Assembly: GCF_902168435.1 (NCBI RefSeq)
Contig: NZ_LR656165.1
Span: 310,001 to 374,000 of the forward strand
From: Bacillus marasmi
GTDB taxonomy: Bacteria > Bacillota > Bacilli > Bacillales > Cytobacillaceae
Direction of reading: 5' to 3'
Length of the DNA: 64,000 bases
The translations under genes were made by a program, and so were the position numbers. The notes below the pieces were generated by a model. It searched no databases. It worked only from the letters and a program-made list of their open reading frames with translations, and was not told the origin of the DNA. Below, in pieces: positions 1 through 64,000 of the stretch. Numbering within the stretch: the stretch's first letter is position 1; each line of letters starts with the position of its first letter.

Positions 1-220
1 AGTTAGCCGCTTCTTCGTTGAAACGACGAGTTTGTTGGTCACAAACGCCAGTATCTAAAGAAGGTACAACACTAATAAGACGTACGCTTCCTTTTGAATT
101 ATCCAATGATACAGGAGATAAATCATTTGCCAAAACTGTAAAATTCGGCGCTTTGTCTCCTACTTTTACTTCTTGTCCTAACAATGTAACTGGGTTACCT
201 TTAAATGTAATTGATGCCAT
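1..220 (-). CDS. tpx: Thiol peroxidase Tpx (2-Cys peroxiredoxin), C-terminus outside window
   Basis: The first 73 residues are present and the gene runs off the left edge. Tpx reduces peroxides in the cytoplasm using electrons from thioredoxin. The peroxidatic motif is clear: [17 protein letters not shown], with Thr57 and the reactive Cys60, as expected for the atypical 2-Cys Tpx family. The resolving cysteine lies outside the window. A strong AGGAGG sits 8-9 bases before the ATG at 218-220. In B. subtilis tpx is also next to ytfJ and ytfI, which supports the call. Confidence 0.96.
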
Positions 221-303
221 TATTATTTCCTCCTCATTTATTACAACGCTCATAGTGTTAATCATAACTTCAAATAATTATTTTTTCAAATAATAAGACT
301 TAT

Positions 304-470
304 TAGAAAAGCGGAAGCGGCTTGCCCAGGGGCGACAGGCACAAGACGAGCTGGCTAAAAGGTCGTTCTTTGACCTTTTGGACGGATTGGCTTGTGACCC
401 CGAGCCCCTAGCCGCTGGAGCTAGACAAGAAAAGCGGAAGCGGCTTGCTCAGGGGCGACAGGCACAAATG
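304..470 (+). repeat. Dispersed AAAAGCGGAAGCGG...GCTAGACA element, one full and one partial copy
   Basis: A unit of about 120 bp starts TAGAAAAGCGGAAGCGGCTT and ends GGAGCTAGACAAG at about 427. It is followed directly by a second truncated copy with the same start, which stops near 468. Internal arms such as AAAAGGTC and GACCTTTT make it foldable. A diverged copy in inverse orientation lies at 22109-22230, and relatives at 50158-50312 and 53911-53966. Elements of this look are common between genes in Bacillaceae. There is no coding capacity. Confidence 0.8.
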
Positions 471-481
471 ATTCGCGACAA

Positions 482-510
482 AATAAAACTCGCCCTCGGG
501 CGAGTTATTT
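482..510 (-). terminator. Rho-independent terminator after gerW
   Basis: Inverted repeat AACTCGCCC / GGGCGAGTT (487-495 and 498-506) is followed on the minus strand by TTATTTT. It lies just downstream of the gerW stop. Confidence 0.85.
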
Positions 511-511
511 A

Positions 512-1012
512 CTAGATCTCTTGCTTTTGACCATTTCCACTACTGTCATTATTATTTTTATCTTGATTTGATTGATTATTTTGATCCTTCTTATTCATCA
601 TCTGTTGAATTTTATCAACAGCCTGCGGAGCCAGGTCGAGGATTTTTTCATACAGATGAGTATTCTCGTCGAGATGGAGCATCTTCACACCATTAGAACT
701 AACAATTAAAAAGGCAATCGGTGTGATTGAAACACCTCCACCACTACCACCACCAAATGGGTGCTTAGGTCCACCTTGGCCTTTTTCTTTATCTGAACCG
801 GAGCCGCCATTTCCTCCACTGCCACCATTACCGGAATCAATAATAAACTCACTACCACCTGCAGCAAAACCAAAGCCAACCTTTGACACGGTTAAAATCA
901 CGCTACCATCTGGCGTTTCAACAGGGTCACCGATAATCGTATTGACATCAATCATTTCCTTCAAATTTTCCATTGCTGTCGTCATAAGTCCTTGGATTGG
1001 GTGATCAGACAT
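512..1012 (-). CDS. gerW: GerW family spore protein (YtfJ)
   Basis: The protein has 166 residues. In B. subtilis GerW (YtfJ) is a spore protein needed for germination with certain nutrients; its molecular role is not known. The N-terminus (MSDHPIQGLMTTAMENLKEM) and the following IIGDPVETPDG and GFGFAAGGSEF segments match the family. A low-complexity Gly/Ser linker follows at about residues 60-95, and the C-terminus is rich in Asn, Gln and Asp. AGGAGG lies 8 bases before the ATG; an ATG four bases further upstream is out of frame. The 17-base gap from ytfI suggests one operon. Confidence 0.93.
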   Translation of the reverse strand: MSDHPIQGLMTTAMENLKEMIDVNTIIGDPVETPDGSVILTVSKVGFGFAAGGSEFIIDSGNGGSGGNGGSGSDKEKGQGGPKHPFGGGSGGGVSITPIAFLIVSSNGVKMLHLDENTHLYEKILDLAPQAVDKIQQMMNKKDQNNQSNQDKNNNDSSGNGQKQEI

Positions 1013-1029
1013 TCATTTTTCCTCCTAAT

Positions 1030-1731
1030 CTACACGCTTTTTGATTTATCCTTCGAAAATATCTTCAAGTGATTGGACTGGAATTTTGGGCGTCCGCCCT
1101 TCCAGTATTTCACTAGTTTAATACCTGCCAACATAGCATACCCGATTCGAAATTGAATCATACATTGAAAATGGGTTTCCGAAACAGGACGAAGAAAGCT
1201 CGGAGAAATCGAAAGCTTTGGCATCTCCTTAATTCGCATATAAAGACTTAACAAGCCTAACAAACTACCTTTAACCGACCAAAGGGCTCCCGTAAGCGTA
1301 CCCGTGGTGGCCGCATCTCCAACTCCTACTACTGAATGCCATTGAATATCATTTATTGAGACCTTACGAAGAAAGTTACGAATAATTTTGTGCATCGATA
1401 CAACATGTTTGATCAATGTTTCTAAATCTTTAATACCATGCATTAAATCATTAGCTGTGAATTTTTTCTTTTTCTGTTCAGGCTCAGCTTGTTCACCAGT
1501 CTGCGTTTTCTGTTTATAAACAATCGCAGCAGAATCATCATCAATTTTTATAACCGGAATAGAAATTTTATATGTTATAAGTCCAAACCAAATTTTTAAT
1601 TTCACATTTAACCGATCATCATCTTGTCGGTGATGGTAATTTATTAAAATGGTTAATTTTGTGATGATGATTAGGACAATTACGAGTAAAAGAACGATAA
1701 GACAAAGAGCTAACCATTTCAATAATTTCAC
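1030..1731 (-). CDS. ytfI: DUF2953 membrane-anchored protein YtfI
   Basis: The protein has 233 residues. A single hydrophobic helix (about residues 5-28) anchors it to the membrane. A basic linker and a stretch rich in Lys, Glu and Gln (about residues 75-95) follow, then a conserved C-terminal region. The DUF2953 family is typical of Bacillaceae, is usually paired with YtfJ/GerW, and is thought to be linked to sporulation. Its biochemical function is unknown. The gene is separated from yteJ by a terminator, so it probably starts its own transcript with gerW. Confidence 0.88.
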   Translation of the reverse strand: MKLLKWLALCLIVLLLVIVLIIITKLTILINYHHRQDDDRLNVKLKIWFGLITYKISIPVIKIDDDSAAIVYKQKTQTGEQAEPEQKKKKFTANDLMHGIKDLETLIKHVVSMHKIIRNFLRKVSINDIQWHSVVGVGDAATTGTLTGALWSVKGSLLGLLSLYMRIKEMPKLSISPSFLRPVSETHFQCMIQFRIGYAMLAGIKLVKYWKGGRPKFQSNHLKIFSKDKSKSV

Positions 1732-1765
1732 GACCTTTCAGCCTCCCATTATTGGCTTAAACACA

Positions 1766-1797
1766 AAAAAATAAACCTGCTGAACTTCAGCAGGTCA
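1766..1797 (-). terminator. Rho-independent terminator after yteJ
   Basis: The perfect palindrome CCTGCTGAA-C-TTCAGCAGG (1776-1794) is followed on the minus strand by TTTATTTTTTT. It closes the sppA-yteJ operon ten bases after the yteJ stop. Confidence 0.88.
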
Positions 1798-1803
1798 AAA
1801 AAA

Positions 1804-2313
1804 CTAATTTTTATAAATGACAGTTGTATCGACAAATAAATCATGAATTCCTTGTTTTTTCGGAAGGAATGCCACAATGATATATAAGATAAAAATCGTA
1901 ACAGATATGTAACGCCCAATGAACTCACGAAATATTACTGTACTCCACGTTAGAGGGGAGCCATCTAAATTCACCACTTTTAAACCAAATACCATTTTCC
2001 CAAGCGTTTGTCCAAAGTATTTAGTCATCAACACAAAATACGCATAAAACGTAATGGCTGTAGCAATTGAAATCGGCGCTAGCACACCCGAATCGTATAA
2101 GGAAATATCCATTCCCCGAAAAATCGGGTTAATGATAATACGATTAATGCTCCCAATGACAATTAAATCCATTAAATAGGCCCAAAATCTCATCCAAAAT
2201 CCAGCAAACCGAATTGGTAGCACTCCGATAGGAAAAGAATCATAAGCTGGGGATAGATTCTCTACAGAATGTTCCGTTGTATCAATCTGATTATTTGAGT
2301 AATCATTTTCCAT
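1804..2313 (-). CDS. yteJ: RDD family membrane protein YteJ
   Basis: An integral membrane protein of about 169 residues with the RDD signature. The motif RFAGFWMRFWAYLMDLIVI near residue 40 carries the conserved Arg and Asp residues, and FGQTLGKMVFGLKVV is also typical. About four membrane segments are predicted. GGAGG lies 9 bases before the ATG at 2311-2313 and only 3 bases before the ATG at 2317-2319, so the shorter form is preferred. The gene is 14 bases downstream of sppA. In B. subtilis YteJ is a partner of SppA, protecting cells against lantibiotics and antagonising SppA activity. Confidence 0.9.
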   Translation of the reverse strand: MENDYSNNQIDTTEHSVENLSPAYDSFPIGVLPIRFAGFWMRFWAYLMDLIVIGSINRIIINPIFRGMDISLYDSGVLAPISIATAITFYAYFVLMTKYFGQTLGKMVFGLKVVNLDGSPLTWSTVIFREFIGRYISVTIFILYIIVAFLPKKQGIHDLFVDTTVIYKN

Positions 2314-2327
2314 TTTCATCCCCCTCC

Positions 2328-3338
2328 CTATTTAGCATATAAATACATGAGTCTTGGGGAATTTGGTTGTGATAGCAGTTTCATCAATCCCGCCATTTCA
2401 GCATCCTTACCAATTAGCTTGTTAGCTCCCATATTTAAAAACGACTCAAAGCCAAAATAGTCGGTTAGCTGAACTACTTGGGCACCTTTTAGTTTATGGT
2501 CTGATTTCATCGCTCTAATAACATCATCAAAATAACCAAAATCATCGACTAGATTTAGCTCTTTAGCTTGCAGACCGTCATAAACCCGGCCATCTGCAAT
2601 TTCCTTTACACGTTCGGTTGACATTTTTCGTCCATCTGCAATAACCTTAACAAAGCCTTCATATGAATTGTTAATCATATTCTGAAGGATTTGTCGTTCC
2701 TCCTCGGTCATTTCTCGACTTGGACTCATAATATCTTTATACGGACCACTTTTTATCGTTACAAAATCAACTCCGTACTTCTCTGCTAAACCAGCATAAT
2801 TGACACTTTGCATAATAACACCTAGTGAGCCAGTCATCGTTTCTTTAGTAGCAAAGATTTTGTCAGCCGGTGTAGCAATGTAATAACCTCCCGATGCTGC
2901 TACCGATCCCATCGAAATATAGATGGGTTTTTTACTCTCTTTCTTTATTTCAACAAGCTTATCATGAATTTCAGCACTTTCCATAACACCGCCACCAGGG
3001 GAATTCACCCGAATTATGATTCCCTTGATTGCATCGCTTTCTGCTGCATAATCAAGCTTTTTCAAAAATAAACGATGATTATAGGTTGGACTTTGAAAGA
3101 AAGAGCTAACATCGCCAGTGTCTTGAATTACACCATTTACATCGAGCACGGCGATTTGCTTAAAAGCATCTCCTTCTTCAATGATTTCTTCTGTAAATGG
3201 CTCCTCAGCCATGGCAAAGAAATCCGCCAAACCTGTCTCAACATTGCTAAAAGCAAATGTACTTAGCACATTAATAATGACCGAAAATAAAAACAATCCA
3301 GCGGCAATCCCTAACGCTGCCCACCGTTTAGCATTCAT
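2328..3338 (-). CDS. sppA: Signal peptide peptidase SppA
   Basis: A 336-residue membrane-bound serine protease of the S49 family that clears leftover signal peptides. One N-terminal helix (about residues 8-30) anchors it, with the catalytic domain outside the cell. The serine is in GSVAASGGYY (Ser149) and the general-base lysine in KSGPYKD (Lys201), the same 52-residue spacing as in B. subtilis SppA. The conserved RVNSPGGGV segment precedes them. GAGGAGG lies 9 bases before the ATG. Confidence 0.97.
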   Translation of the reverse strand: MNAKRWAALGIAAGLFLFSVIINVLSTFAFSNVETGLADFFAMAEEPFTEEIIEEGDAFKQIAVLDVNGVIQDTGDVSSFFQSPTYNHRLFLKKLDYAAESDAIKGIIIRVNSPGGGVMESAEIHDKLVEIKKESKKPIYISMGSVAASGGYYIATPADKIFATKETMTGSLGVIMQSVNYAGLAEKYGVDFVTIKSGPYKDIMSPSREMTEEERQILQNMINNSYEGFVKVIADGRKMSTERVKEIADGRVYDGLQAKELNLVDDFGYFDDVIRAMKSDHKLKGAQVVQLTDYFGFESFLNMGANKLIGKDAEMAGLMKLLSQPNSPRLMYLYAK

Positions 3339-3461
3339 GTAAAAACCTCCTCTACAACCTTCATTCCCTTAGTGTTTAGAAATATAGTTGGATATATTAT
3401 GATTTCATTGTACAAAAGAATTGGAAAAATAGGTAAAATTAACAACTAATATCAGACATAA

Positions 3462-3496
3462 AAAAATAAAGACCGACATTAGTCAGTCTTTATTTT
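3462..3496 (-). terminator. Rho-independent terminator after mbcS
   Basis: Stem AAAGACCGAC / GTCAGTCTTT with an ATTA loop; on the minus strand it ends in TTTATTTTTTT. It lies directly after the acyl-CoA synthetase stop. Confidence 0.87.
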
Positions 3497-3509
3497 GTCA
3501 AAAAGGTTA

Positions 3510-5096
3510 TTATTTTGTGCTAAATGCAGCCAATTCTTTTTGGCGTAATTCTACACGACGGATTTTTCCAGATGTAGTTTTTGGTAATTCCTCTAAAAAT
3601 TCGATTGCACGTGGATATTTATATGGAGCTGTAAGCTCTTTAACATGTTCTTGAAGAACAGAAATAAGATTTTGATCATTTTTGTCAACATCTTCTCTTA
3701 ATACAACAAATGCTTTTACAATATTACCACGAATTTCGTCTGGGCTGGCAACTACAGCACATTCCTTAACGAATGGGTGTTTAACAAGCGCATCTTCAAC
3801 TTCGAATGGTCCAATTGTATATCCAGAGCTAATGATGATGTCATCATTACGTCCCTCAAACCAGAAGTAACCATCTTCGTCTTTTTTCGCTTTATCACCA
3901 GTTACATAATACTCACCACGGAATTGCATAGCAGTTCTTTCTGGATCTTTATAGTATTCCTTGAACAACGCTGGAGTTGAAACATGAACTGCGATATCGC
4001 CAACTTCGCCCACTTGGCAAGGCTCGCCGTTTTCATCGATGATTTCGACACGGTTACCAGGTGTTGGTTTACCCATTGAACCTGCACGAAGTTCCATTCC
4101 TTTTGAAACACCAATTAATAATGTGTTTTCAGTTTGTCCATAACCATCGCGAACTTCGATATTAAAATGACGCTTAAATGTGTCGATTACTTCACGGTTT
4201 AAAGGCTCACCTGCAGATACTGCACTGTGAAGGTGATCTAATTGATAATCAGCAAGATTGTCTACTTTAGACATAATACGGTACTCAGTTGGTGTGCAGC
4301 AAAGTACATTTACTTCATGCTTCACAAGTAGTTGTAAATATTTTTGTGGTTCAAAACGACCATTGTATACGATTCCAGTCGCGCCTGAACCTAATACTGA
4401 TAAGAATGGGCTCCAAATCCATTTTTGCCAACCAGGGCTTGCAGTTGCCCAAACATTGTCACCATTTTCAATTCCTAACCAGCTTTTAGCTGCTGTACGT
4501 AAGTGTGCAAACGCCCAGCCGTGTGTATGAACAACACCTTTAGGGTTTCCAGTTGTACCTGAAGTATATGATAAGAATGCCATATCGCTTGCTAATGTAT
4601 CAGCATAGTCAAATTGGTCAGATACATGCTTAAGCTCTCCATCTAATTGAATCCAGCCTTCAGCTTCTGCACCAATAACGAACTTAGCAAGTCCTTCCGC
4701 TTCTTCAAGACCATCAAATTGATCAAGGTATGGATGATAGCATACTACCGCTTTTACCCCACCATGGTTGATACGATATTGTAGGTCCTTTTTACGAAGC
4801 ATTTCAGAACTTGGAATTACAACGATTCCCGCTTTTAATGCTCCAAGGTATACTTGGTATGCTTCAATTAAGCGAGGAACCATAACAAGAACAACATCAC
4901 CCTTTTTTAAACCGTTTTCATATAATAAATTACCAACTTTATTTGCATTTAAAATAAGTTGTTTGTATGTAACTTCTTGCAAATCCCCAGCTTCATTTTC
5001 CCATTTAATTGCAAGTTTGTTTTCATCTTTAGCATATTGCTCAACTTCACTTACAAGGTTGTAGTTTTCAGGCGCTAGTAAATCTTTTCTTTCCAT
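3510..5096 (-). CDS. mbcS: Acyl-CoA synthetase MbcS (YtcI-type)
   Basis: A 528-residue AMP-forming acyl-CoA ligase. MbcS proteins activate medium or branched-chain fatty acids to CoA esters, feeding branched-chain lipid synthesis. Core motifs of the ANL superfamily are present in order: SYTSGTTGNPKGVVHTHG (ATP binding), GYGQTE, YVTGDKA, GRNDDIIISSGY, and the C-terminal KTTSGKIRR with catalytic Lys511. Position between sppA and sspA matches ytcI of B. subtilis. It is clearly distinct from acsA at 22 kb. The exact chain-length preference cannot be read from the sequence. Confidence 0.92.
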   Translation of the reverse strand: MERKDLLAPENYNLVSEVEQYAKDENKLAIKWENEAGDLQEVTYKQLILNANKVGNLLYENGLKKGDVVLVMVPRLIEAYQVYLGALKAGIVVIPSSEMLRKKDLQYRINHGGVKAVVCYHPYLDQFDGLEEAEGLAKFVIGAEAEGWIQLDGELKHVSDQFDYADTLASDMAFLSYTSGTTGNPKGVVHTHGWAFAHLRTAAKSWLGIENGDNVWATASPGWQKWIWSPFLSVLGSGATGIVYNGRFEPQKYLQLLVKHEVNVLCCTPTEYRIMSKVDNLADYQLDHLHSAVSAGEPLNREVIDTFKRHFNIEVRDGYGQTENTLLIGVSKGMELRAGSMGKPTPGNRVEIIDENGEPCQVGEVGDIAVHVSTPALFKEYYKDPERTAMQFRGEYYVTGDKAKKDEDGYFWFEGRNDDIIISSGYTIGPFEVEDALVKHPFVKECAVVASPDEIRGNIVKAFVVLREDVDKNDQNLISVLQEHVKELTAPYKYPRAIEFLEELPKTTSGKIRRVELRQKELAAFSTK

Positions 5097-5207
5097 TCTA
5101 TTTCCCCCTTAGTAGATATTACGATAATAATTTTCCTACAACCCTATTTTATACTAAATTTTCGCAAAATTTTAAATTATTTTTCTATTTATTTTGACAA
5201 AAAAATA

Positions 5208-5240
5208 TAAAGAAGCGAGCCATTAGACTCGCTTCTTGTA
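5208..5240 (-). terminator. Rho-independent terminator after sspA
   Basis: Ten-base stem AAGAAGCGAG / CTCGCTTCTT (5210-5219 and 5228-5237). On the minus strand a T-rich tract follows. Confidence 0.85.
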
Positions 5241-5258
5241 GCCATTTGTATTTTTTTG

Positions 5259-5465
5259 TTATCTTGTGAAGCTTCCGCCCATTTGTTGTTGGGCCATAGA
5301 TACTAGACGTTTAGTGATCTCACCACCAACTGAACCGTTAGCGCGTGAAGTTGTGTCAGCTCCAAGATTTACTCCAAATTCAGTCGCAATTTCGTACTTC
5401 ATTTGTTGAAGTGCTTGTTCAGCTCCTGGAACTAATAATTGATTTGAGTTGTTGCTGTTAGCCAT
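5259..5465 (-). CDS. sspA: Alpha/beta-type small acid-soluble spore protein
   Basis: A 68-residue DNA-binding protein that coats DNA in the spore core and protects it from UV and heat; it is broken down at germination by the GPR protease. The GPR site is seen in [10 protein letters not shown] (cleavage after Glu29), followed by the family signature [23 protein letters not shown] lies 8 bases before the ATG at 5463-5465; an in-frame ATG three codons earlier overlaps this site and is rejected. Expected to be expressed by SigG in the forespore. It stands alone, with its own terminator. Confidence 0.96.
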
Positions 5466-5592
5466 GTGAATCACCTCCTTGTGAGTATAGAGTGTGTAGA
5501 ATCACATGGCTTCATTCAATACATTCATTGGTAATTGTTAACAGTTTTTTAACAATTGTTTAAAAAAATTGTTAACAATTGAATTTTGTCGA

Positions 5593-6816
5593 TTAAAATA
5601 AATCATTAATTTCGTCCACTGACATATTATGGTTGGTATTGCCAATTCTTATACGGATCATTTCTGTTTCTTTAACGGCCTTTTCAATAAATGGCTCAAA
5701 ATCAAAATAACTTTCATAATGAATGACCTTCTCGCGTTTTGGCTTTGTTTTTGGCGACGAAGGAACAAAAACAGTGCAGCAATCATCGAATGGACGAATC
5801 GAAATATCGTATGTGTCGATTTGTTGTGCGATTTCAATCGTATCATTTTTGTCGATTGTAATGAGCGGACGAATAATTGGTGTATTCGTCACTTCGTTAA
5901 TTGCATACATGCTTTCGAGTGTTTGACTGGCTACCTGACCTAGACTTTCACCCGTAACAATCGCCAATCCTTCACGTTTTTTTCTAATTTCATCAGTGAT
6001 CCTCAACATCATTCTTCGTGTTGTCGTCATAGAATAATTTGCCGGGATTTGCTTTTGGATGATCTGCTGAATTTCTGTAAATGGCACAATGTGCAAATTG
6101 ACATAGCCACTAACCTTTGCCAGCTTTTCAGTTAAGTCGATAACTTTTTGTTTAGAGCGCTCACTTGTAAACGGCGGACTGTAAAAATGGACCGCTTCGA
6201 TTTCTAAACCACGCTTCATTGACAAATATCCAGCAACTGGACTGTCAATTCCGCCTGAAAGCATCAGCATCGCCTTACCACTAGACCCCACTGGCAAGCC
6301 ACCTGCACCTCGAATCGTTTCACATGATAAATATGCCGCATCTGCACGGATTTCAATTAGTAAATTGATATCGGGATTTTTCACATCTACCTTTAATCCT
6401 GATCCATCCATATTCCTTAGAATGTGAGCCCCAAATTCCTGATTAATGTCCTCGGCAGTAAGCTCAAATGTTTTATCTGATCGTTTCCCGGTAATTTTAA
6501 AAGTGTTTCCTGTTTTATACACTTGTTGAAAAAGGGTCAATGCTGCATCTTTCATTTGATCTAGCTCTTTTTCAACCTTTACGGCTGGGCTAAATGATTG
6601 AATACCAAAAATCCCCTTTAACCCTTCAATAATTTCATCGCCATTCTCTCCGTTTAATAAAATATACATTCTGTCGCGACTTGCGTCGATTTTTGCTTTC
6701 GGTGTATCTTTTAAAAGCGGTTTAATGCTTTTCCGTAATTTGTCAATAAATTGCTTTCGATTGCGTCCTTTTGTCGATATTTCACCATAACGTATAATAA
6801 TCCGATCATAATTCAT
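5593..6816 (-). CDS. thiI: tRNA 4-thiouridine synthase ThiI
   Basis: A 407-residue enzyme that adenylates and thiolates U8 of tRNA. It carries an N-terminal ferredoxin-like and THUMP region (residues 1-165) and an ATP-binding PP-loop, SGGIDSPVAG (about 187-196). It ends near residue 400 and lacks the C-terminal rhodanese domain of the E. coli enzyme, as in other Bacillus. Sulfur is therefore expected to come directly from the cysteine desulfurase encoded just upstream, one base away. In some bacteria ThiI also supplies sulfur for thiamine; the short form usually does not. Confidence 0.97.
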   Translation of the reverse strand: MNYDRIIIRYGEISTKGRNRKQFIDKLRKSIKPLLKDTPKAKIDASRDRMYILLNGENGDEIIEGLKGIFGIQSFSPAVKVEKELDQMKDAALTLFQQVYKTGNTFKITGKRSDKTFELTAEDINQEFGAHILRNMDGSGLKVDVKNPDINLLIEIRADAAYLSCETIRGAGGLPVGSSGKAMLMLSGGIDSPVAGYLSMKRGLEIEAVHFYSPPFTSERSKQKVIDLTEKLAKVSGYVNLHIVPFTEIQQIIQKQIPANYSMTTTRRMMLRITDEIRKKREGLAIVTGESLGQVASQTLESMYAINEVTNTPIIRPLITIDKNDTIEIAQQIDTYDISIRPFDDCCTVFVPSSPKTKPKREKVIHYESYFDFEPFIEKAVKETEMIRIRIGNTNHNMSVDEINDLF

Positions 6817-6817
6817 C

Positions 6818-7960
6818 TTATTTCATTACCTCACCTAACTGATTTATTGTGGCTTTTATAGCCTTTACTGCTTTTTTTGCTTCCTGTAGCGTGTTCTGAT
6901 AGGAAAGACTCAGTCTAATCGCACTCTTTGCCTCATCCTGTGAAATCCCCATTGCTAACAAGGTTTTACTAACTGCCGCTTGACGTGAGGAGCATGCACT
7001 AGTGGTCGAAACAAAAACTCCCTTATCCTCTAGTGCATGTACGAAAACCTCACCCTTAAAGCCCTTTATTGAAAAATTAACAATGTGCGGAGCAGCACCC
7101 TTCTTTGGAGTATAGATGGTAATTTCCGGAACCTGCTCTAATTCGCTTTTAATATATTGCATCACTTCATTCAATAAAGATAGCTTTTCATGATAATAAT
7201 CCATCGTCAAACGAAGTGCTTTAGCCATTGCAACGTTACCCGGCACATTTTCTGTACCACTTCTAAGTTTAAATTCTTGATTCCCGCCTGAGAAAAGCGG
7301 ACTAATTTGTAATCCCTCACGCAAATAAAGGATCCCAGTTCCGTTTAGGCCATGAAATTTATGCCCCGAAATCGAACAAAGATCGATGCCGCAGTCATAA
7401 ATGTCTAGAGGAACCTTTCCTACTCCTTGAACATGATCAACATGAAACAAAATTTTTGGATACGCTTTTAGCATAGTACCAATTTCTTTAATAGGTTGAA
7501 TCGTCCCAACTTCATTTTGCACATGAATGACCGACACTAAAATCGTGTCGTTTCTTATTTCTTTTTCAATATCTCTAACAGCGATTCTTCCATCCTGATC
7601 AGGATGAACATAAGTAATTTCAAAGCCAAGCTCTTTAAGCTGCTCCATCGCTTCACGAATTGAAGCATGTTCAACCTCAGTTGTAATGATATGCTTCCCT
7701 CGCCCACGATACATTAATGCCGTACCTTTTATAGCAAGATTATTGCTCTCAGTTCCCCCTGAAGTAAACAAAATTTCTGAATCCTTTACATGTAAAAGCT
7801 TCGCGATTTGCGAACGCGCCTGCGATAACAATTTTTCCGCCATCCCTCCGAGCTGATGCAATGACGAAGGATTACCAAAATAATCCGTAGCGACCTTAGT
7901 AAATGAATCAACTACTTCTGAATATGGCTTTGTTGTGGCGCTATTATCAAGATAAATCAT
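6818..7960 (-). CDS. nifZ: Cysteine desulfurase NifZ (IscS/NifS-like), ThiI partner
   Basis: A 380-residue PLP enzyme that takes sulfur from cysteine as a persulfide and passes it to ThiI for 4-thiouridine in tRNA. The PLP lysine is in SISGHKFHG (Lys201) and the persulfide cysteine in STTSACSSRQ (Cys323). TSGGTESNN and the histidine of EVEHAS are also family marks. Its stop codon and the thiI start are one base apart, so translation is probably coupled. B. subtilis has the same nifZ-thiI pair. The name NifZ is historical and implies no role in nitrogen fixation. Confidence 0.95.
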   Translation of the reverse strand: MIYLDNSATTKPYSEVVDSFTKVATDYFGNPSSLHQLGGMAEKLLSQARSQIAKLLHVKDSEILFTSGGTESNNLAIKGTALMYRGRGKHIITTEVEHASIREAMEQLKELGFEITYVHPDQDGRIAVRDIEKEIRNDTILVSVIHVQNEVGTIQPIKEIGTMLKAYPKILFHVDHVQGVGKVPLDIYDCGIDLCSISGHKFHGLNGTGILYLREGLQISPLFSGGNQEFKLRSGTENVPGNVAMAKALRLTMDYYHEKLSLLNEVMQYIKSELEQVPEITIYTPKKGAAPHIVNFSIKGFKGEVFVHALEDKGVFVSTTSACSSRQAAVSKTLLAMGISQDEAKSAIRLSLSYQNTLQEAKKAVKAIKATINQLGEVMK

Positions 7961-8111
7961 GTTTTTCCCCTTTCAGCTTTGAACCGTTACACCTATGAAT
8001 TAACATTGAGCGCACCTTTGCGCAAAAACGAATCGAATCCGTTCCTTTTGTACGAAATAATTATTCCAAATGTCTACCTAAAAAACAATGATTTAAGTGT
8101 CGCAGTTTGTC

Positions 8112-8143
8112 AAAAAAAAGAGGTTCCCCATAAATGGCGAACC
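8112..8143 (-). terminator. Probable terminator after ezrA
   Basis: Imperfect stem GGTTCGCC / GGGGAACC (8122-8143) with one mismatch, followed on the minus strand by CTCTTTTTTTT. It lies 17 bases after the ezrA stop. Confidence 0.75.
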
Positions 8144-8159
8144 AGATCAGCATAACTGC

Positions 8160-9860
8160 TTAAAGTATTTTCTCTGTCATCATTTCTTCAATTTTCTTTA
8201 ATGCGCCTGGTTCAACCTTTTCAATCGTTGTTGCAGCTTGTTCCAGTGCCGTTTTGTAATCAAACTCTCTGAAGGCAATTTCTGCTTCATATAATCCCTC
8301 TGCAACTGAAGGATACTTGCTTTTGTATCGATTTCCATATTGAATGACCTTTTCGGCCAATCGAACATTTTCGATCATTTCATTCGTATTGTGATCGAGC
8401 GTTTCAACCGCATGTTCTGCACCTTCTAAAAAGTGCTGAACGGCATTCATGTCAAGCGGCTTTTCAGCAAGCTTATCCATCAATGTATCGATACTTTCCT
8501 CTGCATCATCTAGCAGATATTCATATTCCTTCGGCAATCCAGGAATTTTACTTTTTGAAACCATTCGAATTGTTTCGCCCATTTTCTTTTTCAATTCTTT
8601 CACTTTATCGCGGGCTGCCAATTCATCTTTTCTCAACGTTTGCAGTGATTCTTGGTAGGACTCCTGTTCTTTTACAATCTCATCAATCATTTCTTTAATT
8701 TCAGTAAGCTCTGCAGATAGCTGAGTTTGCGCATAACCTTGCTCATCTATTTTTTTCTCCAAAGTATCATATCGAGTCAACAGCTGAACAATTTGCTTTT
8801 CCGATTTTCGCTGTGTTTCAATTTCTGCCTCAGCAAGTTGATAGATTTGTCTTACATAATCCGTTTCATCATTCAGCAATCGGCAATGCTCTGCAATTTC
8901 GGCTAAAGCATCCTTAATTTCGTCTTTATGCTTTTGAATATAGTGCTTCGCCAATACTTCCTTTTCCAAAAGCTCATAAAATTGATCAATTCTGTCTTTA
9001 ACTGCTTCAATTCCCTCTTCAACAGCTTTAACTTCAGTTTGTCCAAGCTGTGCTAAAAATGATGTAATCTGCTGCTCTAAACGGTTAACTTCTTCTTCAA
9101 ACTCTAAATGGCCTAGCTGATAGCCTTGCTCCACCATTTCACGGTAGCCATCCTTCAATTCATTAATTTGCATCGGTAATCCCGATTCACAATCAATGAG
9201 CAGCTTTGGAATAGCCTGCATTTTTTCAGAAATGGTTTGCATTCTATCTTTTATCGTTAAAACGATTTCGCGTGCCTCTAAATAGTCACCATTTTCGGTC
9301 TTTTCCTCAAATAATTGGAATGTTTTTATCATCTCATCCAATTGTTGCTCGAAAGCATCGACTGTATGTCCAAACGTATGCCGATGAGCTAACAACGCCT
9401 TTTTCGACTCGCGGTACAGCCCTTTTAAGCTTTCTGTTTCCTCACGATTTTTCTGTTCACTACCAACAAGGTCATGAAGTTCAGCAAGGATTTTTTTAAT
9501 GACCATTTCATTTTCTTCAAGTATGGCTGCAATTTCAGCTTGAATATTCATTGCCTTTTTGAAATGTAATTTATCAATTGCTTCTTCTGCCTCAAACAGC
9601 ATGACATCAATTTCCGGCAACTTCACAGTTACGATTTCATCCCACTGTGTACGCCATTGTTCAAATAACTGCTCAGTTTGTCCAGTCATATTTAATTGTT
9701 TAACCTTTGCCAATTCGTCATGAACCGGCCGGTCTGATATTTCAACTTTCCAATTTTCTAATCGATCTATCTCTTTAAAGAAATTTTTTCTTTTTATATA
9801 GCCGAGCAAAGCTAAACCAATAACCAGTACTGCCCCAATTCCACCGATCACAAAACCCAT
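8160..9860 (-). CDS. ezrA: Septation ring formation regulator EzrA
   Basis: A division protein of about 566 residues that blocks extra Z rings at the poles and helps septal wall synthesis. One N-terminal membrane helix (residues 2-22) is followed by a long, almost wholly coiled-coil cytoplasmic region rich in Glu, Lys and Leu, with RLENWKVEI and LNMTGQTEQLFEQWR near the start as in B. subtilis EzrA. The ATG at 9858-9860 matches the B. subtilis start and has AGGTG 8-9 bases upstream. A GTG seven codons earlier is less likely. Neighbours nifZ and hisJ keep the usual order; braB, found here in B. subtilis, is missing. Confidence 0.94.
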   Translation of the reverse strand: MGFVIGGIGAVLVIGLALLGYIKRKNFFKEIDRLENWKVEISDRPVHDELAKVKQLNMTGQTEQLFEQWRTQWDEIVTVKLPEIDVMLFEAEEAIDKLHFKKAMNIQAEIAAILEENEMVIKKILAELHDLVGSEQKNREETESLKGLYRESKKALLAHRHTFGHTVDAFEQQLDEMIKTFQLFEEKTENGDYLEAREIVLTIKDRMQTISEKMQAIPKLLIDCESGLPMQINELKDGYREMVEQGYQLGHLEFEEEVNRLEQQITSFLAQLGQTEVKAVEEGIEAVKDRIDQFYELLEKEVLAKHYIQKHKDEIKDALAEIAEHCRLLNDETDYVRQIYQLAEAEIETQRKSEKQIVQLLTRYDTLEKKIDEQGYAQTQLSAELTEIKEMIDEIVKEQESYQESLQTLRKDELAARDKVKELKKKMGETIRMVSKSKIPGLPKEYEYLLDDAEESIDTLMDKLAEKPLDMNAVQHFLEGAEHAVETLDHNTNEMIENVRLAEKVIQYGNRYKSKYPSVAEGLYEAEIAFREFDYKTALEQAATTIEKVEPGALKKIEEMMTEKIL

Positions 9861-10152
9861 CTTGCTCACACCTGCTCTCACTTAATACGAAGTTTTAGTC
9901 CGTTTCTTTTCTATGATTACTTTACTTATGCTCATTTCTTAACATGTATAGTAAAGTGTATGGTATATAATAATGAACAATTTTCACTAATCAATGTCCT
10001 TTTCAATGTTAATATGATAACATGTAAACGACATTTTTTGACTAATAAAATCATATTTTTTTAGACAAATTCTGCCTATTGTGCAGGAATACACATATTT
10101 AATGACAATCATGTGACATCCAAAATCCTATTATATCAGGAGGTGCCCCTTT

Positions 10153-10956
10153 ATGATAAAGGACGGACATATACACTCCCTTTACTGTCCACATGGAACA
10201 AAAGACGCTTTTGAAAACTATGTTGAAAAGGCAATTCAGCTTGGTTTTAAGGAAATTTCATTTACCGAGCACGCGCCCCTACCAGCTAGTTTTAGCGATC
10301 CTGCCCCAACGAAGGACAGCGCCATCAGCCTCGAACAGCTCGATAGCTACTTTCACGACATTAGAAACCTAAAAATACAATATGCAGGTCAAATAAAAGT
10401 GAATGCCGGACTAGAGGTAGACTATATCGAAGGGTACGAGGAGGAAATCAAATCATTTCTTAATATGTATGGCCCTCAATTAGACGATGCGATATTATCT
10501 GTGCATTTTTTGAAGTGCAATGAACAATATGAATGTATGGATTATAGCCCTGATATTTTTGCTAAACTAGTCGACGGTTTAGGTTCAGTCGAAGCTGTCT
10601 ACAGAAAGTATTACGAGACTTTACTTCTCTCTGTAAATAGTGACTTAGGACCCTTTAAACCTAAAAGAATTGGTCATATTACCCTGGCACATAAGTTTCA
10701 GCGAAAATTTCCGATTGCTACGCGATTTGAAACGGAAATGTCCAAATTGCTCAACGCGATAAAGACGAACGGCTACGAATTAGACTACAATGGCGCTGGT
10801 TGTGCCAAGCCGCTTTGTCGCGAACCTTATCCACCACAATGGGTCGTCGAAAAAGCAATTGCTCTAAACATCCCGCTCGTATACGGTTCAGACGCCCATC
10901 AGGTGAAGGATTTAGGACAAGGCTTAGACCAAATGATTCAAGCGAAAACATCCTAA
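10153..10956 (+). CDS. hisJ: Histidinol-phosphatase HisJ (PHP family)
   Basis: A 267-residue enzyme that removes phosphate from L-histidinol phosphate, the penultimate part of histidine synthesis. It belongs to the PHP metal-dependent family, not the HAD type. Metal ligands are seen in KDGHIHSLYCPHG (His6, His8), SFTEHAPLP, ILSVHFLK and GSDAH near the end. AGGAGGTG lies 8 bases before the ATG. The gene stands alone and points away from ezrA; the 290-base gap upstream holds no other feature I can support. As in B. subtilis, it lies outside the main his operon. Confidence 0.94.
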   Translation: MIKDGHIHSLYCPHGTKDAFENYVEKAIQLGFKEISFTEHAPLPASFSDPAPTKDSAISLEQLDSYFHDIRNLKIQYAGQIKVNAGLEVDYIEGYEEEIKSFLNMYGPQLDDAILSVHFLKCNEQYECMDYSPDIFAKLVDGLGSVEAVYRKYYETLLLSVNSDLGPFKPKRIGHITLAHKFQRKFPIATRFETEMSKLLNAIKTNGYELDYNGAGCAKPLCREPYPPQWVVEKAIALNIPLVYGSDAHQVKDLGQGLDQMIQAKTS

Positions 10957-10986
10957 CCTACCTATTTTAGTTAGGATGTTTTTTAA
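10943..10986 (+). terminator. Terminator between hisJ and refZ
   Basis: Ten-base stem AACATCCTAA / TTAGGATGTT (10947-10956 and 10971-10980) followed by TTTTT on the plus strand. The minus side ends in TTTTCG and may serve refZ weakly. Confidence 0.82.
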
Positions 10987-11606
10987 CAAGCATTCCGTTG
11001 CTTTAGCGGAGTGACAACAATTCCATCTATCCATCGATTGATCTCTTGCAAATATTTATCGGCAAAGTAGCTTTCATGCGGGAATACATGTAATACCTCT
11101 GTTAAATATTGCGTGTTTAAAAACGGTACGGACAATATCCCTTTAAATTGAATTAATAAGTATTGAATAGGAACTGGATGAAACTCCTTTGATTCAATCC
11201 CCTTTTCGATTACCGTATGAAAAATGAAGCGTTCCTTCGAATAATAAGTCGTTAAAATTTCTCGAACAATCTGTGTGTCAATTGACATTTCTCGAAGTAC
11301 AAAGCGCGTCAAATGAATTTGGTTGCATTGATAATCCCAAAGTCTCCTGGCAATATCTCGTAAGCACTCTGTGGCTCCCTTTTCAAGGCAAGAATAACCA
11401 CTTTCCAATTCCTTCATATACCCTTCAAAAAAGGCAGTTAAACAATACTCTAGCAAACCTTGCTTATTCCGAAAGTAATAAGAGATGTTCGCAGCATTGA
11501 TTTCCGCTTTTTTAGCAATATCACGAATTGAAGTTCCATCATATCCATTAGCATTAAATAATGCCACGGCAGCATTAACGATTCTCTCCCGCGAATTTTT
11601 TCTCAT
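10983..11606 (-). CDS. refZ: TetR-family regulator RefZ (FtsZ regulator)
   Basis: A 207-residue protein with an N-terminal TetR helix-turn-helix: GTSIRDIAKKAEINAANISYYF at about residues 22-43. RefZ (YttP) of B. subtilis binds sites near the origin and acts on FtsZ to time and place the division ring at sporulation. The length, the ISYYFRNKQGLLEYCL segment and position next to ytrP/dgcP fit. The ATG at 11604-11606 has AGGGAG 10 bases upstream; a GTG two codons earlier is too close to it. The ligand-binding half is diverged, so function is by synteny and family. Confidence 0.87.
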   Translation of the reverse strand: MRKNSRERIVNAAVALFNANGYDGTSIRDIAKKAEINAANISYYFRNKQGLLEYCLTAFFEGYMKELESGYSCLEKGATECLRDIARRLWDYQCNQIHLTRFVLREMSIDTQIVREILTTYYSKERFIFHTVIEKGIESKEFHPVPIQYLLIQFKGILSVPFLNTQYLTEVLHVFPHESYFADKYLQEINRWIDGIVVTPLKQRNAC

Positions 11607-11754
11607 AAGCACTTCGCTCCCTTACAGCTAGAATGGCACTCAAAACTATGATATTTAACTAACATTCTGTATCGAAAGCGATTCTCCTTTTAAATTCTAT
11701 CGACAAAGCTCTCTTTCCGACGCGAAATATGCCGAATCAAATCGTTAAAAATGC

Positions 11755-11832
11755 ACAAAAGGATGGCCCTGCACAATCAAACTCCATCACCAAAAATATC
11801 AGTGCATATGCTTGATTAGCTGGTCATCCTGT
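11755..11832 (-). terminator. Possible long-hairpin terminator after dgcP
   Basis: Imperfect inverted repeat: AGGATGGCC near 11759 pairs with GGTCATCCT near 11822-11830, and ATCAA pairs with TTGAT inside. On the minus strand it ends CATCCTTTTGTG. It lies about 70 bases after the dgcP stop. The remaining part of the 290-base gap shows no other clear signal. Confidence 0.45.
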
Positions 11833-11900
11833 AGTATTTCTTTTTAATTAGTATGTTGATTTTTCGCTCCAAATCAACATTTGTCATTACATTAGCAATT

Positions 11901-13727
11901 TTATTGTACCGTTTCTGTTTGCGTGATTACGCGATTTTTCCCGGAGCTTTTTGCAAAATACAACGCCTCATCGGCTCGATTAAAGAGCTGCTTAGCAGAA
12001 TCCTCCTGCTCCTTCGACCAATGCGAAACTCCGCAGCTGACTGTTACAGAAGGTGTAGTTCCTTCTTCCACCCGTCGTATTAACCGATTAGCAATTTCCT
12101 TACCTTTTTCCATCGGTATTCTTGGCAAATAAATAGCTAATTCCTCACCGCCCCAACGTGCGGCAATATCGGTATCTCGAATACTACTTCGCATTACGCA
12201 GGCTACTTGAATCAGTATATCATCGCCAACTTGGTGTCCATATGTATCATTTACCTTTTTAAAATTATCAATATCAATGAGGATGAACGTACCTTGACCC
12301 TCATTTATCATCGATTTTTGAATTTGCTTATCTAAATAATTACGGGTATAGAGCTTTGTCAAATAATCGGTAACGACCATTCGCTCTAACTCTTCCCTTA
12401 AGGTAGAATTGACAAAGGCCAATGTCGAATGATGAACTAAGGATTGCAATAGTTTATACGAATCAAATGAGAAATGATATGGCTCACTATGGAAAACTAA
12501 AATGAATCCGACCATACTACCCGATTGGATCATTGGCACAGCCATAATCGAACGATATTGGCTTTCATTTATTTGTTTAAAATCTCCAATGAACATCGGA
12601 CTTTTATCCTTTAGAAGCTTCTCATGAAAATCATGAATATACGTTTCTGCCTCTGCTGAAAGGAAAAACGGTGTACTCCCTTCCAGAATTTTCATATGCC
12701 CCTCATGAAAAAGAATAAAGCCAACCTCTTCTGCATTAAAAGAGCTAATAATCTGTTTGCAAACAAAGGACACAATATCTGAAAACCGATGCTTTGAATT
12801 TAATTCATGGGATACTTCATTGATTAATTTTAAATCAGTAATAAGCCGATTAGATTGCTGATACAATTGAGCATTTTCAATCGCCGTACCCGCTGTATTA
12901 GCCAGTAGTGAAATAAATTCCACTTCTTTAATAGGGAAGACAAGTACATTAACTGCCGTAATTTGCAGGACACCATAAACCCCCTGCTTTCCCTTTAGCG
13001 GAGCATAAAGAATCGAGCAATTATCTTGTGCGTAGTTTTCCATTTGCACAGTTCCTGTTACATAGGCTTCCATCGCTGCCGTGTTTTCACTATCATATTG
13101 CAAACATTTAATTGGAAGCTTACTATTGCTTCGAGTGTCTTGTGAAAGGAATAATGAATATTGGAATCCTGGATATACCTCATGAAGAACATCGATGATT
13201 TCAGCTAATACGGCATCCATATCCATCGTCGAGTGGAACTTTTCTGTTACGCCAAACAGGAGACGATATTTCCTCTCTTTAGCTGTGATTTTCGAAAGAT
13301 TCAGGAGAACCTTTATTAAGTTTCCGCAAACATAACCAATTTGCTCTAATAAAACTGGTGAACTCAAATTGACTTGCGGGTTCTTCACTAAAATATAACC
13401 ATAGTCCTCCAACCCAAACTTAATGATGTATTGATTATGTACGTTAGAGTTTGTTTCAAATAAAACAGCCTCATCGATCGACTCATTAGTGGCATTCATC
13501 AGTTTAACGAGTGGCGAATCCTCAATGTTTATTCCATCAGCAATAAGCTGTTCACCCCACTCTGAACAATAATAAAAGATAACTTCCTCCGCCTTTAGGG
13601 TTATGGCAATATTAAGCGTAATTCGTTCAGGAATCTGCTCAAAGTGAAGGATATTTTCTTCATCGTTCAAAATGTCCAAAAGAGTACTTTTTAATTTATC
13701 TATTATCTCATTGTTTGCATTTCCCAT
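11901..13727 (-). CDS. dgcP: Diguanylate cyclase DgcP (YtrP), GAF-GGDEF
   Basis: A 608-residue cytoplasmic protein. The N-terminal two thirds hold GAF-like sensory regions (one at about 150-300, another at about 300-440). The C-terminal third is a GGDEF domain: FILIDIDNFKKVNDTYGHQ (Mg and GTP binding) and the active site GGEEL at 526-530. An inhibitory RxxD site, RDTD at 517-520, sits exactly five residues before it, so feedback control by c-di-GMP is likely. In B. subtilis DgcP (YtrP) is an active cyclase. GGTGAT lies before the ATG at 13725-13727. Output would be motility and biofilm control. Confidence 0.92.
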   Translation of the reverse strand: MGNANNEIIDKLKSTLLDILNDEENILHFEQIPERITLNIAITLKAEEVIFYYCSEWGEQLIADGINIEDSPLVKLMNATNESIDEAVLFETNSNVHNQYIIKFGLEDYGYILVKNPQVNLSSPVLLEQIGYVCGNLIKVLLNLSKITAKERKYRLLFGVTEKFHSTMDMDAVLAEIIDVLHEVYPGFQYSLFLSQDTRSNSKLPIKCLQYDSENTAAMEAYVTGTVQMENYAQDNCSILYAPLKGKQGVYGVLQITAVNVLVFPIKEVEFISLLANTAGTAIENAQLYQQSNRLITDLKLINEVSHELNSKHRFSDIVSFVCKQIISSFNAEEVGFILFHEGHMKILEGSTPFFLSAEAETYIHDFHEKLLKDKSPMFIGDFKQINESQYRSIMAVPMIQSGSMVGFILVFHSEPYHFSFDSYKLLQSLVHHSTLAFVNSTLREELERMVVTDYLTKLYTRNYLDKQIQKSMINEGQGTFILIDIDNFKKVNDTYGHQVGDDILIQVACVMRSSIRDTDIAARWGGEELAIYLPRIPMEKGKEIANRLIRRVEEGTTPSVTVSCGVSHWSKEQEDSAKQLFNRADEALYFAKSSGKNRVITQTETVQ

Positions 13728-13943
13728 CGTGCATCACCTATTTCCCCATTTTGGCTTTTTAGAGGAATTGTTATCCTAATAAATTAATTTATTTAAAAAA
13801 ACACCATTTTCATCGCGTTTATTCCTTATATTATTATTTCATTATATCATATCAAAATATATGTATGTCTAATTCTTTCATAAATATTCTATAATATAGG
13901 ACATATGTATGTTTGATTTATAATGATAATTTTTGAAAACTCA

Positions 13944-13973
13944 TTGACTTATACAGACAAACAATTATATAAT
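13944..13973 (+). promoter_or_regulatory. SigA promoter for rpsD
   Basis: TTGACT (13944-13949) and TATAAT (13968-13973) with an 18-base spacer. It lies about 205 bases before the rpsD start, leaving a long leader. Upstream, 13728-13943 is very AT-rich with no further feature I can support. Confidence 0.75.
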
Positions 13974-13984
13974 ACTCTTTGTGT

Positions 13985-14160
13985 AAAATATCGCAGCCTA
14001 TATAAACACTTTTTTGTTATCATTTTGTTCCATCGGTTCTCCTTAGTTTGAACCTTTATGATGGGGTATTGTGTAACCCTCTGCTGCGAGGGCGAAGATA
14101 CATGAAAACAAAATGAGCATAATCGTTGTTTGTTACTGTTTTTATTTTACAAAATAAAAA
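13985..14160 (+). ncRNA. Probable ribosomal protein S4 autoregulatory leader
   Basis: The transcript from the promoter above would carry about 190 untranslated bases before rpsD. It contains nested complementary segments (GGGTATTGTGTAACCCTC, GCTGCGAGGGCG at about 14063-14094) able to form a pseudoknot-like fold. In B. subtilis S4 binds its own rpsD leader and represses it. Position and length fit that leader; I have not folded it. Confidence 0.5.
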
Positions 14161-14178
14161 CACAAGGAGGAGTCACTC

Positions 14179-14781
14179 ATGGCTCGTTATACCGGCCCAA
14201 GCTGGAAATTATCCCGTCGTCTTGGAGTATCTCTAAGCGGAACTGGAAAAGAATTAGAAAAGCGTCCTTACGCTCCTGGTCCACATGGTCCAAACCAACG
14301 CAAAAAGCTTTCTGAATACGGATTGCAATTACAAGAAAAACAAAAACTTCGTCACATGTACGGAGTAAATGAGCGTCAATTCCGCAACCTATTTGACAAA
14401 GCTGGCAAACTACAAGGTAAACACGGTGAAAACTTCATGGTTCTTTTAGAATCACGTTTAGATAACGTTGTTTATCGTTTAGGTTTAGCTCGCACTCGTC
14501 GTGCAGCTCGCCAATTAGTTAACCACGGTCACGTTATGGTTAATGGATCTCGCGTAGATATCCCATCATACCGTTTAACTCCTGGTCAAACTATCACTCT
14601 TCGTGAAAAGTCTCGCAACCTTGATGTAGTTAAAGAATCAGTTGAAGTAAACAACTTCGTTCCTGATTACTTAACTTTCGATGCAGACAAATTAGAAGGT
14701 ACTTTCACTCGCTTACCAGAGCGTTCTGAATTACCAGCTGAAATTAACGAAGCTCTTATCGTTGAGTTCTACTCTCGTTAA
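14179..14781 (+). CDS. rpsD: 30S ribosomal protein S4
   Basis: A 200-residue primary 16S rRNA-binding protein that starts assembly of the 30S body and also helps proofreading. The N-terminus [20 protein letters not shown] and the S4 RNA-binding domain ([20 protein letters not shown], about 95-115) are clear. AAGGAGGAG lies 9 bases before the ATG. As in other Bacillus it stands alone rather than in the alpha operon. Codon use is strongly biased to preferred codons, as expected for a highly expressed gene. Confidence 0.99.
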
Positions 14782-14814
14782 TAGCTTGTCATCAGCACTT
14801 CGGTGCGATACAAA

Positions 14815-14848
14815 AGCCCCCTTGGCCGTTTGGCCAGGGGGGTTTTTG
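14815..14848 (+). terminator. Strong Rho-independent terminator after rpsD
   Basis: GC-rich stem CCCCCTTGGCC / GGCCAGGGGGG with a GTTT loop, then TTTTTG. It precedes the tandem array. Confidence 0.93.
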
Positions 14849-14900
14849 ATTTGTTGGTTTTTTGTGAATTTGGGTAAGCTCTGGTGCGTAGTCAGCTTAT

Positions 14901-15760
14901 AAGTGCCCTAGTTTTCTAATTTAATCGAAATGAGGGTACTTAGATTTTTTAAGTACCCTCTTTTTGTTTTTCATTCGAAAAGAGGGCACTTAGGCTCCCT
15001 GTAAGCACCCTCATTTTCTACTTCAATCGAAATGAGGGTACTTAGCCATTTTATGTACCCTAGTTTTTTCCCATATTCGCAAAGAGGTCACTTAGGCTTC
15101 CTGTAAGTGCCCTCATTTTCTGCTTCAATCGAAATGAGGGTACTTAGCCATTTTATGTACCCTAGTTTTTTCCCATATTCGAAAAGAGGTCACTTAAGCT
15201 CCCTGTATGTGCCCTCATTTTCTGCTTCAATCGAAATGAGGGTACTTAGCCATTTTAAGTGCCCTAGTTTTTTCCCATATTCGAAAAGAGGTCACTTAAG
15301 CTCCCTGTATGTGCCCTCATTTTCTGCTTCAATCGATATGAGGGTACTTAGCCATTTTATGTACCCTAGTTTTTTCCCATATTCGAAAAGAGGTCACTTA
15401 GGCTCCCTGTAAGTACCCTCATTTTCTACTTCAATCGAAATGAGGGTACTTAGCCATTTTAAGTACCCTAGTTTTTTCCCATATTCGAAAAGAGGTCACT
15501 TAGACTTCCTGTATGTGCCCTCATTTTCTACTTCAATCGAAATGAGGGTACTTAGCCATTTTAAGTACCCTAGTTTTTTCCCATATTCGAAAAGAGGTCA
15601 CTTAGACTTCCTGTATGTGCCCTCATTTTTTGCTTCAATCAAAATTAGGGTACTTAGCCATTTTAAGTACCCTAGTTTTTTCCCATATTCAAAAAGAGGT
15701 CACTTAGACTTCCTGTATGTGCCCTCATTTTTTGCTTTCATATGAAATTAGGGCACTTAT
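14901..15760. repeat. Tandem array A: 17 units of the GTRCCCT...AGGGYACTTA family (50+52 bp dimer, 102 bp period)
   Basis: GTRCCCT-type starts occur at 14903, 14953, 15005, 15055, 15107 and on in strict 50/52 alternation to 15719. Each unit begins GTGCCCTC or GTACCCTA and ends GAGGGTACTTA or GAGGTCACTTA, so ends pair as hairpins within a unit and across junctions. Two spacer types alternate (ATTTTCTGCTTCAATCGAAA and a TTTTTTCCCATATTCGAAA form). Open frames here only reflect the period being a multiple of three. The array lies between convergent rpsD and the NERD gene. Other arrays of the family are at 32.1, 47.4 and 55.4 kb. Confidence 0.97.
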
Positions 15761-15803
15761 AGAGTAACTCTCTCATTTCATCGAGGATAAATCCCGATTA
15801 CGC

Positions 15804-16718
15804 TCATCCATAATAGGTCCATTTTCCATAACCAAATTGCTCATAATTATCCTTAAGTATTCTCCTTAGCCATTTTGATGAAATAGACAGCCGACACCAA
15901 TCAAAAACAATATTTGGAGTGAGTTTTAACTCTGGAAAAAGCAAACGGACTTCTTCAACTCCCCTTACTACCGCAGCTTCTATTTTTTCCTGATACCCAC
16001 AATCATAGCATACTAGTTTCCTTCCATGAATTTCGAGAAAGAATGAATTACATTTCCCGCAATTTAACCCCTTACGAACTGACCCGAATTGATAAGCTGG
16101 TAAATGCATCGATTCCGGCTCGGTAATATGTGCATTAAGTAAAAAATTAGCCAACTCAGTGTGAGTGTTATCTAAAAACGAAGGTTTTGCATTAAGCGAA
16201 CGCAGAAACCTATTGAGTTGGGTATAGTAAACGATTGGTTCGTCAACAGGGGCTTGGTATAAAAAGCATTCGGGGTTGATAAATATGACATTTCCTTCAA
16301 TTGGAATGTTAAAGCCATTCTTCTGGAGCAGTTTCGTAAGCAAAATTTTTATCCTATTTAATTGTTCAAGTGGATTTTGATAGATTCCATCAGTGGTGCA
16401 ATTATAGAAGTTTTTATTTTTGTAAATAAGATTTCCTTCGAAGTTTTTAATTTCATTGGGGATGATTGAATTCTGGGTGATGATGGTGGAATCAATTTGA
16501 AAGGTGGTATTGTCGCATTTTAGCAGCAAGTCATTTAATATGTAAAACTTATGATGTAGCCCGGCCCCCTCTACTAATTGATCAAACTGTACTTCACCTT
16601 GAAAACCTTTTTTTAAATTTAAATAGTGCTGCTTCTCGGTTTGGGTTAAGTCCATTCTTGCGTTTAAAATATGCAAAATTTTTAATTCGCTCGACTCTTC
16701 TCGATTTTTATAGGCCAT
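15804..16718 (-). CDS. NERD-domain protein with C-terminal zinc ribbon
   Basis: A 304-residue protein. The N-terminal part resembles the nuclease-related NERD domain: KGFQGEVQFDQLV (about 38-50), QIDSTII (about 74) and EIKNFEGNLIYKN (about 90) match the G-E-x-x-x-D, D and E-x-K pattern of restriction-like nucleases. The C-terminal part has four cysteines, CGKCNSF and CYDCGYQ (about 220-242), likely a zinc ribbon. NERD proteins are common in Bacillaceae, with largely untested roles in DNA handling. AGGAAG lies before the ATG. It stands alone between array A and tyrS. Confidence 0.8.
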   Translation of the reverse strand: MAYKNREESSELKILHILNARMDLTQTEKQHYLNLKKGFQGEVQFDQLVEGAGLHHKFYILNDLLLKCDNTTFQIDSTIITQNSIIPNEIKNFEGNLIYKNKNFYNCTTDGIYQNPLEQLNRIKILLTKLLQKNGFNIPIEGNVIFINPECFLYQAPVDEPIVYYTQLNRFLRSLNAKPSFLDNTHTELANFLLNAHITEPESMHLPAYQFGSVRKGLNCGKCNSFFLEIHGRKLVCYDCGYQEKIEAAVVRGVEEVRLLFPELKLTPNIVFDWCRLSISSKWLRRILKDNYEQFGYGKWTYYG

Positions 16719-16807
16719 AATCCACTTCCTTTCAACTTCATTATCTTTATTTTATAAAAATAATAATCATAATTCACTTGAACATTATGTGAATTTTCAA
16801 ACTAACA

Positions 16808-16838
16808 AACAGACCTCCCAAAAAAATTGAGAGGTCAA
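16808..16838 (-). terminator. Terminator after tyrS
   Basis: Stem GACCTCTC / GGGAGGTC (16812-16836) with an A/T loop. On the minus strand it is followed by TGTTTGTT, a modest T tract. Confidence 0.7.
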
Positions 16839-16850
16839 TCACTTAACAAT

Positions 16851-18152
<1,302 letters not shown>

Positions 18153-18182
18153 TCACTTGGTAGTAATTTTCCGCGGTGCATA

Positions 18183-18455
18183 GAGCACACAGCAAAAACA
18201 AAAAGACGCCCCTGCAAATTGCAGGGACGCCATAAGCGCGGTACCACCCAAATTAAAAACCATCAACGGTTTTTCACTCAATAAAATAACGGTTTAGACC
18301 GTTTGCTGCTAATGGTTATAGTTCAATGTTCACAGCAAATGCTTAGGGAGGTAATTCGTGCTTCTATTTGTACTGGCTCGCAGCTTCCGCCAGTTTTCTG
18401 TCAACAGGGATAGAAGAACTACTGGATTCCCATCATTGCAAATTATTCAATTCAT
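18183..18455 (-). ncRNA. T-box leader of tyrS
   Basis: On the minus strand the conserved antiterminator sequence GGGTGGTACCGCG lies at 18237-18249. It is followed by a terminator stem CCCTGCAA / TTGCAGGG (about 18209-18226) and a run of T. Uncharged tRNA-Tyr is expected to stabilise the antiterminator and switch tyrS on. The 5' boundary is approximate: a TTGACA at 18487-18492 is a possible -35 box, with no convincing -10. The specifier triplet could not be assigned with certainty. Confidence 0.9.
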
Positions 18456-18550
18456 TATTGTTTTTTTACCATAAATTAAGGGATGTTGTCAATTGCAGGA
18501 TGAGAATTAAAGGAAAATTGACGATGCTTGTCATTTTATCGGTTGCAATA

Positions 18551-18559
18551 TGCTATAAT
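18551..18559 (+). promoter_or_regulatory. Extended -10 promoter for the class A PBP gene
   Basis: TGCTATAAT is an extended -10 box (TGN plus TATAAT at 18554-18559). It lies 24 bases before the ATG chosen for the PBP. No good -35 lies at 17 bases; TTGTCA is at 18528-18533. It is divergent from the tyrS leader. Confidence 0.55.
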
Positions 18560-18583
18560 GTATGTGATTTTAGGGGGTTTGAT

Positions 18584-21397
18584 ATGCCAATGAACGAAAG
18601 CCAAAATTGGAAGGAAAAACTGAGGTCAGCCTTACAACTTTTTACAAATCAAAAAACCGTAAAAGGAGTTCGGATTACCTATCAGGTTATATGGAATTTG
18701 GGATTATTATTTTTTATTATTTTGATGGTTGGCGGTACTTTTGCCTTAGGTGTTGGCGGAGGCTACTTCGCATCATTAGTAAAGGACGAACCGATACGCA
18801 CCTATGCTAGCATGAAAAAACAAATTTATAACTACGAAGAAACATCGGAATTATATTTTGCTAATGACGTTTATCTCGGCAAGCTTCGCTCCGACATCGA
18901 TCGTGAGGAAGTTAAGCTCGACCAGGTATCTCAACATTTAAAGGATGCGGTTGTCGCAACGGAGGATGAATATTTTTATCAGCATGACGGGGTTGTTCCG
19001 AAAGCTATTTTCCGCGCCCTGTTTCAAGAGGTTTCAAATGCCTCCGTCCAAACCGGCGGTAGTACGTTAACACAGCAGTTAATTAAAAACCAATTGCTAT
19101 CCAACGAAGTATCCTTTGAACGTAAGGCAAAAGAAATATTATTGGCACTACGTTTAGAAAAATTCTTTGAAAAAGAAGAAATACTTGAAGCCTATTTGAA
19201 TGTTGCAACATTTGGCCGAAACTCATCAGGTCGAAATATTGCAGGTGTTCAAGCAGCTGCAAAAGGGATTTTTGGTGTAGAGGCAAGTCAACTCAGCTTA
19301 CCACAAGCAGCGTTCATTGCCGGTCTACCGCAAAGTCCATTTGGGTATACCCCATATACTCAAAACAAAACGATTAAAAACAACTTATCACCTGGTTTAG
19401 AACGGATGAAAACGGTCTTAAAACGAATGTTTGATGGCGGTTATATTACACAGCAGCAATATGATGAGGCACTTGCTTATGACATTACAAAGGATTTCAT
19501 CCCACCAAAGGAGAGCCCATCACAACAATATCCATATTTAACAACAGAAATCGAAAAGCGCTCAATTGAAATTTTGGCCGGAATTCTTGCTCAACAAGAT
19601 GGTTATGAAGAACAGGATCTAAAGGATGATAAAGAACTTAAAGCAGAGTATCTTGAAATCGCCAACCTGAATATTCGCCAAAATGGCTACAAAATTCATA
19701 CAACCGTTAACAAAGAAATTTATGATGCAATGCAGCAGGTAAAAAATAATTACCCTCACTTTGGTCCAGACAAGGCTCAGGAAACGACTGACCCTGAAAC
19801 AGGTGAAAAAGTAACGATTATGGAGCCAGTTGAAGTCGGCGCCATCTTAATCGAGAATAAAACAGGAAAAATCATAAGTTTTGTTGGTGGACGTGATTAT
19901 CAACGTGAGCAATTGAACCACGCGACAAGCGCTGTCCGTCAAAATGGTTCGACGATGAAACCACTTCTCGTTTACGCACCGGCATTCGAGCTTGGTGCAG
20001 CTCAACCTGGAACAATTTTACCGGATGTAGCCCTAAAGCTAGCACCTGGAATTAATCGTCCTTGGCCGCAAAACTATGACAGACGCTATAGCGGATTGAC
20101 GTCTGCACGACACGCTTTAACTAAATCGTATAACGTGCCAGCCGTTAAGCTATACAAGGACATCATCGCCCAAAGACCAGCAACATACTTGGAGAAAATG
20201 GGCTTCACTTCTCTAGTTGAACCGGATTATACAAACCTTGCTACAGCGATTGGTTCATTAGAAAATGGAGTTACCGTTGAGGAAAATACGAATGCTTTCG
20301 GCACATTCGCTAATGGTGGGAAATTTGTGGATGCCTACATGATCGAAAAAATTACTGACCGTGATGGCAATGCGATTTATCAACATGAGGTAAAAGAAAC
20401 CGAAGTATTCAGTCCACAAACATCGTATTTAACATTAGATATCATGCGCGACGTAATCACGAGAGGTACCGCCACTTCGATTAATAGCCGTCTAAAATTC
20501 AAATCTGACTGGGCTGGAAAAACAGGTACAGGGAACCAGTTCTATGATGCTTGGTTTGTCGCAACAAATCCGAATGTAACCTTTGGAATTTGGACAGGTT
20601 ATGACACACCAAAATCACTGCAAACTGGTGGACTAAGCTATAGTATCAGAACGAATTATTTATGGGCGGACTTAATGAATGCGGCCTATGATATTAATCC
20701 TGATTTAGTCGATCCTGCTGAATCCTTCCAAATGCCAAGCGGAATCGTTAGTCGTTCGTTTTGTGCAGCTTCAGGAGGACTTCCTTCAGATGCTTGCTCA
20801 AAAGCTGGTTTAGTTGAAACTGATTTGTTCAATATTAAATACGCACCTACTAAAGGTGATGACAGCCTGATTTCAGGGAAATTTGTTGAAATCGGTGGGA
20901 AGAAATATGTAGCACTAGATTCAACACCAGCAGAATTTTCAGAGTCAGGCGTGATATTAAACCCTGATTATGTTGCAAAAATGATGGGAACAACAAATAA
21001 TGCAGCTCAATTAATACCTAAAATGGACCGTTGGGCAAATGTGTTAGTTGCTGATGCTAAAATAAACGAAGATGGCAATAAGCCAACTCCATTAAATATT
21101 TCACTTTCTGGTAATAATGTTTCCTGGGGCGCTCACCCACATGGTGATATCGTTGGTTATCGTGTTTACCAAAATGGAGCTGGTAAAGTACTGAGCATTA
21201 AGTCTGGGGCTGCCCTTTCGTTTACGGGAGGAACAGGTGGATCCTATTATGTAACTGCAGTGGATATTGCCGGAAATGAATCCGGACCATCTAATACAGT
21301 CACAATTGGGGTACCGGAACAGCAAACTCAAACTCAAACTAAATCAAATCCGAAAAAACAGGAAAATACTATTCCTGATCCAATGACGAATCCATAG
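18584..21397 (+). CDS. Class A penicillin-binding protein with C-terminal fibronectin-like domain
   Basis: A 937-residue bifunctional peptidoglycan synthase anchored by one helix (about 38-62). Glycosyltransferase motifs are ATEDEYFYQHDG (Glu127) and GGSTLTQQLIKNQLL (about 158-172). Transpeptidase motifs are STMK (Ser456-Lys459), SYN (515-517) and KTG (646-648). From about residue 830 an Fn3-like segment (ISLSGNNVSW, YYVTAVDIAGNESG) and a Gln/Thr/Pro tail follow. The first in-frame ATG, at 18368, lies in the tyrS leader and upstream of the promoter; the ATG at 18584 has AGGGGG at good spacing. It is similar to the PBP2D/PBP1A group; the exact paralogue is uncertain. Confidence 0.93.
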   Translation: MPMNESQNWKEKLRSALQLFTNQKTVKGVRITYQVIWNLGLLFFIILMVGGTFALGVGGGYFASLVKDEPIRTYASMKKQIYNYEETSELYFANDVYLGKLRSDIDREEVKLDQVSQHLKDAVVATEDEYFYQHDGVVPKAIFRALFQEVSNASVQTGGSTLTQQLIKNQLLSNEVSFERKAKEILLALRLEKFFEKEEILEAYLNVATFGRNSSGRNIAGVQAAAKGIFGVEASQLSLPQAAFIAGLPQSPFGYTPYTQNKTIKNNLSPGLERMKTVLKRMFDGGYITQQQYDEALAYDITKDFIPPKESPSQQYPYLTTEIEKRSIEILAGILAQQDGYEEQDLKDDKELKAEYLEIANLNIRQNGYKIHTTVNKEIYDAMQQVKNNYPHFGPDKAQETTDPETGEKVTIMEPVEVGAILIENKTGKIISFVGGRDYQREQLNHATSAVRQNGSTMKPLLVYAPAFELGAAQPGTILPDVALKLAPGINRPWPQNYDRRYSGLTSARHALTKSYNVPAVKLYKDIIAQRPATYLEKMGFTSLVEPDYTNLATAIGSLENGVTVEENTNAFGTFANGGKFVDAYMIEKITDRDGNAIYQHEVKETEVFSPQTSYLTLDIMRDVITRGTATSINSRLKFKSDWAGKTGTGNQFYDAWFVATNPNVTFGIWTGYDTPKSLQTGGLSYSIRTNYLWADLMNAAYDINPDLVDPAESFQMPSGIVSRSFCAASGGLPSDACSKAGLVETDLFNIKYAPTKGDDSLISGKFVEIGGKKYVALDSTPAEFSESGVILNPDYVAKMMGTTNNAAQLIPKMDRWANVLVADAKINEDGNKPTPLNISLSGNNVSWGAHPHGDIVGYRVYQNGAGKVLSIKSGAALSFTGGTGGSYYVTAVDIAGNESGPSNTVTIGVPEQQTQTQTKSNPKKQENTIPDPMTNP

Positions 21398-21497
21398 AAA
21401 ATGAGGCAGGGACAAAAGTATTTCGGCTAAACTAAAATCGAACGATCATGCAAAATTCTAACTTAGAATTTCACATGATCGTTCGGTTTTTTCTTTT
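21398..21497 (+). terminator. GGGACA-type dispersed element carrying the PBP gene terminator (copy A)
   Basis: It starts AGGCAGGGACAAAAGTATTTC, then GCTAAAC, then a large hairpin: GAACGATCATG pairs with CATGATCGTTC, and AAATTCT with AGAATTT inside, followed by GGTTTTTTC. A homologous copy in reverse orientation (GGGACATAGGTATTTC, GCTAAAC, AACTAT...ATAGTT hairpin, T-run) lies at 38440-38531, directly after another gene. So this is a mobile or recombining terminator element rather than a one-off. Confidence 0.85.
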
Positions 21498-21722
21498 TAC
21501 GAGGTGTGTCTATTCACCCGAATATTGATTTTTCATAATTGGTCTAATTAAAGATGGATTTTGCGTTAATTTTGAAATTTGGCTAGGTTTTTGATGAATA
21601 ATGCGAGATATTTTTTGAAAAAGTGACTATTCTGGGATGAATCTACATCTTTTTTGATAAAAATCATCGTTTTTGATTAAAAAATAAGAATTTTTCACGA
21701 TTTCATTTAATTAGTGGGAGAT

Positions 21723-21931
21723 GATTTGCACAACTTTTCTGTGATATGCACAGGAAATAGAGGATATGCTTCATTTGAAAAAATATATGATACAACTTTT
21801 TGGATATATGCACGACTTTTAAAATATATGCACAACTTTTAATAGGCTCCTAAAAATTATGCACAGAAAAATCAGGATATGCACACAAATATGCATTTAT
21901 GAACACATTTAGCATGATATGCACAACCCGA
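21723..21931. repeat. Cluster of degenerate ATATGCACAACTTTT motifs
   Basis: About ten copies of a short motif are scattered here: TTTGCACAACTTTT, ATATGCACAGGAAA, ATATGCACGACTTTT, ATATGCACAACTTTT, ATATGCACACAA, ATATGCACAACCCG and others. Spacing varies from about 14 to 40 bases. No open frame of note. The stretch 21498-21722 before it is AT-rich with no clear signal. It is followed by GGTGCCTGTCACC at 21938-21950, another short motif often seen between Bacillaceae genes. Confidence 0.6.
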
Positions 21932-21977
21932 AATTTAGGTGCCTGTCACCGCCCGAATTTTCTTTACCACAATAAAA

Positions 21978-22098
21978 ACGAGGCATGGACAAAACCCAGT
22001 TTTGATACAAAAAAGCCTGTGGAATTTTTACGATGAGTAAAATTTCACAGGCTTTGCCTTTTTCATGTATAGAAGCTAGTTTTGTCCCAGCCTTTTTT
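21978..22098. repeat. GGGACA-type dispersed element, copy C, with internal hairpin
   Basis: Inverted ends GAGGCATGGACAAAAC and GTTTTGTCCCAGCC enclose a hairpin AAAGCCTGTG...CACAGGCTTT. On the minus strand it reads GGCTGGGACAAAACTAG, a sequence widely seen between genes of Bacillaceae and relatives. It lies between convergent pbp and acsA and can terminate transcription from either side. Confidence 0.75.
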
Positions 22099-22108
22099 TT
22101 TTCGTTAT

Positions 22109-22230
22109 GTCTAGCTGCGGCGGCTAGCCCCTCGAGGTCTTAAGCCAATCCGGCCAAAAGGTAAACTACAACCTTTCGGCCGGCTCGTCTTAAGCTTGTC
22201 GGGGCTGAACAAGCCGCCTCCGCTTTTCTA
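22109..22230 (-). repeat. Dispersed AAAAGCGGAGGCGG...GCTAGAC element, abutting acsA stop
   Basis: In minus orientation it reads TAGAAAAGCGGAGGCGGCTT... and ends GCCGCCGCAGCTAGAC. It aligns along its length with the element at 304-426, sharing the AAGACGAGC, CCTTTTGG and GGATTGGCTT blocks. It begins two bases after the acsA stop codon. Confidence 0.82.
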
Positions 22231-23949
22231 TTAGTCTTCCATTGTTGAAAGGTCACCTGTTGGTAGGTTAAGTTCCCATGCCTTGAGGACACGTCGCATG
22301 ATTTTACCGCTGCGAGTTTTTGGTAGACTGTCGCGGAAATCAATTTCGCGTGGTGCAGCATGTGCTGCTAAACCAGTTTTAACAAATGTACGGATATCCT
22401 CTTTTAGCTCATCACTTGCTTCAAAGCCTTCACGCAAGGCTACGAATGCCTTAATGATTTCACCGCGTACTGGGTCTGGTTTTCCGATTACGCCTGCTTC
22501 TGCAACAGCTGGATGCTCAACAAGCTTACTTTCAACCTCGAACGGACCTACACGCTCACCCGCAGTCATGATTACGTCATCAACGCGACCTTGGAACCAG
22601 AAATAGCCTTCATCGTCCATGTACGCTGAATCCCCTGATACATACCAATCGCCTGGCATGAAGTAAGATTCGAATTTTTCTGGGTTACCCCAAACTGTCT
22701 GCATCATGGATGGCCAGCCTTTTTTGATTGCCAAGTTACCCATACGGAATGGTGGTAGCTCTTTACCTTGATCATCCACGATTGCAGCTTGTACACCTGG
22801 AATTGGTTTACCCATTGATCCCGGCTTAATTTCCATGCAAGGATAGTTACAAATAAGCTGAGCACCAGTCTCTGTCATCCACCATGTATCGTGAATGCGA
22901 AGGTCAAATACTTTAGCACCCCATCTAACTACCTCAGGATTTAACGGCTCACCAACACTGATGATATGGCGAAGACTGCTCAAATCAAAACGCTTGACCA
23001 CTTCATCACCAGCACCCATAAGCATTCTGAATGCAGTCGGTGCACTGTACCAAACAGTAACGCCATATTCTTCAATCATGCTATACCAAGCATCTGGGCT
23101 GAATCTTCCACCGATAATAACGTTTGAAGTTCCAGTTAACCATGGCCCAAAGATTCCGTATGAAGTTCCAGTAACCCAGCCTGGGTCAGCTGTGCACCAA
23201 TAAACATCCTCTTCTTGTAAATCTAGTACCCATTTTGCTGTTTGATATTGTTGAATCATAGCATTATGAACATGGAGTACTCCCTTAGGCTTACCTGTTG
23301 AACCTGATGTATAATGAAGGATAAGACCGTCATTGCGATCAACCCACTGAATTTCAAGCTCTCTGCTAGCTTCAGCTAACTTCTTATTAAAATCAATATG
23401 GGAATCTGTTTCTTCAATATTTTCTCCAACAAGGAAAATATGTTTTAATTCTGGAAGCTCACTAACTGGAACACGCTTTAACAACTCAGGAGTTGTGATG
23501 ATCACTTTTGCTCCGCTATCTTCTAGACGGTCCCGAACGGCACCCTCCATAAACGCTTCAAACAAAGGACCAACTACAGCACCTAATTTAATTGCGCCCA
23601 ATACCGCAAAATAAAGTTCAGGTGAACGTGGCATAAAAATGAAGACACGGTCTCCTTTTACGACATCACCGTATGCTTTAAGCACATTCCCTGCTTTATT
23701 TGATAAGTCTTTCATTTCCTTGAAGGTATATTTTTCTTTTCTAGCTCCATCACGATAATACAAAGCGACTTTATTTTTACGGTATGTAGCTGCATGGCGA
23801 TCAATTGCCTCATATGCCATATTTACCTGACCAGTCTCAGACCAAGAAAAGGCTTTTTCAGCTTCCTTCCAATCAAATTGTCGGTAAGTTTCATCGTAAT
23901 TCTTTAAATTAAAATTCCCCTCAATTGCTGATAGCGCTTCCAATTTCAT
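22231..23949 (-). CDS. acsA: Acetyl-CoA synthetase AcsA
   Basis: A 572-residue AMP-forming ligase that activates acetate to acetyl-CoA; the same length as the B. subtilis enzyme. Motifs: LHYTSGSTGKPKGVLHVH, DTWWMTETG, YVSGDSAYMDDEGYFWFQGR, and the C-terminal PKTRSGKIMRR. Lys549 in the last motif is the residue acetylated by AcuA and deacetylated by AcuC, both encoded just upstream in divergent orientation. The ATG at 23947-23949 has GGAGG 10 bases before it; the longer open frame is not supported. CcpA control through the nearby cre site is likely. Confidence 0.98.
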   Translation of the reverse strand: MKLEALSAIEGNFNLKNYDETYRQFDWKEAEKAFSWSETGQVNMAYEAIDRHAATYRKNKVALYYRDGARKEKYTFKEMKDLSNKAGNVLKAYGDVVKGDRVFIFMPRSPELYFAVLGAIKLGAVVGPLFEAFMEGAVRDRLEDSGAKVIITTPELLKRVPVSELPELKHIFLVGENIEETDSHIDFNKKLAEASRELEIQWVDRNDGLILHYTSGSTGKPKGVLHVHNAMIQQYQTAKWVLDLQEEDVYWCTADPGWVTGTSYGIFGPWLTGTSNVIIGGRFSPDAWYSMIEEYGVTVWYSAPTAFRMLMGAGDEVVKRFDLSSLRHIISVGEPLNPEVVRWGAKVFDLRIHDTWWMTETGAQLICNYPCMEIKPGSMGKPIPGVQAAIVDDQGKELPPFRMGNLAIKKGWPSMMQTVWGNPEKFESYFMPGDWYVSGDSAYMDDEGYFWFQGRVDDVIMTAGERVGPFEVESKLVEHPAVAEAGVIGKPDPVRGEIIKAFVALREGFEASDELKEDIRTFVKTGLAAHAAPREIDFRDSLPKTRSGKIMRRVLKAWELNLPTGDLSTMED

Positions 23950-23986
23950 CAAACAGTTTCCTCCTTTGTTCTCTATCATGTACCCT

Positions 23987-24015
23987 AGTATACTACTAGT
24001 TTATATTTTTCGCAA
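23987..24015 (-). promoter_or_regulatory. SigA promoter for acsA
   Basis: On the minus strand TTGCGA (24010-24015) and TATACT (23987-23992) are 17 bases apart, about 38 bases before the acsA start codon. Confidence 0.65.
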
Positions 24016-24071
24016 TATTTAAAATATTTAAAGTATTTATTTAATTTTAAAAAAAATAAAAATTTAATTGA

Positions 24072-24086
24072 TTGGAAGCGCTTTAT
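24072..24086 (+). promoter_or_regulatory. Probable cre site for CcpA between acsA and acuA
   Basis: TTGGAAGCGCTTTAT matches the CcpA operator consensus with one mismatch. It lies just upstream of an extended -10 box TGTATAAT (24101-24108) for acuA and about 57 bases behind the acsA -35. In B. subtilis acsA and acuABC are both under CcpA; ccpA itself is encoded 2.7 kb downstream here. Confidence 0.7.
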
Positions 24087-24148
24087 AAGGTGCTATTTTA
24101 TGTATAATAGAGAGGAGATGGTATTGTATATATTTAGGCGGTGACTAA

Positions 24149-24781
24149 ATGGAGTATAATAAAACGTACTATGAAAAAGAATTGCTAACCCCAGATGGAG
24201 TTGTTCATATTGAAGGACCAGTGCCAGCCGAACAACTGGCTCAATACGAGTTCCATCAAGATTTAACAGCTTTTCGCCCTGCTTCTCAACAGCATAAAGC
24301 TATCGTTGAGATTGCAGGATTACCCGAAGGAAGAATTATCATTGCCCGACACGAAAACACAATTGTTGGCTACGCAACCTTCCTTTATCCCGATCCTTTA
24401 GAGCGTTGGTCAGAGGCTAAAATGGAAAATTTAATAGAGTTAGGCGCGATTGAAATCATTCCGCAATTTCGAGGCCATCATGTCGGCAAATACATTTTAA
24501 TGGTATCGATGATGGATGATGCCATGGAAGACTATATCGTTATCACGACAGAATACTATTGGCATTGGGATTTGAAAAGAACCGGTTTGAATGTATGGGA
24601 ATACAGAAAGATAATGGAAAAAATGATGAATGCCGGCGGCTTAGTTTGGTTTGCAACAGATGATCCAGAAATCAGTTCTCATCCTGCCAACTGCTTAATG
24701 GCGAGAATCGGTAGTCGGGTTGATCAAGAGTCTATTCAACGATTTGATAGATTAAGATATAAAAACCGTTTTTTAATTTAG
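24149..24781 (+). CDS. acuA: Protein acetyltransferase AcuA (acetoin utilization)
   Basis: A 210-residue GNAT-family enzyme that acetylates Lys549 of AcsA and switches it off. GNAT-like elements include ENTIVGYATFLYPD (about 68-81), IEIIPQFRGHHVGKYI (the acetyl-CoA loop, about 108-123). GGTGA lies before the ATG. First gene of acuABC, divergent from its target acsA. A 105-base gap without an evident terminator separates it from acuB. Confidence 0.95.
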   Translation: MEYNKTYYEKELLTPDGVVHIEGPVPAEQLAQYEFHQDLTAFRPASQQHKAIVEIAGLPEGRIIIARHENTIVGYATFLYPDPLERWSEAKMENLIELGAIEIIPQFRGHHVGKYILMVSMMDDAMEDYIVITTEYYWHWDLKRTGLNVWEYRKIMEKMMNAGGLVWFATDDPEISSHPANCLMARIGSRVDQESIQRFDRLRYKNRFLI

Positions 24782-24886
24782 CTATTCAATAAATAATACT
24801 CTTTTTAACCTTCTCAAAAACTAGCAAAATAAAGAAAAGACTTTCAGGTAGAATCAAATTACCTTGCCAAAAAGGAGGTTTAAGCA

Positions 24887-25534
24887 ATGATTGTAGAAGA
24901 AATTATGAAAACGAATGTAGCCACCATGACTACAGAAAACACAATTGCTGATGCGATCGATTTAATGGCAGCGAAAAAAATTCGCCACATTCCTATCATT
25001 AATGAGCAAAAAAAAGTTGTTGGCCTTATAACAGATCGTGATATTCGCGATGCCAATCCATCTACCTTTTATGCTGAGGAACACAGAGATATTTTGGAGA
25101 AGCCCTTACATATGATTATGCAGACAGATATTATTACTGGGCATCCTCTCGACTTTGTAGAAGAAATTGCGGCTGTGTTTTATGAGCACCATATCAGCTG
25201 CCTTCCAATTGTAAAAGAAGGAAAATTGGCTGGCATTATTACCGAAACTGATTTATTAAGAACTCTAGTTGAATTAACCGGCGCCCATCAACCAGGGTCC
25301 GTAATTGAAGTTAGAGTCCGAAATATGATCGGCGTTCTCAGTGATGTTACATCCGTCATTAAACAGCGTAATGCCAGCATTCAAAGCGTTCTCGTGTATC
25401 CAGACAAAAAGGATGAAAACTACAAGCATTTAGTTATTCGGATTCGGACAATGAACCCGATGAATATTATCGAAGATTTAAAGCAAGCCGGTCATACCGT
25501 GCTTTGGCCTAATCTTCCGGGGATTTCATCATGA
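24887..25534 (+). CDS. acuB: AcuB: CBS-pair and ACT domain protein
   Basis: A 215-residue protein with two CBS motifs (MIVEEIMKTNVATM... and ...MIMQTDIITGHPLDF, residues 1-135) and a C-terminal ACT-like region (VIEVRVRNMIGVLSDVTSVI, about 137-210). CBS pairs bind adenine nucleotides; AcuB probably senses energy state for the AcsA acetylation switch, though its exact role is unproven. AAAGGAGG lies 9 bases before the ATG. Its TGA overlaps the acuC ATG by ATGA, so translation is coupled. Confidence 0.93.
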   Translation: MIVEEIMKTNVATMTTENTIADAIDLMAAKKIRHIPIINEQKKVVGLITDRDIRDANPSTFYAEEHRDILEKPLHMIMQTDIITGHPLDFVEEIAAVFYEHHISCLPIVKEGKLAGIITETDLLRTLVELTGAHQPGSVIEVRVRNMIGVLSDVTSVIKQRNASIQSVLVYPDKKDENYKHLVIRIRTMNPMNIIEDLKQAGHTVLWPNLPGISS

Positions 25535-26697
25535 CCGATTCTGTATTTGTATTTTCAGAAGCCCAATTAAAATATAAATTTAATAGCAATCATCCTTTTA
25601 ATCAACAACGTCTGGAACTGACTCTTGATTTATTAAAGAAAATCGGCGCAATTAAAGAGGAACAAATCGTGTTACCACGCATGGCTACGGATGAGGAGCT
25701 CCTCCTCATCCATGACCCCAATTATGTGAATGCGGTTAAACTAGCTAGCATTGGGGAATTGCCTCAAGCTGTTGCTGAAAACTATGGTTTAGGAACTGAG
25801 GATACACCGATTTTCCCAAACATGCATGAAGCAAGTTCCTTTTTGGTCGGTGGGACATTAACAGCTGTCGACCATGTCATGACTGGAAAAGCGAAGCATG
25901 CCCTTAATCTTGGCGGAGGCTTACATCACGGATTTCGCGGTAAAGCTTCTGGGTTTTGCATCTATAATGACAGTTCAGTTGCCATCAAATATATGCAGGA
26001 AAAGTATCATGCACGCGTCTTGTATGTTGATACGGATGCTCATCATGGTGATGGTGTGCAATGGTCCTTTTATGATGATCCTGATGTTTGCACATTATCG
26101 ATTCATGAAACAGGTCGCTATTTGTTTCCAGGTACAGGCAGCATTAATGAACGTGGTCAAGGAAAAGGCTATGGTACTAAATTTAATATTCCACTTGATG
26201 CTTTTACGGAAGATGAGTCTTTTATTGATGCTTACACCTTAGCTTTACAAGAAATTTGCGAGTTTTTCAAACCGGATGTGATCATAACGCAAAATGGCGC
26301 AGATTCCCATTATTTAGATCCACTTACTCATTTATCGGCAACGATGAAAATCTATCGCGAAATCCCAAAAATTGCCCATAAAATGGCACATCAATATTGT
26401 GATGGAAAATGGATTGCTGTCGGTGGAGGCGGCTATGATATATGGCGAGTTGTTCCAAGGGCTTGGGCAATGGTTTGGCTTGAAATGACTGAAAACTCCA
26501 ACTTTTCAGGAAGTTTACCGAAGGAGTGGTTGGATAGATGGCAGTCTCTTTCACCTGTCACACTTCCACCAGAGTGGGACGATCCAATTGATTTATATCC
26601 ACCGATTCCACGGAAAGAAGAAATTACTGAGAAAAATGCCCAAACTGTCCAAAAAGCATTATATCCAATTCGAAACCGCAAGAAATCAGTATTATAA
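25531..26697 (+). CDS. acuC: Protein deacetylase AcuC (class I HDAC-like)
   Basis: A 388-residue zinc-dependent deacetylase that reactivates AcsA by removing the acetyl group. Arginase/deacetylase fold motifs are clear: LGGGLHHGF, DTDAHHGDGVQ (zinc-binding Asp and His, and the catalytic His-Asp pair), SIHETGRYLFPG, NGADSHYLDPL, GGGGYD. It overlaps acuB by four bases and is followed by a terminator shared with ccpA. Confidence 0.97.
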   Translation: MTDSVFVFSEAQLKYKFNSNHPFNQQRLELTLDLLKKIGAIKEEQIVLPRMATDEELLLIHDPNYVNAVKLASIGELPQAVAENYGLGTEDTPIFPNMHEASSFLVGGTLTAVDHVMTGKAKHALNLGGGLHHGFRGKASGFCIYNDSSVAIKYMQEKYHARVLYVDTDAHHGDGVQWSFYDDPDVCTLSIHETGRYLFPGTGSINERGQGKGYGTKFNIPLDAFTEDESFIDAYTLALQEICEFFKPDVIITQNGADSHYLDPLTHLSATMKIYREIPKIAHKMAHQYCDGKWIAVGGGGYDIWRVVPRAWAMVWLEMTENSNFSGSLPKEWLDRWQSLSPVTLPPEWDDPIDLYPPIPRKEEITEKNAQTVQKALYPIRNRKKSVL

Positions 26698-26699
26698 AC

Positions 26700-26737
26700 A
26701 ATAATAAAAACCGCCAAAGATGGCGGTTTTTCGCTTT
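26700..26737. terminator. Bidirectional terminator between acuC and ccpA
   Basis: Stem AAAAACCGCC / GGCGGTTTTT (26706-26731) with A and T runs on both flanks, between convergent genes. Confidence 0.9.
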
Positions 26738-26776
26738 TTTATTAGGTCGCTCTGTAGTGCGTTTTTGCTTTTCGTT

Positions 26777-27775
26777 TTATCGCGTTGAATCTCGTTCTTC
26801 GATACGATGTGGTAAAACAACAATTTGCTCGCTCGTTTTTTCTTGGTTCATCAATTTAGTCAGCAATCTCATCGCAACAGCGCCAATATCATATAGCGGC
26901 TGTACAACGGTCGTTAACTGCGGACGAACCATTAAGGTTAATTTTGTGTTATCGGAGCTTATAATTTCAAAATCCTCTGGAATGGAGAAGCCTTTATCCT
27001 CTGCGCCATGAACAACACCAAGCGCCATCTCATCCTGACCAACGAATATAGCCGTTGGTTTTTCGTTTGCTTCCATCAGTTTTTCAAATGCTTCAATCCC
27101 GGAATCATAAGTATCATCGCCCTCAACAACAAGGTCTTCATTATATGCAATTCCAGCTTCCGCTAATGCCCGCTTATAACCGGCAAGCTTTTTCACACCG
27201 TTAATTGGTTCATGAATCGGTCCAATGACAAAGGCAATTTTAGTATGTCCTTTGTCAATAAAGGACTTCGTCACATCATATGCTGCTTGATCATAATCAA
27301 TATTGACAGACGGAATTTTCCCGGATTCCTCAATTGAACCAGCCAATACAATTGGCACAGGTGATTTTTCAAATTCTTCCACGTGCTCAGCCGTCACATT
27401 TCCGCTCATAAATACAATGCCATCCACTTGTTTTCCAAGCATTGTATTAATTAAGTGTAACTCTTTATCTTTATTTTGATCAGAGTTGCTCAAAATAATA
27501 TTGTATTTATACATTGTGGCGATATCCTCAATGCCTCGCGCTAAATCACCAAAAAACGTACTTGAGATATCAGGAATAATCACGCCGACCGTTGTCGTTT
27601 TCTTGCTTGCTAATCCACGCGCCACTGCATTTGGACGATAGCCTAGGCGTTCAATTACCTCTAAAACTTTTTTTCGCGTTGCAGGTTTAACATTAGGATT
27701 TCCGTTCACAACCCTAGAAACGGTTGCCATTGAGACGCTTGCTTCTCTGGCAACATCATAAATGGTAATATTCAA
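26777..27775 (-). CDS. ccpA: Catabolite control protein A
   Basis: A 332-residue LacI/GalR regulator, the master of carbon catabolite control. The helix-turn-helix is at residues 4-25 ([21 protein letters not shown]), followed by the hinge [12 protein letters not shown] and the effector core that binds HPr-Ser46-P and Crh. It binds cre sites such as the one at 24072. The start codon is TTG at 27773-27775, with GGAGTG 8 bases upstream; no ATG gives the family's usual N-terminus. Placed next to aroA as in B. subtilis. Confidence 0.98.
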
Positions 27776-27980
27776 ATGATATTCACTCCTTAATTAATCC
27801 CCACAAATCAACTTATTAGTAGTTTACAGCAAGATTCCCTCGATTAAACACATTATTTAGTTTGTGAGATATTTAACTTGTCTAATTTATGTATTTAATG
27901 ATACGATACCCAATCTATTGCCGCAATGACTAGAACTGAAATTTTATTGCTTTTTATATGAATTTTTCAATATTCCTCTC

Positions 27981-28020
27981 ATGAAAAAACCTCCTGCATT
28001 TGTAACAGGAGGTTTTTTCA
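27981..28020 (-). terminator. Rho-independent terminator after aroA
   Basis: Stem AAAAAACCTCCTG / CAGGAGGTTTTTT (about 27984-28018) eight bases after the aroA stop. The preceding stretch 27776-27980 shows no other clear feature. Confidence 0.9.
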
Positions 28021-28027
28021 TGTATAT

Positions 28028-29098
28028 TTATAGTCGAACAAATGGGGTATCCTTTAAGCCTTCAAGGAAAGCATCAAATTGTTGTAAATCCATTTGCTGA
28101 GCTGAGTCAGATAGCGCAACCGCTGGATCTGGATGGACCTCTGCCATAACGCCGTCGGCACCGATTGCTAAAGCTGCTTTCGCGCAAGGTAGCAGTAAAT
28201 CCTTACGGCCGGTGGAGTGTGTGACGTCAACTAATACTGGCAAGTGCGTTTCTTGTTTTAAAATCGGGACTGCGGAAATATCTAACGTATTTCTCGTCGC
28301 CTTCTCATAAGTACGAATTCCTCGCTCACAAAGGATAATTTGGTCATTTCCTTGCGAGATAATGTATTCAGCCGCATTAATGAACTCTTCAATCGTTGCT
28401 GCTAAACCTCGTTTAAGCAATACTGGCTTTTTCACAGAACCGACTGCCTTCAATAGTTCAAAGTTCTGCATATTGCGGGCACCAATTTGAATGACATCAA
28501 TATATTCAAGTGCTGTTTCAACATCGTTAGGGCTAACAATCTCACTGATTGTAGCTAAACCATATTCATCGCCAATTTGCTTGAGAATTTTCAAGCCTTC
28601 TAAACCGAGACCTTGGAAATCGTATGGGGATGTTCTAGGCTTGTAAGCTCCTCCACGCAATAAAGAGAAGCCCTTTTGCTTAACAGCTGCTGCAACTTGA
28701 GCAACTTGATCATATGATTCAACGGAGCATGGGCCAAACACAAAATGTGGGGTGCCGTCGCCGATTTTTACGCCTTTAACATCCACAATTGTGTTTTCTG
28801 GCTTTTTCTTCCGGGACACTAATAACGCTTTGCGATGATCATCCTCTTGAAGCTCTAAACCAGCCTTAAAAATCTGCTTGAACATGTGCTCAACTGTTGA
28901 ATTCTCAAAAGGACCATCATTGTTTGCTGTAATTTTATCAAGCATCATTCTCTCACGAAGAGGATCGTATCGGTTAACCCCTTGTGTTTCCTTCACACGA
29001 CCAATTTCTTGAACTAATTTTGCTCTTTCATTAATGAGTGAAAGTAATTGTAGGTTAATTTCGTCGACACGGTTACGTAATTGCTCCAAGTTACTCAT
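28028..29098 (-). CDS. aroA: Bifunctional DAHP synthase / chorismate mutase
   Basis: A 356-residue fusion at both ends of the shikimate pathway. Residues 1-90 form an AroQ-type chorismate mutase ([19 protein letters not shown]), which also serves as the allosteric sensor for prephenate. Residues 105-356 form the type I-beta DAHP synthase: [54 protein letters not shown] lies 8 bases before the ATG at 29096-29098; the longer frame lacks a site. Called aroA (aroG) in B. subtilis; not the EPSP synthase also named aroA in E. coli. Confidence 0.97.
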
Positions 29099-29306
29099 TG
29101 CACAACCCCCAGATTTTTTAATCAGTTTATTTATCTTTCTAATTCTCAAATAAAAATGTTGTTTTACTAGTTAATTGGGTTAATTATAAAGGATAAATAA
29201 TTTCTTGTCACCAAAAAACTTTAACAATTAAACGCTTTTAAGCACTAAAGCATTATATGTTTATTTTTTTAAATAGTGCCCAATAATTTTCGACAAAACT
29301 TTGGTG

Positions 29307-29336
29307 AAAAAAAACATCCATGTAGCTGGATGTTTA
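29307..29336 (-). terminator. Rho-independent terminator overlapping the ytxJ stop
   Basis: Stem AACATCCA / TGGATGTT (29313-29320 and 29327-29334) with eight T on the minus strand. The stem begins within the ytxJ stop codon. Confidence 0.85.
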
Positions 29337-29663
29337 TTTATTCGCCTCTTTGGCCTTTTCCAGTGCATCAGAGGTTATTTTCCAATGTGATGCATGCCAA
29401 ACGACTTGTTGATTGCTAATATAAAAGGCTTGGGGGGATTCGTGTTTTATCTGGAACTTTTCTGCTATGTAGTTTGAGAGTGGTCGTGAATCCTGAACCG
29501 TTAAATAGTAGCTATTGAGTGCTGGATGGTCTTCTGTAAACTTCACATATTCCTCATAAGCAGCTTGGCTGATTGGGCAAGTGACACTATGCTTTAAAAA
29601 CGTAAATGGCTGTCCTGATTGAAGAATCTGGTTAAATTGCTCAGCCGTTTCAACTTTTTGCAC
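29334..29663 (-). CDS. ytxJ: YtxJ, thioredoxin-fold monothiol protein
   Basis: A 109-residue cytoplasmic protein with the YtxJ signature FLKHSVTCPISQAAYEEY; the single Cys-Pro-Ile-Ser site replaces CxxC. The family is proposed to act as a monothiol bacilliredoxin-like protein with bacillithiol. The start is GTG at 29661-29663: AGGAGG lies 8 bases upstream, and no ATG fits. Last gene of the ytxGHJ stress operon. A weak AAGCGA...TCGCTT hairpin with a T run in the 126-base gap from ytxH may attenuate its expression. Confidence 0.9.
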   Translation of the reverse strand: MQKVETAEQFNQILQSGQPFTFLKHSVTCPISQAAYEEYVKFTEDHPALNSYYLTVQDSRPLSNYIAEKFQIKHESPQAFYISNQQVVWHASHWKITSDALEKAKEANK

Positions 29664-29788
29664 TTTGAATACCTCCTTGGTTAAACAGATTGTTATCTGT
29701 TTGCTAGAAAAAAAGCGAATCATCCTTAAAAAAAGGCTGCCTCGCTTAATTTCTGTAATCGTATCATTTTCAAAACATATCCGCAAAT

Positions 29789-30226
29789 TTAATGATTTAG
29801 CTTTTTCTCAGTTTCATCAAATGCCTTTTTTGTTTCCTCAAGCATCTGCTGAATTGAATCATAGCCTGTCTGTTGAAACTCAGCACTAGCCTCGAGCTCC
29901 TCAAACTCATCCAATTCTTCAGTTGTTTCGCTCTTTTTACCTCTTAGCTTGGCAATTGCTTCAGCTGATTGTTGACTAATTGTTTGGGTTAATGTCGATG
30001 TTTTCTCTTTTGTAGCTTGGGCCAAATCTGAAACCTTACTTGGTATTGTTACTGCTTTTTCCTTCAATACAGCCGTTTGGTTTGTAACTGATTCCCTTAG
30101 TTCTGGACCTGACTTAGGTGAAAGGAATAATGCTGTGGCTGCACCTACGACCCCGCCAATCAATGCTCCCAATAAGAAATCCTTTGTCCCATTCTTTTCC
30201 TTTTCTTCGTGTAAATAGTTGCTCAT
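29789..30226 (-). CDS. ytxH: YtxH, general stress protein with gas-vesicle-like domain
   Basis: A protein of about 145 residues. An N-terminal hydrophobic Gly/Ala helix (DFLLGALIGGVVGAATALFL) begins near residue 14, then KSGPELRE and a long charged coiled-coil tail. YtxH-family proteins are small membrane-associated stress proteins of unknown mechanism. GGAGG lies 7 bases before the ATG at 30224-30226 and only 1 base before an ATG two codons earlier, which is rejected. Seventeen bases after ytxG, in one operon. Confidence 0.92.
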   Translation of the reverse strand: MSNYLHEEKEKNGTKDFLLGALIGGVVGAATALFLSPKSGPELRESVTNQTAVLKEKAVTIPSKVSDLAQATKEKTSTLTQTISQQSAEAIAKLRGKKSETTEELDEFEELEASAEFQQTGYDSIQQMLEETKKAFDETEKKLNH

Positions 30227-30243
30227 CAACATTCCTCCTCTAT

Positions 30244-30723
30244 TTAATGATCGCGCATTCGTTGCCCTGCAGTAGCTGGTTTTTTATCAAGCGCCTGTTT
30301 TTGTTGTTTTAATTGTTTTTTTGTTTTCCATTTTTCCTTTAGTTCAAGGATTGCTGTACTCCATTGGACTACTTGCGATATTTTTTCTAGATTTTGCTCG
30401 ACACCGCGGTCCAATGTATCAGTAACTGTTTGGAGGGTATGGCCAAATTTTTGAATCGAACCACCCACATCCTTAACAGCAGTTACTACGCTATTTAAGC
30501 TTTCTGCTTTCCCCTGAATATCGTCTGCTAACGCATTGGTTTTTTTCAATAAATCGTTAGTCTCACTCATGACGCCATCCAGTTGTTTTTCTAAACCGGT
30601 TAATGTATTAGATACATTATCCAGGGTTATTTTTAAAGAATTAAAAGTTCTTGAAAGATAAATAACCAAAATGAGAAATGAAATGGCTATGATTGCCACA
30701 CTAAAATAAAGAATATTGATCAC
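30244..30723 (-). CDS. ytxG: YtxG, DUF948 membrane protein
   Basis: A protein of about 159 residues with one N-terminal membrane helix (INILYFSVAIIAISFLIL) and a long coiled coil resembling the helical part of chemoreceptors (ITLDNVSNTLTGLEKQLD, then VVTAVKDVGGSIQKF). The GTG at 30721-30723 is chosen: GGAGGTG lies 8 bases upstream, and the ATG at 30751-30753 would lie at or upstream of the transcription start expected from the SigB-like promoter. First gene of ytxGHJ. In B. subtilis this operon responds to general stress and SigH. Confidence 0.88.
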   Translation of the reverse strand: MINILYFSVAIIAISFLILVIYLSRTFNSLKITLDNVSNTLTGLEKQLDGVMSETNDLLKKTNALADDIQGKAESLNSVVTAVKDVGGSIQKFGHTLQTVTDTLDRGVEQNLEKISQVVQWSTAILELKEKWKTKKQLKQQKQALDKKPATAGQRMRDH

Positions 30724-30756
30724 ACTTTGCACCTCCGTTGTCTCTAACATCATTGT

Positions 30757-30780
30757 TTACCCAGTTGTGTAGGATTAAAC
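30757..30780 (-). promoter_or_regulatory. SigB-like promoter of the ytxGHJ operon
   Basis: On the minus strand GTTTAA (30775-30780) and GGGTAA (30757-30762) are 12 bases apart. This is close to the SigB consensus (GTTTAA, 12-15 bases, GGGTAT). Known control of this operon by SigB in B. subtilis supports it. Confidence 0.68.
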
Positions 30781-30932
30781 CGTTTTATACATACTTCAAT
30801 ATTATAGTGGCATTTTCCTTCATCTGACACACGATATTTTTCGATTTATGAGGGCTCATTTTCAACAATTATTGCGATTTAGGTTAAAATAAGGATATTG
30901 CATCAATTTATGTACTATAAGGAGGAGTCTAG

Positions 30933-32048
30933 TTGAAAGATCCACGAATTGAGAAACTCGCAAATAATTTAATTAATTACTCTGTACGTCTCCAAAAAGG
31001 AGAAAAGGTACTAATTGAAAACTTCGGACTGCAGCGTGAACTTGTGACAGCTCTTGTGAAAGCTGCGTATGATGCTGGTGGTTATCCATTTGTCCTGTTA
31101 AAGGATCATCAAGTAGATCGCTCGCTGTTGCTAGGTGCAAAGGAGGAGCAGTTCGATTTAATGGCTGATTTTGAAGCAAATGTGATGAGCCAAATGGATG
31201 CGTACATCGGCTTGCGTTCCGGTGACAATATCAATGAATTATCAGATGTTCCTGATGATAAAATGAAAATTCAAGGCAAAACGGTTGGGAAAAAAGTACA
31301 TAGAGATATTCGCGTTCCAAAAACGAAGTGGGTCGTGCTTCGCTATCCGAACTCCTCAATGGCACAGCTAGCCAAAATGAGCACAGAGGCGTTTGAGGAC
31401 TTCTATTTCGATGTCTGTAATTTGGACTACGGAAAAATGGATACCGCGATGGATGCGCTCGTAGACTTAATGAATAGAACGGACAAGGTTCGCTTAACCG
31501 GACCTGGTACGGATTTAACATTCTCGATAAAAGATATTCCGGCGATTAAATGTTCCGGTCAAATGAATATTCCTGACGGTGAGGTTTATACTGCACCAGT
31601 GCGTGATTCTATTAATGGTGTGATTTCGTATAATACACCTTCGCCATATCACGGCTTTACCTTTGAAAACGTAAAGTTAACCTTTGAGAATGGAAAAATC
31701 ATTAAGGCTGAGGCTAATGATACAGAGCGTATCAATAAAATCTTTGATACTGATGAAGGCGCGCGCTATGTCGGCGAATTTGCAATCGGAGTGAATCCGT
31801 ACATATTGCACCCAATGCAGGACATTCTATTCGATGAAAAAATCGATGGCAGCTTCCACTTTACGCCTGGACAATGCTATGATGAGGCCTATAATGGCAA
31901 CAAATCCGATATTCACTGGGATTTAGTTAACATCCAACGTCCAGATTACGGCGGCGGTGAGATTTATTTCGACGACGTTCTGATTCGCAAAGACGGCCGC
32001 TTCGTGATCCCAGAGTTAGAAGCTTTGAATCCGGAGAACTTGAAATAA
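30933..32048 (+). CDS. M29-family metallo-aminopeptidase (AmpS/PepS-like)
   Basis: A 371-residue cytoplasmic peptidase of the M29 family, which removes N-terminal residues from peptides using two metal ions. Metal-site candidates are seen in NIPDGEVYTAP (Glu), DEGARYVGEFAIG (Glu), SFHFTPGQCYDEA (His, Tyr) and SDIHWDLV (His, Asp), as in AmpS. The start is TTG at 30933-30935, with AAGGAGGAG 6-8 bases upstream. It is single, divergent from ytxG, and ends in its own terminator before array B. Substrate preference cannot be read. Confidence 0.9.
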   Translation: MKDPRIEKLANNLINYSVRLQKGEKVLIENFGLQRELVTALVKAAYDAGGYPFVLLKDHQVDRSLLLGAKEEQFDLMADFEANVMSQMDAYIGLRSGDNINELSDVPDDKMKIQGKTVGKKVHRDIRVPKTKWVVLRYPNSSMAQLAKMSTEAFEDFYFDVCNLDYGKMDTAMDALVDLMNRTDKVRLTGPGTDLTFSIKDIPAIKCSGQMNIPDGEVYTAPVRDSINGVISYNTPSPYHGFTFENVKLTFENGKIIKAEANDTERINKIFDTDEGARYVGEFAIGVNPYILHPMQDILFDEKIDGSFHFTPGQCYDEAYNGNKSDIHWDLVNIQRPDYGGGEIYFDDVLIRKDGRFVIPELEALNPENLK

Positions 32049-32065
32049 ACATGACTAGCGATGAG

Positions 32066-32104
32066 GAGTCACATGAAACTTTGTGTTCATGTGGCTTTTT
32101 TATA
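32066..32104 (+). terminator. Rho-independent terminator after the M29 peptidase
   Basis: Stem AGTCACATGAA / TTCATGTGGCT followed by TTTTTTA. Confidence 0.88.
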
Positions 32105-32115
32105 TTAGTTTATTA

Positions 32116-32366
32116 GTGCCCTGTTTTTGTGGGGAGCTTAAAATTAGGGTACTTAGCTTCGTTCTATGTTACATCTTTTTGGCAGTGACCTAAATCTAGG
32201 GCACTTAACACTGGTCTATTGTGACCTATTATTGGTGAGTATCGAAATTTAGGGCACTTAAACTCTCTAAGTGACCTCTATTTGGTGGATACCGAAATAT
32301 AGGGCACTTAGCACCACTCTATGTGCCCTCATTTTACAAAAATCTAAAAAATAGGTAACTTAAATC
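32116..32366. repeat. Tandem array B: 5 units of the GTRCCCT...AGGGYACTTA family
   Basis: Unit starts at about 32116 (GTGCCCTG), 32167 (GTTACATC), 32221 (GTGACCTA), 32271 (GTGACCTC) and 32323 (GTGCCCTC); each ends AGGGTACTTA, AGGGCACTTA or AGGTAACTTA. Unit length is 50-54 bp. More diverged than array A. It lies between the terminators of two convergent genes (the peptidase and murC). Confidence 0.9.
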
Positions 32367-32394
32367 CCTTATTCCCCTAACCATCTACACACAC

Positions 32395-32441
32395 AACAAA
32401 AAACAAAGGATGCAGCGCCCCCAAGGCACTGCATCCTTTTT
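32395..32441 (-). terminator. Rho-independent terminator after murC
   Basis: Eleven-base stem AAAGGATGCAG / CTGCATCCTTT (32406-32416 and 32430-32440), then TTTGTTTTTTG on the minus strand. Confidence 0.9.
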
Positions 32442-32445
32442 ACAT

Positions 32446-33744
32446 TTATGCTAATTCTTTTTCGTATGCTTCTTGGAATTTTTGGATGTCACCGGCGCCC
32501 ATGAAAATGATTACGCTATTTTCATGTTTTCGCAACAATCCTGTTTCATTTTCATCCAATAGCTCGGCTCCAGGAATCTTCGCCTGTAAATCTTCGATTG
32601 AAAGCTTACCGTGGTTTTCACGAGCTGAACCGAAAATATCACATAAATAAACCTTGTCTGCCAAGTTTAAGCTATCAGCAAAATCACTTAAAAATGTTTG
32701 TGTTCGAGTAAATGTATGTGGCTGAAAAACAGCGACAATTTCTCGATCTGGATATTTTTGATTGGCCGCATCAATTGTTGCCTTAATTTCTGTTGGATGA
32801 TGCGCATAGTCATCAATGATGATTTGCGAACCAATTGCTTTTTCTGAAAATCTGCGTTTCACACCAGTAAACGTCATTAATTGCTCTTTAATAATTTTGA
32901 TATCCATTCCTTCATAGTGACACATCGCGATTACGGCTAAAGAATTCAACACGTTATGGTCACCGAAAGTAGGTATCGTAAATGTATCAAAAAAAGTATT
33001 ACGAACAAATACGTCAAAGCTAGTTCCCTCTGTTGTTTTGACGATATTACTAGCGTGATAATCGTTGTCATCGTTAAACCCATAAAAAAGGACTGGAACC
33101 TTCGCTTGAATTTTTTGCAGATTCCGGTCATCACCACAGGCAATGATTCCTTTTTTTACTTGAAGCGCCATTTCCTGAAAGGCAGAGAAGACATCGTCAA
33201 TATTAGCAAAATAATCTGGATGGTCAAAATCTATATTGGTCATGATTGCATAGTCAGGAAAATACGATAAGAAATGTCGTCTATATTCACATGCTTCAAA
33301 CACAAAGTATTCTGCATCGCGATCGCCCTTCCCCGTTCCGTCACCAATTAGGAAGGAAGTAGGCTTAGCGCCTTGTATTACATGTGCTAACAAACCAGTT
33401 GTTGATGTTTTTCCGTGTGCACCGGTCACGGCAATACTCGTATAATTTTGCATAAAATCACCCAAAAAGCGGTGATATCGAATGATTGGCAGCCCCATTC
33501 GCATCGCTTCTTGAATTTCCTCATGAGTATCCGGAAAGGCATTTCCAGCAATGATTGTCATCCCCGGCTGAATATTCTCCTTTTGGAATGGAAGGATCTT
33601 TATTCCAGATTGCTCTAGGGCCTGTTGAGTGAAAAAGTGCTTTTCGACATCGGAGCCTTGAACTTGAAAATCGGTATCGTGCAGAACCTGTGCAAGAGCA
33701 CTCATTCCAGACCCCTTAATACCTACGAAATGGTAAATAGTCAT
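32446..33744 (-). CDS. murC: UDP-N-acetylmuramate--L-alanine ligase
   Basis: A 432-residue Mur ligase, the same length as in B. subtilis. It adds L-alanine to UDP-MurNAc, the first step of the peptide stem. The N-terminal Rossmann region has [11 protein letters not shown]; the ATP-binding loop is GAHGKTST (108-115); DYAHHPTEI and QPHTFTRTQ are in the C-terminal domains. It lies next to sftA as in other Bacillus. Confidence 0.98.
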
Positions 33745-33917
33745 CTAAAGAACCTCCAACAAACGTCTATCTGTAACACATTATATGAGAATGTTTCCAT
33801 TTTGCTCATTTTTATTACATCACAGCGTTATCATATTAAATCAGTATACCATTATTACAATAGACGAAAATAATTTCTTTTTTATTAAAATATTAATGGC
33901 TAGTTTTTATCCTAACA

Positions 33918-36749
33918 TTAGTTTATTGTACTACTACTATTCAATGAGTCAAGTTCTTCTTCAGTAATTAATACATCTCGGGGTTTGCTCCCTTTTGCTT
34001 CAGAGATATAACCATTTGAATGCATCATATCTATTAAACGAGCAGCTCGGTTATAGCCAATTTTAAAGCGACGCTGCAAGCTAGATGTGGAAGCAACTCC
34101 CTGTTCAACAATAAATTCACAGGCTTCAAAGAACAACTCATCCTCATCTTCCATTACTTGAGCTTTCTTTAAAAGCTCGCCCTGCTCAAATAAATAATCC
34201 GGTTCGGCTTGTGAACGTACATGCTCAACAACGTCATCAATTTCCGTATCAGAAATATATGTACCTTGTAGCCTAACTGGCTTAGAAGTACCATTTTCTA
34301 AAAATAGCATATCGCCTCGACCTAATAATTTTTCAGCACCGGCGATATCGATAATCGTCCTTGAATCGATTTGCGAGGATACTGAAAAAGCAATCCTTGT
34401 TGGGATATTTGCCTTAATTAATCCTGTAATAACATCAACAGATGGGCGCTGTGTCGCAATAATTAGGTGAATCCCGCAGGCGCGCGCTTTTTGGGCGATG
34501 CGGCAAATTGCTTCTTCTACATCTCCAGGTGCAACCATCATTAAATCAGCAAGCTCATCAATCACGATTAGGATATATGGCAGTTTGTCGCTATAGCGCT
34601 TAGCTTCCTCAGCCAACTCATTAAAGCGGGAGATTTCTCGTACACCAGTATGAACGAACAGTTCATAACGCCGTTCCATTTCCTCAACAGCCCATTTCAA
34701 GGCAGCAGTTGCCGCTTTCACATCAGTGATAACCGGGCTAACTAAGTGAGGAATATAATTGTATGGCGCAAGCTCAACCATCTTTGGATCGATTAATAAT
34801 AACTTCACCTCGTGCGGATCAGCTTTGTACAACAGGCTCGTTAAGATTGAGTTAATACATACACTTTTTCCTGAGCCTGTCGCTCCGGCAATCAACCCGT
34901 GCGGCATTTTACGAAGATCCGTCACAACTGGTTTTCCCGAAATATCAAGACCGAGCGCAGCTGTTAACGGCGACTGATTGTTTTTGAATTCTGGGCTTGA
35001 GATAATTTCGCTTATGAATACTGGTCGACTCTTTCCATTCGGCACTTCAATTCCTATCGTATGCTTTCCAGGAATTGGCGCCTCAATGCGAATATCCTTT
35101 GCTGCTAAACTTAACTTAATATCATCTTGCAAATTAGTGATTTTATTTACCTTTACACCAGGGTCAGGTTGTACTTCAAATCTTGTCACGGACGGGCCTT
35201 GTGTTACATTGACTACCTTAGCACCTACGTTAAAATCATTCAGTGTCCGATTCAGAAGCTCCTCCTGCGATAGAAGCCATTCATCGTTTTCTTCCTGAAT
35301 GACAGGTGGTGTAAGCAATTGTGTTTCTGGATATTGATAGTTTAACGGTTCGTAAAACGTTTCTTGTTTTTGTTGTGGTTCTGATGCAACTTCCTTTGCG
35401 TCGTTTACAAAATCCTGTATTTCATGTTCATTATTATTAGCATCCACATTTACAGGACTTTTTACTTGTGGTTCGTTCACAAGATTTTGATTCGTTAATT
35501 TTAGACGATCCTGTTTAAGCATTATGACATTAAATGGAATGTGGGATTTTGTAACGTGCTGTTCATTCATGGTTTCATGGTGGCCTTCGTCCGTTACATG
35601 AACGGTTGTTTCAGTTTCAACTATTTTTGGTTGTTGTTCTTGAATTGGAAACTTAATGATTTTTACAGGTTCGGCTTGTTTTTCTAAAACAATTGGCTCA
35701 ACTACTTTAGGTTCAATTTCCTTACTGCTTGATGGTGGAGCTATTATGGATTCTGTTAGTTCTTCTCGTTCAATTAACTCAACATCCTCAGCATGAACCT
35801 CCTCAACAATAAGCGGTGCTTCTTCCTTTTGTGCTTCTAGTTGTTCATTAAGCTCAATTCCCTCTGCATGAACCTCCTCAACAATAAGCGGTGCTTCTTC
35901 CTTTTGTGCTTCTGGTTCATTAAGCTCAACTGCTTCTGTTTGAAGCTCCTCTACAATAGGTTGTGCTTCTTCGATTTGTGCTTCTGGTTCATTAAACTCA
36001 ACTGCTTCTGTTTGAAGCTCCTCTACAATAGGTTGTGCTTCTTCGATTTGTGCTTCTAGTTCATTAAGCTTAACTTCTTCTGCTTGAAGCTCCTCTACGA
36101 AAGGCTTGACACTCTCTTCGGTGTTTACTTCACTGGTCGGTGCTGGCTCCACCGTTTCAAGACTGGCAGCTATTTCTTCTTCCTGTCTAGTCGGGATGTG
36201 ATCAAAAAATCCAGTTAATTCATGTTCAATAATCTTGTTTTGCCGCGACTGTGGTCTTTCATAACCATAAATCGGTGAAGGGATTTCGGTAGGTCGAAAT
36301 GGACCATAGCGGATTCGCTCTGTTTTTGCTTTTTCTTTAGCTTTAGCTTTTGCTTTTGCTTTCTCCTGCAGCTGTTCTGTTTCAACTTCAGGAACAGGCT
36401 TCACGATCTCCTCAGCTTGTTTTATTTTCTCCTGACGTGGTCGAAAGCGCCTTAAAGACTCAAGACTGTCTACACGGCTTTCTTGACCAAGCGTTTCTTT
36501 CTTAATTTGATGTTGAGTGTTAATTTGACGTGGCGGCCGATTCTCTTTTTTCTTAAGAACATCTCGAACAAGTGGTGTTTGATTAGCACCTTTCGGATAT
36601 TGATAAGCGATTCTTCCATTAACATCCTTCGGTCCTTCTTGTTGCTTGTCAAGCTTTCTCCGTAAAACCTGCTGCTTCTCCTCTTTTTCTTGCTTATGCT
36701 CGTCAGTGTCCTCTTTAAAAACATGAAGTATTTTTTTAAACCAATCCAA
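33918..36749 (-). CDS. sftA: DNA translocase SftA (FtsK/SpoIIIE family, soluble)
   Basis: A 943-residue septum-associated DNA pump that moves trapped chromosome away from the closing division site. Unlike SpoIIIE it has no membrane helices. The first 450 residues are a long, charged, low-complexity linker with an in-frame repeat (about 220-330). The motor follows: Walker A GATGSGKS (about 620), [28 protein letters not shown]. The C-terminal gamma domain ([30 protein letters not shown], from about 870) reads DNA orientation signals. Length and layout match SftA (YtpT) of B. subtilis. Confidence 0.96.
35755..36095 (-). repeat. In-frame internal repeats of the SftA linker (23-25 residues)
   Basis: Four consecutive units begin [15 protein letters not shown] or [15 protein letters not shown] and continue to NEP, NEQ or IE. 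The first two are almost identical, as are the last two in their first half. A looser copy ([13 protein letters not shown]) precedes them. The DNA repeat is about 72 bp and nearly exact in places, so copy number may vary between strains. Confidence 0.85.
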
Positions 36750-36879
36750 AGCTGATCATCTCTTTCTGCATTTCTAGTAAATTAATCTATATCGGGCGCT
36801 TATCTCAAAATTTCCTGTTCATTTACAATAAAGCATCATTTCTATTTTAACAGGTATATCGTAAAAAACGAGCTAAATT

Positions 36880-36920
36880 AAAAAATAAACGGAGCACCCA
36901 ATGGGACTCCGTTTATTTCT
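36880..36920 (-). terminator. Rho-independent terminator overlapping the ytpQ stop
   Basis: Twelve-base stem AAATAAACGGAG / CTCCGTTTATTT (36883-36894 and 36907-36918), with a T tract on the minus strand. The stem includes the ytpQ stop codon. Confidence 0.87.
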
Positions 36921-37707
36921 TTTTATTTTTCGCCATGATAAAAATCGGCTCAAGCTCGCCCGCTTCGTATATAAATGATAAAGCAGTAATAGGAACCCGA
37001 CCACTCGCAAAAAAGCTCATCGTCATATGGGCCAAAACATCATAACCTGTATCATTTTGAATATCGGCAATGATTAAGACGTCTTGATGCGGTACAGCCA
37101 CAGCCATCGTCCCAGTAATCCTATCCTCCATTTCCTTTAAAAAGGATTGATTCAAGATTCTACTCGCATCATAGCCATCATTTGATCTGATAAAATAAAA
37201 CTTGTTCCCAGCCACTTCATCTTCCTTAAGGGGAACCTGAAGCGTCCTTACATTAAATAGTGCGATTTCGCGAACTCGTTCTACCGACCATGCTGCTTCA
37301 AGAAGAAGCTGCTCATCGATTAACCGATAAGAGTTTCCTAAATCCAAAGCATAATAAATTCTTGTCTCTGCCGTGTGCTCATCAAAGACAAAAGTGACAT
37401 CATCCTTTGACGTAGTTGGAAATGATGTCGATCTAATCACTGGGAAAATTTTTTGTTCATTGTCAGTAAGTGAGACCGAGTTCCCCATTGCCCGCAGGCC
37501 TTCCTCAACAAAGTAAACAACTTCATCGATTGCTTTATCCTTTTGTTCGTGCCACTTGGCTACAATACCAGGCAGTTCAACGGTAATTCCCTGTCCGGTA
37601 CGGATGTTTTCAATTCTTAGCTGATCCTTTTCACGTTCAAAAATGAACTGCCGGCTCGGATGCTTTAAACGATTTTCAAGCTCTTTTCTAAGCTTTTTTG
37701 TATCCAT
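36913..37707 (-). CDS. ytpQ: DUF1444 family protein YtpQ
   Basis: A 264-residue soluble protein of the DUF1444 family, conserved in Bacillaceae next to the YtpP thioredoxin. No catalytic motif or membrane segment is evident. The first 40 residues are highly charged. Its ATG is one base after the ytpP stop (TAACATG) with no good binding site of its own, so its translation is probably coupled to ytpP. Function unknown. Confidence 0.88.
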
Positions 37708-37708
37708 G

Positions 37709-38023
37709 TTATTTCAGCCCAGTAATAAAGGCTTCAATTTCCTCTTGCGTTTTTCTATCCTTGCTTACAAAGCGACCAAGCTCTGTTCCATTTTCATATG
37801 CGATAAAGCTAGGAATGCCGAAGACATCCATTTCAGCACAAAGATCGATAAATTGATCACGGTCTATATGGATAAAGGTATAATCTACGAATTTTGCTTC
37901 AACTTCTGGTAGAATCGGCTCTATCACCTTGCAATCCTTGCACCAATCTGCTGAAAATAAGAAAATGTGCTTTCCGTTATCGCGAAGCTCACTAAATTGC
38001 TGATAAGACTCTAATTTTTTCAT
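37709..38023 (-). CDS. ytpP: Thioredoxin-like protein YtpP
   Basis: A 104-residue thioredoxin-fold protein with the redox site [13 protein letters not shown] (Cys28, Cys31) and the cis-proline loop FGIPSF. The ATG at 38021-38023 has AGGTG 9 bases upstream and gives the same N-terminus as B. subtilis YtpP. An open frame continues 86 codons upstream, but only because it runs into the ATAAGCGGA repeat region, so it is rejected. Likely a cytoplasmic disulfide reductase whose partner is unknown. Confidence 0.92.
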
Positions 38024-38195
38024 AACGTTATTCACCTCAAGTTTATCTTTCCCAGATAACTGTTTAGTTACCTTAATAAATTGATGATAACAGGAGGGCA
38101 TAATCGATGCAATTAATTCGTTCAATGTACCTTTCAGATCAGAACAAAAGCGCAAGTACACGGATAGCGACGTATGGACCGGAGCATTTCGACAG

Positions 38196-38388
38196 AGATA
38201 AACGGAGAATTTCCCGTTATTGTATGTAGGGGGGATAATCGAGCTGAAATAAGAGGAGGATTTCCGCTTAACTACTCCCAAAAAGACAAAATCCGGTGAT
38301 TTTTATGAAATAAGCGGAAAAACTCCCTTTATTTTTAGGAAAATACCCATATTTCCCAATTTAAGAGGAATTCTTCCGCTTATTTTCA
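38196..38388. repeat. Four ATAAGCGGA...TCCGCTTAT hairpin repeats, about 50-61 bp apart
   Basis: Imperfect palindromes at 38196-38220 (GATAAACGGAGAATTTCCCG), 38246-38270 (AATAAGAGGAGGATTTCCGC), 38307-38333 (AATAAGCGGAAAAACTCCC) and 38358-38386 (TTTAAGAGGAATTCTTCCGC). The consensus is AATAAGCGGA-N5-TCCGCTTATT. They fill the gap between the lipoprotein terminator and ytpP. The rest of the gap, 38024-38195, shows no clear signal. Confidence 0.75.
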
Positions 38389-38439
38389 AACACAAGGAAA
38401 TGAACATTCTGGTTAACAGACCCACATAGGTAAAAATGG

Positions 38440-38531
38440 ATAAAAAAAATCGAACTATCAGGAAATTCAAAGTTAGAATTTCGGAGCATAGTTCGTTTTT
38501 TTGTTTAGCTGAAATACCTATGTCCCAGCTT
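38440..38531 (-). terminator. GGGACA-type dispersed element carrying the lipoprotein gene terminator (copy B)
   Basis: In minus orientation: GCTGGGACATAGGTATTTC, GCTAAAC, then the hairpin CGAACTAT...ATAGTTCG with AAATTCTAACTTTGAATTT inside, then ATTTTTTTT. It is homologous over its whole length to copy A at 21398-21497 and, like it, begins within a few bases of the stop codon. Confidence 0.85.
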
Positions 38532-39059
38532 CTATGATTCTGCTGGTTTGTCTTTTTCCATTTTTACAGAGTTAACAATTTGCATCATGTATTCTGCATC
38601 GTTTTTCATGCTTTTCGTCTTTGTTTCTGTTGTAAGCTTAACCCCGCCTATGCCAACAGTTAATTCCTGCATGTCTTCACCAAGATCGCGGATTAAACAA
38701 TAGCCAAACTTATCACCTTTTTGATAGGTTTTCTTATAATCAAATTTCTTGTCACTTAAAGTTGCGTTGTACACAACTTCACTATCTGTTCCTTCATGCT
38801 GATTATAAAAAAGAATATATGTTTTCGAACCATTTTTCAGTAGAACATTGTTTTGCTTTTTTTCTTTTATTTCAAAGCCAAACGGCGCATAAAAATGCAC
38901 ATCTTTATTTTTATTATTAACCTTTTTTGGTGTACTGTTAAAAGCGTCAGATATTTTTTCATCAGTAGCTTTATAAGCGTCCTCGACATTAGCAGAACAA
39001 GCGCTTAACAGAACAACTGACATAATTAACAGCAAGGCCCCTTTTAAGAGTCTTGTCAT
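38532..39059 (-). CDS. Putative lipoprotein of unknown function
   Basis: A protein of about 175 residues. The N-terminus has a basic start, a hydrophobic core and the lipobox LLSAC, so it should be lipidated on that cysteine and held on the outer face of the membrane. The rest is rich in Lys, Asn and Asp with no motif I recognise; KDVHFYAPFGFEIKEKK and YILFYNQHEGTD are the most ordered stretches. GGAG lies 8 bases before the ATG at 39057-39059; a GTG three codons earlier is less likely. It is not in the usual ytpP-ytoP gene order of B. subtilis. Confidence 0.78.
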   Translation of the reverse strand: MTRLLKGALLLIMSVVLLSACSANVEDAYKATDEKISDAFNSTPKKVNNKNKDVHFYAPFGFEIKEKKQNNVLLKNGSKTYILFYNQHEGTDSEVVYNATLSDKKFDYKKTYQKGDKFGYCLIRDLGEDMQELTVGIGGVKLTTETKTKSMKNDAEYMMQIVNSVKMEKDKPAES

Positions 39060-39186
39060 GATAAACACTCCTTGCTTAACGATTTTTTCACTTTATATAT
39101 CATAACTTTAATCGTTAAGCAAAGACAAGCGATTAAACGCCATTTTTTTACCATATGCGAGCAATTGTCAAAGAATATACATTTTT

Positions 39187-39711
39187 CTAGCTTGATTTTC
39201 CAGTTTGACGATAAAGATACTGTCCATATAATAGCTTTGTAACATGGGTAAACATCGCAGCCCGATCAATCATCCCTGCTGTAAAAATGCCAACCGCACC
39301 TTCCTTGCTGCGAATATTTTCCTTTCTCGTAAATTGATCCATAACAGGACCAAGCTCTTTGCCTTCCCTTAGTGCTGAGGCCACCTGCTCTGGAAGGAGA
39401 ATTCTAGCTCCTCCGGCAATGATTGGACGTTCATCCTGATCCGTTACAAGCGCTCCCCAATTACAAAGGAATAAGCCGAATGAGGTCTCTTGGACACCAC
39501 CCTCGAGCCCTATACCGATTTGTCCCTCTTCTTGACCAAGTGCATAAGTAGCCCGATTGATTGCACCAATAATTGTTTCTTCGTCAGAAAACGGCTGCTC
39601 GTTCACTCCGGACGGAGCATCAATGGCGCTATATTCAAAATGCCCCGATGTAAAGGCTTGCTTTACCGCTTCGATTTTTGCAAGATTTTTGGAACCAATA
39701 ATAATCTTCAT
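39187..39711 (-). CDS. DUF84 family NTPase (YjjX/inosine-xanthosine triphosphatase-like)
   Basis: A 174-residue protein. MKIIIGSKNLAKIEAVKQAF at the start and IGIGLEGGVQ are marks of the DUF84/YjjX family, which hydrolyses non-canonical purine nucleoside triphosphates such as ITP and XTP. The ATG at 39709-39711 has GGAGG 4-5 bases upstream and gives the family's N-terminus; the longer frame would overlap ytoP. Ten bases from the ytoP stop, so co-transcribed with it. Confidence 0.85.
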   Translation of the reverse strand: MKIIIGSKNLAKIEAVKQAFTSGHFEYSAIDAPSGVNEQPFSDEETIIGAINRATYALGQEEGQIGIGLEGGVQETSFGLFLCNWGALVTDQDERPIIAGGARILLPEQVASALREGKELGPVMDQFTRKENIRSKEGAVGIFTAGMIDRAAMFTHVTKLLYGQYLYRQTGKSS

Positions 39712-39721
39712 AAGCCCTCCA

Positions 39722-40795
39722 TTATTGATTGCTTCGAATACTATCGACTGTTGCTTGATCACATGAACGTACTAGCTTCAGTAATAGCTCCTTAGCGGCT
39801 GCATAATCATCAACATGGATAATGGAAGCATGGGTGTGTATGTAACGTGAGCAAATTCCAATAACTGCACTTGGAATCCCTTCATTAGCTGTATGTACTC
39901 GACCTGCATCGGTACCACCCTGCGAAACAAAATATTGATAAGGGATGTCATTGGATTCAGCAGTATCTAAAACAAACTCTCTCATTCCGCGATGAGTGAC
40001 CATCGAACGGTCCAGAATGCGCAGTAAAACGCCTTTGCCTAATTGTCCAAATTCCTTTTTATCTCCAGTCATATCATTAGCAGGGCTTGCATCAAGCGCA
40101 AAAAATAAATCTGGCTTGATTAAATTTGCTGCTGTTTGCGCACCACGAAGTCCAACCTCTTCCTGCACGGTTGCCCCCACATAAAGCGTGTTTGGAAGAG
40201 TTTCTCCATGCGTTTCCTGGAGAAGCTCTATTGCCAAGCCACAGCCGTAGCGGTTATCCCATGCTTTTGCAAGCAGTTTTTTCGGATTAGCCATTTGTGT
40301 AAACGGACAGATTGGCGTGATTTGCTGACCTGGTTTAATGCCAATTTTAATCGCATCCTCTTTATTATCAGCACCGATATCTATTAGCATATTTTTTATT
40401 TCCATCGGTTTATTTTTCGTCGAATCATCTAATAGATGAGGCGGGATTGAGCCAATCACACCGATTACTGGTCCATTTGCTGTCATGATATTTACACGTT
40501 GTGCTAACAACACCTGACTCCACCAGCCACCAAGCGGCTGAAAGCGGATCATTCCATTATCAGTGATTTGCGTAACCATAAAGCCCACTTCATCCATATG
40601 TCCAGCAACCATAATCGTTGGGCCTGCTTCATTCCCTCTTTTTACTCCAAAAATACTTCCGAGCTTGTCTTGAACTATTTCATCGGTATATTTACCAATC
40701 TGTTCTCTCATAAATGCGCGAACAGCATGTTCATTACCAGCTGTTCCCGGAAGTTCGGTTAATGTTTTAAAAAGGCTTAATGTCTGTTCATTCAT
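39722..40795 (-). CDS. ytoP: M42-family aminopeptidase YtoP
   Basis: A 357-residue metallopeptidase of the M42 (glutamyl aminopeptidase / deblocking) family. Dimetal-site motifs: [12 protein letters not shown] (His, Asp), [12 protein letters not shown] (Asp in WDNRYG), [12 protein letters not shown] (catalytic Glu-Glu), ALDASPAND (Asp), and a late histidine in [17 protein letters not shown] lies 9 bases before the ATG. Cytosolic peptide breakdown is the likely role; sometimes annotated as endoglucanase, which is a historical error. Confidence 0.93.
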
Positions 40796-41002
40796 TTATT
40801 CTTGCTCCTTTTTAGTGAGTCTTGGGCTACTTTTTTAAATATATGTTCATCTTACCGAAATTTTTAAAGTCAATCCACCAATAGCCATCTGGATTTCTAA
40901 ATCAATAGTCAACCATGGTATTAATATTATGAACTCTTCATACCTTCTGTTATGATAAATGTATTCGTAAGAAATGGTATCTTTTTCAAGGAGGTGGATG
41001 TT

Positions 41003-41320
41003 TTGAATTGGAAAACATTTTTAATTGGGGTTAGTTCAGGTCTAGCCGGCGGATTATTGGCATCCTATTTAGTTACAAAGGATCAACCAAAAAAGATTTC
41101 ACCCGAGAAAATACTTCAGCAAGTGAAGGCGGCATTTAAGGAAAATGGACCTATCAGCGGCTCGTGGATTCATATGAAGGCAGAACCGTACGAGAAAAAC
41201 CACCTCAGCTATGTCGTTTATAAAGGTGGTATTTCCAAAATGAATCAAGATGGTCCCACACAATATGAATTTATTGCTGATGCCACAACAGGAACCATTT
41301 TATCCATAAAAGCTATTTAG
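41003..41320 (+). CDS. ytzB: PepSY-domain small membrane protein YtzB
   Basis: A 105-residue protein with an N-terminal membrane helix (TFLIGVSSGLAGGLLASYLV) and a short PepSY-like domain ending FIADATTGTILSI. AGGAGGTG lies 7-9 bases before the TTG at 41003-41005, which gives the same length as B. subtilis YtzB; the ATG 17 codons earlier lacks a site. PepSY domains are thought to modulate peptidases or bind other envelope proteins. Divergent from ytoP. Confidence 0.87.
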   Translation: MNWKTFLIGVSSGLAGGLLASYLVTKDQPKKISPEKILQQVKAAFKENGPISGSWIHMKAEPYEKNHLSYVVYKGGISKMNQDGPTQYEFIADATTGTILSIKAI

Positions 41321-41365
41321 ATTACCAATAACATAACTAACGTCGTAGTACTATAGTATTTTTCA

Positions 41366-41428
41366 AACTAAAAAGGGCAAACTATACCGATTCTTACAAT
41401 CGAATCGTATAGTTTGCCCTTTTTTTAG
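41366..41428. terminator. Bidirectional terminator between ytzB and trmB
   Basis: Very long stem AAAAGGGCAAACTATAC / GTATAGTTTGCCCTTTT with an inner CGATTC/GAATCG-like pair and T runs on both strands. It lies between convergent genes. Confidence 0.92.
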
Positions 41429-42063
41429 CGATACTGTACTTCTGAACGGTAAATTCGATTACCTTTTTGTGAGAACTTTTCTTCATATTCTGTCATGATA
41501 TTGCCTTCGAAATCACTTTGGTGTAAATCGAGGCTGACCCATTTTAATAATAATCCGTATTCCGAAAAGCTAGTTAGCGAATACTCAAATAAACCTTGAT
41601 TATCCGTTTTAAAATGGATTTCACCTTGATCAATTAAAATATCTTCATATTGCTTTAAGAAGGTTTTATAAGTCAAACGTCGCTTTTCATGGCGATTTTT
41701 TGGCCATGGATCAGAGAAGTTCAAGTAAACTCGTTCAACTTCACCTTTTGCGAAAAACTCGGTTAAATCTGCTGCATTAGCATTTAACAGCTTCAGATTT
41801 GGCACTTCTGCTTCAATTACGCGATCAAGCGCAGTCACGATGACACTCGGCATAAGCTCAATACCAAGATAATTGATATGCGGATTCGCCTGTGCCATTC
41901 CTGTAATAAATCTACCTCTGCCTGTACCGATTTCAATATGCAAAGGCTGTTCAGTATCAAATACGCTATTCCATTTCCCTTTTAAGTTTTCCGGGGAAGA
42001 GATAACATATTGGGGATATTGCGCTAATTTATCATTTGCCCATGGTTTATTTCTTAATCTCAT
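41425..42063 (-). CDS. trmB: tRNA (guanine-N7-)-methyltransferase TrmB
   Basis: A 212-residue SAM-dependent enzyme that makes m7G46 in the variable loop of tRNA. Motifs: [16 protein letters not shown] (SAM binding, about 44-59), [17 protein letters not shown] (catalytic and tRNA-binding loop, about 117-133) and [19 protein letters not shown] lies before the ATG at 42061-42063; the longer frame has no site there. Called ytmQ in B. subtilis. Confidence 0.97.
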
Positions 42064-42249
42064 TTGTGACACTCCTAATAAATATATACGTTCAAACAAT
42101 AGCATGGCATCTGATTCGTTGCAAGATAAAATATTTCCTTCAAATCCGTTCCTTTCTTATCTCTATTGAATTAGTGAAGCCCATGAATAAACTAAAAAAG
42201 GAATCCACACATTAAGAGTGAACTCCTCCTCGAGAAAGGAACGATTATC

Positions 42250-42528
42250 ATGCCATTAAGTGACCAAGATCAGGTGAATTTATTAAAAGATATTTTGAAG
42301 AATCACGAAACCGATTGCTGCGGCTCCGTCTCTGAATGTGAACAACTAGAACGTTTAGTTGAATCATTAATGGAGAATTCCAACATTAATCAAAATGTAA
42401 AATCCGTCTTACAAAAGATCCACGAGTATAGTCAAAACGGTATTCATGCTGAAAATATTAATCAGCATATTGAAGCAAATCAACAATCCTTATCAGCGTG
42501 GGTCAGCGATATTAATCAGTTTTCTTAA
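42250..42528 (+). CDS. ytzH: YtzH-like small protein
   Basis: A 92-residue soluble protein of the YtzH family: MPLSDQDQVNLLKDILKNHE, CCGSVSECEQ with three cysteines (near residues 20-27). No known function. AAAGGA lies about 9 bases before the ATG. Its TAA overlaps the stop codon of convergent ytmP in a four-base TTAA, so the two genes leave no space for a terminator between them. Conserved with ytmP and trmB in Bacillus. Confidence 0.88.
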   Translation: MPLSDQDQVNLLKDILKNHETDCCGSVSECEQLERLVESLMENSNINQNVKSVLQKIHEYSQNGIHAENINQHIEANQQSLSAWVSDINQFS

Positions 42529-43298
42529 AGGATTTTATCCAAATAATCGATCCAACGCTTCATTTCTGGAAAACGGCTTTGCTTTTTATGCCAATGAATC
42601 GAGGCTAAGGTATGGGCAATTACATACCACTTCATCCTTAGCATTAAGTCTTCTGTTGCATCAATTCCGTAGAGCTTCAGCCATGCCGACCAGTCGCCCT
42701 CTGGAATATACCAATACAGCAGTAAACCTAAATCCATTGCTGGGTCGCCAATCATCGCTCCATCCCAGTCAATTAAGTACAACTGGTTGTTTTCACTCAG
42801 CAGCCAGTTGTTGTGGTTTACATCGCCATGGCAAACGACCAGTTTTTCGCTCTTAATATTATTAACTTCCTTAGCTAGGAATTCTGCTGATTTTTTTACA
42901 GACTGAATTTGCATTAAATCCGTGTCCAGTCCTTGTTGCACCATGTGTAGAAATGAGGGAGCTAATATCGGTTTAATCCCCAATCTGCTCAACATTCCTA
43001 ACAATGGTTCAGAAAGATGAATTTTTCGTAGCAGCTTTGCTACTTTCTCATCGTTCATTTCGGGCGGAGATAATTCCCTTCCGTTTAACCATTGCTGTGC
43101 TGTAATCACATCGCCCGTTTCCAGTCGTTTTGTCCAAACGAGCTTTGGGACTAAGCCCTCAGCTGATAACACGGCAAGAAAAGGGGAAGAATTTCGCTTT
43201 AAAAAGAGCTTTTGGTCTTCATATTGTGCAAAAAAAGCCTTACCAGTTGCTCCTCCTGCTGGGACAATTTCCCACTCAATCCCTAATAAATGCTCCAA
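42525..43298 (-). CDS. ytmP: Aminoglycoside/choline kinase-like phosphotransferase YtmP
   Basis: A 257-residue protein with an APH/choline-kinase fold. The catalytic loop is VVCHGDVNHNNWLL (Asp159) and the metal site LIDWDGAMIGDP (Asp177, Asp179). The substrate is unknown; related proteins in Firmicutes are often called phosphotransferase YtmP without test. It starts with TTG at 43296-43298, with GAAGGTG 7 bases upstream. An antibiotic-resistance role is not supported. Confidence 0.88.
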   Translation of the reverse strand: MEHLLGIEWEIVPAGGATGKAFFAQYEDQKLFLKRNSSPFLAVLSAEGLVPKLVWTKRLETGDVITAQQWLNGRELSPPEMNDEKVAKLLRKIHLSEPLLGMLSRLGIKPILAPSFLHMVQQGLDTDLMQIQSVKKSAEFLAKEVNNIKSEKLVVCHGDVNHNNWLLSENNQLYLIDWDGAMIGDPAMDLGLLLYWYIPEGDWSAWLKLYGIDATEDLMLRMKWYVIAHTLASIHWHKKQSRFPEMKRWIDYLDKIL

Positions 43299-43334
43299 AG
43301 TTGTTCACCTTCATTAATTCACAATAATAAAAAG

Positions 43335-43414
43335 TCTAGCGCCCAATTTTATCCATATAGAACGACTCATTACATATCATGATGTACCTTCGCTCTATCA
43401 GGATTGGGCGCTAA
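43335..43414 (-). repeat. Palindromic element AGCGCCCAAT...ATTGGGCGCT, likely terminator for amyX
   Basis: Ten-base perfect ends AGCGCCCAAT and ATTGGGCGCT enclose about 57 bases. On the minus strand the second arm is followed by AGACTTTTTATT, so it could terminate amyX transcripts 140 bases after its stop. The GCGCTAGAC end resembles the 3' end of the elements at 304 and 50158, suggesting a shortened relative. Confidence 0.65.
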
Positions 43415-43552
43415 GCTCAAAAAATATTATATAAACGTAAGATAGTTTTCCAAAAATCGATTAAAATTGACAAATGCAATCTTAATAATATTATCTCCTA
43501 TTTGCTTTTCTGGTCAAGACTTTTTAGAACAAAAGCTTTATTACCATTTTTT

Positions 43553-45703
43553 TCATTTTACCAAAACCGCAACACTAATTGGTTCAATAAAATAACGAAT
43601 ATGGCTTGTTTCTCCAATTGGAACTTCGCTTGATGCCGTACCATTTGCGAGAATATGCCAATCCCCAACGATTGGAAGCTGAATGGCGATACAGTCATTT
43701 GTGGGATTTATCAAAACGACAATATGATCCCAAAGACCATACTGACCAACATCTCTTAAAAAATAACCTATTACTGGCTTTGCGAGGGGAAGAAACGAAG
43801 CATGATGTCGAATTTCCTTTGCATTCGGCAGCCGGAACGCTCCATGTGATTTACGAATCATTATCAACCCTTTAAGATAATCAATATTGCCTTGATGAAC
43901 AATTTTCTTTTCCCAATCAAGCCAATTAATATCATTAGGTGAGCGATAGCTATTGCCTACTCCATTTTTTGTCCGAAAAAACTCTTGGCCACTGTGAAGA
44001 AATGGGATTCCTTGGGCTAAGAGCACCATCGCTGTTGCTAGGCGATGCCGTTTTTGGATCGCGGTCGCTTCACCATCTTGAAGACAACAGGAAAGCTTAT
44101 CCCAAAGTGTATGATTATCGTGGGACTCGACGTAATTTACCGTTTGATTTGGTTCAGTAAAAATACCTTGTGAAGGCTTTTCAATACCGATGCTTCCAGC
44201 CATTACCTGCATGGCCGCCTCGTGATAATAATCGTTTCCGAAGCAATAGCCTCTGTCATAAAGATTAAAGGTACTACCCTTAATTGAATCACGAAACCAA
44301 TCATTAAATTGCGCGATTCGCGGCAGTTTCTTCTGATTGCGAATATTTGCTTTTTCATCGGCTGAAATCGGTGTATTTAAGTCCCAGCCCTCACCAAGAA
44401 TAATCGCTGTATCATCAACTTCATCGACCAGCGCGCGTACCTTGTTCATCGTTTCAACATCGATAATCCCCATTAAATCAAAGCGAAATCCATCAATGTG
44501 ATATTCTTTCATCCAAAATTTTATCGAATCTAAAATGAACTTCCGAACCATCAACCGCTCTGAAGCCACATCATTGCCGACGCCCGTTCCATTTGATGGC
44601 ATGCCGTGATGGTCATGGCGAAAATAATATCCAGGTAGTATTTTTTCAAACGAAGAAAGCTCCCTAATATAAACATGGTTATAGACCACATCCATAATTA
44701 CGCGCAGACCTTGTGACTGAATCGACTGTATCATACGTTTAAGCTCGATAATCCGGGCATAAGGGTCAGTTGGGTCACTTGAATAACTACCTTCAGGAAC
44801 ATTAAAATTTACAGGGTTATAGCCCCAATTATATTCCTGCCTATCACCCAACTCATCTACACCTTCAAAATCATTAAATGGAAGAAATTCGATATGGGTA
44901 ATTCCCAATTCCTTTACGTACTTTAAGCAGGTTGGGCTTCCGTCTTTCCCACAAGTTTCAGACTCCTGCGCTCCTAAATACAATCCCTTTTGTACGACAC
45001 CACTAGCGGGATGAATCGTAAAATCGCGAATATGAGTTTCATAAATAATCGCATCTGTTGCCTGGGGCAAACTTGGTAGCTCCGGCTTAGAAATTCTCGT
45101 TTTTTCAAGGTCAACTATAACGCCCATTTTTCCATTAGCTGTAACACTGACCGCATACGGGTCAATCACCTCACGCCAGCTTTGATTAATACAAATATGA
45201 AAAGAATAATGATAAAGCTCATAATCACCTTTTCTCTCAATAAACCAAACACCCTTTTTATTACGATTCAGTAAATATTCTTCAGAAGTCAGTTGATCGG
45301 GTGACACTAGCTTTACCCTAACTGCAGTTGCCGTTGGTGCCCACAGCTTCAGACTAATTTTACTTGATGAAAAAATGACACCTAAATCATTTCCATCATA
45401 GTAAAAGCGCTCATCAAACTCCGGAGTACGAATCACCGAGCCAATTTGTAAATCGGTAATACCATCATGCTCATCCACCACCCATGAAACTTCACCAAAT
45501 CGAACATCATTCTTAATCCTACATACATACTTGATATTTGTGCCAAGACTAATGATTTCTGATATCGTTAGCTCCTGTCTAACACCATCCTCAATAAGAT
45601 AAAAATAGTGCGAAATACCATTATGATACGATTTAGGGAGAAGAATTGTGATCACATGCATTTCATCCAAATATGCGGAAAATAAGCGATCATCCGGACC
45701 CAT
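43553..45703 (-). CDS. amyX: Type I pullulanase AmyX
   Basis: A 716-residue GH13 debranching enzyme that cuts alpha-1,6 links in pullulan, glycogen and limit dextrins. No signal peptide, so it acts inside the cell. The type I signature YNWGYNPVNF is present, with the GH13 regions VIMDVVYNHV, GFRFDLMGI (nucleophile Asp), GEGWDL (acid Glu) and VESHDNHTL. A CBM48-like N-terminal domain (LKLWAPTATAVRV, about 125-137) precedes them. The ATG at 45701-45703 and the TTG one codon earlier are both possible starts. Near-identical length to B. subtilis AmyX. Confidence 0.96.
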   Translation of the reverse strand: MGPDDRLFSAYLDEMHVITILLPKSYHNGISHYFYLIEDGVRQELTISEIISLGTNIKYVCRIKNDVRFGEVSWVVDEHDGITDLQIGSVIRTPEFDERFYYDGNDLGVIFSSSKISLKLWAPTATAVRVKLVSPDQLTSEEYLLNRNKKGVWFIERKGDYELYHYSFHICINQSWREVIDPYAVSVTANGKMGVIVDLEKTRISKPELPSLPQATDAIIYETHIRDFTIHPASGVVQKGLYLGAQESETCGKDGSPTCLKYVKELGITHIEFLPFNDFEGVDELGDRQEYNWGYNPVNFNVPEGSYSSDPTDPYARIIELKRMIQSIQSQGLRVIMDVVYNHVYIRELSSFEKILPGYYFRHDHHGMPSNGTGVGNDVASERLMVRKFILDSIKFWMKEYHIDGFRFDLMGIIDVETMNKVRALVDEVDDTAIILGEGWDLNTPISADEKANIRNQKKLPRIAQFNDWFRDSIKGSTFNLYDRGYCFGNDYYHEAAMQVMAGSIGIEKPSQGIFTEPNQTVNYVESHDNHTLWDKLSCCLQDGEATAIQKRHRLATAMVLLAQGIPFLHSGQEFFRTKNGVGNSYRSPNDINWLDWEKKIVHQGNIDYLKGLIMIRKSHGAFRLPNAKEIRHHASFLPLAKPVIGYFLRDVGQYGLWDHIVVLINPTNDCIAIQLPIVGDWHILANGTASSEVPIGETSHIRYFIEPISVAVLVK

Positions 45704-45729
45704 CAAAATTCAACTCCTTTAATTCCTCT

Positions 45730-46680
45730 TTACTTCTTCATAATTTGCTTTGACGTAGCAATAACAGGCAAGGCTTTAGGAAGCAACTCAAGCTTAAGAG
45801 GCGTTTCTCCACAAATCTCACCATCCGCATGAACCAACAATGAATGTGCCGCGGAAATTGTAATTCTTTTTCCAGATAGAATCGTCACTTCTTTAAACTT
45901 CACATGCCCGCCCCAGAAAACGCTAACAAATACAGCTAAAAGCTTCAATTTCGCCAAGTTATTGACGACTACAATATTGAATTTGCCATCAGTTGCATCC
46001 GCATCGGGAGCAATAATCATACCGCCACCATAAAAAGGCTGATTGGCTACGGTTATGAACCATGTCCCTGGGAATGAATATGGCTTGTCATCGACGATTA
46101 AATCAACTCTACGACACTGAAAAGTAAATAAATTTTTAATTAGAAACATTCCGTACACAAGCGATCCTAACGAAAATCGATTTAATAGCGATTTAAACTT
46201 TGATTTATTTGCAGCTGACGCCACCTCAGCGTCAAAGCCAGCACCCATATTATTGGCAAAGAATATTTCCGTTTTTCCGTTCATTGTTATTTTTCCAACA
46301 TCTATATATTCTCGCCTCTGCTTGTGATGCTCGATTATATGCCTTAAAGCAAGCACTGGCTCTTCAGAAAGCTGAAAACCCCTAGCAAAGTCATTTCCAG
46401 AACCGCATGGGATAATACCTAAAATGGTACTCGAATAATGAAGGATTCCGTTTATTACCTCATGTATCGTCCCGTCCCCACCAACTGCCACGACAACTTC
46501 TTCGCCAGTACTTACCTTTGCAATCTCGTTAGCAATCTCACTCGCATGACCAGAAAATTGTGTAAAATACACCTGATACTCAATGTTTCTTTGTATCAGT
46601 TCAGCTTTAACCTCATCCCAAATCCGCAGCCCATAACCATTTTTTGCTTGTGGATTCACAATAAAATGAAATGTATTCAT
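45730..46680 (-). CDS. ytlR: Diacylglycerol kinase family lipid kinase YtlR
   Basis: A 316-residue protein of the DAG kinase/sphingosine kinase fold. Motifs: FIVNPQAKNG at the start, VVAVGGDGTIHEVINGI (ATP binding, about 64-80) and IPCGSGNDFARG (about 91-102). Such proteins phosphorylate a lipid headgroup; YtlR's substrate is not established, and DgkB is the main housekeeping enzyme. The ATG at 46678-46680 has AGAGG 8 bases upstream. Upstream of amyX by 26 bases, so possibly co-transcribed. Confidence 0.9.
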   Translation of the reverse strand: MNTFHFIVNPQAKNGYGLRIWDEVKAELIQRNIEYQVYFTQFSGHASEIANEIAKVSTGEEVVVAVGGDGTIHEVINGILHYSSTILGIIPCGSGNDFARGFQLSEEPVLALRHIIEHHKQRREYIDVGKITMNGKTEIFFANNMGAGFDAEVASAANKSKFKSLLNRFSLGSLVYGMFLIKNLFTFQCRRVDLIVDDKPYSFPGTWFITVANQPFYGGGMIIAPDADATDGKFNIVVVNNLAKLKLLAVFVSVFWGGHVKFKEVTILSGKRITISAAHSLLVHADGEICGETPLKLELLPKALPVIATSKQIMKK

Positions 46681-46772
46681 CAAACCAACCTCTTATAGTA
46701 TATATATCGTTTCTTTTATCTCCCGATGTGTCTTTTGTCGGTTTATTTTCAAGTTTCATTAGCATTTATTTA

Positions 46773-47342
46773 CTACAGTGGAAATATAGCGACAGCCTCG
46801 TATTTCGGAGATTTGTCCAAATGAGTTTGATAAAGGACAATTTCTTGAGCTTGAAAGCTTATGGGGGTCGTAAAATACTTTTCTAGCTCTGCAGTTGAAA
46901 GCGGAAAAGAGGCATCCCCTTGCCATTTTCGCGCCATGGTAATGTGAGGATGGAACGGTCTCGTTTCCAGCTTAAAGCCAGCTTGCTCACAAGCCGAAAA
47001 AACAGCAGCGCGTACGTCAACTAAGCTCGGTGCTGGTTCTATCCCTGCCCAAAAGATGCGCGGTGCATCGCTACGTCCAAAGGTTCCAAGCGATTGAATC
47101 GTTAATGGAAATGCCTTAAATTCACTTATTGCCGCTTTGATTAACATTTTCGTAGTCTCGAGCTTGTCTTGTGGGGCATGTCCCAAAAAGGCAAGTGTGA
47201 TGTGATAATCCTCCTTGTGAACCCAACGAGAAAACGGAAATTCACTCTGAATACTTTGACAGTATTCGTTTAGCTTTTGTTTTACTTCATTCGGAAGCTT
47301 GAGCGCATAGAAATAGTGTGTTTGGGTTTGTTGTTGTCTCAT
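46773..47342 (-). CDS. thpR: RNA 2',3'-cyclic phosphodiesterase (2H family, ThpR/YtlP)
   Basis: A 189-residue member of the 2H phosphoesterase family. The two catalytic HxT motifs are DYHITLAFLG (His47, Thr49) and HPHITMARKW (His133, Thr135), set symmetrically. It opens 2',3'-cyclic phosphates on RNA ends and was first described as a 2'-5' RNA ligase. AAGGAG lies 10 bases before the ATG. Known as ytlP in B. subtilis. Confidence 0.93.
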   Translation of the reverse strand: MRQQQTQTHYFYALKLPNEVKQKLNEYCQSIQSEFPFSRWVHKEDYHITLAFLGHAPQDKLETTKMLIKAAISEFKAFPLTIQSLGTFGRSDAPRIFWAGIEPAPSLVDVRAAVFSACEQAGFKLETRPFHPHITMARKWQGDASFPLSTAELEKYFTTPISFQAQEIVLYQTHLDKSPKYEAVAIFPL

Positions 47343-47410
47343 TTGTGCGGTGCTCCTTCATTAGAATTGGATATATTTTGCTATGTGGACAGAGGCATAC
47401 ACCTTTTTAC

Positions 47411-47658
47411 GTGACGCTTTTTGGTTTGATTTTGGAATAAAGGACACTTAGAAAGATTATAAGTGCCCTCTTTTACATTGGTTTCTGAATATAGGTAACT
47501 TAGAGCCATTATAAGTGCCCTCTTTTACATTGGTTTCTGAATATAGGTAACTTAGAACACTTATAAGTGCCCTCTTTTGCTCTGAACTCTGAAAACAGGT
47601 AACTTAGAACACTTATAAGTGCCCTGTTTTGCTCTGAACACTGAAAAAAGGGCACTTA
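47411..47658. repeat. Tandem array C: 5 units of the GTRCCCT...AGGGYACTTA family (52 bp)
   Basis: Unit starts at 47411, 47463, 47515, 47567 and 47619, an exact 52 bp period. Units run GTGCCCTCTTTT... to AGGTAACTTA. The last unit ends GGGCACTTA at 47650-47658, and its final TTA is the reverse complement of the dat stop codon TAA. This array lies between co-directional genes (thpR and dat), unlike the other three. Confidence 0.95.
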
Positions 47659-48528
47659 TCTATCAATTTCCAAATAAATCCGCCCACATTGCCGCGCAAT
47701 CTCTGAAGCTAACAGCTGCTGCAATTTAATTGAGATGCTACCAGGCGCACCTGTTCCAATCTTCCGCCCAGCGATCTCGATGATTGGGGTTACCTCAGCT
47801 GTAGTGCTTGTCATAAAGACCTCATCCGCATTCAGTAGCTCCTCGACCGTAAAGCTTTTCTCTTCAAAGGCAATTGAATGGACTCCACACAATGCCAGCA
47901 TCTGCTGACGCGTAATTCCGTTCAAAATATACTTATCTGCCTGATGAGTATAGACAACGCCATCTTTCACAATTGAAATATTCGAGGAGCTACCCTCGGT
48001 TACCGTTTCACCCCGATGCAGAATCGCTTCAAAGCAGCCCAATTCAGCTGCCTCCTGTTTTGCTAAAATATTTCCTAATAAATTCAAACTCTTAATATCA
48101 CACTTAAGCCAGCGCTCATCCTCGACTAATGCTGCCTTAACACCGTTCGTGATATTGTGAAGGGGGCGCGGTAATTCCTTCGTATAGGCGATAAAGGAAG
48201 CCACCGTATCTGTTGTTGGGAATGCGTGATTTCGAACCGCTACACCCCTGGAACTTTGCAAATAAACAATTCCAGTCGTAAGAGCATTCTTTTCGATCAA
48301 AGTCTGGAGCATCGTTTGAATATCGGTATTCGAAAACGGCAAGGTAAGCTTGATTTTTCCCGCACATTCAACTAAGCGTTCTAAATGCTCGCTTGCTGCA
48401 AACATTTTGCCATTGTAAACACGAATCACTTCATAAATGCCATCTCCAAATTGATAGCCTCTATCCTCGATATCAACCTTTGCTTCGTTCCGTTCCACAA
48501 ATTGACCGTTCACCATCACAATATTCAT
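47656..48528 (-). CDS. dat: D-alanine aminotransferase Dat
   Basis: A 290-residue fold-type IV PLP enzyme that interconverts D-amino acids and keto acids, notably D-alanine and D-glutamate for the wall. The PLP lysine is in CDIKSLNLLGN (Lys146); DRGYQFGDGIYEV, EGSSSN and TSTTAEVTPI fit the D-amino acid branch. AAGGAG lies about 10 bases before the ATG. Its TAA stop lies inside the end of repeat array C. Six bases after pepV, in one operon. Confidence 0.95.
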   Translation of the reverse strand: MNIVMVNGQFVERNEAKVDIEDRGYQFGDGIYEVIRVYNGKMFAASEHLERLVECAGKIKLTLPFSNTDIQTMLQTLIEKNALTTGIVYLQSSRGVAVRNHAFPTTDTVASFIAYTKELPRPLHNITNGVKAALVEDERWLKCDIKSLNLLGNILAKQEAAELGCFEAILHRGETVTEGSSSNISIVKDGVVYTHQADKYILNGITRQQMLALCGVHSIAFEEKSFTVEELLNADEVFMTSTTAEVTPIIEIAGRKIGTGAPGSISIKLQQLLASEIARQCGRIYLEIDR

Positions 48529-48534
48529 GCTGAC

Positions 48535-49968
48535 TCACTCCTTCTGATCAGTTACACATGCAAGTTCATAAATCGCTTGGGCATAAATAGCGGTTGCCTT
48601 TAATAAATCATCAATTACGATATATTCATCACGCTGATGAGCGATATCTTCCCTTCCCGGAAACAGCGGTCCAAACGCAACACCAGATTTTAATGAGCGC
48701 GCATATGTGCCGCCACCAATTGCAAGAAGCTCAGCCTCTTGACCTGTTTGTTCCTCATACACCTTCTGAAGCGTTCTAATTAGGGGGTCGCTCGCTTCAA
48801 CATAATGTGGGTTTGAATTAGTAAAATTGTCGATGACAAAGCCTTTATTCTGCAAAAATAATTCCAATTTTTCCTTCGTATCCTCAATTTTTTGCGTAAC
48901 TGGATAACGTAGATTTAAACCTAGCACTCCCCCACTTTCTTTTGTATAGTGGAGCTTACCAACATTGATGGTCAACTCACCTGAGACATCATCGCGGAAT
49001 TGTACCCCTAATGCCCTGCCGCGTGAATCATTCCCAAAATAGCTTGTCACAAATTGAAAATACTGTTGAGCTTGAGCGTTTAGTTTTAACTTAACGAGAA
49101 ATTTCGCTAAAAATATGCCGGCATTTTTCCCTTTGTTAGGTTCCATTCCATGTGCTGAAACCCCTTCCAGCTCTAAGACAAGCCTGCCACCATCAACGTA
49201 TTGTCTTCCTGATAAGTCATTATCTCTAATATAGTTATTAAAACACTGAATAATATCTGTTTGATCTTTTAATGCATCGAGCTCTGCTTTGGCAAAATCG
49301 GGCACCATATTGTATCTTTTTCCTGACTGGAATGTGAGGACTTCTACTTGAAAGTCATTATTTTGTTCGGCAAGAGGTGACTGCACTAAATCAAAATCGG
49401 CAATTCCTTTTTCAGCATGGATAATCGGAAAATCAGCATCTGGTGCAAATCCCATTGTTGGCATTTCTTCATGCTTAAAATAATGCTCAACACAGCGCCA
49501 GTTACTTTCTTCATCCGTTCCAATAATCATCCTAACACGACGATTCATCGGCACCCCTAATTCCTTCACGATTTTCATAGCGTAATAGGCAGCGATGGTC
49601 GGTCCTTTATCGTCTATCGCACCACGGGCAAATATTTTCCCATCGCGAATCTCAGCCCCATACGGGTCACTACTCCAGCCATCTCCTTCAGGAACCACAT
49701 CGACATGACAAAGAATTCCGACAAGTTCGCTTCCTTCACCAAATTCAATATGACCAGCTAAATTCCCAACATTTTTTATCGTAAAACCGTCTGCTTCACC
49801 CTTTTGAAGCATAAATTCGAGTGCTTCTTTAACACCTTTACCTAATGGAGCATCAGCTGATGCATCGTCTTCGTCTAACACGCTTTTTATATGTAGAAAT
49901 TTTTGAGTATCTTCAATAACCATATGTTTTCTTGATTCTACTTGTTTACTCCAGTCAATATGCTGCAA
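48535..49968 (-). CDS. pepV: Dipeptidase PepV (M20 family)
   Basis: A 477-residue dizinc dipeptidase. Metal and catalytic residues: GILCHVDVVPEGDGW (His88, Asp90), GAIDDKGPT (Asp120), GTDEESNWRC (Glu153 and Glu154). FAPDADFPIIHAEKG and the lid region match PepV. The start is TTG at 49966-49968, with AGGAGG 9 bases upstream. It recycles dipeptides in the cytoplasm; the partner gene dat downstream hints at handling of D-Ala peptides. Named ytjP in B. subtilis. Confidence 0.95.
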   Translation of the reverse strand: MQHIDWSKQVESRKHMVIEDTQKFLHIKSVLDEDDASADAPLGKGVKEALEFMLQKGEADGFTIKNVGNLAGHIEFGEGSELVGILCHVDVVPEGDGWSSDPYGAEIRDGKIFARGAIDDKGPTIAAYYAMKIVKELGVPMNRRVRMIIGTDEESNWRCVEHYFKHEEMPTMGFAPDADFPIIHAEKGIADFDLVQSPLAEQNNDFQVEVLTFQSGKRYNMVPDFAKAELDALKDQTDIIQCFNNYIRDNDLSGRQYVDGGRLVLELEGVSAHGMEPNKGKNAGIFLAKFLVKLKLNAQAQQYFQFVTSYFGNDSRGRALGVQFRDDVSGELTINVGKLHYTKESGGVLGLNLRYPVTQKIEDTKEKLELFLQNKGFVIDNFTNSNPHYVEASDPLIRTLQKVYEEQTGQEAELLAIGGGTYARSLKSGVAFGPLFPGREDIAHQRDEYIVIDDLLKATAIYAQAIYELACVTDQKE

Positions 49969-50157
49969 AAGTTGATTCCTCCTTCATTTTATACATCCAC
50001 TATACATCATTATACACAGATTCCTTTCATAAAAACGTTTCGTTTGCTAATCTCTCACAAATCCTTTATGCTATTAATAATAATTAATAAAAAATTTAAA
50101 ATTTTCTGTCTTTGGCATATTTACTCCATTTCCTACCATATTGTATAGTAATAATAA

Positions 50158-50312
50158 AGCGTAAGCGCCTCGTTCAGCTCACGACAGGACTGGAGCTATC
50201 CTGACTGAGATAAAGGAAACACGATGAGCACGTGAGTGACGAATCGATGTTGACTTATCGTAGGGAAGGATGGTGAAGGCCACTAGGCGCTAGGCGCTGA
50301 AGCTAGACTCTG
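50158..50312 (+). repeat. Dispersed AAAGCGTAAGCGCC...GGCGCTGAAGCTAGAC element
   Basis: It starts AAAGCGTAAGCGCCTCGTTC and ends TAGGCGCTGAAGCTAGACTC, with an inner palindromic part (CACGATGAGCACGTGAGTG). It has the same ends as the elements at 304 and 22109 but a different middle, so is a second subtype. The surrounding gap 49969-50157 is AT-rich without other signals. Confidence 0.78.
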
Positions 50313-50423
50313 CTCTATTTCAAAAAACTGTTCTATTTAGCCCATGAATAAGAAAGGAGAATTTGTCCGAATAAACACAAAAGATTAATATTTTGTTAAA
50401 ATCATGTTGATTAAGTAGAAATT

Positions 50424-50452
50424 TTGAAAAAACAGGGGTACAATTATATTAG
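50424..50452 (+). promoter_or_regulatory. Possible SigA promoter for ytzE
   Basis: TTGAAA (50424-50429) and TATTAG (50447-50452), 17 bases apart. It would give a leader of about 138 bases before the ytzE TTG. The leader is an open frame but has no binding site for an earlier start. Confidence 0.45.
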
Positions 50453-50597
50453 AATCATCGACATCGTAGATATGCCAATAAGGAAAGTAAAGGAGTTGTC
50501 TGCAGAGGGAAAACTACATATGTTGAAGTCATACTTCATGAGCCAGTCGGATGCAGGTATTTGCCACGGGTTTGAAAAAAGGATAGGGAGTGGTTTT

Positions 50598-50819
50598 TTG
50601 AAACCTTCGACTAACCGGATGCTAAACCGTATCAAATCCATCTATATGTTTATTAAGAAAAATGGGACCGTATCGACACAGGATCTAGTTGAGGAATTTG
50701 GAATTACGCCTCGCACGATTCAAAGAGATTTAAATGTTTTGGCTTACAATGACCTAGTAGAAAGTCCCAGCCGCGGCAGATGGACAACAACTCATAAAAA
50801 GGTAAAGATATCTTCATAA
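50598..50819 (+). CDS. ytzE: DeoR-type HTH regulator YtzE
   Basis: A 73-residue DNA-binding protein made almost only of one DeoR-type helix-turn-helix (GTVSTQDLVEEFGITPRTIQRDLNVL, given here in parts: helix 2 at QDLVEEFG, recognition helix at TPRTIQRDLN). The TTG at 50598-50600 has AGGGAG about 7 bases upstream and reproduces the N-terminus of B. subtilis YtzE (KPSTNRML). The longer frame from 50424 begins inside the promoter and is rejected. Targets are unknown. Confidence 0.87.
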   Translation: MKPSTNRMLNRIKSIYMFIKKNGTVSTQDLVEEFGITPRTIQRDLNVLAYNDLVESPSRGRWTTTHKKVKISS

Positions 50820-50885
50820 TTAATTGCGGAAACACCGCGATGCGTTGACAAACTATTAACTAAAAAGACAAATAATTTACAAAAA

Positions 50886-50918
50886 ATAGAAATCGTCCAT
50901 TTGGGCGATTTCTTTTAT
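50886..50918. terminator. Bidirectional terminator between ytzE and the RsuA-type gene
   Basis: Stem AGAAATCG / CGATTTCT with inner CC/GG pair, T run on the plus side and A run on the minus side. It overlaps the stop codon of the pseudouridine synthase. Confidence 0.8.
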
Positions 50919-51634
50919 TCTGGTTTAAAGGTTATGAGTTGTTCAATTTCGTCCTCGGTCAATTCGCGATATTCTCCCAGTTCGAGCTCTTCATCAAGCT
51001 TTAAAGGCCCCATCGTCATTCTTTTTAAATAAACAACACGCTTTCCAACTGCCTGAAACATCCGCTTCACCTGATGAAATTTCCCTTCAGTAATCGTCAA
51101 TTCAATTTCAGATCGAATGCCGCTTTTCAGAATGCTTAATTCCCCAGGCTTTGTAAAATAGCCATCATCCAGCGTGACACCTTTTTTAAAGGCTTCTACA
51201 TCTTCCTCTGTTACAACACCGTCAATCACCGCATAATACATTTTCGGAACATGTTTTTTCGGTGAAAGCAGCTGGTGTGCCAATTGCCCATCATTCGTTA
51301 ACAACAGCAATCCTTCCGTATCCTTGTCCAGACGTCCAACCGGAAACGGCTCATAAACCGCATCATTCATTTCCAATAAATCAATTACCGTTTCGTCTCG
51401 GGTATCTTCTGTCGCTGAAATCACCCCAGGTGGCTTGTTCATCATTAAATAAATGTATTGGCGATATTCGATCACTTCTCCATTCAGCGTCACTATATCA
51501 TTGTCAGTGTCGACATGCTGCTTGGCATCTTTAATGACGCCATCGTTGATTTTAACAGCACCAGATTTCAGTAATTGCTTGACTTCTTTTCGACTTCCAA
51601 AACCTAGGTTAGCTAACATTTTATCAATTCTCAT
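50915..51634 (-). CDS. 16S rRNA pseudouridine synthase (RsuA family)
   Basis: A 239-residue enzyme of the RsuA/RluB/E/F family, expected to make pseudouridine 516 in 16S rRNA. An N-terminal S4 domain (MRIDKMLANLGFGSRKEVKQ) binds RNA, and the catalytic motif is VGRLDKDTEGLLLLTND (Asp103). MMNKPPG and PKMYYAVIDG are also typical. GGAGG lies before the ATG. Corresponds to ytzG in B. subtilis. Convergent with ytzE and sharing its terminator. Confidence 0.93.
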   Translation of the reverse strand: MRIDKMLANLGFGSRKEVKQLLKSGAVKINDGVIKDAKQHVDTDNDIVTLNGEVIEYRQYIYLMMNKPPGVISATEDTRDETVIDLLEMNDAVYEPFPVGRLDKDTEGLLLLTNDGQLAHQLLSPKKHVPKMYYAVIDGVVTEEDVEAFKKGVTLDDGYFTKPGELSILKSGIRSEIELTITEGKFHQVKRMFQAVGKRVVYLKRMTMGPLKLDEELELGEYRELTEDEIEQLITFKPE

Positions 51635-51744
51635 CTTATCCCTCCTTACATTCTAAAAATTACTTAGGCAATCGCCTATACCAAACCATTCATACCACAT
51701 AGACTGTTATCATGTTTACCCAATAAATACATGGAGATGATTAT

Positions 51745-51993
51745 ATGATGGATTACAGACAACAACAATTCCCGTTCCCTGGTGGCTTTCCTGGTGGTGG
51801 CCCCGGAAACGTTGACCGTCGCCTTGACAGACTGGACCGCCGTGTTGACCAGCTTGAAAGACAATTGAATCAATTAGATCGTCGTCTTGACAGAATTGAG
51901 CGCCGATTAGGAATTAGAGAAGATCAACAACAACCACAACAAGTACCAGTGCAATATCCACCACAGCTTCCACACCACGGCTATTATTATTAA
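51745..51993 (+). CDS. Small protein with RLDRLDRR heptad repeats
   Basis: An 82-residue protein. After a Gln/Phe/Pro/Gly-rich start (FPFPGGFPGGGPGN), residues 23-56 form a regular heptad pattern, DRRLDRLDRRVDQLERQLNQ and DRRLDRIERRLG, with Leu, Val or Ile at a and d positions: a short parallel coiled coil. The tail is rich in Gln, Pro, Tyr and His and ends YYY. GGAG lies 8 bases before the ATG. The composition resembles spore-coat or surface-associated small proteins, but there is no direct evidence. A strong terminator follows, which supports expression. Confidence 0.8.
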   Translation: MMDYRQQQFPFPGGFPGGGPGNVDRRLDRLDRRVDQLERQLNQLDRRLDRIERRLGIREDQQQPQQVPVQYPPQLPHHGYYY

Positions 51994-52009
51994 GGCTTAC
52001 ACTTAGACA

Positions 52010-52066
52010 GCATGCCCCATTTAATCCATCAACCAACGGATTAAATGGGGCATTATTATTTTGGGG
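52010..52066 (+). terminator. Strong terminator after the heptad-repeat gene
   Basis: Sixteen-base perfect stem ATGCCCCATTTAATCC / GGATTAAATGGGGCAT, then TATTATTTT. Confidence 0.92.
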
Positions 52067-52124
52067 CGAAAATTAATCTTTATTTATATAAGACCGTGTT
52101 AATGGACAGTGCTAATTTTTACCG

Positions 52125-52262
52125 CGTTGATCTTCACTGCAGGCACGTAGACTCCTATGGGAGTAGCTGGCATGGGAGACCCCACAGGCGCAAAGCGCCG
52201 AGGAGGCTCCCAGTTAGCCCCATGAACCGCACGTGCCTGAAGTGGAAATCATTCTTATTTTA
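52125..52262. repeat. Palindromic GGCACGTG...GAAGTGGAAATCA element
   Basis: Outer arms CTTCACTGCAGGCACGT (about 52135) and ACGTGCCTGAAGTGGAAATC (about 52233) enclose nested arms CTGGCATGGGAGAC, GGCGCAAAGCGCC and GAGGCTCCCAG. This CGCAAAGCGCCGAGGAGGCTC core is a hallmark of a repeat family seen between genes in many Bacillus genomes. Non-coding; it abuts the end of ytgP. Confidence 0.82.
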
Positions 52263-52269
52263 AAAAATC

Positions 52270-53886
52270 TTAAAAAGGTAATCTTAGCTTTCTTTTCACA
52301 GAATGAGCTCTTTGACCAAACAATAAGTAGACAAGCTTAGACCGATAAGCTAAATAAATATAAATCCCCGCACCCACCAATGCTGTTAGTCCAATAATCA
52401 CTAACGATTGGAACTTGGAGTCCGGTGATAAAAATAATAAAGATAGTTTAAATGTAAGGAATGCGCCTACTAGCATCGCAAGCGTGAACGCAACAATCAA
52501 CAATGATCTGCGTACAACAAAACGAAATGGATAGCGAGCAAACTTTTTAATCACAAACAAATTAATCAAGATTGCCGCACTATAGCCTAATGCAGTTGCC
52601 ATGACTGCTCCGTTTGTTTCAAACAGCTTAATTAACGGGATATTTAAGCTTAATTTTACCAAAAGGCCGACCAAAAGGCTCAAGATCGTAAAGCGCTGTT
52701 CATTAATCCCCTGTAGTATCGCTGCTGTAACTGAATATAACGCAAACAGTATCGCTACTGGTGCATAAGCGCGAAGAACTTCTGTTCCTAATTCCTTGTG
52801 CTCATAAAAGACGGTATAAACAGGTTCGGCTAACAGCGACAAACCGACAACTGCCGGCAGCGTTAAAAATAGCATCACCTGGAAGGTTTGATTTAACTGA
52901 CGGAATAATTCCTTGCGATTCTTTTCCACGAACGCCTTCGTTACACTTGGAACAAGCGTTAATGAGAATGCTGTCGCTAAGGAAACTGGTATGATCACCA
53001 ATTTATGCGATTCGAAGTTCAAGACGCTTAGGGCAAACTCTGTTTCTTTCGCTAGTCCAATTGCAACCATTGCTTTGTTAAACGTTAATTGGTCAATTAA
53101 TTGAAACAACGGATTAGCAATCCCAACAAATACAAATGGTGCAGCGTAGATGAGTACCTCTTTATAAATTTGCGGCAGTGAAATTTGAACTGTTCCTTTA
53201 TCTTGTAGTAGCAATTCATCCAAAAATGGCTTTCTTTTAAACCAATACCAAAATAAAACGAATAAACTACCGATGGCGCCAATAAATGCTGCGAATGTCG
53301 CAACACTGACAGCAGTTACAAGACTGCCATCCATAATATGTATTACAACAAAAGCCCCCGCTAATACAAAGGCAATCCGCACGATTTGCTCAACAACTGT
53401 CGAAACGGCCGATGGCCCCATTGATTGATGTCCTTGGAAAAAACCACGAATCAAGCTCATAAACGGAACGACAATTAACGCAAAGCTAACCGCCCGAATA
53501 ACTGTAATGACATCCTTTGTACTCGATACTTGATCCTTATCCTCAATGACCATATCAGCCAGCATCGGGGCTGAAAAATATAACACTAAAAAAGCCACAA
53601 TTCCAGTCGTTAACATGACCACTAAACCAGATTTAAATAGTTTACGCCCAACGGCATATTCCTCAAGTGCATTGTATTTCGCGATAAATTTAGAAACCGC
53701 AAGCGGAACCCCTGCAGTTGCAATGCTGATGAAAATGGTATATGGTACGTAGGAATATTGGTACAGGATTGCGCCCTGATAACCAACAATCGCATAAAAC
53801 GGGATAACATAAAATAAGCCTAACACCTTTGATATTATCGTACCTAATGTGAGAATAAACGTTCCTCTTAAAAGCTTTGACGACAT
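52270..53886 (-). CDS. murJ: Lipid II flippase YtgP/MurJ (MOP superfamily)
   Basis: A 538-residue integral membrane protein with about 14 predicted helices, of the SpoVB/MurJ polysaccharide exporter family. The start GTFILTLGTIISKVLGLFYV and basic loops such as RLSKFI-like AVSKFIAKYN fit. B. subtilis YtgP flips lipid II across the membrane, in parallel with Amj. GAGGG lies 5-7 bases before the ATG. SpoVB paralogues are similar, but synteny with ytfP and leuS supports YtgP. Confidence 0.9.
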   Translation of the reverse strand: MSSKLLRGTFILTLGTIISKVLGLFYVIPFYAIVGYQGAILYQYSYVPYTIFISIATAGVPLAVSKFIAKYNALEEYAVGRKLFKSGLVVMLTTGIVAFLVLYFSAPMLADMVIEDKDQVSSTKDVITVIRAVSFALIVVPFMSLIRGFFQGHQSMGPSAVSTVVEQIVRIAFVLAGAFVVIHIMDGSLVTAVSVATFAAFIGAIGSLFVLFWYWFKRKPFLDELLLQDKGTVQISLPQIYKEVLIYAAPFVFVGIANPLFQLIDQLTFNKAMVAIGLAKETEFALSVLNFESHKLVIIPVSLATAFSLTLVPSVTKAFVEKNRKELFRQLNQTFQVMLFLTLPAVVGLSLLAEPVYTVFYEHKELGTEVLRAYAPVAILFALYSVTAAILQGINEQRFTILSLLVGLLVKLSLNIPLIKLFETNGAVMATALGYSAAILINLFVIKKFARYPFRFVVRRSLLIVAFTLAMLVGAFLTFKLSLLFLSPDSKFQSLVIIGLTALVGAGIYIYLAYRSKLVYLLFGQRAHSVKRKLRLPF

Positions 53887-53910
53887 ATAATCCCTCTTTA
53901 CACCGAGAAG

Positions 53911-53966
53911 CTGTAGCGCCAGAATCCAGTTAGGACAATGGTTGCAGGTGCGCCTGAGCTAGACAG
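53911..53966 (+). repeat. Remnant of the GCTAGACA dispersed element
   Basis: TGTAGCGCCAGAATCC and GGTGCGCCTGAGCTAGACAG resemble the two ends of the element at 50158-50312 with most of the middle deleted. Confidence 0.5.
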
Positions 53967-54100
53967 TAATCAATTTTACTATTATTCTTGACAGAAAAAA
54001 TCACTCTAATTTTGTATTTTATCATAAGTTGTCGAAGACTACGGTGTTTTTTAGTATTTTTTCATATATAAAAAGATTAATTTATGGTTGGTGAAAACAA

Positions 54101-55384
54101 ATGCTATTTGATGTAATTGTAATTGGTGGAGGCCCTTCCGGATTGATGGCGGGAATCGCCGCAGCTGAACAAGGCCGGCAAGTGCTCCTTGTCGATAAAG
54201 GCGATAAGCTTGGTCGCAAGCTGGCCATTTCCGGAGGAGGACGCTGCAATGTCACGAACAGACTTCCCGTTGCAGAAATAATTAAGCACATTCCAGGCAA
54301 TGGTCGATTTTTACATAGTGCCCTTTCTATTTTTAGCAATGAGGATATCATTTCATTTTTTGAAAAGCTTGGAGTTGAGCTAAAGGAAGAAGATCACGGC
54401 CGCATGTTCCCGGTTAACGATTCCGCCCAGTCCGTTGTCGATGCCCTGATTCGTCGCCTAGATGAACTCGGAGTCAAACGGTGGACGAATTGCCCGGTTA
54501 AGACTGTTGAGTATGATGACGGTGGCGTCGCATCAGTGGTATTGCATAATGGTGAAGTCGTTGAGGCTCGGGCAGTGGTCATTGCTGTTGGTGGAAAATC
54601 AGTCCCACATACCGGCTCGACTGGCGATGGCTACGCCTGGGCAAAGAAAGCTGGTCACACGATTACCGAACTTTATCCAACTGAGGTTCCCTTAACCTCA
54701 GCTGAACCTTTTATTAAAAGTAAGACATTGCAGGGCTTGTCATTGCGAGAGATTGCTTTAAGTGTATTGAATGCGAAAGGAAAACCGCTGATTACACACA
54801 AAATGGATATGATTTTCACTCATTTCGGGGTTAGCGGCCCCGCCGTCCTCCGCTGCAGTCAATACGTTGTTAAAGAAATGAAAAAAACTGGTCTTGGTGA
54901 AGTGGTGATGAGCCTTGACGCTGTGCCGGATCGTAATGAAGAAATGTTGTTTCAAGATGTGATGAAAATAGTGAAATCAGAGCCGAAAAAAGCATTAAAA
55001 AATAGCTTAAAGGGCATTTTACCAGAACGTTATTTAATGTTTTTACTAGAGCAAAATGAGCTTGATCCGCTTGGTGTGGGTGCGACAATTCCGCATGATA
55101 AGATTCGTAGCTTCGTCGCAAGCTGCAAACATTTTCAATTTCGCGTGAACGGAACCCTTCCGCTCGAAAAAGCATTCGTTACCGGCGGTGGCGTGTCAGT
55201 TAAAGAAATCGAGCCACAAACGATGGCTTCACGTAAAATGAACGGTCTCTATTTTTGCGGTGAAATCCTCGACATTCATGGCTATACCGGCGGCTACAAT
55301 ATAACCTCCGCGCTAGTAACTGGCCGACTAGCAGGTTTGAACGCTGGGAAATTTGCCGCTTCTTCTGGATGGCAGGCAGAGTAA
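54101..55384 (+). CDS. ytfP: NAD(P)/FAD-dependent oxidoreductase YtfP (BaiN/HI0933 family)
   Basis: A 427-residue flavoprotein. The FAD-binding Rossmann motif is at the start ([20 protein letters not shown]), followed by the family signature [16 protein letters not shown] (about 46-61). C-terminal motifs are [11 protein letters not shown] and [15 protein letters not shown]. The family's natural reaction is poorly known; some members reduce bile-acid-like or other unsaturated compounds. GGTG lies 8 bases before the ATG. Divergent from ytgP, followed by repeat array D without a clear classical terminator. Confidence 0.9.
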
Positions 55385-55419
55385 ACACTGGATTACTTTC
55401 CGCTTTCTTGTGGTAATAA

Positions 55420-56276
55420 GTGACCTATTTTTGGATAAAAAGCTATTTGAGGGTACTTAGGCGTTGGTTATTTGCCCTATTTTTGGTAGGAAATCAATTT
55501 GAGGGTACTTAGCCCTTCTATGCACCCTCTTTTTTGTTGACCAACAATTTGAGGGTACTTAGGCGTTCTATGTACCCTAATTTTGGTTGACCAACAATTT
55601 GAGGGCACTTAGGCATGGTCTATGTACCCTATTTTTGGTTGACCAACAATTTGAGGGCACTTTGCCGTTCTATGTACCCTATTTTTGGTTGGGCGATCAA
55701 TTTGAGGGCACTTAGGCGTGGTCTATGTACCCTATTTTTGGTTGACCAACAATTTGAGGGTACTTAGCCGTTCTATGTACCCTAATTTTGGTTGGGCGAT
55801 CAATTTGAGGGCACTTAGGCGTGGTCTATGTACCCTATTTTTGGTTAATCAACAATTTGAGGGTACTTAGGTGTTCTATGTACCCTATTTTTGGTTGACC
55901 AACAATTTGAGGGCACTTAGACGTGGTCTATGTACCCTATTTTTGGTTGACCAACAATTTGAGGGCACTTAGGCGTGGTCTATGTACCCTATTTTTGGTT
56001 AACCAGCAATTTGAGGGTACATAGCCGTTCTATGTACCCTATTTTTGGTTGACCAGCAATTTGAGGGTACTTTGCCGTTCTATGTACCCTATTTTTGGTT
56101 GACCAGCAATTTGAGGGTACTTAGGCATGTTCTATGTACCCTATTTTTGGTTGACCAACAATTTGAGGGCACTTAGGCGTGGTCTATGTACCCTATTTTT
56201 GGTTAATCAACAATTTGAGGGTACTTAGCCGTTCTATGTACCCTATTTTTGTTCGGCAATCAATTTGAGGGCACTA
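55420..56276. repeat. Tandem array D: 17 units of the GTRCCCT...AGGGYACTTA family (50-53 bp)
   Basis: Unit starts at 55420, 55471, 55522, 55572, 55624, 55674, 55727 and on to 56238. The consensus is TATGTACCCTATTTTTGG, TTGACCAACAATTTGAGGG, then YACTTAGGCGTGGTC or YACTTAGCCGTTC; the two junction forms differ by two or three bases and account for the 50/52-53 steps. The first three units are the most diverged. It lies between convergent ytfP and the Cse60-like gene. Spacers are shared rather than unique, so it is not a CRISPR array. Confidence 0.97.
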
Positions 56277-56316
56277 AAAACTAACTAAAAAAAGGTATAT
56301 ATGCCTTTCAATGGAA

Positions 56317-56499
56317 CTATGCCCGATAAATTACCATTGCTGAGAAGCAATAAATTTGTTCGTCCTCATCCTCTTGGTAGGCTGCGACATTGTACTTGAT
56401 GTCGACCAGCTTTTTTTCGTCGAGATCCTCGAGAAACTTATTCATATCATCCTCTAAATCCTTTTCGTGCTCGTAATCGAATACCTTAACTTGTATCAC
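56317..56499 (-). CDS. Cse60-like small sporulation protein (DUF2758)
   Basis: A 60-residue acidic protein: MIQVKVFDYEHEKDLEDDMN and YCFSAMVIYRA match the Cse60 family, first found as a sporulation-expressed protein controlled by SigE in B. subtilis. The start is GTG at 56497-56499, with GGAGGGA 7 bases upstream; the longer frame lacks a site. Function unknown. It stands alone between array D and the 21-bp repeats. Confidence 0.8.
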   Translation of the reverse strand: MIQVKVFDYEHEKDLEDDMNKFLEDLDEKKLVDIKYNVAAYQEDEDEQIYCFSAMVIYRA

Positions 56500-56618
56500 G
56501 ACAGTCTCCCTCCGAGTTTTAGCACTATTATTGACAATTTTCGGAAAATTTAACATTTCCTTTTGGAAAAATAAAGACTGATTGGTGGTGAATTTATTTT
56601 ATTTGCCAAAAATAGTCA

Positions 56619-56711
56619 TTTATCCGACGTTTGGAGGCATTTATCCGATGTTTCTTGGCATTTATCCGACGAATTCAAAGGTTTATCCGACGTTTATAGG
56701 CATTTATCCGA
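56619..56711. repeat. Five 21-bp tandem repeats containing TTTATCCGA
   Basis: TTTATCCGA starts at 56619, 56640, 56661, 56682 and 56703, an exact 21-base period; the 12-base remainder varies (CGTTTGGAGGCA, TGTTTCTTGGCA, CGAATTCAAAGG). As 21 is a multiple of three, it appears as a seven-residue peptide repeat in one frame, but with no start signals. Downstream, CAAGAGCCGACACG occurs twice (56731 and 56771). The whole gap 56500-56821 has no gene. Confidence 0.88.
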
Positions 56712-56821
56712 TTTTCGACATAAATCGGCACAAGAGCCGACACGAAAAACAAGCTACCCACTACCAGATACAAGAGCCGACACGCAAACAAGCTACCCTC
56801 CAACAAATACGAGCCCACCCA

Positions 56822-56863
56822 CAAAAAAAATCCCGATCCACCACAAAATGGACCGGGATTTTC
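56822..56863 (-). terminator. Rho-independent terminator after ytwF
   Basis: Stem AATCCCGATCCA / TGGACCGGGATT (one mismatch), then eight T on the minus strand. Confidence 0.88.
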
Positions 56864-56874
56864 GTGCAATTAAT

Positions 56875-57183
56875 CTAGAGTACAACTTCGCCTTTCCACT
56901 CAAGCATTCCGCCGACCATGTTGCGTACCTTTACGCCATGGTCATGGAGGAACCAGCCAACACTTTCGCTGCGACGGCTTGAACGACAAACAAGGATATA
57001 TTCCTTGTCATCCTCGAAATGATCCAAATTCATCGCAATATCGCCCATCTTAATGTGCTTTGCGCCTGGAATCATTCCTTGGGCAACCTCTTCATCTTCA
57101 CGAACGTCAACGATTTCTAATTGTTCGCCCGCTTCGATTTTTTCCTGCAATTCTTCTGGTGTAATAATATTTAATCCTTCCAT
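56875..57183 (-). CDS. ytwF: Rhodanese-like sulfurtransferase YtwF
   Basis: A 102-residue single-domain rhodanese. The catalytic loop is ILVCRSSRRSE (Cys66), preceded by VDVREDEEVAQGMIPGAKHI. It likely carries persulfide sulfur; acceptor unknown. The ATG at 57181-57183 has AAGGAAG 7 bases upstream; the TTG two codons earlier is too close. Between leuS and the repeats. Confidence 0.92.
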   Translation of the reverse strand: MEGLNIITPEELQEKIEAGEQLEIVDVREDEEVAQGMIPGAKHIKMGDIAMNLDHFEDDKEYILVCRSSRRSESVGWFLHDHGVKVRNMVGGMLEWKGEVVL

Positions 57184-57199
57184 CCCCAAACTTCCTTTC

Positions 57200-57236
57200 T
57201 ATAAAAGGCGGATGATTTGAGCCATCATCCGCCCTA
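57200..57236 (-). terminator. Rho-independent terminator after leuS
   Basis: Stem GGCGGATGAT / ATCATCCGCC (57207-57216, 57224-57233), then TTTTAT on the minus strand. Confidence 0.88.
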
Positions 57237-57276
57237 AATATCATAACTAAAGTTATGAACCCCTTTATTTTACATG

Positions 57277-59691
57277 TTAATTTGCAACAATATTAACTAA
57301 TTTGCCTGGTACGGCGATGACTTTACGAACCGTTTTGCCATCGATTTGTTCTTTCACCTTGTCATCGTGCATCGCAATTTCTTCTAATGCCTCACGAGTT
57401 GCGTCTGAAGGCACGAATAATTTTGCTTTTACTTTACCGTTAATTTGAACGACAATTTCCACTTCGTCATCAACAAGCTTTGCTTCGTCATATGCTGGCC
57501 AGCCTTCGTAAGAAAGTGTTCTTTCATGACCAAGTTTTTCCCAAAGCTCTTCAGAAACGTGTGGCGCAATCGGCGCTAGCATTTTAACAAAGCCTTCAGC
57601 GAAATGTTTTGGTAAAACTTCAGCTTTATATGCCTCATTAATAAATACCATCATTTGTGAAATAGCTGTATTGAAGCGAAGACCTTCGTAGTCCTCAGTT
57701 ACCTTCTTAACAGTTTGATGGTAAACCTTTTCTAGAGTAGCGTCTTCACTTTGGACGATTTTTGCACTTAGGTCACCATTGTCCTCAATAAACAAGCGCC
57801 AAATTCGATCTAAGAAACGACGAGAACCGTCTAGGCCATTTGTCGACCAAGCAATGGAAGCATCAAGTGGACCCATGAACATTTCGTATAAACGTAATGT
57901 ATCCGCACCGTGGCTTGTGACGATATCGTCTGGATTGACGACATTACCTTTTGATTTACTCATTTTTTCGTTATTTTCACCAAGAATCATTCCTTGGTTA
58001 AATAGCTTTTGGAATGGTTCCTTTGTAGGTACCACACCGATATCATATAGGAATTTGTGCCAGAAACGAGCATACAATAAGTGAAGCACGGCATGCTCCG
58101 CTCCACCGATATAAATATCAACAGGCAGCCATTCGTTTAATTTTTCAGCCGAGGCTAACGCATCTTGATTGTTTGGATCGATATAGCGCAAATAGTACCA
58201 ACAGCTACCAGCCCATTGTGGCATCGTGTTCGTTTCACGACGACCTTTTTTCCCTGTTTCAGGGTCGACAACGTTCACCCAATCAGAGATAATCGCAAGT
58301 GGTGATTCGCCTGTTCCGGATGGCTTGATTTCAGTTGTTTTAGGTAGCACTAATGGTAGCTCTTCCTCTGGAACAGCTGACATGGTGCCATCTTCCCAAT
58401 GGATGATAGGAATTGGTTCGCCCCAATAACGCTGACGGCTGAATAACCAGTCGCGCAAGCGGTAAGTTACCTTCTTTGTACCGATACCTTTTTCCTCTAA
58501 CCAAGCGATCATGGCAGCAATACCGTCAGTCTTGTTCATTCCATCTAAGAATCCAGAATTAACATGTGGACCATCGCCAGTAAAGGCCTCTTCCGTTACA
58601 TCGCCACCAGCTAAAACTTCGATAATTGGCAGCTCGAACACTTTAGCAAACTCATAATCTCGTTCGTCATGAGCTGGAACGGCCATAATCGCACCGCTGC
58701 CATAGCTCATCAAGACATAATCAGCAATCCAGATTGGCATTTTCGCGTCATTGACTGGATTCACTGCATAAGCTCCTGTGAACACACCTGTTTTTTCTTT
58801 TGCTAGATCAGTTCGTTCTAAGTCACTCTTGCTCTTAATTTTATCTAAATAGGCTGCAACCGCGTCGCGTTGTTCTGCAGTCGTAATTTCACTTACTAAT
58901 GGATGCTCTGGAGCAAGCACACAGTATGTTGCACCAAACAGAGTATCTGGACGAGTTGTGAACACGGTGAAGGATTCACTGTGTCCATCGATTCCAAATG
59001 TTACTTCGGCTCCTTCTGAACGGCCAATCCAATTGCGTTGCATTTCTTTAATGCTTTCAGGCCAATCAACCTCTTCAAGATCCTCTAACAAACGATCTGC
59101 ATAAGCGGTAATGCGAAGCATCCACTGCTTCATCGGACGGCGTTCAACTGGATGACCACCACGTTCGCTTTTTCCATCAATAACTTCTTCATTTGCTAAA
59201 ACAGTTCCAAGTGCTGGGCACCAGTTTACAGCAACTTCATCAATATAGGCTAAGCCGCGCTTATACAATTGTAAGAAGATCCATTGTGTCCATTTATAAT
59301 AGTTTGGATCAGTTGTGTTGACTTCACGGTCCCAATCATAGGAAAATCCTAGTGCCTTGATTTGGCGACGGAAATTATCAATATTTTGCTTTGTAAATTC
59401 AGCAGGGTCATTGCCTGTGTCAAGTGCATATTGCTCGGCAGGTAGACCAAACGCATCCCAGCCCATTGGGTGCAATACGTTATAGCCTTGCATGCGTTTT
59501 AGTCTTGAAAGAATGTCTGTTGCGGTATAGCCTTCTGGGTGTCCAACATGTAAGCCTGCTCCTGAAGGATATGGGAACATGTCTAACGCATAGAATTTGC
59601 GTTTTCCCTTTTCTTCGCTTGTTTTAAACGTTTTATTTTCTTCCCAATACGTTTGCCATTTTTTTTCAATCTCCTGATGATTGAAACTCAT
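57277..59691 (-). CDS. leuS: Leucyl-tRNA synthetase
   Basis: An 804-residue class I synthetase. The HIGH motif is in [15 protein letters not shown] (about residue 45), the editing domain is at about 220-410 ([20 protein letters not shown]), and the KMSKS loop is [13 protein letters not shown] (about 576). The C-terminal domain ends near [11 protein letters not shown]. Length is typical of Bacillus LeuRS. GGAGG lies before the ATG. Controlled by the T-box leader upstream. Confidence 0.99.
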
Positions 59692-59835
59692 AGGTTTTTT
59701 CCTCCTATTTTCTATATGTATAGTTTTTTTATTTTTGCTGTTTTAATTTGCCGGTTGATTTCCTCTCCAGGCGCTTCACACCAATCAACCTCTTGTAACT
59801 CAAATAGTCAACAAATACTATATCAAATTACAAAA

Positions 59836-60080
59836 AAACCCCTCATCCCAAAATAGGGACGAGAGGTCTGATTATATCTCCCGCGGTACCACCCACATTA
59901 GTGTATACACACTCACTTCATACATCCTTAACGCGGAGAACGGCAAGTACTACTAATCTTTCACACCTGCGACTCGAAGGCGAGTTCATGAAGGGCCTGA
60001 TTGACTTGCACCAAACGTCAACTCTCTAAAGCAGGCTTACTAGCATTACTACTCCTTGTCCATGTCTTTAATCAAACTAT
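59836..60080 (-). ncRNA. T-box leader of leuS
   Basis: On the minus strand the antiterminator sequence GGGTGGTACCGCGG lies at 59881-59894, followed by a terminator: CCTCTCGTCCC pairs with GGGATGAGG (59838-59866), then TTTTTTTG. Upstream, a large stem region with GGAGTAGTAATGCTAGTAAG is typical of T-box stem I. It should respond to uncharged tRNA-Leu. The stretch 59692-59835 between the terminator and leuS has only the binding site as a clear feature. Confidence 0.92.
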
Positions 60081-60086
60081 AACGCT

Positions 60087-60115
60087 ATTGTATAAAATTT
60101 CCCTTTCACATGCAA
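60087..60115 (-). promoter_or_regulatory. SigA promoter for leuS
   Basis: On the minus strand TTGCAT (60110-60115) and TACAAT (60087-60092), 17 bases apart, just before the T-box leader. Confidence 0.68.
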
Positions 60116-60216
60116 GTCTTGTCAAGCTAGCATCTAAAAAGGTACTACATATTGTATGCTGGGCACCAGGATACGTGCGCCACACAGTCTTTATTTTTCC
60201 AGAAAAATAATGATTA

Positions 60217-61407
60217 TTAAGATGCTTTCACGGAGATTTCGGTATTCTTAATAATTTTTCTATCAAAAACAAAAGTACTAATTAATGAAAGTAAAAATAA
60301 CCCCATCATCACAATAAAAAGTGTATGCATATCATAAAAATCAACTAGCATTCCACCGATAATAGGACCAAGCATTCTTCCACCTGTTGCAGCACTATTG
60401 GCGATTCCCTGAAAAAATCCTTCCCTACCAGGAGGTGCCAATTTGTCTGCAATCGTCGGCACGGCTGGCCATACGAGCATTTCTCCAATTGTCATGATTA
60501 CCATTGCGATGGCAAATCCCGAAAAGTTGCTTGCTTCGGATGCAATCCAAAAGGCTAAGGCAAAAATAATCGTGCCAATCACGATTTGTGACTTTACTGT
60601 TTTCGCAAACACTATCACCAGTCTGTTCAATAATGGTTGACCTAATACAATTAACGCCCCATTAATCGTCCATAAATAGCTATATTGTCTTAAGCTGATT
60701 CCCATTTCTTGAGTATATGGAGCAACAGTTGCTTGCCATTGACTGTAACCAATCCAGCAGAGCAGGTATCCGAAGCATAGAATGAGTAATGCCGTTAACT
60801 TCGGATTAACATTGCGAATTGAGGTTGTACGAGCCTCTTTCACTTCAGAAACAGCTTGCGGACGATCCATCCCTTTATAGCCAAACACGGCTATTACTAG
60901 AAACACTACATACAAGACAGCGTTGGCAATGAAAATCCACTGAAATGAAATGGCCGCCACCATTCCACCAAAAGCAGAACCAACAGCGACTCCTAAATTT
61001 GAAGCCACGTAAATCGCGTTAAAAGCCCTTCTGCCACCTTCCTTCCAGACAGATCCCGCCATCGCGTACATCGAAGGAAAAATCATCCCTGTGCCAAAAC
61101 CGATAATCGTTAGAAAAATAACATAATGAGGCCAGGTATTCCAAAAGGTCAAACCGATAAGAGCTATTAAAGTTAACACAATTCCTGATAAAATCGAGCG
61201 GTACCCGCCGAGGCGATCGAATAGTCGACCACCGAGCAAATTACCGATGACACTTGCTCCCGAATTTAACATTAAAACAATGCCTGCCACTGTTAAGGAC
61301 TTATCTAAATGTTCATGAATATATATCGAGTTTAACGGCCATAAAAATGAAGCACCCGTGACATTAACCGCCATCCCGATTACTAACAACCAAACTGCGC
61401 GTGGCAT
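60217..61407 (-). CDS. yttB: MFS transporter (YttB-like)
   Basis: A 396-residue membrane protein with 12 predicted helices. The MFS motif A is seen as GGRLFDRLGGYRS between helices 2 and 3, and FGTGMIFPSMYAMAG lies further on. Drug or metabolite export is typical of this branch (DHA1-like), but the substrate cannot be read. GGGGA lies 8 bases before the ATG at 61405-61407; the longer frame has no site. B. subtilis has yttB next to leuS, which supports the name. Confidence 0.87.
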   Translation of the reverse strand: MPRAVWLLVIGMAVNVTGASFLWPLNSIYIHEHLDKSLTVAGIVLMLNSGASVIGNLLGGRLFDRLGGYRSILSGIVLTLIALIGLTFWNTWPHYVIFLTIIGFGTGMIFPSMYAMAGSVWKEGGRRAFNAIYVASNLGVAVGSAFGGMVAAISFQWIFIANAVLYVVFLVIAVFGYKGMDRPQAVSEVKEARTTSIRNVNPKLTALLILCFGYLLCWIGYSQWQATVAPYTQEMGISLRQYSYLWTINGALIVLGQPLLNRLVIVFAKTVKSQIVIGTIIFALAFWIASEASNFSGFAIAMVIMTIGEMLVWPAVPTIADKLAPPGREGFFQGIANSAATGGRMLGPIIGGMLVDFYDMHTLFIVMMGLFLLSLISTFVFDRKIIKNTEISVKAS

Positions 61408-61644
61408 AACTATTTCCCCTTCATATGAAAAGCGCAAGCACAAAAATGCTTACGCTGAACGTCAATGTTTTTATATTAAAATAATATTATTCCTTTTCAT
61501 TGTGCTTGGCAATAGCTTTTCTTACCGTCATAATCTTCAGTTAATCAGTGACTTTTTCCATTGACGAAACGTCATGAATTTGTCACAATTACTGCATATG
61601 AAGTGTCTAGCACAAGCTCCAAGGAGCTTCTGCTTTTCTCATAA

Positions 61645-61681
61645 GAAAACACCAGGTAACCGCCATTACCTAGTGTTTTCG
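61645..61681 (-). terminator. Probable terminator after nrfA
   Basis: Stem AAAACACTAGGTAA / TTACCTGGTGTTTT with a GGCGG-containing loop, ten bases after the stop; on the minus strand the tail is TTTTCTTATG. The rest of the gap 61408-61644 shows no clear signal. Confidence 0.75.
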
Positions 61682-61690
61682 ATAACGATA

Positions 61691-63133
61691 TTATTTTTTT
61701 GCAGCTGGTGCTGCAGCAGGCTGTTGACCTGGGAAGTAAGAATTAATTGCATGATCTTTCTTTTTCTTATGATCAGTTTCGCCAAAGACAGCCTGTTTTG
61801 CTTTTTCAATTTCTCCATCTAATTCTTCAAGGCTAACACCTTTTTTCACTAACTCTTCTGTTGCAATCTTGATTGCTTTATTTGATTCAGTGATTGATGT
61901 CTTTAAAGAATCCATAGATCCTTGTGGATTGTGGAATCCAGCAGAGTTTTCCGCCGCAATAATATCCCAGAACCATTGACCTTTACGAACATGATTTTGT
62001 GCTTCTTTAATCTTATCTGCACTTACTCCAGAAATAATCATTTTATTTACATAGTAGTGTGCTTCTGTTGAAATGTCTTGTGCTTCATGTAAAGCAGAAA
62101 CGTTTGTTTCTTGAATTTCTTCAACTGTTGCTTTTAATTCTTCAAGATCGCGGTTTGTATGACATGTTCCGCAAGAAGTATCCATTGTCTTAAGTGGTGA
62201 AGTCCAATAGTGAGAGCTAATTTTCTTCTTGCCGTCTGCACGCTCGTAAGGCATATGACAGTCTGCGCAAGTTACGCCAGCTTTACCGTGTGGACCTGAC
62301 ATATGTGTTTCAAACTCTGGATGCTGAGATTTTAATGTTGGTGTACCAGAAACGTTGTGAATCCAGTCTTTTTCAAAGCCTTCTGCTTTAGCAGTAGTTT
62401 CATAGTATTCATACATGTCTTCAGGTTTAAATCCATTATCCCAAGGATATGTTACTTCACTATTTGTAGCGTCGAAGTAGTACTCTACGTGACACTGACC
62501 ACATACATAGTTACGCATGTCATTCTTTGTAGGGTTTGATAGATCATAGCCTGCTGATTCCATAGCTTTTGTAAAGCTAGGACGTGTTACACGTAAATCC
62601 ATTGTTTCAGGGTCATGGCAGTCAGAACATCCGATTGGTGAGTGACCCATGCTTTCTGCTTTAGGCCAAATTTCACTGTTGAAGTTTCCTCCCCAGTAAT
62701 CATCGCCCATTTCTTCAATCATATGTGGAACTGCTGTAGATTTACATGTTAAACATGAACCTACTGATTTATCATTAATACGAGCGATCGCACGAATATC
62801 TTCGTTTGCATAAATATGGCCACGCTCTTCATTATATTCAGTCGCAAATCCATATCCATTAAATAGGACTGGTAGTAATGGCTCTTTATCTTCTTCATAC
62901 TTGCTTCGTTTTTCAGAACCACCGAATTTTGTATCTTCCATTTTTTCGTTCTTTTTGTAGCTGTCATATTGAAGCGGGAATAAATCCTTAAACGCCTCAT
63001 TACTAATTTCATCTTTTGCTAAGCCAGTTTTTAACTCTTCAGCATTCTTTGTATTTTCAGCCCCTGAGCAGCCAGCAATTAGCATAATGACAGCGACTAG
63101 GCTGATATAGACCCAATGTAGTTTCCTAGCCAT
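61691..63133 (-). CDS. nrfA: Ammonia-forming cytochrome c nitrite reductase NrfA
   Basis: A 480-residue pentahaem enzyme that reduces nitrite to ammonium with six electrons outside the cell. The active-site haem has lysine ligation, CLTCK (Cys127-Lys131). The four others are CSDCH-type: GCSDCH (169-173), CGQCH (211-215), CADCH (289-293), CGTCH (321-325). HVEYYF and KSQHPEF hold the likely active-site Tyr and His. The lipobox LIAGC (Cys22) suggests a lipid anchor, as expected in a Gram-positive without periplasm. It overlaps nrfH by eight bases. A long charged C-terminal helix and an Ala/Pro tail follow. Confidence 0.97.
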   Translation of the reverse strand: MARKLHWVYISLVAVIMLIAGCSGAENTKNAEELKTGLAKDEISNEAFKDLFPLQYDSYKKNEKMEDTKFGGSEKRSKYEEDKEPLLPVLFNGYGFATEYNEERGHIYANEDIRAIARINDKSVGSCLTCKSTAVPHMIEEMGDDYWGGNFNSEIWPKAESMGHSPIGCSDCHDPETMDLRVTRPSFTKAMESAGYDLSNPTKNDMRNYVCGQCHVEYYFDATNSEVTYPWDNGFKPEDMYEYYETTAKAEGFEKDWIHNVSGTPTLKSQHPEFETHMSGPHGKAGVTCADCHMPYERADGKKKISSHYWTSPLKTMDTSCGTCHTNRDLEELKATVEEIQETNVSALHEAQDISTEAHYYVNKMIISGVSADKIKEAQNHVRKGQWFWDIIAAENSAGFHNPQGSMDSLKTSITESNKAIKIATEELVKKGVSLEELDGEIEKAKQAVFGETDHKKKKDHAINSYFPGQQPAAAPAAKK

Positions 63134-63659
63134 TGTTTATAGAACCTCCCTTATCTTCTAATAACTCTCCCGGTTTTGGTGCTTTGTAGAAATCTTCTGT
63201 TTTAAAGCCTTTTCCATGCGGTACTGATTGATGACACTTAATACAGCTTTCTTTTACATCATGAGAAACATTATCTAAAGTGCTTGAATGGCAACTCACG
63301 CAGTTTGAATTGATCGCTTCCTCTGAACCTTGAGTTGGATGTAGGACCTCTGGGATTTTTGATTCCCCTAAACTATTAAAGTAAACGTGTCCAATCCCTG
63401 ATTTAGCTTTGAATGTATATTTACTAACTAAGGAATCGTGTGGTAAGTGGCAATCAGCACACGCTAATTCAGCATGAGTAGAATCTACGAATGAATCATA
63501 AACATTGTTCATGATATGACAGCTCTTACAAAACTCCGCAGAATCTGTATACGCTAATGTTTTCGCAGTGACCACCGACGCGATAATCCCAACAAACAAA
63601 CCAATAACCAGCAGCAAGCGTTTATCAATTGCCAGCAACTTTTTCAACATGTTTTTCAC
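63126..63659 (-). CDS. nrfH: Tetrahaem cytochrome c NrfH, quinol dehydrogenase for NrfA
   Basis: A 177-residue NapC/NirT-family protein. One N-terminal membrane helix (about 14-32) anchors it. Four CxxCH haem sites are at 44-48, 67-71, 120-124 and 139-143; the first is CKSCHIM, with the Met50 that serves as axial ligand in NrfH. It takes electrons from menaquinol and hands them to NrfA. AGGTG lies before the ATG. The overlap with nrfA implies coupled translation. Confidence 0.97.
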   Translation of the reverse strand: MKNMLKKLLAIDKRLLLVIGLFVGIIASVVTAKTLAYTDSAEFCKSCHIMNNVYDSFVDSTHAELACADCHLPHDSLVSKYTFKAKSGIGHVYFNSLGESKIPEVLHPTQGSEEAINSNCVSCHSSTLDNVSHDVKESCIKCHQSVPHGKGFKTEDFYKAPKPGELLEDKGGSINNG

Positions 63660-63716
63660 CTCCCCAGAAATTTAAAAAATATCTATTAAAACACTTAAAA
63701 GGTGCTCTAACCAAAG

Positions 63717-64000
63717 TTATTGAAGCTTTTCTATCATCTCTATTAATTTCTTTTTCGTCGTCGGTCCAGAGAACCGCTCGCGTATGATTCCTTTTTCATC
63801 GATAATAATCGTTTCTGGCTGACCAACCACATTGTAGGACTTTGCGGCTTCCTCTTTCGTATCAAGCAAGTATGTTAGCTTCGAACCATTTTCGTTAATA
63901 TATTTGTTTACGCGTTTACTAGTTTCGCCTTTTGCTAAAATCAATAATTTGGCATCGTGATATTCAGTACCAAATGCTTCTAACTCAGGTGCTTCCTCAA
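63717..64000 (-). CDS. ResA/TlpA-like thioredoxin, C-terminal part; N-terminus outside window
   Basis: The last 94 residues of a thioredoxin-fold protein; the frame continues past the right edge, so no start is assigned. EEAPELEAF is typical of the helix after the CxxC site of TlpA/ResA, and YNVVGQPETIIIDEKGII holds the cis-Pro loop and beta strand of this branch. Next to nrfHA it likely keeps haem-binding cysteines reduced for cytochrome c maturation. The CxxC itself is not in the window. It ends 57 bases before nrfH. Confidence 0.88.
   Translation of the reverse strand, partial: EEAPELEAFGTEYHDAKLLILAKGETSKRVNKYINENGSKLTYLLDTKEEAAKSYNVVGQPETIIIDEKGIIRERFSGPTTKKKLIEMIEKLQ

What the first reader, a model, noticed from the sequence alone, without database searches (positions are those of the whole stretch)
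14901..56276. Four tandem arrays of one hairpin repeat family (GTRCCCT...AGGGYACTTA, 50-54 bp)
Arrays at 14901-15760, 32116-32366, 47411-47658 and 55420-56276 hold 17, 5, 5 and 17 units. All share the same ends and unit size, while the inner 25-30 bases differ between arrays but are conserved within an array. Each unit end pairs with its start, and each junction AGGGYACTTA-N6-12-TAWGTRCCCT forms a compact hairpin. Within-array homogenisation with between-array divergence suggests local expansion of seeds spread over the genome. I do not know this family by name.
Basis: partly seen in the sequence, partly recalled or inferred. Interest (0 to 1): 0.78.

Follow-up and report, generated by a model that had tools for sequence, protein, structure and literature searches.

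The report
52-bp palindromic satellite arrays in Bacillus
Four stretches of tandemly repeated DNA between genes of a Bacillus relative belong to a known but unexplained class of bacterial satellites whose repeat is always about 52 letters long, and the part of the repeat that evolution keeps looks more like a paired docking site for a protein than like a folded RNA.

Summary
The four arrays are real. The module is 43 bp, an imperfect palindrome (TAAGTnnCCTnnTTT-N13-AAAnnAGGnnACTTA), joined mostly by 7- or 9-bp linkers (period 50-52). At least 17 such arrays lie in this 4.64-Mb genome. The family was found in 2 of 193 family genomes at a strict threshold (this one and Bacillus sp. DNRA2), and as one decayed array in a third species. 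Nine of the 17 arrays have a same-dialect array at the matching site in DNRA2, though flanks are only about 70-89% identical. Half-sites are as alike between arrays (85%) as within them, while the centre is at chance between arrays (26%): ends and spacing look constrained. Pairing does not covary, which favours a double-stranded protein site over an RNA hairpin. None of the arrays lies between divergent genes. The same contig holds ten further sites with 51-53 bp arrays of other sequence. This is the published class of '52-nt constant-size tandem repeats' of Bacillus (Subirana & Messeguer); kind known, function unknown. In two cases a matching gap in a sister species carries a different dialect. 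Best guess, moderate confidence: helically phased palindromic binding sites for a lineage-specific DNA-binding protein. No such protein was identified.

The parts
14900..15759 (+). Array W1: 17 units of 43-44 bp, linkers alternating 7 and 9 bp (102-bp dimer), between rpsD (+) and a NERD-domain gene (-)
32113..32362 (+). Array W2: 5 units, between an M29 peptidase gene (+) and a Mur ligase gene (-); array at the matching site in Bacillus sp. DNRA2 (L092)
47408..47658 (+). Array W3: 5 units (first degenerate), 9-bp linkers, between two minus-strand genes; the last TTA of the array is the stop codon (TAA) of the minus-strand ORF 47656-48528
55417..56277 (+). Array W4: 17 units, between an HI0933-like gene (+) and a small minus-strand ORF 56317-56556; arrays at the matching site in DNRA2 (L091) and, decayed, in G002 (L111)
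14811..14848 (+). Terminator-like hairpin after rpsD, before array W1
32063..32100 (+). Terminator-like hairpin before array W2; a minus-strand one at 32405-32439 lies on the other side

Best explanation
Identity: these are members of the 52-nt constant-size tandem repeats (satellites) of Bacillus and other Firmicutes; this part I hold at about 0.95. Mechanism (inferred): each 43-bp module is a palindromic double-stranded binding site, two half-sites TAAGTnnCCTnnTTT facing each other around a free centre, for a lineage-specific dimeric DNA-binding protein. Modules repeat about every 52 bp, close to five helical turns, so bound dimers line up on one face and can bind cooperatively or polymerise. 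The arrays sit in gaps at gene 3' ends and would act as chromosome-organising or insulating platforms. Unequal crossing-over or slippage changes copy number and homogenises the unselected centre, while selection keeps half-sites and pitch. Shown: anatomy, pattern of conservation, lack of covariation, retention at matching sites, gene context. Inferred: the protein, its cooperativity and the chromosomal role.
For: Half-site identity 85% between 397 array pairs and 85% within arrays; centre 26% between arrays (chance 25.6%) and 59% within, 39% between 8 pairs at matching sites. One vote per array: no covariation over the 10-bp half-sites across junctions (P 0.43) or within units (P 0.96), n = 29 arrays. 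Arrays are made of whole modules: of 58 scans just outside the outermost units of 29 arrays, 4 show a partner half-site with at most 2 mismatches (about 2 expected), and two of these (L091, L098) are outer units the finder missed. Nine of 17 arrays have same-dialect arrays at matching sites in DNRA2. Ten further sites on the same contig carry arrays of other sequence with the same 51-53 bp period. An inverted dyad at P <= 0.05 against shuffles in 25 of 44 consensus repeats: 9 of 22 from these genomes (6 of the 22 are this family, 3 of them significant) and 16 of 22 of the 27 printed in PMC8161180 Table 1. At 18 array sites on the contig a script finds 7 convergent, 11 codirectional, 0 divergent gaps; convergent enriched P 0.004, divergent depleted P 0.015. 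PMC8161180 (main text read) describes the class and itself suggests a protein that polymerises on the repeats.
Against: No binding protein was found, and none was searched for beyond Y1 transposases. Different dialects in one genome would need several proteins or one with loose specificity. Linkers of 6 to 19 bp occur, so phasing is not strict. Half-site conservation is partly favoured by the finder (at most 6 mismatches of 20). Six of eight folded pieces fold better than shuffles, and PMC8161180 and PMC8625621 report transcription of such repeats in B. coagulans, which fits RNA models. At six other matching DNRA2 loci no repeat was found, so single arrays are dispensable over time. Thirteen of the 22 own consensus repeats show no significant dyad.
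Confidence: 0.45

Rival explanations
1. Neutral or selfish satellite: arrays arise by slippage or unequal crossing-over in tolerant 3' intergenic gaps. The constant length comes from the amplification mechanism (some replication or repair intermediate of about 52 bp), not from function.
For: Within-array homogenisation; 102-bp dimer amplification; absence from divergent gaps; arrays gained or lost between species.
Against: Half-sites equally alike between and within arrays while the centre is at chance; whole-module array ends; 9 of 17 retained at matching sites.
Confidence: 0.27
2. RNA-level element: arrays are transcribed into chains of hairpins that terminate transcription, protect 3' ends, or act as small RNAs or protein sponges.
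For: Arms complementary by consensus; six of eight folded pieces better than shuffles, z -2.3 to -6.1; 9 terminator-like sites in the W1 region against 1.3 expected, 8 of them in the array; RNA-seq reads reported for B. coagulans 52-nt repeats (PMC8161180; PMC8625621 passages).
Against: No covariation within units or at junctions; array 3 pair z +0.33 and array 4 unit z -1.0; W4 region 1 terminator-like site against 1.4 expected, and only one weak site inside W2; W1 and W2 lie beyond ordinary terminators.
Confidence: 0.13
3. BIME-2-like role: arrays at converging transcription units bind a topoisomerase such as DNA gyrase or another general nucleoid protein and manage supercoils.
For: Enrichment in convergent gaps; tandem palindromic arrays at 3' ends as recalled for BIME-2 of E. 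coli (from memory, no call).
Against: A conserved protein such as gyrase does not explain why this repeat was found in only 2 of 193 family genomes or why several dialects share one genome.
Confidence: 0.1
4. REP-like mobile element moved by a RAYT (Y1 transposase).
For: Small intergenic palindromes; two Y1_Tnp genes in this genome.
Against: The two genes are flanked by other palindromes (GGGGACTGTCCCC; GGTGCCTGTCACC), with no unit in L102 and only 6-mismatch matches in L103; Y1_Tnp genes occur in all 5 genus genomes, also those without this repeat; every copy that one search listed (0-1 mismatch) lies in an array.
Confidence: 0.04

Closest known systems
52-nt constant-size tandem repeats of Bacillus (Subirana & Messeguer 2021, PMC8161180, main text read; their 2020 J Bacteriol paper is cited there and not held)
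   Same: Period 51-53 with free sequence, several families per genome, short signals and their reverse in one repeat, non-coding, species-restricted, in Bacillus and other Firmicutes.
   Different: Period here alternates 50/52 because linkers alternate 7/9. I did not see this repeat in their Table 1 (supplements not read). Not in that main text: module boundaries, half-site versus centre conservation, covariation test, matching sites between species, gene-context test.
REP/BIME elements and RAYT transposases (PMC3733652, passages read)
   Same: Small extragenic palindromes, sometimes in clusters.
   Different: No GTAG tag in the consensus ends, no RAYT of this genome flanked by this repeat, arrays with a fixed pitch.
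Centromere-like iteron arrays such as sopC of plasmid F (43-bp direct repeats, each with an inverted repeat; recalled, no call)
   Same: Tandem array of fixed-length units each holding a palindromic site for a dimeric protein.
   Different: Here at least 17 chromosomal arrays of one dialect plus others; no partner protein known; array 1 has no plasmid match.

Membership tests
52-nt constant-size tandem repeats of Bacillus | Repeat length 51-53 nt, constant | tested here: met
   Window TRF periods 50, 52 and 102; other arrays on the contig 51-53.
52-nt constant-size tandem repeats of Bacillus | At least four repeats per array | tested here: met
   17, 5, 5 and 17 units in the window. Five of the 17 family arrays have only 3 units (L079, L081, L083, L088, L090) and would fall below the published cut-off.
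52-nt constant-size tandem repeats of Bacillus | Several families of different sequence but equal length in one genome | tested here: met
   Contig C16 holds ten further sites with 51-53 bp arrays of other sequence; several of these resemble each other.
52-nt constant-size tandem repeats of Bacillus | Short signal sequences and their reverse in the same repeat | tested here: met
   Inverted half-sites in this family; dyads at P <= 0.05 in 25 of 44 consensus repeats.
52-nt constant-size tandem repeats of Bacillus | Restricted to one or a few related species, Bacillus or other Firmicutes | tested here: met
   2 of 193 family genomes at E <= 1e-7 and 2 of 61 relatives at E <= 0.001, own genome included in both.
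REP/RAYT elements | GTAG tetranucleotide at one end | tested here: not met
   Consensus ends are TAAGT and ACTTA.
REP/RAYT elements | A RAYT gene flanked by the repeat | tested here: not met
   Both Y1_Tnp genes of G000 carry other palindromes.
Structured RNA family (Rfam) | Match to a known family; covariation in stems | tested here: not met
   At gathering thresholds only two T-box matches in the window; no covariation.
MITE | Target-site duplications around the element | tested here: inconclusive
   Linkers of a few arrays read by eye differ from each other; not tested systematically.
CRISPR array | Identical repeats with unique spacers and cas genes | tested here: not met
   The whole unit is repeated, with no unique spacers; cas genes not searched.

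The most novel reading that the evidence does not exclude
One chromosome carries many 52-bp-pitch satellite arrays written in several coexisting dialects (TTA, CATAG, GATAG, CAA and others around a shared GG-nn-AY half-site core). Each would be read by its own member of a rapidly diversifying family of DNA-binding proteins that polymerise in phase with the helix and give chromosomal regions an address; positions are kept while the dialect at a position can be exchanged, as two matching gaps between sister species suggest.
Probability: 0.13. Interest if true: 0.87.

Novelty: new member of a known kind. Interest (0 to 1): 0.5.

Why it matters
The 52-nt repeats have been called enigmatic by their discoverers, who left open a protein-based and an RNA-based role. 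The species pair found here (this genome and Bacillus sp. DNRA2), with arrays at shared positions, separates conserved from free positions. It favours a double-stranded protein site for this dialect and supplies a defined 43-bp probe with mutant controls for finding the protein.

Tried and rejected
Hairpin selection: rejected as the main constraint because neither pairing scheme covaries. With all distinct junctions counted, a weak global excess appeared (2 of 1000 permutations); it was not seen within arrays (205 of 1000) or with one vote per array. RAYT mobilisation: rejected. Phage or plasmid origin: array 1 has no plasmid match and array 4 no phage match (only these two pairs were run); one viral contig with a single copy (L165) was not followed up. 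Named-genome scan: 13 stretches; I read parts of four (L066, L070, L071, L076), and only the two of DNRA2 showed arrays; the other nine were not read. A tenth matching site in DNRA2 (L085) was counted at first and withdrawn on re-checking: the gap between its matched flanks holds the second dialect, not this one. Replacement by 21-nt arrays at secA-terC and at the L080 locus in G002 was suspected and dropped, because those arrays seem to lie at the far end of the neighbouring gene (position reasoning by hand). CIRCE/HrcA-like geometry was considered from memory and not pursued.
Full report
OBSERVATION. The four arrays exist as described, with slightly different ends: 14900-15759, 32113-32362, 47408-47658 and 55417-56277, holding 17, 5, 5 and 17 units. 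Tandem Repeats Finder gives periods of 50-52 and 102 bp. The unit is TAWGTRCCCT-N23-AGGGYACTTA, 43 bp, with linkers of 7 or 9 bp and one of 10. In the whole genome (4.64 Mb, 46 contigs, draft) the 43-bp pattern with up to 3 mismatches has 109 forward and 103 reverse matches, against 0 and 0 for the reversed control; the pattern is nearly palindromic, so most places count on both strands. The listing was cut after 0-1 mismatch, and every listed place lies in an array.

EXTENT. A covariance model from 30 units (R1) leads to at least 17 arrays of this family in the genome: four in the window and thirteen elsewhere (one search scored only 150 candidates, so weaker arrays may be missing). L089 rests on one R1 match plus units from the looser finder. 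Chained units over 29 arrays of two species number 191: 144 of 43 bp, 46 of 44, 1 of 42; linkers 118 of 9 bp, 24 of 7, 10 of 8, 3 of 6, 3 of 17 and one each of 10, 11 and 19. The finder accepted only 42-44 bp units and at most 6 mismatches of 20, and a few spaces of 27, 55 and 61 bp remained in L101, L086 and L089.

DISTRIBUTION. In the genus (5 genomes held) only this genome and G004 reach E <= 1e-5; 2 of 61 relatives at E <= 0.001 and 2 of 193 family genomes at E <= 1e-7 match, own genome included. The two larger scans used stricter filters and lose weak matches; the decayed array of G002 below was not seen by them. Contig lengths identify G004 as Bacillus sp. DNRA2. In G002 the locus of array W4 carries a decayed 3-unit array with 52-bp steps (L111). 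It is the only one with a match among 31 loci fetched from G001-G003 as homologues of array sites; not all of these were checked to span the same gap, and the secA loci of G001 and G003 plainly have another downstream gene. Array 1 against plasmids and array 4 against phages gave nothing.

MATCHING SITES. Flank comparison shows same-dialect arrays at corresponding places in DNRA2 for 9 of 17: L078/L095 (right flank only), L081/L096, L083/L101, L086/L127, L087/L094, L088/L093, L089/L099, W2/L092 and W4/L091. Flanking DNA there is about 70-89% identical. For L085 the gap between the two matched flanks in DNRA2 holds an array of a second dialect and no R1 match, in a rearranged region with first-dialect arrays 1.5-3.5 kb away. 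Six more G000 arrays had a matching DNRA2 locus without R1 match or TRF array (L079, L080, L082, L090, W1, W3; orthology of L090 unverified); L084 had no hit. So many arrays predate the species split, and others were gained, lost or exchanged since.

WHAT IS CONSERVED. Over 29 arrays the consensus is TAAGTnnCCTnnTTT-N13-AAAnnAGGnnACTTA. Ten-bp half-sites are 85% identical between 397 array pairs and 85% within arrays. The A/T part is 65% and 82%. The central bases are 26% between arrays (25.6% expected from composition) and 59% within; for 8 pairs at matching sites the figures are 86%, 69% and 39%. The centre has lost all similarity between arrays while half-sites have not, which is what selection on half-sites and spacing would give. 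Arrays consist of whole modules: of 58 scans outside the outermost units, 4 show a partner half-site with at most 2 mismatches (about 2 expected from random sequence), two of them outer units that the finder missed.

PAIRING. In the 30-unit alignment 76.9% of stem cells pair, against 77.4% when 3' letters are shuffled among sequences and 35-50% when slid: the arms are complementary by consensus but do not covary. With one vote per array, junction half-sites pair 0.793 against 0.790 by permutation (P 0.43), and within-unit halves 0.748 against 0.770 (P 0.96). With all distinct junctions a weak excess was seen over global permutation (2 of 1000) but not within arrays. Of eight pieces folded, six beat shuffles (z -2.3 to -6.1, from arrays 1, 2 and 4) and two do not (array 3 pair +0.33, one array 4 unit -1.0). 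Terminator-like sites exceed expectation in the W1 region (9 against 1.3, one of them the rpsD terminator) and in the W2 region (3 against 0.2, two of them outside the array) but not in W4 (1 against 1.4); W3 was not scanned. Folding potential thus exists, but its letters are not kept in pairs; a double-stranded palindromic site read by a protein explains this better than an RNA hairpin.

CONTEXT. By ORF order the 17 arrays lie in 9 convergent, 8 codirectional and 0 divergent gaps (ORF calls, not curated genes). For all 18 array sites of any dialect on contig C16, a script finds 7 convergent, 11 codirectional, 0 divergent; against intergenic base pairs convergent is enriched (P 0.0044) and divergent depleted (P 0.015). 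That script scored W4 as codirectional through a likely spurious ORF; the small minus-strand ORF 56317-56556 makes it convergent. Mapped on G002, 10 of 14 placed arrays fall within 340 kb, which none of 20000 random placements reached (L084 and L085 unplaced, L090 dropped as ambiguous).

THE LARGER CLASS. Tandem Repeats Finder on the whole 423-kb contig shows that the family is one dialect among several. Ten other sites (one with 2 copies only) carry arrays of other sequence, all with periods of 51-53 bp, for example 129284-130132 (16 copies), 258691-259642 (18), 386624-387300 (13) and 419484-420502 (20) in contig coordinates; several of them resemble each other. The homologous 400 kb of G002 hold three arrays of period 52, and 380 kb of G001 none of period 51-53. 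One of the G002 arrays (209762-209943 in its 400 kb) lies between the matched flanks of the G000 site 258680-259700, but with another dialect (GGTAACGATCA..TGATCGTRCCC there, GGGCACCAT..CTATGGTTACC here; flanks 72% and 90%). Of 16 C16 sites with both flanks found in G002, this and W4 are the only two where I find a 52-bp array. DNRA2 has a second dialect of period 53, CGTTACCYCT-N20-AGGGGTAACG, with no exact match in the other four genus genomes. Many dialects keep a GG-nn-A(C/T) half-site core and change the bases next to the linker on both sides, so the dyad stays symmetric (read by eye). A dyad at P <= 0.05 is found in 25 of 44 consensus repeats: 9 of 22 from these genomes (6 of the 22 are the present family, 3 of those significant) and 16 of 22 published ones, out of 27 printed. 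Related dialects are not independent.

WHAT IS KNOWN. This is the class of 52-nt constant-size tandem repeats in Bacillus, PMC8161180 (all five parts of the main text read; supplements not). That paper reports 1886 repeats of 51-53 nt in 176 genomes, several families per genome, short signals with their reverse in one repeat, partial conservation of position between B. coagulans strains, and two ideas of function, nucleoid protein or transcribed RNA. PMC8625621 (passages only) reports transcription in B. coagulans. The 21-nt arrays seen here fit its other class. The 2020 paper was not held. Two searches for later functional work (listings only) showed nothing that explains the class; two 2025 papers that hold the DOI of the 2020 paper were not read.

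MECHANISM AND CONFIDENCE. I take each module as a palindromic site for a lineage-specific dimeric protein, with about 52 bp (five turns) as the pitch that aligns neighbours. The identity of the class is near certain; the mechanism is inference at about 0.45, with a neutral satellite as the main rival. No protein candidate was found, because whole gene sets could not be compared here. Re-checking lowered the matching sites from 10 to 9 and added two dialect exchanges; I left the odds as they were.

Noticed in passing
G000 contig C16 outside the window: 129284-130132, 153144-153607, 157194-157541, 207404-208845, 258691-259642, 378841-379166, 386624-387300, 410451-410800, 419484-420502 and a 2-copy one at 146917: Further tandem arrays of other sequences, all with a 51-53 bp period, in the same 423-kb contig.
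   Followed up: partly
G000 C16 258680-259700 against G002 C1 about 1169762-1169943: Matching gap in two species with 52-bp arrays of different dialect, a possible dialect exchange at a kept position.
   Followed up: partly
window 56613-56711; L022 about 2500-2660; C16 190019-190132; G002 loci L114 and L132: Arrays of about 21 bp (or 42 bp) units, fitting the published 20-21 nt class; copies beyond terC and beside the L080 locus seem to be at corresponding places in G000 and G002.
   Followed up: partly
L070 3935-4122 and 7271-7453 (Bacillus sp. DNRA2): A second dialect of period 53, CGTTACCYCT-N20-AGGGGTAACG, near arrays of the first; no exact match in the other four genus genomes.
   Followed up: partly
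L102 and L103 (G000 C27 and C4): Two Y1-transposase genes flanked by their own short palindromes (GGGGACTGTCCCC and GGTGCCTGTCACC), REP-like pairs unrelated to this finding.
   Followed up: partly
window 47656-47658: The end of array W3 supplies the stop codon of the neighbouring minus-strand aminotransferase-like ORF.
   Followed up: no
window 18220-18445 and 59852-60071, minus strand: Two T-box leaders (Rfam RF00230).
   Followed up: no
window 35762-36098: 72-bp repeats, 4.6 copies, inside the long minus-strand ORF 33918-36749, so probably a coding repeat.
   Followed up: no
window 21780-21842: Three copies of a 20-bp AT-rich unit (AAAATATATGCACAACTTTT); its reverse complement recurs at C16 41440-41500.
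   Followed up: no
L165 9184-9212 (viral contig): A single junction-like palindrome in one IMG/VR contig, possibly chance.
   Followed up: no
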